The position numbers and the translations under genes are program-made. A stretch of DNA of 36,568 bases from Vulcanimicrobiota bacterium (lineage in GTDB: Bacteria > Vulcanimicrobiota > Vulcanimicrobiia > Eremiobacterales > Eremiobacteraceae), in assembly GCA_014304875.1 (NCBI GenBank), contig JACRUD010000206.1, positions 1 through 36,568 of the forward strand, in the 5' to 3' direction. Of the stretch, positions 1 to 36,568 are shown in pieces (positions within the stretch are counted from its first letter, which is position 1; the number at the start of each line of letters is the position of its first letter). Below the pieces are notes generated by a model. That model saw nothing but the letters and a program-made list of their open reading frames with translations, had not been told where the DNA came from and did not search any database.

Positions 1-2
1 TG

Positions 3-392
3 GCCCCGGCGCCGGAGACATACTTCGTGCACCAAGTGTTCGGCTCGAACCTCGGCACTCCCAATGGCGGCGGCCCGAACCAGGGCTGCAGCGCGTACGG
101 AACGACGGTCGCAGGCGGAACGACAGCCTCCGGGTTGCCGGTACAGGTGGCCGTCAAGGCGCCCAAGGGAGTCAGCCGCGGCTGGATGACACTGAAGCTC
201 AGCGGAGCGATCGCTGCCTTGGGCTACATCAACAGTTACCAGCCGATCAGCCGGACTGCCGCGAACTTCGCAGGCGTGACGACGCGGAACCTCGCGTTCA
301 GCGGCTCGATCGCTAACAGTCAACTCAACGTCAAGGTCGGCACGTCTACGGTGCGCGCCACGCTGACGAAGGGCACCATCCTGCTGAAGTAA
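3..392 (+). CDS. C-terminal part of an unrecognised protein (5' end outside window)
   Basis: The reading frame is open from the left edge, so the true start lies upstream; a GTG at 27 is in frame but has no reason to be the start. The visible 129 residues are rich in Gly, Thr, Ala and Ser and alternate polar and hydrophobic residues near the end (NLAFSGSIANSQLNVKVGTS), which suggests a beta-rich secreted or surface domain. There is one Cys (in NQGCSAYG). I do not recognise a family. The stop is followed within 30 bases by a strong hairpin, so this is probably the last gene of its transcript. Confidence 0.6.
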   Translation, partial: APAPETYFVHQVFGSNLGTPNGGGPNQGCSAYGTTVAGGTTASGLPVQVAVKAPKGVSRGWMTLKLSGAIAALGYINSYQPISRTAANFAGVTTRNLAFSGSIANSQLNVKVGTSTVRATLTKGTILLK

Positions 393-419
393 CGCGCTAA
401 TACAGCGTCTCTCCAAACG

Positions 420-471
420 CGAGCAAAGCGTCGGCGTCAGCCGTCGCTTTGCTCGTTCCAAGGCTTTTGTC
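420..471 (+). terminator. Hairpin terminator after the first gene
   Basis: An 11-base stem, cgagcaaagcg at 420-430 against cgctttgctcg at 445-455, pairs perfectly. The loop itself holds a second 4-base stem (cggc/gccg, 432-435 and 440-443). The T-tract is weak and late (ctttt near 464-468), so termination efficiency is uncertain, but the position between two same-strand genes fits an intrinsic terminator. Confidence 0.65.
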
Positions 472-554
472 CTAAGTGCGGCCGCCTCACGGCCAAGGGC
501 CTCGAGGCGTTCACATCGGGTGGGAGACTGGCCGCCTACGTCCAAGAATCGCCT

Positions 555-2882
555 ATGCATTTCGCGTTCTTTTCGATCCTTGATCTGCGAAAGGCATGGG
601 GCAAAGCCGCAGTTTTACTCGGCATCGGTTGCCTTTTGGTCGGCGCATCAGCGGCGCGGGCGGCACCGATGCCCGTAGCGGTCAGCGGCATTGTCACGAA
701 TACCGTCGGACGACCGGTCGCGGCAGCGTTGGTTATTATTGCCGGTGGGCGTTCACGCTTCTCATCCCACAGCGGAACCGATGGGCGCTACGCGATCGTC
801 GGGATACCGCCTGGCCAGTATACCGTCAGCATTTCGGCGGTCGGTTACGAGGCTGTGTCCGTTCGATCGTTCGCAGTGTCCGCCGAACGCTCCGTCGTTG
901 ACATCGTGCTGGTGCGCGCAAATACCTCATCGCTTGCAACGATTGGTACCGTGCGCGTCAACGGCAGGGAACTGCTGCCGAGCGGCTCCGCTCCAACGAC
1001 GGAGATCGACCCCCAAGACCTGGCCGGCCGCGGCGTCGAGCAGCTCAGCGACGTGCTCGCGCAGCAGATCGCGGTGACCATGACCCGGCCGGCCGGCGGA
1101 GGGCCCGGCTTACCCCAGACCGCGAGCGTCCGCGGACCGGATCCTTCGGAGACGCTCATCGACATCGACGGTCATCAAGTCAATAACTCAAATACCGGTG
1201 ATTTTGACTTAGAGCTGCTCGATCCGTCCGAGTTCTCCAATGTGGAGGTCGTCTATGGGATAGGGCCATCATCGCTCGTCGGCGCTGACACGCAAGGCGG
1301 CGCTATAAATTTCCGCACGCTCGATCCGACGCCGCAGAACCATGGGTTGCTGCGTTTGTCGGCTGGAAGCTTCGGCACGTTTGGCGAGACGCTCAACGCG
1401 ACCGGTACGTCGGACCGGCTCGGCTATGCGCTCTCGTGGCATCGCTACACAAGCCAAGGCGAGGTTCACGATTATCCGATCACCATCGATTCCGCCGGAA
1501 CGACCGCCGTCGTCGGCAGCGCTATCACGGCAACCGCAACGCTGGCGAAGCTGCGCTATAGCATCGCATCGGGCGACGGATTCATAGAACTGACGTATCG
1601 CGACACCGCGGCCGTCCGCGATCTATCCGCCCCGTTGAGCGCTCCGGATAATCCGACCGACCGAGCTCCCTACGCGCCCTTCACGAAGGTCAACGTCCCC
1701 GGGGCCGCATCGTTGACGAACTCGCCGGCGTACGGCCTCGACCTTCAGCTGCCGGTCGGCAGGCGAGGCGACGGCGGAATCGTGCCCGCAACTATCGTGG
1801 TGAGGCACTTGAGCAGCCTGTCAAACCAAATGGTCCCGAATATCTCGCCGGCATTGAATCCTTACTTGTTCAACAACGGCGACGCGATCGAGGATGACTC
1901 GCTTCAATACGATCGCCTGCTGACAAACGGTGACCTCACCTTTTCGGCCGACGTTCGCGCAGAAGTGCTGACCGCGCCGGATGCGCTAGCCCCCGCCCCG
2001 CCTACTCAGTCCCAGACGCAGCGCTCCTTTGTGGGCAGATACGATTGGAGCGCGACTCAGCGCCTGCGCTACACCGCGGCCGCGTACGCCAGCAAGTACG
2101 ATACGTTCGGAACTTCGATAGATCCGCGGTTCGCCGCAGTCTGGACCCCGTCGGCCGATTCAGTTCTGCGTGCAAGTGTGGGGACTGGCTTTCGGGCCCC
2201 GCTGTTGGCCGAGCGCGTGTTCAATCCAAGCCTCGCGGCCGAGCGGACCACGGAGTACGAAGTGGGTTTCGAACATCGCTTCGGGGGCGGAAAGCAAGCC
2301 ACCGCGGCAACACTCAATCTTTATCGCACGAATCTGCGCGACCCGATCTTCTTTTCGGTGAACCAGACTACTGGAGCGCTCGTATTTTTGAAAAACCTCG
2401 GAAACGTCATCTATCAAGGAGCGGAGCTTCGCCTCGATAGGCCGCTCGCGGAAGGCACGCGCCTGCATGCGTCCTACGGCATCGATATCGCGTACCCGCG
2501 CGATAACCCATTCGCCTTCGATCCCGCGGCGCCCAATGTCGTCCAGAATCAACAATTTCAGGGCATCCCGCCGCGCAAAGCGCAGATGTCGCTGGACCGT
2601 CACGCGCCTCGCGGCTTCAACTACGCCGTCACAGCTTCGTACGAAAGCGCGTACAACGAATTGAATCGGCCAGCTTACGTGCTCGTAGACGCGGGCTTGG
2701 GGATCACGCTTGGCCACACCCAAGCCTGGCTGAACGGCAAGAACTTGACCAACAGGTTCGACGACAAGTTCACGTTGCCGGATGTGGGAATTCCTTATCC
2801 CACTCCAAGCGGACCCATGCCGACGAGCGCATACGCGCTGCAAGGGCGTTCGCTCAGCTTGACGCTGACGCAACGGTACTGA
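555..2882 (+). CDS. TonB-dependent outer-membrane receptor with N-terminal carboxypeptidase-regulatory-like domain
   Basis: The 775-residue product begins with a long signal peptide (hydrophobic stretch about residues 18-34, likely cleavage after ARA near 36). Next comes a CarboxypepD_reg-like beta-sandwich (about 42-120, with the typical run GRPVAAALVII and later YAIVGIPPGQYTVSISAVGY). A TonB receptor plug follows (about 130-255, including LSDVLAQQIAVT, SVRGPDPSETLIDIDG and VEVVYGIGPSSLVGADTQGGAINF). The rest is a beta-barrel ending in an aromatic residue (LTLTQRY). It should import a siderophore, cobalamin or another large substrate across the outer membrane using TonB-ExbBD energy. No TonB, ExbBD or ABC uptake genes lie in the window, so the substrate is unknown. 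No clear Shine-Dalgarno precedes the ATG. A repeat element follows the stop. Confidence 0.9.
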   Translation: MHFAFFSILDLRKAWGKAAVLLGIGCLLVGASAARAAPMPVAVSGIVTNTVGRPVAAALVIIAGGRSRFSSHSGTDGRYAIVGIPPGQYTVSISAVGYEAVSVRSFAVSAERSVVDIVLVRANTSSLATIGTVRVNGRELLPSGSAPTTEIDPQDLAGRGVEQLSDVLAQQIAVTMTRPAGGGPGLPQTASVRGPDPSETLIDIDGHQVNNSNTGDFDLELLDPSEFSNVEVVYGIGPSSLVGADTQGGAINFRTLDPTPQNHGLLRLSAGSFGTFGETLNATGTSDRLGYALSWHRYTSQGEVHDYPITIDSAGTTAVVGSAITATATLAKLRYSIASGDGFIELTYRDTAAVRDLSAPLSAPDNPTDRAPYAPFTKVNVPGAASLTNSPAYGLDLQLPVGRRGDGGIVPATIVVRHLSSLSNQMVPNISPALNPYLFNNGDAIEDDSLQYDRLLTNGDLTFSADVRAEVLTAPDALAPAPPTQSQTQRSFVGRYDWSATQRLRYTAAAYASKYDTFGTSIDPRFAAVWTPSADSVLRASVGTGFRAPLLAERVFNPSLAAERTTEYEVGFEHRFGGGKQATAATLNLYRTNLRDPIFFSVNQTTGALVFLKNLGNVIYQGAELRLDRPLAEGTRLHASYGIDIAYPRDNPFAFDPAAPNVVQNQQFQGIPPRKAQMSLDRHAPRGFNYAVTASYESAYNELNRPAYVLVDAGLGITLGHTQAWLNGKNLTNRFDDKFTLPDVGIPYPTPSGPMPTSAYALQGRSLSLTLTQRY

Positions 2883-2917
2883 GCGAAAGCCGCGGCGCTC
2901 TGTTGGATTACAGGGGG

Positions 2918-2947
2918 ACGGACCTAAAGATCCGTGGCTACATTGCG
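2918..2947 (+). repeat. Palindromic repeat, type A, forward
   Basis: The palindrome acggacctaaagatccgt (2918-2935; one mismatched pair, AA at the tip) is followed by the tail ggctacattgcgg. It lies between the TonB receptor gene and the next gene. The same core and tail recur at 6473, 6552, 28149, 32766 and 35154. Confidence 0.8.
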
Positions 2948-3003
2948 GAGCGGCTGCAAAGGCCGACGCAGGTCGGGTTCCGCCAGCGCCCTAAGCTAAG
3001 CGT

Positions 3004-3894
3004 GTGAAAAACATCGGTCTGATCGGCGCCGGCACGATGGGCGAGCCCATGGGTGTCGCGCTGCTGCGAGCGGGTTTCGCGTTGCGCGTGTGCGCGCACC
3101 GAAGCCGCGAGGCCGTGGAGCGGCTTGTCGCCCAAGGCGCGACCGAAAAGGCCGATCCGGCCGGGGTCGGCGCGGCTTGCGATGCGCTCATCCTCATGGT
3201 GCCCGACGCCCCGCAAGCGGAGGAAGCGCTGTTCGGCTCGCGCGGCGCCGCAGCGTCATTGCGGCCGGGCAGCTACGTCATCATCATGGCCACCATCGCT
3301 CCGGCTGCCGCCCGTTCGCTGCACGGGCGGCTGGCGCAGCGGCAGATCGCTCTGCTTGATGCCCCGGTTTCCGGTGGGCCGGCTCGCGCCGCGACTGCCG
3401 ACCTGGCCATCATGGTGGGGGCAGAGGACGACGCGTACGCAGAGTGCCAAGCAGTATTGTCGGCCCTCGGCCACCCGATTCATGTCGGCGGTCCCGGGCT
3501 CGGGGAGACGGTGAAACTCGCCAATCAGATCATCATTTCAAGCGTCATGCTGGCCGATGTCGAGGCGTTGGTGTTTGCCAAGAAGGCCGGCGCCGACATC
3601 GAAAAATTGCGCGGTGTCATCGCCAACGCCACCGGAGCCAACTACGTCTTAGATCGCTGGCTTCCGCAGTTTTGGTTTAACGGAGGGGAACACGAAGGCG
3701 GATTCGCCCTAGATCTCCTGCGCAAAGACCTCAGAGCTGCGATCGAGGCAGCGCAGGGCATGAACGTGCCGATGGCGGTCTCCAAAGCAGCCCTGAGCCG
3801 GTTCGACGGGGCCTCGGCGCAAGGTTTGGGCTCCAAAGACTACAGCGCCGTAGCACAACCGTACGAGCGCGCTGCCGGGGTGAAAGTGGTCTGA
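3004..3894 (+). CDS. NAD(P)-dependent beta-hydroxyacid dehydrogenase (3-hydroxyisobutyrate dehydrogenase / tartronate semialdehyde reductase family)
   Basis: At 296 residues it has the usual length of the HIBADH family, which oxidises or reduces beta-hydroxyacids in the cytoplasm. The N-terminal Rossmann motif is GLIGAGTMGEPM (residues 5-16). The substrate-binding segment DAPVSGG is at 119-125, and the catalytic helix GLGETVKLANQ gives the active-site Lys171 and Asn174. Translation starts at a GTG, the only start that leaves the Rossmann motif at the N-terminus. It is the first of four tightly packed genes: the next starts 7 bases after its stop. With two polyol-type dehydrogenases and a cupin downstream, a role in sugar-acid or polyol catabolism is likely. 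The exact substrate cannot be read from the sequence. Confidence 0.88.
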   Translation: MKNIGLIGAGTMGEPMGVALLRAGFALRVCAHRSREAVERLVAQGATEKADPAGVGAACDALILMVPDAPQAEEALFGSRGAAASLRPGSYVIIMATIAPAAARSLHGRLAQRQIALLDAPVSGGPARAATADLAIMVGAEDDAYAECQAVLSALGHPIHVGGPGLGETVKLANQIIISSVMLADVEALVFAKKAGADIEKLRGVIANATGANYVLDRWLPQFWFNGGEHEGGFALDLLRKDLRAAIEAAQGMNVPMAVSKAALSRFDGASAQGLGSKDYSAVAQPYERAAGVKVV

Positions 3895-3901
3895 GCCGGT
3901 C

Positions 3902-4927
3902 GTGCGCCAAGCTGTTCTGACGGCTCCCAAAACATTAGAGTGGCGAGAGCTCGCCGACGTGCCCCCAGGGCGCGGTGAGGTGACGGTGCGCATTCGCGCC
4001 GCCTTGACGTGCGGCACGGACCTCAAGACGTTCCGCCGCGGTCATCAAAAGCTGGAGTTCGGGCCGTTCGGTCATGAGGCGGCCGGCGATATCGCGGCAG
4101 TCGGCGCCGGCGTTGAGGGCTTCGCCGTGGGGGACGCCGTCATGTGGGTGCCGACCGCGCCCTGCGGGCGCTGCGCGCAGTGCGCCGCCGCCCGCCCTAA
4201 CCTATGCCAAAAGTTATTCGACGAGATCGCTCAGGGCGCGTATGGGGACTGTCTGACGCTGGCTCCGAAGATCGTCCAAACCAATCTCTACGCCAAGCCG
4301 GATGATCTCACGTACGTAGAAGCCGCTTTTTTGGAGCCGCTCGCGTGCGTCGTACACGGCTGGAACGTCGTTCGGAGGGCGCGCGCCGGCGCCGCGCCGC
4401 CGGCCCGAGTGGCCATCATCGGCGCGGGCAGCATCGGGCTGCTGCAGTTGCTCTACGCGCGGCATCACGGCATCCAAGCGACGGTCATCGCGCGGAACGC
4501 AGAGCGATCCGCGCTCGCGTCAAGGTTGGGAGCCGACGAAACGCTGACGATCGAAACCGCCGCAGACCGGCGTTTCGACATCGTCATAGAATGCGCGGGC
4601 ACGGAGGAGGCATGGCGCCAGGCGGTAGCCTTAGCGGCTCCGGGCGGAAGCGCAGTGTTTTTCGGCGGTCTAGCAGCCGGCACTCAGGTATCGTTGGACG
4701 CGTCGCGCATCCATTACGGGGAGCTCGCGTGTCTGGGCAGCTTTCACTTCACGCCGGCTGACGTGCGCGAAGCGCGCGACTTGCTCGCGACAGCAAAACT
4801 AGACGTGCGGCCTTTGATCTCCGGTGTCGCGCCTTTGTCGCAGTTGGCCGAGGTGTTCGCGCGGCTCGACCAGCGCGACGGCTACAAATATGCGCTGATC
4901 CCGCAGCCACCCGTGCAATGGGTGTGA
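3902..4927 (+). CDS. Zinc-dependent medium-chain alcohol/polyol dehydrogenase
   Basis: This 341-residue protein belongs to the zinc MDR family (threonine or sorbitol dehydrogenase-like), which oxidises secondary alcohols with NAD(P)+. The catalytic zinc ligands are visible as Cys37 and His58-Glu59 (GHEAAG). The structural zinc set is complete at Cys88, Cys91, Cys94 and Cys102. The nucleotide-binding motif VAIIGAGSIGLLQL is in the middle. The start is a GTG 7 bases after the previous stop. Its end overlaps the start of the next dehydrogenase, so the two are co-translated. The next protein is a diverged paralogue, so the pair may act on successive or stereochemically different substrates. Confidence 0.87.
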   Translation: MRQAVLTAPKTLEWRELADVPPGRGEVTVRIRAALTCGTDLKTFRRGHQKLEFGPFGHEAAGDIAAVGAGVEGFAVGDAVMWVPTAPCGRCAQCAAARPNLCQKLFDEIAQGAYGDCLTLAPKIVQTNLYAKPDDLTYVEAAFLEPLACVVHGWNVVRRARAGAAPPARVAIIGAGSIGLLQLLYARHHGIQATVIARNAERSALASRLGADETLTIETAADRRFDIVIECAGTEEAWRQAVALAAPGGSAVFFGGLAAGTQVSLDASRIHYGELACLGSFHFTPADVREARDLLATAKLDVRPLISGVAPLSQLAEVFARLDQRDGYKYALIPQPPVQWV

Positions 4928-5994
4928 AGGGCGCCGTGATAGCAGCCGGCGTCGAGCAGCGGCGCAAAACGCGCGCCGCCTTTTACGAAGCCGGCGGGCG
5001 GATCGTCATCAAAGATTTAGACCTGCCGCCGCTGAAGCAAGGCGAGTTGCTCGTCCGGATCACCGCCTGCGGCATGTGCGCAAGCGACGCGCTTGGCTGG
5101 TACGCCGAGCGCAAAGCGCCGTTTGTGCCGGGTCACGAGCCGGTCGGCGTGGTCGAAGCGTGCGGCGGAGATAAGACCGGATTCGCTCCCGGGGACCGCG
5201 TCTTCGTCCATCACCACGCCGCCTGCATGAATTGCCGGTACTGCCGACGCGGCGACTACGTGCAGTGTCCGAAGTGGCGCGCGCCGCGCCTGTTTCCGGG
5301 CGGTCTGTCGGCGCTAGCGATCGTGGCGTCCGAGAGCGTGAGCACAGACGTGCTGGCGCTGCCCGATCAGATGTCCGATGATGTCGCAACCCTGATCGAG
5401 CCGCTGGCGACGGTCATCAAATCGCTGCGCCGCGCGAGGCTACGGCCCTCCGACAGCGTGTTGATCATCGGACTCGGCGCGATGGGTCTGCTTCACGCCA
5501 TGGTCGCCCGTCATGAAGGAGCGGGGGTGGTGCTCGGTACGGACCGCACTGCGCAGCGTCTGGAGCGCGCGCGGGGATTCGGCCTCGACGCGGTGTTCGA
5601 TGTGGGGCACGAGCGGGCAACCGCCGAGGTCCTCGCAGCGACAAACGGCGACGGAGCCGACGTCGTCATCGTCGGGCCCGGCAGCGTAGAAGCCTTGGAA
5701 GCGGCGGTCGAAACCGTTGCGCGGGGAGGAGCCATCCTGGTCTTCACGCCGACCGCGCCGGAGGTGCTATGGCAGGTCCCCGTGCACGACCTCTACTTCA
5801 AGGACGTCCGTATTATCACCAGCTACTCCGCCGGGCCGGATGACACGCGGGCCGCGCTGGCGTTGCTCGGTGCAGGCCTGCCGGTCGAACAGTTATTCAC
5901 TCACCGGCTGCCCTTGAGCGAGACGGAGCGTGCATACCGCCTGTTGCGGGAGGCGAAGGAAGCGCTGAAAGTCGTCGTGTATCCGAACCGGTGA
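4918..5994 (+). CDS. Zinc-dependent medium-chain alcohol dehydrogenase (second paralogue)
   Basis: The 358-residue protein has the same architecture as its upstream neighbour but is clearly divergent. It shows ITACGMCASD (Cys51 as catalytic zinc ligand), GHEPVG (His73-Glu74) and structural Cys103, Cys106, Cys109 and Cys117. The Rossmann motif is VLIIGLGAMGLLHA. The ATG lies inside the last codons of the upstream gene (10-base overlap). About 20 extra residues precede the conserved start of the fold, so a later start is possible. It is part of the 3004-6452 operon and overlaps the cupin gene in the same way, consistent with coupled translation of a catabolic module. Confidence 0.86.
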   Translation: MGVKGAVIAAGVEQRRKTRAAFYEAGGRIVIKDLDLPPLKQGELLVRITACGMCASDALGWYAERKAPFVPGHEPVGVVEACGGDKTGFAPGDRVFVHHHAACMNCRYCRRGDYVQCPKWRAPRLFPGGLSALAIVASESVSTDVLALPDQMSDDVATLIEPLATVIKSLRRARLRPSDSVLIIGLGAMGLLHAMVARHEGAGVVLGTDRTAQRLERARGFGLDAVFDVGHERATAEVLAATNGDGADVVIVGPGSVEALEAAVETVARGGAILVFTPTAPEVLWQVPVHDLYFKDVRIITSYSAGPDDTRAALALLGAGLPVEQLFTHRLPLSETERAYRLLREAKEALKVVVYPNR

Positions 5995-6452
5995 TGAAGC
6001 ACGAGTTTCGAGAGGATGCCTTCCGCTGGGACGGCATCGAGCCGTCCGGCTATGAGACGGGCAGACAGGATGTGCAAGGCGAGGGCCACCGCGGTGTGAC
6101 CCGTCATATCATCAGCGGGGCGAACGGCGAACCTGCAGCGTTCAGCGTACGCTACTTCGAAGTCGCGCCCGGTGGCTTTACGCGCCTGGAGCGGCACGAA
6201 CATATCCATTCGGTGACGGTCCTGCGCGGCCGGGGCCATGCGATCGTCGGCGAGGACGTGCATACGATCCGAGCGTTCGACCACATCTACGTCTCACCGC
6301 GGACGCTGCACCAATTCGTCAACGACTCCACGGAGCCGTTGGGATTTTTGTGCGTGGTGGACGCGCTGCGCGATCGGCCCGAGCCTGCAACGTCAGCGGA
6401 TATCGATTCGCTCCAACAAAACGAAGTGACGGCCGGACATTTTCGCCTGTAG
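5994..6452 (+). CDS. Single-domain cupin protein
   Basis: The 152-residue protein is a small beta-barrel cupin. Motif 1 is visible as RLERHEHIHSVTVLRGRG (His68, His70), although the usual metal-binding Glu a few residues later is absent. Motif 2, SPRTLHQFVN, supplies His106 and the conserved Asn110. Such proteins bind a metal and act as isomerases, dioxygenases or sugar-binding accessory proteins. The ATG overlaps the previous stop (TGATG); a GTG one codon earlier is also in frame. Its place at the end of a dehydrogenase operon suggests handling of a sugar or sugar-acid intermediate. The function is not assignable. Confidence 0.82.
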   Translation: MKHEFREDAFRWDGIEPSGYETGRQDVQGEGHRGVTRHIISGANGEPAAFSVRYFEVAPGGFTRLERHEHIHSVTVLRGRGHAIVGEDVHTIRAFDHIYVSPRTLHQFVNDSTEPLGFLCVVDALRDRPEPATSADIDSLQQNEVTAGHFRL

Positions 6453-6472
6453 ATCCATGCGTGCGCGATCGT

Positions 6473-6515
6473 ATGTCGCCACGGATCTTTAGGTCCGTCC
6501 TGGACGACGGGGCCG
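6473..6515 (-). repeat. Palindromic repeat, type A, reverse orientation (first of a pair)
   Basis: Read on the minus strand it gives acggacctaaagatccgt followed by ggcgacat, matching the 2918 copy. The 43 bases 6473-6515 recur with a single mismatch at 6552-6594, a 79-base spacing. It lies between the convergent cupin and helicase-nuclease genes. Confidence 0.8.
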
Positions 6516-6542
6516 CCACTAAAGTGGCGGCACTACATTGGG
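6513..6542 (+). repeat. Palindromic repeat, type B, forward
   Basis: The stem ccgccac/gtggcgg encloses the tip taaa and is followed by cactacattggg. It sits between the two reverse type A copies, so the convergent intergenic space holds an A(-) B(+) A(-) array. Confidence 0.75.
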
Positions 6543-6551
6543 GATGGCGTA

Positions 6552-6594
6552 ATGTCGCCACGGACCTTTAGGTCCGTCCTGGACGACGGGGCCG
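6552..6594 (-). repeat. Palindromic repeat, type A, reverse orientation (second of a pair)
   Basis: Near-exact duplicate of 6473-6515, with a perfect palindrome acggacctaaaggtccgt on the minus strand. The duplicated unit includes about 15 bases of non-palindromic flank (cctggacgacggggccg), which shows the pair arose by local duplication, not independent insertion. Confidence 0.8.
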
Positions 6595-6610
6595 TGAAGT
6601 TACATCGCGA

Positions 6611-9600
6611 CTAGCTTGCGTAGTCCATGCAGGGCGCCGCGCGATATGGGCATGTCCGGCACCACGCTCCCGGTCGCGGTGTGACGTCACCCGACTCGAT
6701 TCCGGAGGTGGCGGCGCGTACGCGCGCCTCGACTTGTGCAGCGTCTAACGGCTCCACCGCTTCGAACGCGAAGGGCCCGTCGCCCACGCGGCCCACCAGG
6801 TGGTTCTGCGCCGCGATTTTGTATGCGCGGCGCGCGCCGTCTGCGTAAAGCCCGAATTGCAAGCGGTAATCCTCGACCGGCCACTCGCCTGTCTTGAAAT
6901 CCACAACGGTCAACCGCCCATCGGGGTCGGTCGCCATCAAATCGATGTACCCGCTGACCGCAATCCCGCCGTAGTCGAGCACGAACGGCGCCTCGACGTG
7001 CAGCGGCCTCCATCGGCACAACGCGGCCGCCGCGCTGCACACGGCGGCGTTTGCTCGTTCGGCGTCCGGGCGCGCGACATGCTCGCTGAGATCGGCTGCA
7101 GCCCGTTCGACGATGGCACGCGCGTCGGAGAGAGGTTCGCAGGCCCTGTCGATAGTCCGACGCAACCATAATTCTAGCGAGCGGTGCACGAGGCGGCCAT
7201 ACCCGCCCAAGGACAGCGGAAGAATATCCGGCATTATCTGGTCGTCTTCCACCTGCCGGCTCGTACCCGGCGCGAGCGGCGGGAGTCCCAAAGCCAGTTC
7301 GTAATTGACCTGCCGCGCACAGCGTTCGAAACGCGTTAGCAGCGAGAACGACAGCGTCGGCACGCGAAACTTTGCCGGCGCCCTCGGCAGTCGCGCCGCC
7401 ACCCCCTCGGGTCGTGCTTCGAACTCGGCTATTTCGGATCCGGCGTCGGTGTGGCTTGGCTCAGAGTCCACAGCTGCCAGCGCCAGGGGAAGTTGGCGCG
7501 CCGCTTCGCCGTTAAGTGCTCCCGTCAGCGGGGGCAGCGGTTCGTCCAAGGGCCAGCCGCGATTCTCCATCCAAGCGATGGCATCCGCGAGGAAGTCGTC
7601 CGGCTTGCCCCCCGGAAAGGATTTGCTCGGCTGTCCGCGCTTGCCGCTGATGAATAGCTCGTCGCGCGCGCGGGTCACCGCCACGTAATAGAGCCGGCGC
7701 TCCTCGCGCTCGCGGCTGTCGTCCTTTGCGCGGTCCTTTCTGGGTAAAGTATGCCCCCGGCTGTCGGCGTCTTCTTGGAGCGCATGGGTGTGAAAAGGTC
7801 TGACGCCGTCACCGCCCTCTGAGACGATCAGGGCGCCGGTTCGGTCGTCCACACGCACCGGCAGCTTGTCATGCTGGCCCCGCGGCCAGACATCGACGAT
7901 GAAGACGATCGGCCACTCGAGGCCTTTTGCCGCGTGGATCGTCATGACGCTCAGTGCGTCGGCGGACGGCGGGTCGGCTTCGCGATCGTCCTCCATCGAC
8001 TGCTCCAAGGCGTAGATGTAGCCGACGAAATCCGCCGGCCGCGCTCCTGGGTTGCGTAGCCCGAAAGTGCGCGCCAAGCTGCCCAGTTTGCGCAGGTTTG
8101 CAAGCGCTTGGGCGGCGTCCCGCGCGCCGCTTGAGGCCGCGCTGCGCGCAAGGCCGCTGCGTTCGAGGATCGCTTCGTATGCCAGACCGACCGGCGCGCC
8201 CGCGTAGTTTTCGAGCGCTTCGAGCGCCTTGCGCAGTCGCTCTATCCGCTCGCCTCCCTGAGGGTTCAAGCCGTCAGCTAAAGGATCGACGAGCAACCGG
8301 CGCGCGAATATGTCGGCGTCTTCGGCGCCGCGCGGCTGGCCGGCGGCGGGAACCGGATTCAACTCGCTTAGGGTGGCATCGGAGATGCCGATGCCCGGAG
8401 ATGCGGCCGCTCGCGCGAGCGGAATCGAGTCGAACGGGTCTGCGAGCAACTTCATCCAGCTCAGCGCATCGATGACCTCGGGCGCGTCGTAAAAGCCTAC
8501 TCCTCCGAAGAGTCTGTACGGGATGCCGAACTCGATCAGTGCGTCCGTATACGGCTGAATCTTCGTCTTGTTCCGGCTGAGGATGGCGATGTGCCGTGGC
8601 CCAAGCGCTACTCGGCGGCCCGACTCCTCGACGCTGCGGCCGCTTTGCAGCATCCAAGCGATGCGCCGTGCCACGGCCGAGCCCTCGCGTTTACGCGACT
8701 CCTCGGCATTGGGTGGAGGGCTGCCCGGCCTGGCGAAGCCGGCGCTGACGTGGACCACTTGCGTCTGAGCGCTGCCGCGCGCGGCGCGCAGCGGGCTTGC
8801 GTCGCCGCTGTGCGGCGAGATGAGGTGATGGCCGAGGTCGAGTATCTCTTGGCGAGAGCGCCGATTCTCGCTCAGCGCGTAGTCGGCGCAACGGTCTGAC
8901 TTGCGGAAGACTTCGAAGTTGCGCGGGTCTGCGCCGCGGAACCCGTAGATGCTCTGGCGCGGGTCGCCGACCGCCATGACGCCGGCAAAGCCGCCGAAGA
9001 TCGCTTCGAGCAGGGAGTCCTGACGCGGATCCGTGTCTTGAAACTCGTCGACGATGCAATGCTTGAAGCGGCGGCGCAGGTCGTGCGCGATGGTCGGCCT
9101 TTCCCGCAACGCGTTCTCCGCGAGCAGAAGAAGATCGGCGTACGTCAGCGCACCGCGCAGGGCGAGCCTTTCGTCGAACCGGCGGAACAGGGCGCAGGCC
9201 GCTTCAACGCGCGCTCGCTCGGCCTTTATCTGGGCATCGAACTCAGCATCGCTGACTTTGGCGCCGGGCCTCAATCCGCGCTTGTTCTCTTGCACTAACT
9301 CACGATAAGGTACTCGGGCGAAGTCATCCGCCGCCCCGAGCGCCCGGCGGCGAAACGCCTCGATGCCGATTCCGGTATCCTTTAGTTTTTGGACGATCAA
9401 AAACAACGACTCGCGAACTTCGTCGCGCAACGGAAAGCGCAGGCAGTAGTTGGATGCATCTTCGGGCAGGTCGCCGCGTTCGAGTTCACCGAACGCTAAT
9501 GCGAACTCTAGCCGCGCGTCGACTTCGTTGATCAAGTTGAGGTCAGGCGAGATCGTCAGATCGTAAGCGTACTGCCTGAGAACCCCGAGCGCGAATGCGT

Positions 9601-9871
9601 GAAACGTCGCCACCAACGGCTGTTCGACTTGCGGGCCCAAGCGGTTGACGAGCCGGCGCTGCAGCTCGCCGGCAGCCTTTTTGCCGAAGGTGAGCAGCAA
9701 GATTTGGGAAGGCGTGAGTTTGCCGGCGTCACAAATCGCCGCGACGCGCTCGACGATCGTAAACGTCTTTCCGGTCCCTGCGCCTGCATCGACGATTGCG
9801 GGGACCGGGTGGTCATGAGCGACGGCGGCTCGCTGCTCCTCGGAAAGGCTCACGGGGCGGTCCTGGATCAC
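6611..9871 (-). CDS. UvrD/Rep-family helicase with C-terminal PD-(D/E)XK nuclease (AdnAB-like subunit)
   Basis: The 1086-residue protein has a complete superfamily 1A motor. It shows Walker A AGAGTGKT (about 29-36), VDEFQDTDPRQ (motif II), RQSIYGFRGADPRNF (motif III), SVMTIHAAKGLEWPIVFIVD (motif V) and LYYVAVTRARDELF (motif VI). The C-terminus holds a RecB-type nuclease: VSGYIDLMA, VVDFKTGEW and LQFGLYADG. A Cys before it (FERCARQ) and three after it (CRTCPYRAAPC) look like a 4Fe-4S set. I chose the GTG at 9871 because it overlaps the TGA of the upstream helicase gene (GTGA); the frame itself extends further. The product should work with that partner in resecting double-strand breaks for recombination. 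Confidence 0.88.
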   Translation of the reverse strand: MIQDRPVSLSEEQRAAVAHDHPVPAIVDAGAGTGKTFTIVERVAAICDAGKLTPSQILLLTFGKKAAGELQRRLVNRLGPQVEQPLVATFHAFALGVLRQYAYDLTISPDLNLINEVDARLEFALAFGELERGDLPEDASNYCLRFPLRDEVRESLFLIVQKLKDTGIGIEAFRRRALGAADDFARVPYRELVQENKRGLRPGAKVSDAEFDAQIKAERARVEAACALFRRFDERLALRGALTYADLLLLAENALRERPTIAHDLRRRFKHCIVDEFQDTDPRQDSLLEAIFGGFAGVMAVGDPRQSIYGFRGADPRNFEVFRKSDRCADYALSENRRSRQEILDLGHHLISPHSGDASPLRAARGSAQTQVVHVSAGFARPGSPPPNAEESRKREGSAVARRIAWMLQSGRSVEESGRRVALGPRHIAILSRNKTKIQPYTDALIEFGIPYRLFGGVGFYDAPEVIDALSWMKLLADPFDSIPLARAAASPGIGISDATLSELNPVPAAGQPRGAEDADIFARRLLVDPLADGLNPQGGERIERLRKALEALENYAGAPVGLAYEAILERSGLARSAASSGARDAAQALANLRKLGSLARTFGLRNPGARPADFVGYIYALEQSMEDDREADPPSADALSVMTIHAAKGLEWPIVFIVDVWPRGQHDKLPVRVDDRTGALIVSEGGDGVRPFHTHALQEDADSRGHTLPRKDRAKDDSREREERRLYYVAVTRARDELFISGKRGQPSKSFPGGKPDDFLADAIAWMENRGWPLDEPLPPLTGALNGEAARQLPLALAAVDSEPSHTDAGSEIAEFEARPEGVAARLPRAPAKFRVPTLSFSLLTRFERCARQVNYELALGLPPLAPGTSRQVEDDQIMPDILPLSLGGYGRLVHRSLELWLRRTIDRACEPLSDARAIVERAAADLSEHVARPDAERANAAVCSAAAALCRWRPLHVEAPFVLDYGGIAVSGYIDLMATDPDGRLTVVDFKTGEWPVEDYRLQFGLYADGARRAYKIAAQNHLVGRVGDGPFAFEAVEPLDAAQVEARVRAATSGIESGDVTPRPGAWCRTCPYRAAPCMDYAS

Positions 9872-12867
9872 GCGAGCACCGTGCCGATGCCGGTGCAGAC
9901 CTTTGTGAAGCCGCAATACTTGCAATTGTCGGGATCTTCGGTCGTCGGAAACGCGGTCATTTCGCCGCCGGCGAGGCGGCGCACCATCTCGGCCGCCACC
10001 TGGGAAAGAACGGCGTTTATCTCGATACGCGCAAGCGACGTTTCGGGCGAGGCGGTCGCGGTCGGCTCCTCCGTCAAATCGATGCGATCGATAGCGGTTG
10101 GGAAATCGTCGCCGGTCTCGCTGCCCTTTTTCTCGCCCGCTAAATAGACGTAGTCCAGAAGTCTGACCTTCTCGCCAGTCAACTCTTCGACTCCGGGCAC
10201 GTACAGTATGGTCTGCAGACTCACCCCGCGCTCCGAATCGCCGAACAAGGCCGAACCTGCGGACCGCGCGTCCAACAGCGTGCGTACCGTCTCCGCGCTT
10301 GGCTTAGTCTTAAATTTGCCGCCCTTGTAGTCGCGAATGGCTATGCCCCCGCTGCTCAACCGGTCGATCCGGTCCACCCTCCCCGAGACGCGCACCCCGC
10401 CTAGATCTGAGGTTATGCGCTGCTCGCAGTGCAGCACTTGAAATGGGCGCTCCATCGCCTCGTGGGCCAAGGCGCGAGCATAATGCCCGAGCTGCCGCTG
10501 AAGCCGCGCCGTTTCGTAACGGAACATGCCGGAGTCTTCGGCTAGGCCTATCTCCGCGGCGCTCTCGCGGACGGCCTCGAGCGCGAGCTCGTGCAGAGCG
10601 CTCGCATAACGCCCGATCGTCGCCACGCTGGCGCTGACGGCCGAGAAGTCGCGCTCGGCTTCGTGGAATCGCTGCAGCGCCGTATGCACCACCTTGCCAA
10701 GCCGCATTGCGTCGGTCTGTCGAGCGCCGACCCCGAGCACACGCGCGTAAAAATATTCGCGCGGACAGACCAAGAAGGTGTTGACATCGGTCGGAGACAG
10801 GGTCAGCAGCTGCCGGACGATCGGGCGCCTGGGCTCCGGCGCCTCAGCCGGATCGCTGAGGCGGGCCGTCGGAGCTTCGCTCCAACGCTCCGACGGCGCG
10901 GCGTCGTCGACCTCGCCGATCGCTTGGCAGAAGCGCGAGGTGACCGTGTCGACGCCATCGTCGTCTACCCGAGCGGCGGTCGCTAAAACGTCCCGCCGGG
11001 CGCGCGTCAACGCGACGTACCACAGCGAGGCTTCTTCGCGCAACGAGTCGTCAGGGCGCTGCACCTCGGGCAGCCGCTGGGCGATGAGCTCCTCCCAGAC
11101 GTTTGGCCGCGAACGCATCGGCAACACGCCCTCGACGCACTGCGGAATGACGACGAAGTCAAACTCGAGCCCCTTGGCAGCATGGATCGACATGACGGCA
11201 ACGCCATCTGTTTGCGGTCCTGAGGTTTGCGTCGGGTCTGCGATCAATGAGACGATCTCGTCGATGCGCTCCAAGAAGACGGCAATCGTGACCGGCGGTT
11301 CACCCAAGGCTCGCCTCACGCTCGTGATGTCTTCCGCGGCTTGGAGCAACGCCGACAGACGTGCCGGCGAAGCCAGCGGATCGAAGCCGGGCACGACCCG
11401 TCCGGTGCGAATGGGCTCCAGCAAATCAAGCTCGCGCGCGACGGCGCGCACGACGTGGGCGCATTCGTCCAAAGAGGCGTGCGCGCGTGCGATCCGGTCC
11501 CACGCGGCATCGTAGTCACGCAAAGACATGCGCCCGCGCGGCGCCTTGGCTCTCACGGAAAGCGGGTTGAAGCCCACGACGGGGTTCGTCATCAACGCGC
11601 GCTTGAGACGCTCATCGTCTTGCTGCAGCAGCAGGGCCAACGCGCGCAGCACCGCATCGATCAAACTGTCGTCGTGAAAGTTATCCGTCGGACGGGCCGC
11701 GACCAGTATCCCGTGCGTCTCCAACGCCTGGGCTATCAGACTCTGATACGGGGCGTTGGAACGCAGTAAGACGGCGATAGAGTCGCCCGGAGCCTTTTGC
11801 CGGCGTTCTTGCACGGCTTTGCAGATATACTCGATCTCGTCGTCGGTCATCGTCGCTTTGACCAAGCGGACACTGCCTTCGATCACGGTATCTTCGGCTT
11901 TGGTGAGCGAGTTCTTGGACAAGAGCGGGGTCTCGTTGGCGACATCGAGAATCGCTTGAGCCGACCTTCGGTTGAGCGTCAAATCGAGGTCGCTGCAGTC
12001 GAACCGTCGCTGCGCCGTCTCGATGTTGTGCGGTGAAGCGCCGCGGAAGCGATAGATCGACTGGTTGATATCGCCAACGAAGCACAGCTGCGGCGCGGGC
12101 GGGCGGGTCCGCGGATGCGAGCCGGCTAAGATCTCCAAGAGCCGCAGCTGCATGCCGTCACTGTCTTGAAACTCGTCGACCAGAATGTGCTCGAAAGGTC
12201 CGCGCGCCGCAAGCCAGCGCGATCCCGCACTGGCCGGATCTTCCAGCGCGCCGACTGCGTCGCTGACGAGATCGCGGAAATCGGACAGGCCCAAGGCAGT
12301 GCGCTGTCGTTCCATGCCCGCATAAAGCGCCGCCAAGTCCGCGAGACGCCCGTGCGGGGCGGCGGCGGCCAGCGTCTGCGCGCTGACGCCCTGCCCTTTG
12401 AGCTGTGCGATGGCGTTGAGTGCGTCGACCGCGAACGCGGCGCTGTGCGCGACTTCCGGGCCGATGGTCGACAGCTTGACGTCGGCGAGCACCCGTTGCC
12501 ATAACGCGCGTTCTTTGACCGGGGTCAATAGCTGACGCTGCGAATAGCGGCCCCCGTCGCCGTCGAGCAGGCGCGCGCAAAAACTATGGAAAGTCTTGAC
12601 GAAAAGTTCCGGCGCCCCCAGCCCTTCTGACCGACGCTCGCGCAAGCGCTGCAAAATCCGGTCGCGCATCGCGTCGGCGGCACGCCGCGAGAAAGTGAGC
12701 ACCAGGATGTCGCTGGGGCTGACCCCGTCGTCGACGACGATCGACGCAAATCGCCGCGCCAGCGTCTCGGTCTTGCCAGTTCCCGGTCCCGCGAACACGA
12801 GCACGTGGCTGCCCCGATGTTCGATGACGCGCAGCTGTTCCGGCGTGGGTGCAAAACTGCTTAGCAC
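9868..12867 (-). CDS. UvrD/Rep-family helicase with C-terminal PD-(D/E)XK nuclease (second AdnAB-like subunit)
   Basis: This 999-residue protein repeats the architecture of its downstream partner but is not a close copy. It has Walker A GPGTGKT (27-33), ILVDEFQDSDGMQ, INQSIYRFRGASPHNI, MSIHAAKGLEFDFVVIP and LWYVALTRARRDV. The nuclease domain shows VSGRVDRID, IAIRDYKGGK and LQTILYVPG. Its Fe-S cysteine set is FLVCPREY plus CKYCGFTKVC. Because both partners keep an intact ATPase and an intact nuclease, the pair resembles mycobacterial AdnA/AdnB. AddAB and RecBCD differ, since there one partner lacks an active motor or nuclease. Translation starts at GTG 12867. It is the first gene of a two-gene operon with four bases of overlap. 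Confidence 0.88.
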   Translation of the reverse strand: MLSSFAPTPEQLRVIEHRGSHVLVFAGPGTGKTETLARRFASIVVDDGVSPSDILVLTFSRRAADAMRDRILQRLRERRSEGLGAPELFVKTFHSFCARLLDGDGGRYSQRQLLTPVKERALWQRVLADVKLSTIGPEVAHSAAFAVDALNAIAQLKGQGVSAQTLAAAAPHGRLADLAALYAGMERQRTALGLSDFRDLVSDAVGALEDPASAGSRWLAARGPFEHILVDEFQDSDGMQLRLLEILAGSHPRTRPPAPQLCFVGDINQSIYRFRGASPHNIETAQRRFDCSDLDLTLNRRSAQAILDVANETPLLSKNSLTKAEDTVIEGSVRLVKATMTDDEIEYICKAVQERRQKAPGDSIAVLLRSNAPYQSLIAQALETHGILVAARPTDNFHDDSLIDAVLRALALLLQQDDERLKRALMTNPVVGFNPLSVRAKAPRGRMSLRDYDAAWDRIARAHASLDECAHVVRAVARELDLLEPIRTGRVVPGFDPLASPARLSALLQAAEDITSVRRALGEPPVTIAVFLERIDEIVSLIADPTQTSGPQTDGVAVMSIHAAKGLEFDFVVIPQCVEGVLPMRSRPNVWEELIAQRLPEVQRPDDSLREEASLWYVALTRARRDVLATAARVDDDGVDTVTSRFCQAIGEVDDAAPSERWSEAPTARLSDPAEAPEPRRPIVRQLLTLSPTDVNTFLVCPREYFYARVLGVGARQTDAMRLGKVVHTALQRFHEAERDFSAVSASVATIGRYASALHELALEAVRESAAEIGLAEDSGMFRYETARLQRQLGHYARALAHEAMERPFQVLHCEQRITSDLGGVRVSGRVDRIDRLSSGGIAIRDYKGGKFKTKPSAETVRTLLDARSAGSALFGDSERGVSLQTILYVPGVEELTGEKVRLLDYVYLAGEKKGSETGDDFPTAIDRIDLTEEPTATASPETSLARIEINAVLSQVAAEMVRRLAGGEMTAFPTTEDPDNCKYCGFTKVCTGIGTVLA

Positions 12868-12961
12868 CCGTCGGGTTTCGAGGAGCGCGGGATTTTACTT
12901 GCCGGCGCACGTATTGGGTGAAATACGTCTTTCGCTCTTGGGACCGGTCGAGGTGAGCGCC

Positions 12962-13597
12962 ATGCGTCGGGATCATACGGCAGGTTTCATCGCGGCGATC
13001 GTTTGTCTGACGTCCTTGTTCGGTCCGTCAGTTCGGGGCGCGGGGACGGCGAAGCCGAACGATACGGAAGCGACCTTTATCGCGGGCATTCAACAGAAGA
13101 TGCTGGAGAAATATCCGACCGCGTCCAGTGCGGTTCGCGGCGGCTACTTCGCCATGACGGGCATCGGCGATGACAATACCGCGGTGTACTTCAACGGCAG
13201 GTTTGTTGGAGTCGACGCGAACCACCCGAATTTCCTATGGTACGACCGCCACGGGAAACTCGTCGGTTTGGACTACGAGTATCCGGTGCGTTCCAGTCCC
13301 CGGCCCCCCGGGCGTAAGGTTTTTCCCGTGCTGCAGAGTCGCTGGACGGTGGTCGACGCCCACGCCCACTTCGCCTATCGAGTCGGGCACGGACCGCTGC
13401 AGATGCACGGTGCCCGCGTGCGGCCTAACCTTGTCGCGCCCGCGATCACGGCCTCGGATTTACGGGCCGATAAACTGTTGCCTCGCGGAGCCACGCTGGC
13501 ATGGGCGTACTACCATCCTAAATGCTGGGACCTGGGTTTCTGGCTCGTGCCCAATCCTAATGGTGCTTTCGCGGAGCGCAACCCGGTCGTGCGCTGA
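12962..13597 (+). CDS. Secreted protein of unknown function
   Basis: The open frame runs further upstream, but that part is antisense to the helicase gene and has shadow-like composition. The ATG at 12962 is preceded by gaggtga and starts a good signal peptide (MRRDH, then a hydrophobic stretch to about residue 25, cleavage near VRGAG). The mature part, about 185 residues, has several aromatic runs (NFLWYDRHGK, WTVVDAHAHFAYRVGHG, WAYYHPKCWDLGFW) and no motif I can assign. It is transcribed away from the helicase operon, with 94 bases between the start codons. Its last 138 bases overlap the 3' end of the convergent M48-RDD gene. Confidence 0.7.
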   Translation: MRRDHTAGFIAAIVCLTSLFGPSVRGAGTAKPNDTEATFIAGIQQKMLEKYPTASSAVRGGYFAMTGIGDDNTAVYFNGRFVGVDANHPNFLWYDRHGKLVGLDYEYPVRSSPRPPGRKVFPVLQSRWTVVDAHAHFAYRVGHGPLQMHGARVRPNLVAPAITASDLRADKLLPRGATLAWAYYHPKCWDLGFWLVPNPNGAFAERNPVVR

Positions 13598-14935
13598 GGT
13601 GCTCGCCTGCTCGGCGCCCTGCACCACGCGCGTACCCGAGAGCCAGTCGTAGATCGGCATGCGAAAGAAGACCGAAGCGAGCAGAGGCACGACGCTGAGC
13701 GCCGACAGGGTGGCGAGCGTATAGCGGACGGCGGCACGCACGCCGTTGACCCGGCCGAATCGACTGGTCAGGACCCGTAATCCGACGATCATCATGCCCA
13801 AGGTGCGCCCCGTGAGCGTGACTAGTATTGCGCTGTACACGGCAAGCACGACGAGCGTCCCAAACGTTACGTTGGCCATGCTCATAACCGTTGCGATATG
13901 AGCGCTCAACCAGCTCAAAGCCGGAACGGCCTTAAGGATCGACGCCATCCCGCGCACGTCGGCTGAGCTAACCGGCGCGTCGACGACGACGAGCTTACCA
14001 TGGGTGTTCACGCCTTCGACGATGACGTAATCGAGGAGCACCGCGGCCGCTCGCGCCACCCAGTTCGCCGGCCGCAGGGCGTTTGCCGCGCTGGCCGGCT
14101 CTCGGACAGGCTTTGAGAAATCTTGGCGGGCCGAAAAAAAGACCGGCTGCCAGTGCTCGTAAAGCGGGCTGTCGGCGAAGCGCTTCAGCTGCGCCACCCG
14201 CTGCGTCGCGTAAGGCGTTTGCCCGATCCACTCGCCCATGCGCAGGGCTGGATCATCTTCGACCGTGCGCCCTTGCTCTGCAAACGCATCGAGGTCGACT
14301 TGGCCGGCCACCGTGTGAAACGAGCTCACGACGATCGCCCGAGTTGCCCCATCCAGCGAGCCGCAGCACAAAAGCCCTATTCGGTCGCAGCTGTACTCGG
14401 TGCGGCGCAGATAGGCACCGAAGACCAGGCCGATCAGAGCGTTTTCACCGCCGGATGGACTGAAGATCGATTCGAGCCGCGTGTGACCGGCCGCGATGTG
14501 GCCCAATTCGCGGCCCACCAAGAACTCGAGTTCATCCTTGCGAAAATGCACGAGCCAGCGGCTTGAGACGATAAGCGAGTACGGGGGGCCCAAGCCAATA
14601 GCCCCGACCGGAACGTGGAGGTCGTCGCGCACGAACACGTGCGGCATGGGCATGTTCAACATGCGGGCGCAGGTCTCGACGACCGAGTAGACGTCTGGGA
14701 ACTGCTCGGCGCTGACCCGTATACTCGTGCCTAACAGCCGGCCGCGGGCGAGCGAGACGTAAACCATGGCCCCGACCGCGAGCAATGCGATCTCTTCTGC
14801 GGTCAGGGCCTCGTGAAGAAAAACGCCGACGATAGCTAGGCTCAAGGGCGCGAACAAAAAGCATAGCCACAGCCATCTTTGCTCGTTTTTCACGCGCAGC
14901 GAGAAAGGACCGGCGAAAAAACCCGCCGTTTTCAT
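13460..14935 (-). CDS. M48-like metallopeptidase domain fused to an RDD membrane domain, with an altered zinc motif
   Basis: The 491-residue membrane protein starts with two transmembrane segments (about 22-40 and 46-62). An M48-like domain follows, then an RDD-type membrane domain (about 290-440, ending YDWLSGTRVV). The peptidase signature reads LVGRELGHIAAGHTR where active M48 enzymes have HExxH: the first zinc His is Arg142, while Glu143, His146 and the downstream EYSCD (Glu180, Asp184) remain. This predicts loss or strong change of zinc binding. About 50 residues after the RDD domain lie over the convergent gene at 12962-13597 and look uncharacteristic. The ATG overlaps the stop of the topoisomerase gene (ATGA), so the two are translationally coupled. 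Confidence 0.8.
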   Translation of the reverse strand: MKTAGFFAGPFSLRVKNEQRWLWLCFLFAPLSLAIVGVFLHEALTAEEIALLAVGAMVYVSLARGRLLGTSIRVSAEQFPDVYSVVETCARMLNMPMPHVFVRDDLHVPVGAIGLGPPYSLIVSSRWLVHFRKDELEFLVGRELGHIAAGHTRLESIFSPSGGENALIGLVFGAYLRRTEYSCDRIGLLCCGSLDGATRAIVVSSFHTVAGQVDLDAFAEQGRTVEDDPALRMGEWIGQTPYATQRVAQLKRFADSPLYEHWQPVFFSARQDFSKPVREPASAANALRPANWVARAAAVLLDYVIVEGVNTHGKLVVVDAPVSSADVRGMASILKAVPALSWLSAHIATVMSMANVTFGTLVVLAVYSAILVTLTGRTLGMMIVGLRVLTSRFGRVNGVRAAVRYTLATLSALSVVPLLASVFFRMPIYDWLSGTRVVQGAEQASTSAHDRVALRESTIRIGHEPETQVPAFRMVVRPCQRGSARQQFIGP

Positions 14936-16002
14936 TCGCGATCGTCGCTTGCGGCTTGTTCCAAAAAGGCGGCGACCGCAGCTTCTTCAGGGTCCAACCC
15001 CGACTTCGTCGACCCTTTGGGCAGCGGATGCAGCGTTCGATGGAGGTACGCTTCCAACACCTTGGGATTGACGTAACACTTGCGGCAGATCGTCGGCGTG
15101 TTGCCCAATTCCCCGGCGACGTGTTTTACCACGGCCGTGATGTTCTTCTTTGCTTCGGTGTCCGACGAGAAGTGCTCGAAGTCGCGCAATCTCAGAGCGC
15201 AGAGAAAAGTGCCGGTCCAGGTGCGAAAGTCTTTGGCGGTAAAGTCTTCGCCCGCGACGCGACGAAGGTAGTCGTTGACATCGGCCGAGTCGACGGATTG
15301 CTGCTCGCCTTTGTCGTCTATATATTGGAACAACTGCTGACCCGGCAGGTCCTGACAGCGCTTGACTATGCGAGCCAGCCGCCGATCGGCTATGCCGATC
15401 TCGTGCTCTTTGCCGCTCTTGCCGCGAAAGCGAAAGCGTATCTTCGATCCGACGACGGCTACGTGCTCGTCTTTCAGGGTGGTAAGGCCAAAGGACTTGT
15501 TCTCTTTGGCATACTCGTCGTTGCCAACCCGGATGCGCGACGTCTGGAGCAGCTGCACGATCGCCGCCAGGACCTTGTCGCGCGGCAACCCCTGCACGGC
15601 GAGGTCCTTATCGACGTGTTGGCGGATGAGTGGCAGCACCTTGGCAAAGGACTTCATCCGTTCGTACTTGGTGTCGTCGCGAAACGCGCGCCACTTCGCG
15701 TGATAGCGATACTGCTTGCGCCGGCGGTCGTCACGCCCGGTGGCTTGCAGATGGCCGTTTGGGTCGGGGCAAATCCAGACATCCGAGTACGCGGGCGGAA
15801 TCGCAAGCGCCTTGATGCGGCGCAGTTCGGATTCTTCGCGGATTCGCTGACCGTCTGGAAGGATGTAGGCGAAGCTTTTGCCGGCAGGCTTGCGCCGGAT
15901 GCCGGGCCGGTCGTCGGACACGTAGCGCAGTCCCGCTGCTTTGGCCGCGGCGGCCGGTTCTGTGGGCAGATCGACCAACTTAGGCTTGGCGCGGGGTGGC
16001 AT
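14932..16002 (-). CDS. DNA topoisomerase IB (poxvirus-type)
   Basis: The 356-residue product matches the bacterial topoisomerase IB family, which relaxes supercoils through a 3'-phosphotyrosyl intermediate without ATP. Recognisable segments run in order: RYVSDDRPGIRRKPAGKSFAY, IPPAYSDVWICPDPNGHLQATG, DDRRRKQYRYHAKWRAFRD, SRIRVGNDEYAKENKSFGLT, KDFRTWTGT and finally NTPTICRKCYVNP with the nucleophilic Tyr. I chose the ATG at 16002. The frame stays open to 16113, but the extra 37 residues are basic, unlike the family, and would overlap the divergent gene. The downstream M48-RDD gene starts on its stop codon. It faces a secreted-protein gene with about 60 bases between the starts. Confidence 0.9.
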   Translation of the reverse strand: MPPRAKPKLVDLPTEPAAAAKAAGLRYVSDDRPGIRRKPAGKSFAYILPDGQRIREESELRRIKALAIPPAYSDVWICPDPNGHLQATGRDDRRRKQYRYHAKWRAFRDDTKYERMKSFAKVLPLIRQHVDKDLAVQGLPRDKVLAAIVQLLQTSRIRVGNDEYAKENKSFGLTTLKDEHVAVVGSKIRFRFRGKSGKEHEIGIADRRLARIVKRCQDLPGQQLFQYIDDKGEQQSVDSADVNDYLRRVAGEDFTAKDFRTWTGTFLCALRLRDFEHFSSDTEAKKNITAVVKHVAGELGNTPTICRKCYVNPKVLEAYLHRTLHPLPKGSTKSGLDPEEAAVAAFLEQAASDDRE

Positions 16003-16064
16003 GCGCGCCGCTTCGCCGTCCAGGCGGAGACAACCGCTACGCCCGAAGAATACGTTACGCACAC

Positions 16065-16883
16065 GTGATACGATTTTGCGCCGTCGTCCTGGCCGCCGCT
16101 GCTCTGTTGGCAAGCGCTCCGCCGGGCGTTCCCAGCGCCGATTCTATTTTCTTGCGGGCCGCGCAGACGGCGCGAGCCAATCCCTACCCACCCTACCTGA
16201 CCTACGTGATGCACGAAGTCTTCGTGCACCACGGGAAACGTGTCGATTACGATTATCGCGTCTGGTATCGCGGCAACGACGGCAAGGCGCTCATGCAAAA
16301 CCTCGGACGCAGCCGCCGCGGTGGGTCGGAAACGTTTTTCGGCTATCCGTTCCCCTTCTCACCCGACGTGAATTTTCTGCTCAACGCCACTCCCGAGCCA
16401 GCTTCCCCCCCGCCGCCTCCGGTGGGCTCTCCCGTTCCGACTGCATCCGGAGCCAAATCCCCGCACTTGCTTGACGTGGAAGCCGTCGTGAGCAATCGTA
16501 ACTACGATGTATCTTTGGCAGGCGTGGAAGACTATGCGGGTCACCCCGTCTACCACCTGACGTTGCGCGCGATCCGCGACGAACGCGCGCATCCGCTCAA
16601 GAACGTGTGGGTGGACCGAAGCACGTTTCAAGTCTGGAAAGCGCAGGCAGGCGCGTCTGGAAACAAAGGGCCGGCGGCCGGGTTCATCAGCGGCCAGGCT
16701 GAGTTCGGGCCCGTTGGCCCGTATTGGCTCGTTCGGCTGGCGTCGGGGGACGGGCAGCTCAGGTTCGGTTTTCTTTCGGACAGCGGCCATTACGAATACG
16801 TGTTTTCCGATCTCGGTTTCCCGCCATCGCTTCCGGACTGGTACTTCGACTCGAAGCAATTCGCTCGCCACGCAGGACGGTAG
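16065..16883 (+). CDS. Secreted protein of unknown function, possibly LolA/LppX-like
   Basis: GTG 16065 starts a clean signal peptide (MIRFCAVVLAAAALLASAPPG); an ATG 69 bases earlier is in frame but lies inside the topoisomerase start region. The 272-residue protein has YLTYVMHEVFVHHGKRVDYDYRVWYRG near the N-terminus, a proline-rich linker (PASPPPPPVGSPVP) in the middle and, after it, GHPVYHLTLRAIRD and KNVWVDRSTFQVWKA. That last pattern, in which a strand is followed by 'wvD..tf.v.k', is typical of periplasmic LolA-like beta-barrels, so a lipid- or lipoprotein-binding role is possible. This is a weak structural resemblance, not a confirmed family match. Confidence 0.68.
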   Translation: MIRFCAVVLAAAALLASAPPGVPSADSIFLRAAQTARANPYPPYLTYVMHEVFVHHGKRVDYDYRVWYRGNDGKALMQNLGRSRRGGSETFFGYPFPFSPDVNFLLNATPEPASPPPPPVGSPVPTASGAKSPHLLDVEAVVSNRNYDVSLAGVEDYAGHPVYHLTLRAIRDERAHPLKNVWVDRSTFQVWKAQAGASGNKGPAAGFISGQAEFGPVGPYWLVRLASGDGQLRFGFLSDSGHYEYVFSDLGFPPSLPDWYFDSKQFARHAGR

Positions 16884-16962
16884 CGAGCGTCGGCAACCGC
16901 CGTTGGTTCGGCCACGAGCGCCGCGCGCAGGCAGGAACCGCCGCGAGCGTCAATTCGCCTGC

Positions 16963-18117
16963 ATGGATGAACGTACGGAAGCCGACGGTATCGTCCGCAA
17001 CGGCATCGACGTGCTTATCGCCGGAAATTTCTCGACGTTACGCCATAAACGGCTTGGATTGGTGACGAACCACACGGGATTGACGTCGGATGGGCGGCGC
17101 ACGATAGACGTTCTTCGGCAACGCGATGATCTGTATTTGGACAGGCTGTTTGCCCCCGAACATGGGCTCTCGGGACTGCATGATGAGCGCGTTGCGGACG
17201 GCGTCGATGAAGCCAGCGGCCTTGTCGTTCACAGCTTGTTTAACGCGCGCGCGGACTATCGGCCGACAGCCGAGCAGCTGCACGGCTTGGACGTCATTCT
17301 CTACGACATCCAAGATATCGGCTGCCGATTCTATACGTATCTCTCCACGCTCGGGTACCTGCTGGAGGCGAGTGCGGAAAACGGCGTCGCGGTTTACGTG
17401 CTCGATCGCCCCAACCCGATCGACGGACTGGACGTCGAAGGTCCCTGCAGCGACCCTGAGGTGCGGTCGTTTATCGGCTTCCATTCCATCCCGCTGCGCC
17501 ACGGGATGACGGTGGGCGAGATGGCGCGGCTGTTCAACGTCGAGCGCCGGATCAACGCCGATTTGCGGGTCGTCACCATGGCGGGATGGGAACGCCATTT
17601 CCTTCACGGCGACACGGGGCAGCGCTGGGTCAACCCTTCGCCCAACATCCGCGACGTGACGGCAGCCGGTCTCTTTCCCGGCGTGGGTTTGTTGGAGTGC
17701 ACGAACGTGTCCGTCGGCCGCGGGACTCCTAGTCCGTTTCACGTGTTCGGCGCGCCTTGGATCGACGGCGACCGGTTGGCCGGAGCTCTTGCCGAGTACG
17801 GTCTGCCCGCGCTGCGGTTTGAAGCTGTGACATTCGTTCCCGACGATTTCCGCCACATGTGCCACGGGCAGACGTGTCACGGAGTGCGCTTCATCGTGGA
17901 CGACCTGCTCATGCTCGAGTCGGCGCGGCTGGGGCTGGCGTTGATCCAGTCGCTGCGCAGCTTATACCCGACCGAGTGGGAATTCGTAAAGCTGGACTCC
18001 CTATTGCTGCGGCCGGATTTGATGGATGCGATCGAAGACCGCTCCCCGGACCTTGACGATTTGTGGGAGCCGGACCCGGAGTTCTTCGAGGCGCGCGCCA
18101 GCGCCCTATTGTATTGA
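16963..18117 (+). CDS. namZ: DUF1343 / NamZ-family exo-beta-N-acetylmuramidase
   Basis: The 384-residue protein carries the NamZ pattern in order: LGLVTNHTGLTSDGRRTIDVL (about 31-51), LFAPEHGLSG (Glu66, in the position of the catalytic Glu of this family), DVILYDIQDIGCRFYTYLSTL and VLDRPNPIDG, with the C-terminal domain after LECTNVSVGRGT. NamZ enzymes release terminal N-acetylmuramic acid from peptidoglycan fragments. I chose the ATG at 16963; the open frame extends upstream over the preceding gene. No signal peptide is visible from this start, whereas many family members are exported, so it may work in the cytoplasm on recycled muropeptides or be miscalled at the N-terminus. No MurQ or NagZ is nearby. 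Confidence 0.85.
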   Translation: MDERTEADGIVRNGIDVLIAGNFSTLRHKRLGLVTNHTGLTSDGRRTIDVLRQRDDLYLDRLFAPEHGLSGLHDERVADGVDEASGLVVHSLFNARADYRPTAEQLHGLDVILYDIQDIGCRFYTYLSTLGYLLEASAENGVAVYVLDRPNPIDGLDVEGPCSDPEVRSFIGFHSIPLRHGMTVGEMARLFNVERRINADLRVVTMAGWERHFLHGDTGQRWVNPSPNIRDVTAAGLFPGVGLLECTNVSVGRGTPSPFHVFGAPWIDGDRLAGALAEYGLPALRFEAVTFVPDDFRHMCHGQTCHGVRFIVDDLLMLESARLGLALIQSLRSLYPTEWEFVKLDSLLLRPDLMDAIEDRSPDLDDLWEPDPEFFEARASALLY

Positions 18118-18138
18118 GCGGCTTGCGCTACAGTGGGT

Positions 18139-18175
18139 GACGGACGGATCCAAATGTGGGTGGCTATATTGGGGG
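18139..18175 (+). repeat. Degenerate palindromic repeat, type A, forward
   Basis: acggacggatcc at 18140-18151 and the later tggctatattgggg keep the ends of the type A element, but the middle is decayed (caaatgtggg). It lies between the convergent NamZ and creatininase genes, the same kind of place as the intact copies. Confidence 0.5.
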
Positions 18176-18200
18176 ACTAACATTAGGTCTGCCATAGTTT

Positions 18201-19007
18201 CTAATGATGATCTTGGCGTTTCGCAGGTTCGCGCGCGCGCATCTCATCGATGAGCTCGACGATCCCGGCGGCCGCAGCGGCAAGCAGCTTCTCACCCTTT
18301 TCGGCGCTCGCTTTGGTGGGATCGCCCATGACTCCGGTCTGCGAGAGCGCGCTCCAATTCTCCATCATCACAAGCGGCCCGTCGCCGGCGATGAGGTCGG
18401 TCCAGTAATTCTTGGAAGGCCGATACGACAGCTCATGTCGCGCCTTGGTCATATCGACAAGTTGCGGCGCGATGGCAAGGTACGCGGAAGTCTCAAACTC
18501 GCATGCATGATTCATGCCGCCGACCCTCTCCGACTCGCGCAAAGATTCGGCGACTTCGCGAACGCCCGGAGCCGCCCAGTAATTCACCGCCGCCGTCAAG
18601 GCACTGGTCTCAACGGTGGTCAGTCTGGCGATGATGTCCACGAACGGCGTATTGCTGCCGTGGCCGTTGACGATGAGAATACGGCTGAATCCATGATGCG
18701 CCAAGCTGCGGCAAACGTCCACGCCGTATTTGATAAAGGTGTCGGCGCCGATGGAGATGGGGCCGGGGAAATCCATATGGTGCGGGCTGTAGCCGTGGGT
18801 GATCGGCGGCACCAAAACGGAGCGGTCGCCGGCTTGCGAGACGGCGCGTTCGGTCACCTCGCCGCACAGGCGCAGGTCGGTATCCACCGGCAAATGCAGT
18901 CCATGATCTTCGATCGTCGCGACCGGCACGACGGCGACGCTTTGCGCCTGCGCCGCGGCCTTTATTTCGGGCCACGTCATCTCGCCGTACCGATATTTCG
19001 CCGCCAT
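18201..19007 (-). CDS. Creatininase-family metal-dependent amidohydrolase
   Basis: The 268-residue protein has the creatininase fold signatures. ATIEDHGLHLPVDTD supplies Glu33, His35 and Asp44 as metal ligands. IVNGHGSNT (His116) and MNHACEFETS (Glu170) complete the site. Members hydrolyse small cyclic amides, such as creatinine or mycofactocin and riboflavin-pathway intermediates, so the substrate cannot be deduced. The gene faces a peptide-binding lipoprotein gene with only 50 bases between start codons, which raises the possibility that the two share a promoter region and a substrate. A well-formed frame on the opposite strand (18204-19046) is a shadow. Confidence 0.88.
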   Translation of the reverse strand: MAAKYRYGEMTWPEIKAAAQAQSVAVVPVATIEDHGLHLPVDTDLRLCGEVTERAVSQAGDRSVLVPPITHGYSPHHMDFPGPISIGADTFIKYGVDVCRSLAHHGFSRILIVNGHGSNTPFVDIIARLTTVETSALTAAVNYWAAPGVREVAESLRESERVGGMNHACEFETSAYLAIAPQLVDMTKARHELSYRPSKNYWTDLIAGDGPLVMMENWSALSQTGVMGDPTKASAEKGEKLLAAAAAGIVELIDEMRAREPAKRQDHH

Positions 19008-19057
19008 GGCGCGCCATTCGGCGGGGTGTCCGCCGGCCCTTGGTAAAATCTGCGCCC

Positions 19058-20710
19058 ATGAAGTTCGGCGCCGTCGCCCTTTTATCGGCAGCGTTCTTGG
19101 GATTCATCCAGCTAGCCGGGTGCACGAAAGCGACGCAAAGCTCGCTGTCAGGGGTCGGGTCCGCCAATCAGTGGACGGTGCACGGCCTGCTGCGCATGGC
19201 CGGGCGCCCGGAGCCGGACAATCTCAACGGGCTGACCGGCACGCAATCGATCGACACCGACCTCACGATGTTCTACGGCGCACGTCTTTTCGATTGGAGC
19301 GACGAAGACCGATTCGTCCCCGAACTTGCGACCACGGTGCCGACGCTCAGCAACGGCGGCATCAGTCAAGACGGCTTGACGATCACGTATCATCTACGGC
19401 GCGGTGTCACCTGGCAAGACGGTCAACCGTTCGGCGCGGACGACGTCATCTACACGTGGCGTCAGGTGATGAACCCCGGAAACTTCGTCCCTAGCCGCCT
19501 GGGCTACGAGCTGATCAACCGTATCGACAAGCCCGACGACTATACGCTGCACGTGCACTTGAAGAGAAGATTCGCGCCCTTTCTCGCGACGTTCTTTACG
19601 ATGTCGAACACGTCGTATTGCATCCTTCCGAAGCACCTGCTGGCCCGCTACCCGAACGTCAACCACGTCCCGTACAATAACCAGCCGATCGGCACGGGGC
19701 CGTTCCGCGTCGTCTCCTACGAAAAAGGCAGCCTCGTCAGGTTCGTGGCCAACCCCCACTACTGGCGCGGCGCGCCCAAACTCAAACAGATCGATTATCA
19801 CATCGTGCCGAGCGACAACACGCTTTTGACCCAAGTCCGCACTCACGAGATCGACTTCTACTATCGCGCATCGGAAGGGCAAGTCCCTAGCCTGCGCGGC
19901 ATCCCCGGCACGCGTCTGCTCATCTCACCCTTCACGCGCTTTGCGGACATCGGCCTCAACGCCGGTAACCCGGCTTTGCACGACGTCAGGGTTCGCCAGG
20001 CGCTGGCCCATGCCACCGACCGTCGCGAGATCATCGCCAAGGTCACCCATGGAGTCGATATGGAAGCGGATAGCGATCAGCCGCCTTTTTTCTGGGCGCA
20101 CGACGCGGGCGTCAAACGGTATCCGTTCGATCCCGCGCGCGCCGAGCAGCTTTTGGACCAGGCTGGCTGGCGCGTCGGCAGCCGCGGCATCCGGTACAAG
20201 GATGGTGCCCCCCTGCAGTTGACGATGGTGGGCTTTGCCGGATCATCGACGGCCGCGGCCGTGCAGGAAGTCATTCAGCGCCAGTGGCGAGATGTCGGGG
20301 TCGATGTCTCGATCAAGAACTACTCCTCTGCGTTGCTGTATGCGCCCCTCGGCGACGGCGGCATCGAACAGTCAGGCAAGTTCGACGCGGTGTTCGAAGA
20401 ATGGGCGAACGGCACCGATCCCGACGAGTCGATCCTCTTCCGTTGCGACATGGCGCCGCCCGCAGGCTGGAACATCTATCACTTTTGCAGCCACACGCTC
20501 GATGCGGCCGAGCAGACCGGTCAGACCCGGTACGAGCAATCCAAACGAAAAGCGGCGTACGCGACCGTTCAGCGGGTCGTCGCGAACCAGTTGCCGATGA
20601 TCGTGGTTTGGTTCTTGCGGCGGGCCGATGTGATCAATACGGATTTGAAAAACTACCGCCCGGCGCGGGCGGTGACGCCTTTTTGGAACACCTGGGAGTG
20701 GTCGATTTGA
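19058..20710 (+). CDS. Oligopeptide-type ABC transporter substrate-binding lipoprotein (SBP family 5)
   Basis: The 550-residue protein starts with a lipoprotein signal (MKFGAVALLSAAFLGFIQ, lipobox LAGC with Cys22). It continues as a family 5 solute-binding protein: LTITYHLRRGVTWQDGQPF, ADDVIYTWRQVMNP, IGTGPFRVVSYEKGS, VRFVANPHYWRG, VRQALAHATDR and the C-terminal WEWSI. It should capture peptides or similar solutes in the periplasm for an ABC importer. No permease or ATPase genes are in the window, so it is an orphan here. I prefer the ATG at 19058; a TTG six codons upstream is also in frame. Confidence 0.9.
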   Translation: MKFGAVALLSAAFLGFIQLAGCTKATQSSLSGVGSANQWTVHGLLRMAGRPEPDNLNGLTGTQSIDTDLTMFYGARLFDWSDEDRFVPELATTVPTLSNGGISQDGLTITYHLRRGVTWQDGQPFGADDVIYTWRQVMNPGNFVPSRLGYELINRIDKPDDYTLHVHLKRRFAPFLATFFTMSNTSYCILPKHLLARYPNVNHVPYNNQPIGTGPFRVVSYEKGSLVRFVANPHYWRGAPKLKQIDYHIVPSDNTLLTQVRTHEIDFYYRASEGQVPSLRGIPGTRLLISPFTRFADIGLNAGNPALHDVRVRQALAHATDRREIIAKVTHGVDMEADSDQPPFFWAHDAGVKRYPFDPARAEQLLDQAGWRVGSRGIRYKDGAPLQLTMVGFAGSSTAAAVQEVIQRQWRDVGVDVSIKNYSSALLYAPLGDGGIEQSGKFDAVFEEWANGTDPDESILFRCDMAPPAGWNIYHFCSHTLDAAEQTGQTRYEQSKRKAAYATVQRVVANQLPMIVVWFLRRADVINTDLKNYRPARAVTPFWNTWEWSI

Positions 20711-20736
20711 CGGGTGGAGGTCTTTGGCTTAAGGGG

Positions 20737-20880
20737 TTAGACGTGCTTGGGCAGATACCAAAAAACTACGGCGCAAAGAATGGCCAGAAAGCTCGTGATC
20801 ACGTAGAAGAGACGGGCAGCGCCGTGGTCGGCGGGGCGCGCCTTTATCCGACCCGCGACGGCGATTCGCTTACGATCCAT
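20737..20880 (-). CDS. Small single-pass membrane protein, 47 residues
   Basis: The 47-residue frame MDRKRIAVAGRIKARPADHG... ends with one strong transmembrane segment (LFYVITSFLAILCAVVFWYL) and KHV. The N-terminal half is basic, which predicts an N-in orientation. The ATG at 20880 is supported by aaggaaaa 6-13 bases upstream (20887-20893 on the plus strand). The gene converges on the substrate-binding protein gene with 26 bases between stops. I cannot assign a function; similar tiny membrane proteins often accompany respiratory or transport complexes. Confidence 0.6.
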   Translation of the reverse strand: MDRKRIAVAGRIKARPADHGAARLFYVITSFLAILCAVVFWYLPKHV

Positions 20881-21027
20881 CGCGATTTTCCTTGACGAAA
20901 TGGACGATCCGAGTCGACCGCATGCTGCACGTGCTCCTTTTTGAAATTCCGAGGCTGCCACCCGTCCACAAGGTCTCAGTTAGTATACTTCACAAAACCG
21001 GCAATTGTTACGGGCCATTAGCGCCCA

Positions 21028-21909
21028 ATGGAGAGTGAGAAGACCATGGCGGGCCCGACCGCGGACGAGGCTGACTCGGCAATACCTAAAGAGGCAGGCG
21101 ACTCGACCGTCGATTTGAGCTCCGAGGAGCAGCGCAAGGTCTCCGACCGGACGATGCCGCGGCCCCAGGTGGTCTATGAGGTGATCCGGCAAGAAGGCGA
21201 AATCGAGCTATCACGCCCTACAGCCGCGCTGGCGTGGTCCGGCTTGGCGGCCGGCCTTTCCATGGGGTTCTCGCTCGTCGCACAAGGGACTCTCGTCGCT
21301 ATGCTACCCGCTGCTCCCTGGCGGCCGTTGATCAGCAGCCTGGGTTATAGCATCGGCTTTATCATCGTCATCCTCGGTCGCCAGCAACTGTTCACCGAGA
21401 ACACCATCACGCCGATCCTTCCGCTGCTGCTGAACTTCACCCGAGCTCGCTTCTTTAATGTCGCGCGGCTGTGGACCGTCGTTCTGCTTGCAAATCTCGC
21501 GGGAACCTTCATCTTCGCTCTGGTCGCCACCGGCGCCAAAGTGTTCCCCGCCGACGTGCATGCCGCTTTCGTCTCGCTGGGGACCGCCGCTGCCGCGCCG
21601 GCATTTTTGACTTTATTCGTGCGCGGTGTCTTCGCCGGCTGGCTGATCGCGCTCATGGTATGGGTGTTGCCCAATGCGCAGCAGGCGCGAACCATGGTCA
21701 TCTTGATCATCACGTACGTTGTGGGGGTTGCCGGTCTCTCGCACGTCGTGGCGGGCTCGATCGACGTGCTGGCCGCCGTGTTGGCGGGCAACGTCACCTG
21801 GGCGCACTTCATCGGCGGCTTTTTGTTGCCAGTCTTTTTGGGCAACACGGTCGGCGGCGTGGCTTTGGTCGCCGGCCTCAACCATGCGCAGGTCGTCCCT
21901 GAGGCTTGA
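21028..21909 (+). CDS. Formate/nitrite transporter (FNT) family channel
   Basis: The 293-residue protein has a hydrophilic acidic N-terminus (about 60 residues) and then six transmembrane segments typical of FNT pentameric channels. Family marks are SGLAAGLSMGFSLVAQGTL, GFIIVILGRQQLFTENTITP, NLAGTF, the mid-membrane His in YVVGVAGLSHVVAG, and GNTVGGVAL near the end. It resembles the YfdC branch more than FocA or NirC because of the long N-terminus and the GRQQLFTENT segment. The transported anion is unknown. The ATG at 21046 has a purine-rich stretch (ggagagtgagaag) upstream and could be the real start instead of 21028. Confidence 0.87.
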   Translation: MESEKTMAGPTADEADSAIPKEAGDSTVDLSSEEQRKVSDRTMPRPQVVYEVIRQEGEIELSRPTAALAWSGLAAGLSMGFSLVAQGTLVAMLPAAPWRPLISSLGYSIGFIIVILGRQQLFTENTITPILPLLLNFTRARFFNVARLWTVVLLANLAGTFIFALVATGAKVFPADVHAAFVSLGTAAAAPAFLTLFVRGVFAGWLIALMVWVLPNAQQARTMVILIITYVVGVAGLSHVVAGSIDVLAAVLAGNVTWAHFIGGFLLPVFLGNTVGGVALVAGLNHAQVVPEA

Positions 21910-21960
21910 GTCGCGAGCGCTGTAACTCGCGGCCTCACCGGAGTGCTGCGACGCCGGCGC

Positions 21961-22068
21961 TTAAACCGCTCTAGCCGATGCGCACGCCCCAGCCCTGGAA
22001 CGACCCGCTGGAAACACCAGACGAGACCAAAACGGTGGCTTGGCTGGAATCAAAAATCTTTGTCATGA
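21961..22068 (-). CDS. Candidate short peptide gene, 35 residues
   Basis: A 35-codon frame begins MTKIFDSSQATVLVSS and is preceded by one of the strongest ribosome binding sites in the window (aggaggg, 7 bases from the ATG). The first 16 residues look protein-like, while the last 19 are Ala/Arg-rich, as expected of a wrong frame. If two bases are removed at the tct-ct run near 22018-22023, the frame instead continues as GVSSGSFQGWGVRIG and stops at 21973-21975, giving a 31-residue peptide. This hints at a sequence error, slippage or recent frameshift. No family is recognised. A promoter-like region and a palindrome lie upstream. Confidence 0.4.
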
Positions 22069-22075
22069 TATGGCC

Positions 22076-22082
22076 CTCCTAG
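22076..22082 (-). promoter_or_regulatory. Strong ribosome binding site of the short peptide gene
   Basis: On the minus strand aggaggg lies 7 bases before the ATG at 22068. It is the main evidence that this short frame is translated. Confidence 0.6.
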
Positions 22083-22115
22083 GCTTTTCTCACAAGACAT
22101 GATCGACTGTGGGTG

Positions 22116-22150
22116 TATAGTCGCCCGCTACGTAAAAGTTTCACGTAGTG
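22116..22150 (-). promoter_or_regulatory. Candidate promoter and operator palindrome of the short peptide gene
   Basis: On the minus strand a tataca -10-like hexamer (22116-22121) lies 48-53 bases before the start codon, with tgaaac 18 bases further upstream as a weak -35. The -35 region sits inside a 21-base near-perfect palindrome (22130-22150, arms ctacgt/acgtag plus aaa/ttt). That placement is typical of a repressor site. No regulator gene is adjacent. Confidence 0.4.
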
Positions 22151-22218
22151 AGCAAAAAAACGCGATGGAGCGGCCGCTGTTGTTTCGTCGAAACGGAAAG
22201 CATCAAGGCATGAGAAAG

Positions 22219-22248
22219 GCCGCGACTAAAGCCGCGGCGCTACATTTG
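22219..22248 (+). repeat. Palindromic repeat, type B, forward
   Basis: gccgcgac/gccgcggc arms around taaa, followed by gctacatttggcgg. A second partial tail (gcgctacatttcggggg, 22257-22273) follows immediately. It lies downstream of the minus-strand phosphatase/DUF6496 gene. Confidence 0.75.
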
Positions 22249-22279
22249 GCGGGTGCAGGCGCTACATTTCGGGGGATGG

Positions 22280-22528
22280 TTATTTCTTTTTGGGAGGCAC
22301 CTTTGCTCCGCTCTTGCGCGCTTCGGATAGACCGATGGCGACGGCTTGTTTCGGGTTGGTGACTTTCTTGCCGGATCGGCCGGACTTGAGTTTGCCCTGC
22401 TTCATCTCGTCCATCGCGGCGCCGACTTTATCGCTCGCCTTCTTGCCATATTTGCGGCCACCGCTCTTTTTCGATGTCGTGCGTGTGCCGGCGGCTTTCT
22501 TCGACCCGCTGCTCGTCTTTTTCGGCAT
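22280..22528 (-). CDS. DUF6496 small basic protein, nested in frame at the 3' end of the phosphatase gene
   Basis: An internal ATG at 22528 begins an 82-residue, strongly basic protein. It opens with a Lys/Ser/Gly-rich tail (MPKKTSSGSKKAAG, SKKSGGRKYGKKAS) and ends in the DUF6496 core KVGAAMDEMKQGKLKSG, KVTNPKQAVAIGLSEARK. DUF6496 proteins are normally free-standing at about this length. The ATG has its own strong ribosome binding site (gggaggag, 22535-22542 on the plus strand). That site is itself translated as part of HREERP in the longer frame. The gene therefore looks like an independent unit whose upstream neighbour lost its stop codon, giving both a fusion and a free protein. Function unknown; the composition suggests nucleic-acid association. 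Confidence 0.65.
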   Translation of the reverse strand: MPKKTSSGSKKAAGTRTTSKKSGGRKYGKKASDKVGAAMDEMKQGKLKSGRSGKKVTNPKQAVAIGLSEARKSGAKVPPKKK

Positions 22529-24454
22529 CGGTCTCTCCTCCCGGTGGCGCTTTACTTCGCCGGATTTCGGGCCGACCAACGCGATGAGAATCGCCACGTC
22601 GTCGCGCGCACCATCGTGCAGAACGAGGTCGTGAATGGCCTTTGCCGGGTTGGCGCTTTTGACGACATCATCGCTTGCAAGTGCCGCTCGCAGCCTTCGT
22701 TCTCCTTCGAATAGGTCATGCGTCGATTCTATGAGGCCGTCGGTATAGCACATGACCAAAGAGCCGTGCGGTAGGTGGACCGTCTGGGGAGGAACTTCGT
22801 CGTCGCCGCGCAGTCCGAGCGGCAGGCCGCAACCGTACCCTTCGGAGATCTTCCCGTCCGCATGCCGGAACAAAGGACCGGGGTGGCCGGCAGCGGCCCA
22901 CACGAAAGTCAATTCTTTGGGGTCTAAGATGCCGACCAGCGACGTCACCATGCCGTACGGATAGTCGAGCTTGACCATGCGGTCGGCGGTGTCGAGCATA
23001 ACCGCGGGATCCGGGTGGATCATCGCGACAGAACGTAACGTCTGGCGTACTTTGCACATGACGACCGCCGCTTCGACGCCGGTGCCGCACACGTCGCCGA
23101 TCGACAGCGCGATGCGGCCATCAGGGATGCGAAAGGCATCGTACCAATCTCCGCCCAGTTGGACGTCGGTCTGGGCCGGGATGTACGTGGAGTGGAACGT
23201 CACCCCGTCGACTGTCGGCAACGATTCCGGCAGGGAGGCCTCTTGAAAGACTTGCGCCACGCGCTTCGAGTTCTCGTGCTCGCGAGCGTGGTCGATGGCG
23301 TTAGCGGCGCGGTGGGCCAGCTCTTCGAAGAGCGGCGAGTCCACCTTGCTGTACGGCCGTCTCCCTTGCGTTGACACGGCGATCAAAGAGCCGAGAACGC
23401 GGTCCGCCGATTCAAGCGACAGCATCATCATGGAGCCTCGCCCGAGGCGCTTGACGAGCGGCAGGTAACGAGTCAGGACGATGGACGACAAGAAATCGTT
23501 GCCGGCGTGCGAGACGATGCGCGGTGACAAGGAGCCGAGCGTGTACGAGGCGTCCCACAAAGCGCCCGGCTTGAGGTACGCACGTCCGCGCAGCCGCTCG
23601 ATATCTGTGGCTCTTTGGGGATCGACGTGCGCGGCGGCGCGCCCGGTGAGCAGGCCGCCGCCGCCGAGAAGGTTTATCACTGCCCAATCAGCCATGTCCG
23701 GGACGATCAACCGCAGCAGCGTGTCCAGCGTATCCTGCATGTTGAGCGAATCGGTCAACATCTTGCTGGCGTTGGCCAGAAACTGCAGGGACTCGTTCGC
23801 TTGTTTCAGCTTGGTCACATCGCGCGAGTACACGAGCAGGCTCTGAGCTTGTCCGGCTGCATCCAAAAGGGGTGTGACCGTTACGTCCCACAACGTGGGC
23901 TCGTGACTGTCTTCGGGAAAATGCGCTTGGAATGCCCCCGTGCGGCCCGCGCGAGCGGCGGTCACGGCCGAGCGCGCTTCCTCACGACTGATTTTGGGCC
24001 ACATCTCTATCCAAGACGAGCCGACCGTCGGCACGATGTCGTCGATGCCGGCCGGCTGAGGACCGTTGCGGCTAACCCAGACGACGTGCCCCTCGACGTC
24101 AAGCAGCTTGATGCAATCGGGGCTGCAGTGGACGAGGCGCTGCGAGAACTGCAGGGTTTGAAACAGCGCCGCTTCTTGGCTGTTGCGAGCCCCGACCTCA
24201 GAAGCCGGCACGGCCGAGAGGGCTGTGGATAGACGTGAGTCACCGTGGGAAGCGGGGGCCTTACCGTTGCCCGTCGCAGCGGAAGGGATGGCCTCGTTGG
24301 CGTGGCCATTCGCTCGAGCGGGCGCCACAACTGGTCGGGAGACTGCATGTCTTGCGGGGCCGCGATGGCGATCCACTAATTGACTCCTGCTGCAAGCATA
24401 ATAGTCGGACGCTCCGTACGCATCAGCGATACCAACTCGTATCTTCTCACCCAT
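22280..24454 (-). CDS. PAS-GAF-SpoIIE (PP2C-type) serine phosphatase with in-frame C-terminal DUF6496 extension
   Basis: The 724-residue frame has a variable N-terminus, a PAS domain (about 95-225), a GAF domain (about 240-400) and a SpoIIE/RsbU-type PP2C phosphatase (about 415-640). Phosphatase metal ligands are visible in GGDWYDAF, IGDVCGTGVEAA, YTDGLIE and ARDDVAILI. Such proteins dephosphorylate anti-sigma antagonists in partner-switching stress pathways. After the normal end of the domain (ILIALV) there is no stop: translation runs through GPKSGEVKRHREERP into a basic DUF6496 protein. I prefer the ATG at 24454; a GTG at 24526 is in frame. No anti-sigma or antagonist gene lies nearby. Confidence 0.85.
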   Translation of the reverse strand: MGEKIRVGIADAYGASDYYACSRSQLVDRHRGPARHAVSRPVVAPARANGHANEAIPSAATGNGKAPASHGDSRLSTALSAVPASEVGARNSQEAALFQTLQFSQRLVHCSPDCIKLLDVEGHVVWVSRNGPQPAGIDDIVPTVGSSWIEMWPKISREEARSAVTAARAGRTGAFQAHFPEDSHEPTLWDVTVTPLLDAAGQAQSLLVYSRDVTKLKQANESLQFLANASKMLTDSLNMQDTLDTLLRLIVPDMADWAVINLLGGGGLLTGRAAAHVDPQRATDIERLRGRAYLKPGALWDASYTLGSLSPRIVSHAGNDFLSSIVLTRYLPLVKRLGRGSMMMLSLESADRVLGSLIAVSTQGRRPYSKVDSPLFEELAHRAANAIDHAREHENSKRVAQVFQEASLPESLPTVDGVTFHSTYIPAQTDVQLGGDWYDAFRIPDGRIALSIGDVCGTGVEAAVVMCKVRQTLRSVAMIHPDPAVMLDTADRMVKLDYPYGMVTSLVGILDPKELTFVWAAAGHPGPLFRHADGKISEGYGCGLPLGLRGDDEVPPQTVHLPHGSLVMCYTDGLIESTHDLFEGERRLRAALASDDVVKSANPAKAIHDLVLHDGARDDVAILIALVGPKSGEVKRHREERPMPKKTSSGSKKAAGTRTTSKKSGGRKYGKKASDKVGAAMDEMKQGKLKSGRSGKKVTNPKQAVAIGLSEARKSGAKVPPKKK
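22535..22542 (-). promoter_or_regulatory. Internal ribosome binding site before the DUF6496 start
   Basis: gggaggag on the minus strand ends 6 bases before the ATG at 22528, within the open frame of the phosphatase. Confidence 0.6.
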
Positions 24455-24561
24455 GGCCGAGCGCGTCGACCATCGCGACGGGGTCGTTCTGTCTTTTGTA
24501 TCGACCGTTTTGCGGCCGTCCCGCACGCCGCGGCCGGGCGGTTGTTTTCAAGGTCATCAGC

Positions 24562-24581
24562 GCGCTAATGCTTATTAGCGC
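24562..24581. promoter_or_regulatory. Perfect palindrome between divergent genes, candidate operator
   Basis: gcgctaat (24562-24569) and attagcgc (24574-24581) pair perfectly around gctt. It lies between the divergent phosphatase and HAD genes, so it could be a dimeric regulator site controlling one or both. No regulator is encoded next to it. Confidence 0.4.
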
Positions 24582-24680
24582 CAATCCGTCAACACACAAA
24601 CCGACGGAGGAAGGTTCGGCCGCCGCGGACGAAGCGGCGCATATCCGCGCGCAGTATGGAAGGGATGGGGCACAAAACGC

Positions 24681-25373
24681 GTGTCGCTACGAACGGTGTT
24701 CCTCGACATAGACGGCACGCTGCTGGACAGCAACGGCGCCCATGCCCAAGCTTGGAGCGAGGCCTGCGCGGAGTTTGGCTACGATCGACCTGCGAGCTTC
24801 TTCTTGCCGCTGATCGGGATGGGCGGCGACAGGATCTTTCCGAAGATCGACCCTGACTTAAGCGATGCGCGGGAACCGGGAAAGTCGATCTCCCGCCGGC
24901 GCCAGGAAATGTTCCTTAAGAACTACGCGCCTCACCTCAGGCCGACGGCCGGCGCGAGGGCGTTTGTCGAGCGCTTGCGCGACACAGGTCTCGCTCGCAT
25001 GGTGGCGAGCTCGGCCAAAAGCGATGAGATCGCGGCGCTGTTGCGGGCCGCCCAAGTCTCGGATTTGATCGATGACGCGACGACCTCGGATGACGCCGAG
25101 CAGTCAAAGCCGGCGCCGGATATCATCCACACAGCTCTAAAAAAAGCGGATGTGCAGCCGGCCGAGGCTGTTTTGTTGGGGGACACGCCGTACGATGTCG
25201 AGGCGGGCCGAAACGCGGGAGTGAACGTCGTCGCGGTGCGTTCGGGCGGCTGGGACGATGATGCTCTCGCGGGCGCCGTCGTCGTATACGACGATCCGGC
25301 GGACATATTGCGCCATTACGATCGATCGCCTTTCGGCATACCGGCGCGCGACGGTGCGGGAGGCGTGAAATGA
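24681..25373 (+). CDS. HAD-family hydrolase (phosphoglycolate phosphatase-like)
   Basis: The 230-residue cytoplasmic protein has all four HAD motifs: FLDIDGTLLDS (Asp9, Asp11), VASSAKSDE, SKPAPDI with the conserved Lys, and LLGDTPYDVEAG. A helical cap domain occupies about residues 15-85. This is the subfamily I phosphomonoesterase pattern of phosphoglycolate phosphatases and beta-phosphoglucomutases; the substrate is open. Translation starts at GTG 24681, which puts the nucleophile motif at the usual position. Its stop lies 17 bases from the stop of the convergent DUF2332 gene. Confidence 0.87.
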   Translation: MSLRTVFLDIDGTLLDSNGAHAQAWSEACAEFGYDRPASFFLPLIGMGGDRIFPKIDPDLSDAREPGKSISRRRQEMFLKNYAPHLRPTAGARAFVERLRDTGLARMVASSAKSDEIAALLRAAQVSDLIDDATTSDDAEQSKPAPDIIHTALKKADVQPAEAVLLGDTPYDVEAGRNAGVNVVAVRSGGWDDDALAGAVVVYDDPADILRHYDRSPFGIPARDGAGGVK

Positions 25374-25390
25374 AGGCGGCCCAAAGACCG

Positions 25391-26470
25391 TCAGGCTGAA
25401 GAAAGCCATTCCAGCCATTCTCCATGCGGGCTGCAACGCGCAAGCACTGCGCGATCGGGGCCGCCGTTATGGAACTGCGTGAGAAGAACGCGCGGAGTCT
25501 GCTCCTTCGGTGTCCAGACGATGCTCGCGACGGCGAGATCCCTGTGCTTGGCCTCGCTTGTCAACACGTCATCAAGACGCTGTTGTGAGTCGGGTGAAAG
25601 CTGATTCATCACCATCGTGTGGAAGACGCACGGAAAAGCATCCCCCGGAATAGTTCGCAGAATGCCCGCCAGCCCGTCGCACGCATCTCCTCGCACTACA
25701 TCAAGGCGCCGCCTCCGCGCAAGCGCCACGGCGGCGGCGAACGTCCGGCGACGACTCTCATGCTCGGGCCAGATGAGAGCCTTCAGCCACAGTATCGAGT
25801 CATCATCGAAGACGTCAATCGGGTTTAAGTCGATGCCCACGCGCGCCGAGACGGCGGGCATCGTGTCCGGCAAGCGCGGGATATTGCGGCCTTTGAGCCG
25901 GCAGTGCAAGCGAACAGAAGAGTCCGACGGTCCGAATGTCAGTCCTGCGCCGTAGTCGTAGTGGTAGCGGTCCCATAGCAGATTTAGGCCCGCGCTGGCG
26001 CCTATCTCGACGAGACCGATGGACCTTTTGCCTTGCCGGCGCAATGCGATCGCAAACGCCGGCAGCAGCGCCGAGCATCGCGAGACCTCGTTGGTCTGGA
26101 CCAAGCGGTTGTTCACGAGCCCGCGGATGGCATCCGAGTGCCGCAAACAGAACTCACGGAAAAGGGGATATGCGCTCTCTGGATCCGACACGCGCGGCGT
26201 GACGTCGGCGTAGAAGCGGGCTAGCGGTTCCTCACCGCCGCCGGCGAGCAACAAGTAATGCACTGCGGCGAACAGCAAGTTGGGCATGGGCTGCCCCTTG
26301 CGAACCTCACGCAGGAGGCCCAGGATCTGCTCGTCTGCGGCGATGGGCCGGCATAGTTCAGAGTAGAGCCTGCTCTGCGACCGTGCTTGAGCTGCCCGGA
26401 ATATCGAAAATGCTTCGGACGCCCTTTGCAAAAATCGGACATCATCTTTGGCCGATCCGTCATGTCCCAC
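25391..26470 (-). CDS. DUF2332 family protein
   Basis: The frame encodes a DUF2332-type protein of about 360 residues. Recognisable parts are RFLQRASEAFSIFRAAQARSQ at the start, SRLYSELCRPIAADEQIL, FREFCLRHSDAIRGLVNNRLVQTNEVSRC, the glycine-rich VEIGASAGLNLLWDRY, and VFHTMVMNQLSPDSQQRL. The VEIGASAGLNL stretch resembles an S-adenosylmethionine-binding loop, so a methyltransferase-like fold is possible; the family is uncharacterised. I chose GTG 26470 because it puts the conserved region about 10 residues from the N-terminus. The frame extends to a TTG at 26641, but those extra 57 residues are low-complexity and basic. Confidence 0.75.
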   Translation of the reverse strand: MGHDGSAKDDVRFLQRASEAFSIFRAAQARSQSRLYSELCRPIAADEQILGLLREVRKGQPMPNLLFAAVHYLLLAGGGEEPLARFYADVTPRVSDPESAYPLFREFCLRHSDAIRGLVNNRLVQTNEVSRCSALLPAFAIALRRQGKRSIGLVEIGASAGLNLLWDRYHYDYGAGLTFGPSDSSVRLHCRLKGRNIPRLPDTMPAVSARVGIDLNPIDVFDDDSILWLKALIWPEHESRRRTFAAAVALARRRRLDVVRGDACDGLAGILRTIPGDAFPCVFHTMVMNQLSPDSQQRLDDVLTSEAKHRDLAVASIVWTPKEQTPRVLLTQFHNGGPDRAVLARCSPHGEWLEWLSSA

Positions 26471-26666
26471 GCCGTCTAGTTGCGGGGTCGCGCTGAGCTT
26501 CCCCGCGTGGCGCTGTCGGCCGGAGATCGTTTTGCATGGTCGAGACGGCTCGCGTTTTTTCGGACTCCCCGGCCGCGAAGATGCGCCAAAAGACCCAAGT
26601 AGTTGCTCCCGGTCCGGGGAACGAGGAGCGTGGGAACTCAAACTGTGACTCGCGTCACTTGTCGCC

Positions 26667-26673
26667 GGGAGGT
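26667..26673 (+). promoter_or_regulatory. Ribosome binding site of the 45-residue membrane protein
   Basis: gggaggt lies 7 bases before the ATG at 26681 and decides this start over the in-frame upstream ATG at 26603. Confidence 0.55.
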
Positions 26674-26680
26674 CCTAACG

Positions 26681-26818
26681 ATGTCACGGACCATCGTCAA
26701 CGCATTCCAGATGTCGGTCGCGGTTTGCCTTGGCTTCCTGCTGTCGCCTGTGGTGCTGTCCATAACGACCGAGTTGCAGAGCCGGTACTTCCCCTCAGTC
26801 GGCGTTTCCCTCAAGTAG
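26681..26818 (+). CDS. Small membrane protein, 45 residues
   Basis: The 45-residue frame MSRTIVNAFQMSVAVCLGFLLS... has one hydrophobic segment (about residues 11-29, MSVAVCLGFLLSPVVLSITT) and ends LQSRYFPSVGVSLK. It could be a single-pass membrane peptide or an uncleaved signal anchor. Its ribosome binding site is strong, and the next gene starts 7 bases after its stop, so they form an operon. No family recognised. Confidence 0.55.
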   Translation: MSRTIVNAFQMSVAVCLGFLLSPVVLSITTELQSRYFPSVGVSLK

Positions 26819-26825
26819 CCTCGCC

Positions 26826-27317
26826 GTGCTAGCGGCCGCCCCAAACCGAGTCCTGGGTGCCGCCGCGTCGCTGGTCTTGATGACGGCCGTATGCTTGCCG
26901 GGTGCTGCAGCCGCACGCGAGTCTGCGGCAGATTGCGGCCCCGTCTCGGTGAGCGGCATGGAAGCGCAAACCGCGCGCCTCATAAAGGAGAACCATCGGC
27001 TCGATGCCTGGGTGGCGGCCGACACGGCCGGGCGCTGTTACGGCATGCTCGCCTTGTCGCACCGCGAGCGGCGGCATTACGAAGATCTGTACCGGGCGGG
27101 CCTATTCTGCCTGATCGCCTACGGAACGGGCAGGGATGAGCCGGCTCTGGCGGCGAGCGAAGATGGCTCGCTACTGTTGGAGAACGATTTGATCTACAGC
27201 GCCGGAGTGCTGCAGAGCATCGGCGACGACGGCAACGCCCCGCCGGACATCCGCAGCAACGCGCGATCTCTCGTGAGCCGGTTGATCGAGGCAATCAAGC
27301 CGGCAGCGAAGCCGTAG
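26826..27317 (+). CDS. Secreted protein of unknown function
   Basis: GTG 26826 starts a 163-residue protein with a signal peptide (VLGAAASLVLMTAVCLPGAAAA, likely cleavage after AAA near 30). The mature part has four Cys (ADCGP, GRCYG, LFCLIAYG), enough for one or two disulfides, and the pattern LDAWVAADTAGRCYGMLALSHRERRHYEDLYRAGLFC. I do not recognise a family; the helical composition suggests a small periplasmic domain. It follows the 45-residue membrane protein gene and precedes two further small genes. Confidence 0.65.
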   Translation: MLAAAPNRVLGAAASLVLMTAVCLPGAAAARESAADCGPVSVSGMEAQTARLIKENHRLDAWVAADTAGRCYGMLALSHRERRHYEDLYRAGLFCLIAYGTGRDEPALAASEDGSLLLENDLIYSAGVLQSIGDDGNAPPDIRSNARSLVSRLIEAIKPAAKP

Positions 27318-27335
27318 AGAAACGGGACTGAATCT

Positions 27336-27569
27336 ATGGAGCGCGATGCCAACGAACCAGATTCCGAGCAACAGGGGCAGGACGCGCATCCGAAACACTG
27401 GAGCGAGGGCTCTCCGGCACCGGTCGAGCCGTCGAAGCGCATCGTAGAGCAGGCGAAATACGGGTTCGAGCGGGGCGACTTAGCGGCGAGTTCGATGCCC
27501 GAACAAGATACGGCGGATTCGCCCGGCGCGCCAAGCGACGGGACCGGCTCGAGCACAAACGAGGAGTAG
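27336..27569 (+). CDS. Small acidic, probably disordered protein
   Basis: The 77-residue frame is rich in Glu, Asp, Ser, Pro and Gln (MERDANEPDSEQQGQDAHPKHW at the start, GTGSSTNEE at the end) with one short helix-forming stretch (SKRIVEQAKYGFERG). No signal peptide or membrane segment is visible, and no family is recognised. It starts 18 bases after the preceding stop on the same strand, which supports it as a real gene. The ribosome binding site is weak. Confidence 0.5.
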   Translation: MERDANEPDSEQQGQDAHPKHWSEGSPAPVEPSKRIVEQAKYGFERGDLAASSMPEQDTADSPGAPSDGTGSSTNEE

Positions 27570-27637
27570 ACGGGGCGGCGATTCAAGTGTGACGCCGATA
27601 ACACTAAGGTGTAAACTTTCGAAAGGGAGTTACGCCT

Positions 27638-28102
27638 ATGAACCCCCGGAATCACTTTGCGATCGTCTTGCTAACCGGTTTGTCGCTGGCTCTGACCAGG
27701 CCCGTTCTCAGCTCGCCTACACCGTCGCCCTTGGCGCCCGCCGACGAGTATTTCGGTCGACAAAAACTGAGCATTCTCAGCATCACCAATACTTTGCACG
27801 ATGCCAGCCGGCGTGTGGCCGTCAATCCCAAGCGCGCGCCCTCTTTATATAAGCCGCTGCTGACCGTAGAAGATGCCGTCCAAGACTGGGCGCGTAAATA
27901 TCCGCAGGACGCTTGGATCGCGCCGCGCGCGCAGACGATGTTTCACCTATTTCGCTGCATGGGCACAGGCGACGGCGAACGAGAGGCCGACCACTGTCGA
28001 GACCTGATCGCGCGAGTCAGCCCCGGCCCTAGGACGACGATTGCGAACGCAAAACGCCCAGCAGCAGGAAGCCACGCTGCCGGCCCGACGGTTTTGCCCT
28101 AA
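27638..28102 (+). CDS. Secreted protein of unknown function
   Basis: The 154-residue protein starts at ATG 27638 after a good ribosome binding site (gaaagggag, 8 bases before). It has a signal peptide (FAIVLLTGLSLALTRPVLSS). The mature part reads ADEYFGRQKLSILSITNTL and later EDAVQDWARKYPQDAWIAPRAQTMFHLFRCMG, a helical pattern resembling small tetratricopeptide-like periplasmic proteins. The C-terminal 25 residues are Ala/Pro/Arg-rich and probably disordered. It is the last of four small genes on this strand; a type A repeat follows 47 bases after its stop. Confidence 0.68.
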   Translation: MNPRNHFAIVLLTGLSLALTRPVLSSPTPSPLAPADEYFGRQKLSILSITNTLHDASRRVAVNPKRAPSLYKPLLTVEDAVQDWARKYPQDAWIAPRAQTMFHLFRCMGTGDGEREADHCRDLIARVSPGPRTTIANAKRPAAGSHAAGPTVLP

Positions 28103-28148
28103 AGCGTAGCGGGGACGATTTGCCCTTACGCCGCGTCGGGCGCGGGAG

Positions 28149-28180
28149 ACGGACCTGAAGGTCCGTGGCTACGTAAGGGG
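28149..28180 (+). repeat. Palindromic repeat, type A, forward
   Basis: acggacctgaaggtccgt is a perfect 8-pair hairpin apart from its two-base tip; the tail ggctacgtaaggggg differs from ggctacattgg at two positions. It lies after the 27638-28102 gene and before the ferritin-like gene. Confidence 0.75.
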
Positions 28181-28203
28181 GTTTAAAGCGTTGGGGCGGC
28201 CAC

Positions 28204-28217
28204 GCCTTGGGTATAAC
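28204..28217 (+). promoter_or_regulatory. Promoter-like element before the ferritin-like gene
   Basis: The 17 bases ending at 28217 (cacg, three variable bases, tgggtataac, allowing t at the fourth) match the element at 30471-30487 before the metallothionein gene at 14 of 17 positions. gggtat or gtataa would serve as the -10. gtttaa at 28181-28186 resembles a stress-sigma -35, but at 22 bases the spacer is too long. Confidence 0.4.
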
Positions 28218-28272
28218 TATGCGAACCTTAGACCTTCAGTTGTTCCAACCATAGTAGAAGGGATTTTCTTGG

Positions 28273-28593
28273 ATGGGATTCGAGCAGTATCACGAACCGG
28301 CCAACGAACTGAGCGAACAGACGCGCACGTTCGCGCGCATGGCGGTATCTTTGGGTGAAGAAGCCGATGCGATCAATTGGTACGAGCAACGGATGTCGGT
28401 CGAGAAAGACCCGGCCGCGAAAGCGATCATGGAAGACGCGCAAGAAGAAGAGTTCAAACACTTCGGAATGGCGCTGGAATACCTCGCCCGCCAGAAGCCC
28501 AAATGGAAAGCGACCTTGCAGAAGATCTTGTTCCAAAGCGGGGACCTCGTGACGCTCGGCAAGAAGGGCGAAGAAGCGGCCGAGGGCTCGTGA
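28273..28593 (+). CDS. Encapsulated-ferritin-like (EncFtn family) iron-binding protein, without encapsulin
   Basis: The 106-residue two-helix protein matches the EncFtn ferritin-like family in its opening (YHEPANELSEQTR), first helix (SLGEEADAINWYEQR) and second helix (DAQEEEFKHFGMALEYL). By alignment from memory with Rhodospirillum EncFtn (offset of two), the ferroxidase ligands are Glu30, Glu60 and His63, with Tyr37, Trp36 and the entry-site Glu29/Asp32. EncFtn forms a decamer that oxidises Fe(II) inside an encapsulin shell. Here the C-terminus ends KKGEEAAEGS without the usual shell-targeting peptide, and no encapsulin gene is in the window. A Shine-Dalgarno (gaaggga) lies about 10 bases before the ATG. 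The next gene starts on its stop codon (TGATG). Confidence 0.78.
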   Translation: MGFEQYHEPANELSEQTRTFARMAVSLGEEADAINWYEQRMSVEKDPAAKAIMEDAQEEEFKHFGMALEYLARQKPKWKATLQKILFQSGDLVTLGKKGEEAAEGS

Positions 28594-29510
28594 TGGCACC
28601 TCTGACCGATCCGTCGAACGCGAGCAAAGCCGATCTTAATAGAAAAGCATTTATCGCCTTATCGGGGGGTGCCCTCGCGTTGAGCACAAGCATGGCCGCG
28701 GCGCTGGCGGCGGGCGAAGGCTTCGGCATGTTCCACGACCCGATCGTTTCCGAAGACGACCCCGCCATCGTGGTCGAACGGCCGACGTTAAAGAGGCCCG
28801 GCGGCGATGTCGACTCGTACGCCGCGCTGCCCCGCGGTGCGTCGAAAAACGCACCCGGCGTGGTGGTCGTGCAGGCCATCTGGGGAATAGACACGCAACT
28901 GCGCGATGTCGTGCGGCGCTTTGCCAAAGCGGGGTACGTGACGATCGCGCCCGACCTTTTCGCCCGCCTCAATGCTCCGAGCGGCGACCATGCGTCGGAC
29001 TACGCGCCCTATCGCGCGCTGGCGGAAAAATTGAGCGACGACCAAGTCGACGGCGATTTGCAAGCCGGCGGGACGTGGATACGGGCGCGCGCCGGCGTGG
29101 GGTCAACCGATCGCCCGCCGAAGGTGGGCATCACCGGTTTTTGCATGGGCGGCGGCATCGCGTTTAGGCAAGCTATCAGCAAGCCGGCGTTCGACGCGGT
29201 CGCGGTGTGGTACGGCAAAGTGCGGCAACGTCCGCGCGACGGTGGCCCGGCCACGGAACCATCTTTGGCCTACGCCGATGCGCTCAGCATCCCGTTGCTC
29301 GGGAGTTTCGGGGGTCGAGACACGAGCATCCCGGTCGAGGAGGTGCGCCAGCTCGATCGGCGCCTGCGCGGCGCCCACGACATCAAGATCTACGACGAAG
29401 CGGGCCACGCGTTTTTCGATGATCAGCGATCGAGTTACGTCCCTTCGGCGGCCACCGACGCCTGGACCCGCACCCTCGCGTGGTTCCACCGCTACCTCAC
29501 AGCCGCTTAA
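28593..29510 (+). CDS. Dienelactone hydrolase-family alpha/beta hydrolase with N-terminal signal
   Basis: The 305-residue protein overlaps the ferritin-like gene by one base (TGATG), so the two are coupled. The N-terminus SKADLNRKAFIALSGGALALS resembles a secretion signal with a single-Arg, Tat-like start. The catalytic triad of the family is present as Cys184 (GFCMGGG), Asp243 (GGRD) and His272 (AGHAFF). The usual Glu after the first strand, which controls the Cys in dienelactone hydrolase (QEIFG), is Ala95 here (QAIWG), so the nucleophile may be set up differently. The substrate is unknown. Export would place it in the periplasm, away from the classical chlorocatechol pathway. Confidence 0.85.
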   Translation: MAPLTDPSNASKADLNRKAFIALSGGALALSTSMAAALAAGEGFGMFHDPIVSEDDPAIVVERPTLKRPGGDVDSYAALPRGASKNAPGVVVVQAIWGIDTQLRDVVRRFAKAGYVTIAPDLFARLNAPSGDHASDYAPYRALAEKLSDDQVDGDLQAGGTWIRARAGVGSTDRPPKVGITGFCMGGGIAFRQAISKPAFDAVAVWYGKVRQRPRDGGPATEPSLAYADALSIPLLGSFGGRDTSIPVEEVRQLDRRLRGAHDIKIYDEAGHAFFDDQRSSYVPSAATDAWTRTLAWFHRYLTAA

Positions 29511-29530
29511 CCGTCGGAAAGGGAAGCACG

Positions 29531-30400
29531 ATGATCGACATGCTGCTCGAAATGGTGGATTCAAGCGACGAGCTGAGCCGGCTCAGCGAACGCGTGCAGC
29601 CGGCGGTGCTGGACGCATTTAAAAACGCGGGCGCCGTGGGCGGCGACGTGAAGAACGCCTTGCATGGGACCTGGCTGGGGCACCCGCTTCATCCGGTCCT
29701 CGTCAGCCTTCCCATCGGCGCCTGGACGGCGGCGGTTCTATTCGATGTAGGTTCGGGGATTTTCGGGCGCAAGGAATTACGCGCCGGCGCAGATGCGTGT
29801 GTCGCGTTCGGCCTGGTCGGAGCGCTTGGGTCGGCAGCTACCGGGCTTGCCGACTGGACGGGGGTCACGGGGAAGGGACGGCAATTAGGTTCGGCCCATG
29901 CGATCCTGAACCTGAGCGCAACGGCTTTATTCGCCACGTCGCTCGGCTTGCGGCGGGCTCGCCATCGCAAGACGGGCATCGCAACCGCGCTGATGGGCTA
30001 CGGCCTGGCGCTGGTCTCTTCGTACATCGGCGGGGATTTGGTCTACGGCAAAAAGGTCGGCGTCGATCATGCAGAGCGCGATGGACTGCCTGACGATTAC
30101 GTCGCCGTGCTTGCCGAGGGGGAGCTCGAGGAGGGGCGACCGCGTCGGGTTGATGCCAAAGGCGCTCCGGTCGTGCTGGTGCGCCAGGGCGACACCATTC
30201 GGGCTCTTTACGAGAAGTGTTCGCACATGGGCGGCCCGCTCGCCGAGGGAAGCGTTGAAGGCGACAACATACGCTGCCCTTGGCACGGCTCATGCTTCTC
30301 CCTAGACGACGGCCACGTGGTAGACGGTCCGGCGACGTTCCCCCAGCCGTGCTTCGACGCCCGCATCAACAAGGGCCAGATCGAAGTCCGCCGAGTGTAG
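29531..30400 (+). CDS. DUF2231 membrane domain fused to a Rieske [2Fe-2S] ferredoxin domain
   Basis: The 289-residue protein begins with about 45 soluble residues, then a DUF2231 membrane domain (about 48-175, with GHPLHPVLVSLPIGAW and four hydrophobic segments). A C-terminal Rieske domain follows (about 185-285). The cluster ligands are all visible: Cys230-x-His232 (CSHMGGPL) and Cys249-xx-His252 (CPWHGSCF). The fusion puts a ferredoxin-like redox centre on the membrane; the electron partners are unknown. The ATG at 29531 follows ggaaagggaag and starts 20 bases after the hydrolase stop, so it is in the same operon as the ferritin-like protein. The open frame upstream of 29531 is not supported. 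Confidence 0.87.
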   Translation: MIDMLLEMVDSSDELSRLSERVQPAVLDAFKNAGAVGGDVKNALHGTWLGHPLHPVLVSLPIGAWTAAVLFDVGSGIFGRKELRAGADACVAFGLVGALGSAATGLADWTGVTGKGRQLGSAHAILNLSATALFATSLGLRRARHRKTGIATALMGYGLALVSSYIGGDLVYGKKVGVDHAERDGLPDDYVAVLAEGELEEGRPRRVDAKGAPVVLVRQGDTIRALYEKCSHMGGPLAEGSVEGDNIRCPWHGSCFSLDDGHVVDGPATFPQPCFDARINKGQIEVRRV

Positions 30401-30470
30401 CTTTCGCGTTCCTTTCGCGGCGCCGCTACGGAGGGCTGTCGGGCGTGAAAACCGGAATGTGGTGAAGCGG

Positions 30471-30487
30471 CACGGAGTGGGTATAAC
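30471..30487 (+). promoter_or_regulatory. Promoter-like element before the metallothionein gene
   Basis: cacggagtgggtataac, nearly identical to the element before the ferritin-like gene (cacgccttgggtataac). An ECF-like ggaat lies further upstream at 30454-30458. The element is 48 bases before the start codon. Confidence 0.4.
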
Positions 30488-30521
30488 CAGTCGGTACCGA
30501 CGAAACGCCGCAACGATTTGC

Positions 30522-30529
30522 GGAGGAGG
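30522..30529 (+). promoter_or_regulatory. Ribosome binding site of the metallothionein gene
   Basis: ggaggagg lies 5 bases before the ATG at 30535, close to the ideal Shine-Dalgarno. Confidence 0.7.
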
Positions 30530-30534
30530 CGATC

Positions 30535-30675
30535 ATGGCGAAGTGTGGATGCGGATCATGCAGTTGCACGGTCGAGGCGGAAGGCGGCAAGGCCGGCTAT
30601 TGCAGCGACGTCTGCAAGGCGGATTGCGGGAGCAGCCGCAGCTGCGATTGCGGCCATCCGGATTGTAAGCCGTAG
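30535..30675 (+). CDS. Bacterial metallothionein, 46 residues
   Basis: A 46-residue frame, too short for many gene finders, holds ten Cys and one His. It opens MAKCGCGSCSCTVEAEGG (CxCxxCxC), continues KAGYCSDVCKADCG and ends SCDCGHPDCKP. This is the layout of bacterial SmtA/BmtA metallothioneins (CxCxxCxC, then YCSxxC, then CxCGHxxC). These bind zinc, cadmium or copper in a thiolate cluster in the cytoplasm. Its ribosome binding site is excellent. It follows the ferritin-like/hydrolase/Rieske operon by 134 bases and has its own promoter-like element. An inverted pair of type B repeats follows directly after the stop and could act as its terminator. Confidence 0.85.
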   Translation: MAKCGCGSCSCTVEAEGGKAGYCSDVCKADCGSSRSCDCGHPDCKP

Positions 30676-30681
30676 CGCTTT

Positions 30682-30707
30682 TGTAGCGCCGCGGCTTCGG
30701 TCGCGGC
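30682..30707 (-). repeat. Palindromic repeat, type B, reverse orientation
   Basis: On the minus strand it reads gccgcgaccgaagccgcggc followed by gctaca, matching the copy at 22219. It starts 6 bases after the metallothionein stop and faces the forward copy at 30727. Confidence 0.75.
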
Positions 30708-30726
30708 CCGCGGTGCCCGCGAATGC

Positions 30727-30757
30727 GGCCGCCACTAAAGCGGCGGCGCTACATTAG
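30727..30757 (+). repeat. Palindromic repeat, type B, forward
   Basis: ccgcc/ggcgg-type arms around actaaag, followed by cgctacattag. With the reverse copy at 30682-30707 it makes a larger foldback: tgtagcgccgc (30682-30692) can pair with gcggcgctaca (30743-30753). Confidence 0.8.
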
Positions 30758-30830
30758 CAGCGGCTAGTGCCAGCGGCTCCCAATCGGTAGGTTGCAGTAA
30801 AAAGCGCAATGGCGCCGTATACAGCGCCGC

Positions 30831-31286
30831 ATGGATATCCGCATGGCGACGGCTGGGGCTGTGTTAGCCGCCGTCGTCGGCGCTTCCACGCCTTCGCTCC
30901 CATCTTTTAGCGGGCGCGGGCCTCTGGCGCACGATCGAGAGTGCGCGATGACGGCCATCGCCAAGATCGTGAATAGGGATCGTTATCGAGACACCCTCGA
31001 AGGAACGCATTTCTCAAGCGGCCGCAGCTCCTTGCGTCTGGAGTTCGCAAACGGGTGGGTGATCGATGGCTACTCGCCGTTAGCCGTCGCCTTTGAGGAC
31101 GATCCCCACGCCGTGCTGGCTTTTCGGCCGAACGATAAGGTTCAAGCGTGTCCGATCCAGCGCACGTACTGCGATGACGATCGGGGCGATTGGCAAGTGG
31201 CGCTTCGGGTTTACGATTTTACGGCTAAGGAGTCAGTCACCGGACTGCAATCTCACTGCCGGCAACTACTGCCGGACACCGATTAG
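30831..31286 (+). CDS. Secreted protein of unknown function
   Basis: The 151-residue frame starts at ATG 30831 (a second ATG at 30843 is equally possible; neither has a clear ribosome binding site). A short signal-like segment (ATAGAVLAAVVGAST) is followed by a mature part with four Cys (RECAMT, VQACPIQRTYCDDD, SHCRQ) and strands such as SSLRLEFANGWVIDGYSP and WQVALRVYDFTAKE, suggesting a small beta-rich periplasmic domain. No family recognised. Confidence 0.55.
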   Translation: MDIRMATAGAVLAAVVGASTPSLPSFSGRGPLAHDRECAMTAIAKIVNRDRYRDTLEGTHFSSGRSSLRLEFANGWVIDGYSPLAVAFEDDPHAVLAFRPNDKVQACPIQRTYCDDDRGDWQVALRVYDFTAKESVTGLQSHCRQLLPDTD

Positions 31287-31372
31287 GCCGACGCCGTTTC
31301 GCAAACGCGAACCCAAACGGTGCCGCTGAACGGCCGCTTCCGGCATGCTGACGCGCTCGCGTGCGCCGGGGG

Positions 31373-32296
31373 ATGACTCGCAAACCGACACAAGCGCGGA
31401 TCTGGGCCGCGCTGGTCACGGTCTACGTGCTGTGGGGTTCGACCTATCTCGGGATCCGCTGGGCCGAAGCGACGATTCCGCCGCTGCTCATGTCGGGCGT
31501 CCGCTTTTTGATCGCCGGGGCCATCCTTTTTCTTTGGCGTCTTCCCAGTGCGCGACGCAATGGCGAAACGCCGTCTCGCGGCCATTGGATGGCAGCATTT
31601 TTGGTCGGCGTGCCTCTGATACTGGGAGGCAACGGCGGCGTGGCGCTCGCGGAGAGAACGGTGCCGTCGGGCGTCACGGCGGTCATGGTCGCGCTCACAC
31701 CGCTTTGGATGGCGCTGATCGACCGCTTTGTTTTCCACCGCCGCTTGAATCCATGGACGTGGACCGGCATCGTGGTCGGCTTCGGCGGCGTCGCATTCTT
31801 GATCGGACTGCCGGGGTCGGGGCGGATCGACATCGTGGGCGCGAGCATCGTCGTCGTCGCGTCGTTGAGTTGGGCCGCCGGGTCGATCTACTCTCGTGAG
31901 GCCAAGCTGCCCAAAGACTCGTCGCTCGGAATCGGCATGGAGATGCTGGCCGGCGGCGCCTGTCTGTGCATCGCGTCGGCCATCTTCGGGGATGCGGGGC
32001 GTCTCCATGTCGCACGCATCTCGCCGCTGTCGTATTGGTCGTTCGCTTACCTGGTCGTGTTCGGTGCCATCGTGGGATTCAGCGCGTACCTGTGGTTGTT
32101 GCGGGTGACCGAGACCAGCCGCGTCGCGACCTACGCCTACGTCAATCCGGTCGTCGCGGTGGCCTTAGGGGCGGCGCTGGGGCACGAACCGATCTCCGCG
32201 CGCACGGTTGCGGCTGGCGCCGTCATCCTGACCGGCGTCGCGCTCATCGTCGCCAACTCCAAACCGCCGGAAGGCGCAGCCGAAGCTGGCCCCTAA
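31373..32296 (+). CDS. EamA-family (DMT superfamily) transporter
   Basis: The 307-residue protein has ten predicted membrane segments and the two EamA repeats. The first begins IWAALVTVYVLWGSTYLGIR and includes GVRFLIAGAILFLW and VPSGVTAVMVALTPLWMALID. The second includes VVVASLSWAAGSIYSREA and TSRVATYAYVNPVVAVALGA. YedA/RhtA-like members export metabolites such as amino acids or their derivatives across the inner membrane; the substrate is not predictable. I chose ATG 31373, with the GTG at 31361 as an alternative. The msrB gene follows 10 bases after the stop. Confidence 0.86.
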   Translation: MTRKPTQARIWAALVTVYVLWGSTYLGIRWAEATIPPLLMSGVRFLIAGAILFLWRLPSARRNGETPSRGHWMAAFLVGVPLILGGNGGVALAERTVPSGVTAVMVALTPLWMALIDRFVFHRRLNPWTWTGIVVGFGGVAFLIGLPGSGRIDIVGASIVVVASLSWAAGSIYSREAKLPKDSSLGIGMEMLAGGACLCIASAIFGDAGRLHVARISPLSYWSFAYLVVFGAIVGFSAYLWLLRVTETSRVATYAYVNPVVAVALGAALGHEPISARTVAAGAVILTGVALIVANSKPPEGAAEAGP

Positions 32297-32306
32297 TTTA
32301 TCGCGT

Positions 32307-32726
32307 ATGACTACGAATATCGAAAAAACAGAAGAGCAATGGCGCAGCGAATTGACGCCGGAGCAGTATGCAGTTCTTCGAGAGGCTGCGACCGATCGGC
32401 CGTTTACGGGTGCGCTGGTCCATAATAAAGCGGCGGGAACATATCATTGCGCCGGCTGCGGCGAAGAACTGTTCAAGTCCGACACCAAGTATGAATCGCA
32501 CTCGGGTTGGCCCAGCTTTACCGAGCCTGTGGCGAGCGGGCGGGTGGAGCTGCGGCGTGACGACAGCCTTAGCATGCGGCGTACGGAAGTCCGCTGCAAG
32601 GGCTGCGGTTCGCATCTGGGCCATGTCTTCGACGACGGGCCGGGTCCCAGCGGAGCGCGCTATTGCATAAACTCGACTGCGCTCGGGTTTAGAGCTGCCG
32701 AAGACGACGACCGGGGCGCCGACTAA
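32307..32726 (+). CDS. msrB: Peptide-methionine (R)-S-oxide reductase MsrB
   Basis: The 139-residue protein reduces methionine-R-sulfoxide in oxidised proteins. It shows the four zinc Cys (Cys48, Cys51, Cys97, Cys100), the segment SGWPSF and the catalytic Cys120 in RYCINS. The resolving Cys common in other MsrBs (SGCGWPSF) is replaced (ESHSGWPSF), so recycling may use thioredoxin through another route. Its stop codon TAA lies inside the loop of a type B repeat. It is in the same operon as the EamA transporter. Confidence 0.93.
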   Translation: MTTNIEKTEEQWRSELTPEQYAVLREAATDRPFTGALVHNKAAGTYHCAGCGEELFKSDTKYESHSGWPSFTEPVASGRVELRRDDSLSMRRTEVRCKGCGSHLGHVFDDGPGPSGARYCINSTALGFRAAEDDDRGAD

Positions 32727-32743
32727 AGCCGCAGCGCTACATT
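32714..32743 (+). repeat. Palindromic repeat, type B, forward, overlapping the msrB stop
   Basis: ggggcgccgactaaagccgc and gctacattag keep the type B pattern; the TAA of the loop is the msrB stop (32724-32726), so the last residues of MsrB are encoded by the repeat. Confidence 0.65.
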
Positions 32744-32765
32744 AGCGGTGGAGTTGGCAAAGCGT

Positions 32766-32791
32766 ATGTAGCCACGGACCTTTAGGTCCGT
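32766..32791 (-). repeat. Palindromic repeat, type A, reverse orientation
   Basis: On the minus strand it reads acggacctaaaggtccgt then ggctacat, the best consensus copy. It pairs with the forward type B copy at 32714 in the space between convergent msrB and the M3 peptidase gene. Confidence 0.8.
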
Positions 32792-32814
32792 TCCGCCGTC
32801 AGTTTGCTGTCGGT

Positions 32815-34503
32815 TTACAAGGCCAGGGCTTCGCGTGCGTGCGCGACCACGTGTTCCATGGCACCCGGTTCGAACGGCGACTGCAAGCCCGCCGACCGGG
32901 TCAACTCGCGAAACGGAGCCTCGCCTCCGCGCCTGCATAGAGCGACGTAGTCGGCCAGCGCAGCGCCGTAGTCGCCCTGCGACTTGGCCCAAAACTGCAG
33001 AGCGCAGCACGACGCCAGAGTGTAGTCGACGTAGTACAGCGGGCTCACGTAGATATGTTGTTTGGCTTGCCACAGACCGCCGCCGGCAGGGTAGGCTATG
33101 TCTCCGTAGCGGCGCCAGGGCAGATAGCGGGCTTCCATCTGTTGCCACATCGCATTGCGCTGCGCCGGCGTTGCGTCCGGCTGAGCGTACACCAGGTGCT
33201 GAAAATGGTCGACCGCCGCTCCGTACGGCAGAAAAAGCAGTGCCTCCGCCAGATGTTCCTTCCGGTAGGCCGCGGCTTGCGGCCCGAAAAGCCGCTCCAT
33301 GTACGGCCACGTGAAGTACTCCATGCTCATGGAATGGATCTCGGCCGATTCCGACGTCGGCCAAAAATAATCGGTGACCGCGCGGTCGCGGCTCTGCCAA
33401 TTCTGAAACGCGTGCCCTATCTCGTGGATCAAGACATCGACGTCATCCTTCGTGCCGTTGAAATTCGCGAAGATGTACGGAACTGCGTAGCTCGGAAAAC
33501 TGGTGCAAAAACCGCCCCCCGCCTTGCTCGGCCGGTTGCGCATGTCCATGAGATGACGATCGAGCATCATGCGGTAGAATTGGCCCAAAGACGCGTCCAT
33601 GTCGGCGAACATCTCCTGCGCCCGGGCCAAAATCCAGTCATGATCACCCAGCGGTATCGCGTTGCCGCGCGGGTCGGATACCGACTCGTCCCAATACATC
33701 GCTTCCTTCAGGCCCAGCTTGTCGGCTTTACGGGTTATGATCTCTTGGGCGATAGGAACAACCGTGCGCACGATCTCATCGCGGTAGCGCTCCACGTCGG
33801 CGTCATCGTAGTCCACGCGGCGCATGCGCCGGTATCCTAAACCGATGTAATCGCCGTACCCGAGTTTCCGCGCCATCGAGTGGCGAAGCCGCACCAGATC
33901 TCCGTAGAGGTCGTCCAGTTCGCTCTTGTGCTCGCCGAAAAAGCTCCAGCGAACCTGTTCGGCGGCATGACGCACGGCGCGATCGGGGTCTTGAGTGAAG
34001 CGCTTGATGGTCTGCAGGTTGAGGCGTTGGCCGTCAAAAGGCAGATCGGCAGAAGCGAGCAGCTCGGTGTAGCGGGCGGTCAGGGTCGCTTCGCGCTGCA
34101 AGTCGCCCGTGATCGCGGGGTCGAAGGCCGCGATATCGCATCTCCACAAGTCGAAGGCATGACGTCCGACGATTTGCTCGATGTCTTCTCGATGCTGCGG
34201 GGCTAGCAGAGTGCGCTTTACGCCGACCTCCAGCTCCGTGAGCCGAGGCAGCAGGGCATCGCAATACTGACGCGCCGCGCTGTAGGATGCATTTTGCGTG
34301 TCCTGGCTGAAACGCAACATCGTGAGCGAACTCCACGATTCTATTTGGCGACGAAGCTGTTCCCACTGAGCAAACGCCCTCAGTCGTTGCTCCTTCGTCT
34401 GGGCGGCATCCAGCAGGCGCCTGATCTCAGCGTACTGCTGCGCAGCACCTTCGTAAGTCGGGGTCTGCGGTGATATGTCGGAAAAAAGCGTTCCGTTATT
34501 CAT
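32815..34503 (-). CDS. M3-family oligoendopeptidase (PepF-like)
   Basis: The 562-residue cytoplasmic zinc peptidase shows VDVLIHEIGHAFQNW (HExxH at about residue 359) and the downstream third-ligand segment SESAEIHSMSMEYF (about 385-395), both typical of M3B oligoendopeptidases. The helical N-terminal half (TYEGAAQQYAEIRRLLDAAQ) and the substrate segment DYTLASCCALQFWAKS fit the family. It degrades short peptides. No signal peptide is present. The ATG at 34503 is the natural start. It is divergent from the MOSC gene with 100 bases between starts. Confidence 0.9.
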   Translation of the reverse strand: MNNGTLFSDISPQTPTYEGAAQQYAEIRRLLDAAQTKEQRLRAFAQWEQLRRQIESWSSLTMLRFSQDTQNASYSAARQYCDALLPRLTELEVGVKRTLLAPQHREDIEQIVGRHAFDLWRCDIAAFDPAITGDLQREATLTARYTELLASADLPFDGQRLNLQTIKRFTQDPDRAVRHAAEQVRWSFFGEHKSELDDLYGDLVRLRHSMARKLGYGDYIGLGYRRMRRVDYDDADVERYRDEIVRTVVPIAQEIITRKADKLGLKEAMYWDESVSDPRGNAIPLGDHDWILARAQEMFADMDASLGQFYRMMLDRHLMDMRNRPSKAGGGFCTSFPSYAVPYIFANFNGTKDDVDVLIHEIGHAFQNWQSRDRAVTDYFWPTSESAEIHSMSMEYFTWPYMERLFGPQAAAYRKEHLAEALLFLPYGAAVDHFQHLVYAQPDATPAQRNAMWQQMEARYLPWRRYGDIAYPAGGGLWQAKQHIYVSPLYYVDYTLASCCALQFWAKSQGDYGAALADYVALCRRGGEAPFRELTRSAGLQSPFEPGAMEHVVAHAREALAL

Positions 34504-34603
34504 CGGGCATGCACTTAGGCGCGCGCGTTCACCCGGCCTTGAACGCAGGACACGCGATTGCGCGATGCGGTATGAGGGACCGAAACGTTAGGCGGCCCGG
34601 AGG

Positions 34604-35167
34604 ATGAAGGTGCTGTCCGTGAACGTGGGGCGGCCAAGGGTCGTGCAGTCCGAGGGAGAGCCGGTCGACACGGGCATCTTCAAACACCCCGTCAAGGGGC
34701 GGCCTTTCGTGCGACGCCTCAACATCGTCGGTGACGAACAGGCCGATTTGCGAAACCATGGCGGCACAGACAAAGCCGTGTACGCATACCCGCACGAGTA
34801 CTACGAGTACTGGCGAGGCCAATATCCGGGCTTAAATTTGCCGTTCGGGGCGTTCGGTGAAAATTTGACGGTGGAGGGGCTGTTGGACATCGACGTGCGT
34901 ATCGGCGATCGTCTTGGGATCGGGTCTGCGCAGCTCAGAGTGACGCAGCCGCGTATCCCGTGCTATAAGCTGGGCATTCGTTTGGGCCGCCCGGATATCG
35001 TCCGGCGGTTCGTGCGCAGCGAGTATTGCGGATTCTACCTCGCGGTGGAATGTGAGGGAGAGATCGGCGCCGGCGATGCGGTATCCATCGTGGCAAGCGA
35101 TGCCGGGGCGGCGACGGTCACGCAAGCATTTCGGACCCACCTAGGTCGGCGTGACGGACCGACCTAG
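34604..35167 (+). CDS. MOSC domain protein (YiiM-like)
   Basis: The 187-residue protein matches stand-alone MOSC proteins: MKVLSVNVGRPR at the start, GDEQADLRNHGGTDKAVYAYP, FGENLTVEGLLD and PRIPCYKLG with the conserved Cys120 that binds sulfur or the molybdenum cofactor. YiiM-like members reduce N-hydroxylated compounds using a molybdenum cofactor. The ggagg directly abuts the ATG, an unusual zero spacing, but the family start MKVLSVN supports it over the GTG two codons on. The stop TAG lies inside a type A repeat. Confidence 0.87.
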   Translation: MKVLSVNVGRPRVVQSEGEPVDTGIFKHPVKGRPFVRRLNIVGDEQADLRNHGGTDKAVYAYPHEYYEYWRGQYPGLNLPFGAFGENLTVEGLLDIDVRIGDRLGIGSAQLRVTQPRIPCYKLGIRLGRPDIVRRFVRSEYCGFYLAVECEGEIGAGDAVSIVASDAGAATVTQAFRTHLGRRDGPT

Positions 35168-35184
35168 GTCCGTGGCTACATTGG
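35154..35184 (+). repeat. Palindromic repeat, type A, forward, overlapping the MOSC stop
   Basis: acggacc, a short gacctaggtc centre, then cgt and ggctacattgg. The central TAG (35165-35167) ends the MOSC gene. A half copy (cggacccacctaggtcggc, 35132-35150) lies just upstream inside the coding region. Confidence 0.75.
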
Positions 35185-35190
35185 CCTCGG

Positions 35191-36102
35191 CTACTGGTAG
35201 ACGACGATGTTTGGGGAGGGCTTCAGGCCGGCGGTTTCGCGCGCGCTGAACATGTCGATATCCTGTTTGTAGAACAGTTTGATGCCGTTGAAGAAGGGGC
35301 CCTTGGCCGTGCTGAGAGCTTTATACTTGCTGAGTTTTCCCGCGCGGCTGCCGAAGCCGTCGATGTTGAACGTCACGGCAAGCCCCGGACGCGGTCGAAC
35401 ATCACGTCTATCAAGCACCATATCCGCGATGAATTGATGGACCAAAAGGACCTTTTGCGGCAAGTGACGGGTTTGGACGAGGTTTGAAAGGTAGGCGGAG
35501 ACGGCGTTGACCTCGGCGGCCGTGGTGTGCCCGATGGTCTGGGCTGGGATCTGCCCCGCACTCATCTCCCACTCTGGGTCGAGCGCCAGACCGACGTCAG
35601 GCTGGAGAAGGAATCTCTCGTAGCGTTTCACTTCGGGTAAGAAAGACGCGCGTCCGGGCTGCACGTCGATGATCAGCAGCGCTTTTGCGCGCCTGGCTGC
35701 GTCGAGGTAGCGTGCGACGACGGCACCGTCCGTGGGCATGTTGTAGCGATCGTGCAAGCCTGGGGCGCCCTGCGCCATCGTCGCGATCAGCTCGAGGGCC
35801 GGTATGACGGGCCGGCCCAGCGAGTCGTAGGCTTTGGCTTGGGACGTCAAACGGCGAGCGGCTTGTTCGGGAGAGCCGTCGCCGAGGATTCCCATGGCGG
35901 GCGTCGCCGCCGAGCCGTAGTACGCGACGACGCGGTACTTGGGGAAAATAACAGGGCCGACAAAGGGCAGTTCCATCGTGGGCTTGGGCGAGGGAGTCGG
36001 CGACGGCTGCCGCTGCACAGGCGTGGCCGACCTCTGAGGACCGCTGCAGGCCGTGAGAACGAAGGCGAGCGCAAACAGAAGCGCTCGTCGGTATCCACTC
36101 AT
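35191..36102 (-). CDS. Conserved lipoprotein of unknown function
   Basis: The 303-residue protein has a lipoprotein signal (ALLFALAFVLTACSG, lipobox LTAC) and a Pro/Ser-rich linker (about 25-42). A folded domain follows with YRVVAYYGSAATPAMGILGDG, PVIPALELIATMAQG, LLIIDVQPGRASFLPEVKRYERFL, PDVGLALDPEWEM and KVLLVHQFIADMV. The alternation of strands and helices with acidic ends (LIIDVQPG, ALDPEW) suggests a TIM-barrel, possibly glycosidase-like. I recall closely similar lipoproteins of unknown function in actinobacteria, but cannot verify this here. Its stop is 23 bases from that of the MOSC gene, with a repeat between. Confidence 0.75.
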   Translation of the reverse strand: MSGYRRALLFALAFVLTACSGPQRSATPVQRQPSPTPSPKPTMELPFVGPVIFPKYRVVAYYGSAATPAMGILGDGSPEQAARRLTSQAKAYDSLGRPVIPALELIATMAQGAPGLHDRYNMPTDGAVVARYLDAARRAKALLIIDVQPGRASFLPEVKRYERFLLQPDVGLALDPEWEMSAGQIPAQTIGHTTAAEVNAVSAYLSNLVQTRHLPQKVLLVHQFIADMVLDRRDVRPRPGLAVTFNIDGFGSRAGKLSKYKALSTAKGPFFNGIKLFYKQDIDMFSARETAGLKPSPNIVVYQ

Positions 36103-36141
36103 GCGGCTGTGAGATTATTTTGGCCCGCTCGGATTCCCCTC

Positions 36142-36543
36142 TTAGAAGCTAGAGATGTCTCCCGAGCCGGATACTTTTTTCGTCACGCGCTTTGGGTTGC
36201 CGCCGTAGCTGACGTCGCCGCTGCCGCTGACGAGGGCATCCAGCGACTCACTCGCGTAGACGCGCGCGTTACCGCTGCCGCGGCTCTCGACCGAAACGTC
36301 GCGCGCTCGCAGGGCGCCGGCGGAAAGGTCGCCGGAACCCTGCGGCGACGCAACCACTCGGTCGGTTTCTCCTACTGCTGTCATATCAGCCGAGCCGAAG
36401 ATAGCGACGTTAAGACTTCCGCCGCTTGCGAGCCGGAAGTTCCCGTCGCCGCTGCCGTGAGATACGATGTCGGCTTCGCGGGCCGTTGCGTTCGGTCGCT
36501 TCGGGTGGGCTGCCGAACGCGATGCACGGCAGCCCGAATGCAA
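36142..36543 (-). CDS. GIN-domain (DUF2807) protein, 5' end missing or frameshifted
   Basis: The visible frame encodes about 107 residues of repeated GSGD/GSAD strands (VSHGSGDGNF, AIFGSADMTA, SPQGSGDLSA, VSGSGDVSYGG, KVSGSGDISSF), the beta-solenoid pattern of the head-GIN domain found in secreted adhesin-like proteins. The first strands and the signal peptide are not in this frame. A stop at 36562-36564 closes it just before the window edge, and the only start is a TTG at 36543. Either the gene is frameshifted here or this is a decayed copy. It sits upstream of the lipoprotein gene on the same strand, 39 bases apart. Confidence 0.65.
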   Translation of the reverse strand: MHSGCRASRSAAHPKRPNATAREADIVSHGSGDGNFRLASGGSLNVAIFGSADMTAVGETDRVVASPQGSGDLSAGALRARDVSVESRGSGNARVYASESLDALVSGSGDVSYGGNPKRVTKKVSGSGDISSF

Positions 36544-36568
36544 AGCGCCAGCTCGCTCGCCCTAGGTT

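What the first reader, a model, noticed from the sequence alone, without database searches (positions are those of the whole stretch)
2918..35184. A two-type family of REP/BIME-like palindromic repeats at gene 3' ends
Type A (acggacctaaaggtccgt then ggctacattgg) and type B (ccgc-rich arms around actaaag, then gcgctacattag) share loop bases and the tail ctacatt. I find copies at 2918, 6473(-), 6513, 6552(-), 18139 (decayed), 22219, 28149, 30682(-), 30727, 32714, 32766(-) and 35154. All are intergenic or touch a stop codon, and four of the eight convergent gene junctions contain one. Established REP elements have this size, palindromy, orientation pairing and 3' location. No REP-associated transposase (RAYT) is in the window, so the mobiliser lies elsewhere or is unknown.
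Basis: partly seen in the sequence, partly recalled or inferred. Interest (0 to 1): 0.75.

Follow-up and report, generated by a model that had tools for sequence, protein, structure and literature searches.

The report
GTAG REP repeats with broken transposase
These are ordinary REP repeats (short DNA hairpins scattered between bacterial genes and probably copied by a RAYT transposase), found here in two paired types in an uncultured bacterium most likely of the phylum Eremiobacterota, with the matching but now broken transposase gene elsewhere in the same genome.

Summary
All 12 listed copies are real. On the correct strand (opposite to the one read for most copies) they are textbook GTAG-tagged REPs: 5'-ATGTAGCC-ACGGACC-TTTA-GGTCCGT (type A) and 5'-ATGTAGC-GCCGCGGC-TTTA-GTCGCGGC (type B). 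Genome-wide there are about 80-120 A and 90-110 B copies. In a 1.1 Mb sample 136 of 145 are intergenic although 88% of the DNA is coding; convergent gene ends are four-fold enriched.

The "missing" mobiliser exists: one RAYT gene, flanked by inverted type-B REPs (a REPtron), but with an in-frame TAG. Relatives in the same Eremiobacterota family carry intact RAYTs, most flanked by their own GTAG REPs; one of these is almost type A.

Close inverted pairs are nearly always A with B (24 of 26), like E. coli Y/Z BIMEs. Type A has no cognate RAYT here and its GTAG head is more often broken, which fits the published "orthoswitch" or RAYT-loss model.

Verdict: a new member of a well-known kind. Unexpected lead: REP orientation is nearly uniform over long contigs, independent of gene direction.

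The parts
2916..2944 (-). Type A REP (GTAG head intact)
   Evidence: R1 49.3 bits; PWM 47.9
6472..6500 (+). Type A REP (head GTCG); first member of an A+ B- A+ array
   Evidence: R1 49.0 bits
6510..6539 (-). Type B REP; inverted partner of the two flanking A copies
   Evidence: R2 47.7 bits
6551..6579 (+). Type A REP (head GTCG); the 43-bp segment from 6552 is a near copy (98%) of 6473-6515, so the array probably grew by unit duplication
   Evidence: R1 49.2 bits; direct repeat D2
18142..18170 (-). Decayed type A REP between convergent genes
   Evidence: PWM 25.0 bits
22217..22246 (-). Type B REP between convergent genes
   Evidence: R2 52.3 bits
28147..28175 (-). Type A REP between genes in tandem
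   Evidence: R1 45.9 bits
30680..30709 (+). Type B REP, GTAG outside; homotypic inverted pair with the next copy (a rare B-B pair); inside a short doubtful ORF
   Evidence: R2 44.1 bits; the pair folds as one long hairpin, -32.4 kcal/mol, z -4.8
30726..30755 (-). Type B REP
   Evidence: R2 48.4 bits
32714..32743 (-). Type B REP; its loop supplies the TAA stop of the SelR-domain gene 32307-32726
   Evidence: R2 46.1 bits
32765..32793 (+). Type A REP, inverted partner of the B copy (GTAG inside)
   Evidence: R1 49.2 bits
35156..35182 (-). Type A REP with altered loop; contains the TAG stop of the MOSC-domain gene 34604-35167
   Evidence: R1 29.5 bits; gene end

Best explanation
The repeats are GTAG-tagged REPs, two classes of one architecture (ATGTAG + 2 nt + 7-8 bp stem + TTTA loop). 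They occur singly, in tandem and in BIME-type inverted pairs in the chromosome of a bacterium most likely of the phylum Eremiobacterota. Most likely mechanism: a RAYT (TnpA-REP, an HUH/Y1 single-strand transposase) recognises the folded GTAG hairpin on one strand, cuts beside it and disperses copies. Copies persist where they do no harm, just after stop codons and between convergent genes. Type B is the class tied to the resident RAYT (it flanks the gene). Type A is an older or orphan class, left from an earlier RAYT or from a time before the RAYT's flanking REPs changed; its copies remain and decay. The resident RAYT now has a nonsense codon, so the family may no longer be spreading in this genome. 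Shown here: sequence, architecture, copy number, intergenic location, RAYT identity, REPtron layout, A-B pairing, greater loss of the GTAG head in A, and co-occurrence of the repeats with RAYTs. Inferred: single-strand cutting and dispersal by RAYT, the age order of A and B, and the present inactivity.
For: Covariance models give 120 A matches (E<=1; 82 at E<=0.01) and 110 B matches (E<=0.1; 94 at E<=0.01) in the own genome. In 1.10 Mb, 75 A and 70 B stand far above shuffled sequence. 136/145 are intergenic with 88% coding; 35/156 convergent junctions hold one against 54/834 others, p=1e-8. One RAYT: NCBIfam NF047646 'REP-associated tyrosine transposase', 97.5 bits (cut-off 80), one in-frame TAG, no second copy. 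It has two type-B REPs upstream (+) and two downstream (-). TAG is an ordinary stop in this genome (155 of 465 genes). RAYTs of relatives match NF047646 above the cut-off, and their profile's best PDB match is 4er8 (described as TnpArep). 10 of 14 family genomes have an NF047646 match (9 of them uninterrupted), against 1 sub-threshold match in about 100 others of the class; type A is strong only in G000, G005 and G007. Most of the relatives' RAYTs are bracketed by GTAG hairpins of their own kind, and one bears the near-A palindrome GGCGGACC-TTTA-GGTCCGCC. Inverted close pairs: 24 A-B, 2 B-B, 0 A-A; tandem pairs: 9 A-B, 18 same-type, p=1e-5. GTAG intact in 60/70 B but 42/75 A, p=1e-4. Type B shows compensatory stem changes (27 cells; shuffles max 21), A does not. 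Orthoswitch and RAYT pseudogenisation are described in PMC3686654, heterodimer preference in PMC3733652.
Against: No movement has been observed: no empty or filled site was compared between strains. The genome is a 92.9% complete draft in 211 contigs, so a second, intact RAYT could be missing. The TAG could be an assembly or population artefact. Overall divergence from consensus is the same for A and B (3.2 and 3.3 mismatches in 25 nt), so the greater age of A rests on loss of the GTAG head and lack of compensatory change only. The RAYT tree is poorly resolved.
Confidence: 0.93

Rival explanations
1. Type A and type B are both substrates of the one RAYT, kept as a two-part BIME unit (like Y and Z of E. 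coli), rather than A being an orphan class.
For: A and B share head, spacing and TTTA loop; inverted pairs are almost only A-B; E. coli has one RAYT for Y, Z1 and Z2 (PMC8266576). In G005 type A is also abundant without an A-flanked RAYT.
Against: The RAYT is flanked by B only; GTAG is lost more often in A; B loci are strongly oriented along contigs, A loci are not, suggesting different histories; a near-A class has its own RAYT in G007.
Confidence: 0.35
2. Intrinsic transcription terminators shared by many genes.
For: Hairpins close behind stop codons and at convergent ends.
Against: A T-run of 4 follows the hairpin in 4 of 128 cases, the intergenic background rate of 2.9%. Near-identical sequence genome-wide, tandem arrays, the conserved GTAG head and the RAYT link are not terminator features. 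They may still affect mRNA ends secondarily.
Confidence: 0.03
3. A structured RNA family or regulatory RNA element acting after transcription.
For: Stable hairpins downstream of genes; G-U pairs in type B.
Against: No Rfam match in the window. Copies lie on either strand relative to the adjacent genes (A 20 same, 15 opposite; B 7 same, 17 opposite).
Confidence: 0.03

Closest known systems
GTAG super-family REPs (Di Nocera et al. 2013, PMC3733652)
   Same: GTAG end, 6-9 bp stem, short loop, high copy number, location at 3' and convergent gene ends, REP ends supplying TAG stops, HH/TT dimers, heterodimer preference in some families
   Different: Stem sequences not checked against the 24 consensus sequences (a figure, not held as text); found here in a probable Eremiobacterota genome, a phylum the held papers do not connect with REPs
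E. coli Y/Z BIMEs with TnpA-REP (PMC8266576, PMC2817692)
   Same: Two REP types alternate in opposite orientation; one RAYT per genome
   Different: Here the stems are unbulged and short (like the perfect palindromes of group 3), and the RAYT is flanked by one type only
Pseudomonas/Stenotrophomonas REPs and RAYTs, 'orthoswitch' (PMC3686654)
   Same: Abundant REP class without a cognate RAYT next to a class that has one; nonsense-bearing RAYT genes
   Different: Different phylum; type A is conserved between two genera while the RAYT-linked stem differs (GCCGCGGC and GCCGGGGC)

Membership tests
GTAG REP | GTAG (or GTGG) tetranucleotide at the 5' foot of a short hairpin | tested here: met
   Consensus ATGTAG before the stem in both types; intact in 60/70 B and 42/75 A
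GTAG REP | 20-40 nt palindrome with short loop | tested here: met
   7-8 bp stem, 4-nt TTTA loop; both consensus hairpins are the minimum-energy DNA fold
GTAG REP | High copy number, extragenic | tested here: met
   At least 82 A and 94 B at E<=0.01; 136/145 intergenic
BIME/REPIN | Close pairs in inverted orientation | tested here: met
   26 inverted pairs, 7-27 nt apart, 24 of them A-B
RAYT (TnpA-REP) | HUH motif and catalytic Tyr of the Y1 superfamily; match to RAYT model | tested here: met
   MPDHIHI motif; NF047646 97.5 bits with one TAG read through; relatives uninterrupted and above cut-off
RAYT (TnpA-REP) | Gene flanked by inverted cognate REPs (REPtron), single copy | tested here: met
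   Type B at L001 1338+, 1377+, 1929-, 1968-; one gene in genome
RAYT (TnpA-REP) | Intact open reading frame in this genome | tested here: not met
   In-frame TAG at L001 1609-1611; uninterrupted in relatives
RAYT (TnpA-REP) | Strand-specific cutting of cognate single-stranded REP | not testable with these tools
   Needs purified protein
RAYT group 2 or 3 | Sequence group assignment | not tested
   No reference tree of groups was built; short perfect palindromes suggest group 3, which is inference

The most novel reading that the evidence does not exclude
REP insertion in this lineage is tied to the direction of DNA replication. RAYT-linked REPs point the same way over tens to hundreds of kilobases whatever the gene direction, with the GTAG strand tending to be the C-rich strand, so REP orientation could record fork polarity and rearrangements. 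The older class (A) has lost the pattern in the own genome.
Probability: 0.3. Interest if true: 0.5.

Novelty: new member of a known kind. Interest (0 to 1): 0.25.

Why it matters
It adds a REP-RAYT system in a probable Eremiobacterota lineage, a phylum for which the held literature shows no REP study, and shows the same rules as in Proteobacteria: heterotypic BIMEs, an orphan REP class, a decaying RAYT. For annotation, it shows that short conserved hairpins at gene ends in these genomes are mobile repeats and not terminators or RNA genes. The orientation lead, if confirmed in closed genomes, would bear on the open question of how REPs are inserted.

Tried and rejected
Terminators: no excess of T-runs after the hairpin. 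RNA families: no Rfam match. UAG recoding as an explanation of the interrupted RAYT: TAG is a common stop here. A second RAYT in the genome: none with Pfam Y1_Tnp or NF047646. A first covariation count used pairs shifted by one base and was redone correctly. The association of REP strand with GC skew by contig is weak (A 24/34, p=0.02; B 19/27, p=0.05), so no claim is built on it. The RAYT tree did not resolve which relative is closest.

Full report
WHAT WAS CHECKED. The window is contig C101 of a 2.49 Mb, 211-contig draft genome, 92.9% complete. Read on the strand where the hairpin starts with GTAG, they are type A, ATGTAGCC-ACGGACC-TTTA-GGTCCGT, and type B, ATGTAGC-GCCGCGGC-TTTA-GTCGCGGC. 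Both types have the same register: GTAG at positions 4-7 of the model, loop at 17-20. The type-A core with up to 3 mismatches gives no match in 100 shuffles.

GENOME-WIDE. Covariance models built from the window copies (plus four REPtron copies for type B) find 82 A and 94 B copies at E<=0.01 (120 and 110 at looser cut-offs). An independent ungapped weight-matrix scan of 1.10 Mb finds 75 A and 70 B. With a simple codon-usage gene caller, 88% of that DNA is coding but 136 of 145 copies are intergenic by midpoint; the other nine mostly touch a gene end or lie in doubtful ORFs. Convergent junctions hold a REP in 35 of 156 cases, tandem in 40 of 685, divergent in 14 of 149; convergent against the rest p=1e-8. 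In the window it is five of eight convergent junctions. Sixteen copies contain the stop of a called gene, including the SelR-domain gene of the window; the MOSC-domain gene ends in the REP at 35156-35182. REP ends supplying stop codons are known from PMC3733652.

PAIRING. Neighbours within 120 nt: inverted pairs are A-B 24, B-B 2, A-A 0; same-direction pairs are B-B 13, A-B 9, A-A 5, Fisher p=1e-5. Heterodimer preference is known in several GTAG families, with a suggested reason: long perfect hairpins are cleared, e.g. by SbcCD (PMC3733652). E. coli BIMEs combine y with z1 or z2 (PMC8266576). Shown: the pairing. Inferred: the reason.

THE TRANSPOSASE. The only Y1 transposase found in the genome lies on C191. 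It matches the NCBIfam model REP-associated tyrosine transposase at 97.5 bits (cut-off 80) and has one in-frame TAG. TAG is a normal stop in this genome. Two type-B REPs precede it in + orientation and two follow it in - orientation: a REPtron. The stop of the upstream gene falls in the loop of the first REP. No type A REP lies there.

RELATIVES. In the same family, 10 of 14 genomes have an NF047646 match (this genome's being interrupted); among about 100 other genomes of the class only one sub-threshold match appears. Most of the relatives' RAYTs are bracketed by GTAG hairpins, of different stems; one in G007 has GGCGGACC-TTTA-GGTCCGCC, one compensated pair and one base away from type A. G005, another genus, has type A (78 by pattern), its own RAYT-linked type GTAGTGCCGGGGCTTTAGCCCCGG (234 copies at up to 2 mismatches) and at least two further classes. 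Named records identify four of these relatives: G001 is a 'Candidatus Eremiobacterota' MAG (JAFANK01), G010 a 'Candidatus Eremiobacteria' MAG (JANWLL01), G008 an unidentified bacterium (CADDZI01), and G007 a MAG labelled Proteobacteria (JAJPHJ01), a label at odds with the first two. The window's genome is therefore most likely Eremiobacterota (Vulcanimicrobiota in NCBI); this is inference from family membership.

TYPE A VERSUS TYPE B. GTAG is intact in 42 of 75 A and 60 of 70 B copies (p=1e-4), while overall divergence is equal. B stems show compensatory changes beyond 500 shuffles (27 against at most 21), A stems do not within this genome; in G005, however, type-A variants change both sides of a pair together. 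This fits A being an older class whose RAYT was lost or whose RAYT-flanking REP changed ('orthoswitch', PMC3686654). The rival, one RAYT using both as in E. coli, is not excluded.

ORIENTATION LEAD. In the own genome, independent B loci on one contig point the same way in 94% of pairs (11 contigs, p=5e-5), A loci in 48%. In G005, the RAYT-linked type is 12/12 + on C8, 11/11 - on C9, 18/19 - on C10, but 18+/13- on C11. On sampled C15 all classes together are 66 - and 2 +, while open frames on those stretches (L182-L187) are 33-57% on the + strand (values by locus id; its contig labels are wrong). IS200/IS605 transposition is coupled to the lagging-strand template (PMC6006769), so a replication link is plausible, but the GC-skew relation is weak, C11 does not fit, and no closed genome was available. 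The papers searched report no such bias for REPs; E. coli REPs are described as spread on both strands (PMC12306157).

VERDICT. Observation confirmed; interpretation supported and sharpened; a new member of a known kind.

Noticed in passing
G000 contigs C132, C175, C147, C50, C94; G005 contigs C8, C9, C10, C15: RAYT-linked REPs point the same way along whole contigs, independent of gene direction; type A in the own genome does not.
   Followed up: partly
L182-L201 (G005): At least four REP classes coexist in one 2.6 Mb genome, two of them seen only here (GTAGCG..CCGAGCGAAGCTCGG and GTGGTATGCCGGACTTTAGTCCGGC), but only one RAYT was found.
   Followed up: partly
L072 (G012) 1087-1400 and 1919-1990; L076 (G007) 1071-1270 and 1791-1931: Tandem runs of up to nine regularly spaced REPs (about 33-36 bp period) beside uninterrupted RAYT genes.
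   Followed up: no
window 22280-24526 (-): PAS-SpoIIE phosphatase with a C-terminal DUF6496 domain, an unusual-looking fusion.
   Followed up: no
window 22257-22269: A stray AGGCGCTACATTT, the complement of a type-B head without a hairpin, just beyond the REP at 22217-22246; possible remnant of a deleted copy.
   Followed up: no

What the first reader, a model, noticed from the sequence alone, without database searches (positions are those of the whole stretch)
28273..29510. Encapsulated-ferritin-type protein without encapsulin, coupled to an exported-type hydrolase
The EncFtn ligands appear conserved, yet the protein ends without a shell-targeting peptide and no encapsulin gene is nearby. Instead it is translationally coupled to a dienelactone-hydrolase-like protein and a Rieske membrane protein. 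This may be a shell-free iron-oxidation or iron-handling system with its own redox partner.
Basis: partly seen in the sequence, partly recalled or inferred. Interest (0 to 1): 0.65.

Follow-up and report, generated by a model that had tools for sequence, protein, structure and literature searches.

The report
Shell-free encapsulin-type ferritin, EncFtn-like variant
The gene encodes a small iron-oxidising protein of the kind normally locked inside encapsulin shells, but here and in about 80 related genomes it has no shell-entry tag and no shell of its own; the two genes beside it are local company, not a conserved partnership.

Summary
ORF 28273-28593 is an EncFtn-like protein by Pfam (86 bits, cut-off 27) and by fold (AlphaFold pLDDT 92; best PDB matches are EncFtn structures). 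Its ferroxidase ligands are intact, it has no targeting peptide (TP), and no encapsulin (PF04454) was found in the 93%-complete genome. It overlaps a Tat-type dienelactone hydrolase (DLH) gene by 1 nt; a Rieske-DUF2231 gene follows.

"Shell-free" is general: of 80 further genomes with a TP-less relative only 9 hold an encapsulin, always beside DyP peroxidase, whereas all 11 sampled TP-bearing relatives have an encapsulin next door. The proposed redox partners are not conserved: DLH is beside it in 0 of 79 related loci, Rieske-DUF2231 near it in 1, and 19 DLH orthologues in related genomes lack both neighbours.

The protein belongs to a clade distinct from R. rubrum and N. europaea EncFtn. The putative Fe(III) exit site (His57, Glu64) is replaced by Asn/Asp and Lys, and one nested actinobacterial branch is shell-bound. 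Short TP-less EncFtns are already a described class (s-FLP), so this is a new variant of a known kind. Most likely it is a soluble ferroxidase for metal detoxification, without storage.

The parts
28273..28593 (+). EncFtn-like ferritin (106 aa), no targeting peptide
   Evidence: PF22277 85.8 bits; PDB relatives; AlphaFold model and Foldseek; intact ferroxidase-centre ligands
28208..28219 (+). TGGGTATAACTA, possible promoter -10 or regulatory element about 55 bp upstream of EncFtn
   Evidence: The core GGGTATAAC occurs only twice in the window (0.01 expected) and 4 times in the genome; function not shown
28593..29510 (+). Dienelactone-hydrolase-like protein (305 aa) with Tat-like N-terminus; starts inside the EncFtn stop codon
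   Evidence: PF01738 169.8 bits; Cys-Asp-His motifs; orthologues without EncFtn beside them
29531..30400 (+). Membrane protein with DUF2231 and Rieske [2Fe-2S] domains (289 aa)
   Evidence: PF09990 and PF00355; CxH...CxxH ligands
30478..30489 (+). TGGGTATAACCA, second copy of the shared element, about 46 bp upstream of the Cys-rich ORF
30535..30675 (+). 46-aa Cys-rich, metallothionein-like ORF (10 Cys) behind a strong Shine-Dalgarno sequence; possible co-regulated neighbour
   Evidence: translation; only a sub-threshold PF02069 match, 8.9 bits against a cut-off of 33

Best explanation
The protein is a shell-free EncFtn: a two-helix ferritin half-unit that very likely pairs into a dimer with a di-iron ferroxidase centre at the interface and stacks into a ten-subunit ring. 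It oxidises Fe(II) with O2 as a soluble cytosolic ferroxidase, lowering reactive ferrous iron under metal or oxidative stress, but it cannot store a mineral core, and Fe(III) passes to the cell or to partners that differ between lineages. Shown here: family, fold, intact ferroxidase centre, no targeting peptide, no encapsulin found in this genome nor a matching one in relatives, and lack of conserved partners. Inferred: ring assembly, ferroxidase activity, cytosolic location and the detoxification role. The adjacent DLH and Rieske genes are probably co-transcribed by local accident.
For: Family and fold. Positions E29, E30, W36, Y37, E59, E60 and H63 are invariant in 80 of 80 sequences of the clade. 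No encapsulin in the own genome, in 44 of 46 TP-less genomes or in 27 of a further 34; all 9 exceptions are DyP-peroxidase systems with DyP next door. All 11 relatives with a targeting peptide have an encapsulin adjacent. The own genome has no PF00210 ferritin/Bfr/Dps, although 50 of 61 genomes of the set do. Metal-handling contexts: a divergent iron exporter mbfA on two Bradyrhizobium plasmids, and P-type ATPase, CusA/CzcA and CDF islands in Nitrobacteraceae. Literature: R. rubrum EncFtn alone oxidises Fe(II) but precipitates and does not store iron (PMC5012862); Bfr and MbfA cooperate in iron detoxification (PMC4902296).
Against: No activity or oligomer data. The putative exit/mineralisation residues H57 and E64 are replaced (N/D/S and K) in nearly the whole clade, so the chemistry could differ from R. 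rubrum EncFtn. Metal context is clear in only part of the family; neighbours elsewhere are a tRNA-synthetase-like gene, MttB, flavoprotein or oxidase genes. The two plasmids with mbfA share identical protein accessions, so they count as one event. G043 has both EncFtn and a PF00210 ferritin.
Confidence: 0.6

Rival explanations
1. It mainly buffers or detoxifies other divalent metals (Zn, Cd, Co, Cu) or guards iron sites against them, using the EncFtn scaffold as a metal-binding ring rather than as a ferroxidase.
For: In Nitrobacteraceae the gene lies in Zn/Cd/Cu-type efflux islands: heavy-metal P-type ATPase upstream, CDF transporter downstream, CusA/CzcA RND nearby, also on conjugative plasmids. 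In the window a metallothionein-like ORF shares a rare 12-bp upstream element with it.
Against: The ferroxidase ligands including Tyr37 are invariant, which plain metal buffering would not require. The metal islands are one bacterial lineage; no such Cys-rich ORF was found near the gene in other loci, and the window's ORF is far below the metallothionein cut-off.
Confidence: 0.18
2. One reading: EncFtn, the DLH-like hydrolase and the Rieske membrane protein form one iron-oxidation system, with the Rieske protein as redox partner.
For: Tight spacing: 1-nt overlap with DLH, 20 nt to the Rieske gene, same strand. One other locus (L036) has a Rieske-DUF2231 gene about 550 bp downstream of EncFtn.
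Against: DLH adjacent in 0 of 79 relatives, Rieske near in 1 of 79. DLH orthologues in 19 related genomes have neither neighbour. EncFtn and DLH are likely on opposite sides of the membrane (inference).
Confidence: 0.06
3. The protein is packaged after all, by an encapsulin in the missing 7% of the assembly or by another shell, through an unrecognised signal.
For: PMC11202242 notes that short EncFtns could in principle be encapsulated without a recognised tag. A nested branch of the same clade is packaged. The assembly is 92.9% complete. The family 2 shell search is inconclusive because its control did not ring.
Against: TP and adjacent shell go together in 11 of 11 cases, while no genome with a TP-less member, this one included, showed an encapsulin other than a DyP-linked one (81 genomes). 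TP-bearing members carry both the same GDIV segment and a separate tag, so that segment is not a hidden tag.
Confidence: 0.08
4. A di-iron oxidase or peroxide scavenger acting on a non-iron substrate, with electrons from lineage-specific reductases.
For: In three Verrucomicrobiota loci the gene overlaps a pyridine-nucleotide-disulphide oxidoreductase gene.
Against: That pairing is confined to one lineage; R. rubrum EncFtn showed no peroxidase activity (PMC5012862).
Confidence: 0.08

Closest known systems
Short EncFtn without targeting peptide (s-FLP), N. europaea NE0167, PDB 3k6c (PMC11202242)
   Same: Same fold (TM-score normalised to the target 0.89), intact ferroxidase centre, about 95-106 aa, no targeting peptide; 20 of 20 sampled genomes with the classical TP-less type also showed no encapsulin.
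   Different: The window protein lies in another clade (100/100 branch), has Asp and Lys in place of His57 and Glu64, and an extra predicted C-terminal helix (residues 92-105).
Encapsulated ferritin EncFtn of R. rubrum (Rru_A0973) and H. ochraceum
   Same: Fold and ferroxidase ligands.
   Different: [quoted passage not shown] here no tag and no shell was found, and TIGR04535 is below its cut-off.
Actinobacterial QYHEP-type EncFtn with encapsulin (L060, L064, L070, L139-L142)
   Same: Same clade; same kind of residues at the former exit site, with Lys at the Glu64 position in all seven.
   Different: They carry an added tail ending in a targeting peptide (e.g. GSLGIGSLKG) and an encapsulin gene directly downstream; the tail of L064 is partly masked.

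Membership tests
EncFtn-like (Pfam PF22277) | Profile match above gathering score | tested here: met
   85.8 bits against 27, positions 1-84 of 85
EncFtn-like (Pfam PF22277) | Two-helix EncFtn fold | tested here: met
   AlphaFold pLDDT 92.4; the 47 PDB matches at E<=0.001 are EncFtn-type chains
EncFtn-like (Pfam PF22277) | Ferroxidase ligands E32, E62, H65, Y39 (R. rubrum numbering) | tested here: met
   E30, E60, H63, Y37; invariant in 80 sequences of the clade
EncFtn-like (Pfam PF22277) | Metal-dependent D5 decamer with ferroxidase activity | not testable with these tools
   Needs protein; only the monomer was modelled
Encapsulin-associated ferritin-like protein (TIGR04535; EncFtn as shell cargo) | Curated model cut-off | tested here: not met
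   91.4 bits against 125
Encapsulin-associated ferritin-like protein (TIGR04535; EncFtn as shell cargo) | C-terminal targeting peptide | tested here: not met
   The sequence ends GDLVTLGKKGEEAAEGS; compare TP-bearing relatives
Encapsulin-associated ferritin-like protein (TIGR04535; EncFtn as shell cargo) | Encapsulin in the genome | tested here: not met
   No PF04454 in the 92.9%-complete assembly; the family 2 model search was inconclusive
s-FLP (short EncFtn without targeting peptide) | Short, no targeting peptide, EncFtn fold and ferroxidase centre | tested here: met
   106 aa; class described in PMC11202242
s-FLP (short EncFtn without targeting peptide) | Groups with NE0167 in the family tree | tested here: not met
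   Separate clade, 100/100; it fits the class by anatomy but is not the same lineage
Classical ferritin/Bfr/Dps (PF00210) | PF00210 profile | tested here: not met
   No PF00210 match anywhere in the own genome

The most novel reading that the evidence does not exclude
A second, widespread and mobile EncFtn clade works without a shell, as a free ferroxidase ring whose former mineralisation rim has been changed (His57 to Asn/Asp, Glu64 to Lys), so that Fe(III) is handed to partners (e.g. the MbfA exporter) instead of mineralising. Shell packaging appears in one actinobacterial branch of this clade, giving matched natural pairs of the same enzyme with and without a shell.
Probability: 0.3. Interest if true: 0.62.

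Novelty: new variant of a known kind. Interest (0 to 1): 0.43.

Why it matters
R. rubrum EncFtn was reported to have an absolute requirement for an encapsulin in order to act as an iron store (PMC5012862). A large clade that keeps the ferroxidase centre but has neither tag nor matching shell asks what the enzyme is for without storage. Because one branch of the same clade is shell-bound, closely related pairs could test what a shell adds. It also warns against annotating every EncFtn hit as encapsulin cargo; on plasmids this gene is annotated only as a hypothetical protein.

Tried and rejected
DLH/Rieske partnership: rejected as a conserved system. Hidden encapsulin: none found; encapsulins in relatives' genomes belong to DyP systems. 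Hidden targeting peptide in the GDIV/GDLV segment: rejected, since TP-bearing relatives have that segment plus a separate tag. Loss of the exit site as a mark of the shell-free state: rejected, because the shell-bound branch has the same Lys. Replacement of Dps/ferritin: only suggestive (both EncFtn-bearing members of the family, G000 and G006, lack PF00210 against 3 of 12 without EncFtn; G043 has both). sigma-70 promoter scan of 27900-30900: nothing. Phages: no relatives. Cys-rich ORFs near EncFtn in other loci: no convincing one. The PF19307 family 2 encapsulin search could not be judged because its control did not ring. My first automatic labelling of the tag missed L064 and L142 and was corrected for the final tree.

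Full report
Check of the observation. ORF 28273-28593 (+) encodes a 106-aa protein that matches Pfam EncFtn-like (PF22277) at 85.8 bits, cut-off 27, and EncFtn chains of the PDB. An AlphaFold model from a 27-sequence alignment has mean pLDDT 92.4, with helices 15-43, 47-74, 76-83 and an extra C-terminal helix 92-105. Foldseek's best PDB matches are H. ochraceum EncFtn, N. europaea NE0167 and R. rubrum EncFtn, TM-score about 0.89 on the target. The ferroxidase ligands defined for R. rubrum (E32, E62, H65, Y39; PMC5012862) are E30, E60, H63 and Y37. The stop codon overlaps the start of a DLH gene by one base, and a Rieske-DUF2231 gene follows after 20 nt.

No shell found. No PF04454 encapsulin was found in the 92.9%-complete genome. 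A genome scan found 116 relatives, of which 80 loci were kept. They are spread over Pseudomonadota, Chloroflexota, Acidobacteriota, Gemmatimonadota, Verrucomicrobiota, Bacteroidota, Actinomycetota and others. Three of the 80 have an encapsulin directly downstream (L060, L064, L070), two of them with a readable targeting-peptide tail and one (L064) with a partly masked tail; the other 77 have no encapsulin in their flanks. Across wider samples every EncFtn of the tagged type had an encapsulin adjacent (11 of 11: L060, L064, L070, L104, L105, L128, L133, L139-L142). Among 80 further genomes with a TP-less protein of the window's type, 71 showed no encapsulin; the other 9 have one that sits beside DyP peroxidase, another cargo system. 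Twenty of 20 genomes with classical TP-less EncFtn also showed none. Many of these genomes are incomplete, so single absences are weak; the pattern is not.

Place in the family. A tree of 61 proteins, with the tail left out, puts the window protein in a clade of its own type (N-terminus QYHEP), split from the R. rubrum/NE0167 clade by a 100/100 branch. The shell-bound members of the window's clade form one actinobacterial group inside it. The tag needs three changes on the tree, and well-supported branches force all three (98 columns only, so finer order is unsure; the direction of change is not known). Positions E29, E30, W36, Y37, E59, E60 and H63 are invariant in 80 of 80 sequences of the clade. 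His57 and Glu64 of the proposed exit and mineralisation site (PMC5012862), both present in 25 of 25 classical sequences, are replaced by Asn/Asp/Ser and by Lys (78 of 80). The shell-bound branch shares this, so it marks the clade, not the loss of a shell.

Neighbours. A DLH relative is beside the gene in 0 of 79 related loci and Rieske-DUF2231 is near it in 1 (L036, with one gene between). The DLH has relatives across the bacterial class (57 of 61 genomes of the set have a match); the 19 best orthologues have neither EncFtn nor Rieske-DUF2231 nearby, and many have a twin-arginine signal. The adjacency in the window is therefore local. Elsewhere neighbours differ by lineage. In Nitrobacteraceae a heavy-metal P-type ATPase lies upstream and a CDF transporter downstream, with CusA/CzcA nearby, also on conjugative plasmids. 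On two Bradyrhizobium plasmids sharing one region the gene is divergent from the iron exporter mbfA. In three Verrucomicrobiota a pyridine-nucleotide-disulphide oxidoreductase gene overlaps its start. In Gemmatimonadota the upstream gene resembles asparaginyl-tRNA synthetase (my reading of the sequence, not scanned), and in Mesorhizobium it is MttB.

Local metal context in the window. A 46-aa ORF with 10 Cys at 30535-30675 looks like a metallothionein but is far below the Pfam cut-off. The motif GGGTATAAC occurs twice in the window (0.01 expected) and four times in the genome; the two window copies begin 64 and 56 bp before the starts of EncFtn and of this ORF. This hints at shared control; it is not proof. 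The genome shows no PF00210 ferritin, Bfr or Dps, unlike 50 of 61 genomes of the set.

Explanation. R. rubrum EncFtn without its shell oxidises Fe(II), aggregates and does not store iron (PMC5012862). The window protein keeps the centre that does this and has no tag and no shell that could be found. The best reading is a free ferroxidase ring for iron or metal stress without storage. Ring assembly and activity are inferred, and the altered rim means the product may leave differently.

Novelty. Short TP-less EncFtn is a described class (s-FLP; PMC11202242). I found no paper in the searched library on this clade, its altered exit site or its shell-bound branch; most subscription papers are not in that library, including the 2017 survey that first spoke of non-encapsulated members.

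Noticed in passing
window 30535-30675 (+): 46-aa Cys-rich ORF (10 Cys) with a strong Shine-Dalgarno sequence; metallothionein-like by eye, sub-threshold for PF02069.
   Followed up: partly
window 28208-28219 and 30478-30489 (+): TGGGTATAACYA precedes both the EncFtn gene and the Cys-rich ORF; the GGGTATAAC core occurs only four times in the genome, and at least one of the other copies lies inside an ORF.
   Followed up: partly
L048:8001-8315: The Mesorhizobium caraganae copy of the gene has an in-frame stop codon near codon 57, so it is probably a pseudogene.
   Followed up: no
L040:8001-8321 and 8760-9080: Two EncFtn copies with identical protein sequence lie in tandem in a Chloroflexi MAG; could be a real duplication or an assembly artefact.
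   Followed up: no
L016, L079, L081: Three small MAGs labelled Patescibacteria, Doudnabacteria and Kaiserbacteria (0.8-0.9 Mb) carry the gene; horizontal transfer or binning error.
   Followed up: no
L188:6854-8890 and L189:3854-5890: On Bradyrhizobium plasmids the EncFtn gene is divergent from mbfA (iron exporter) and followed by a cytochrome b gene.
   Followed up: partly
L013, L044, L073 (upstream gene, ending at 8001): In three Verrucomicrobiota loci a pyridine-nucleotide-disulphide oxidoreductase gene ends on the start of EncFtn; a candidate redox partner in that lineage.
   Followed up: partly
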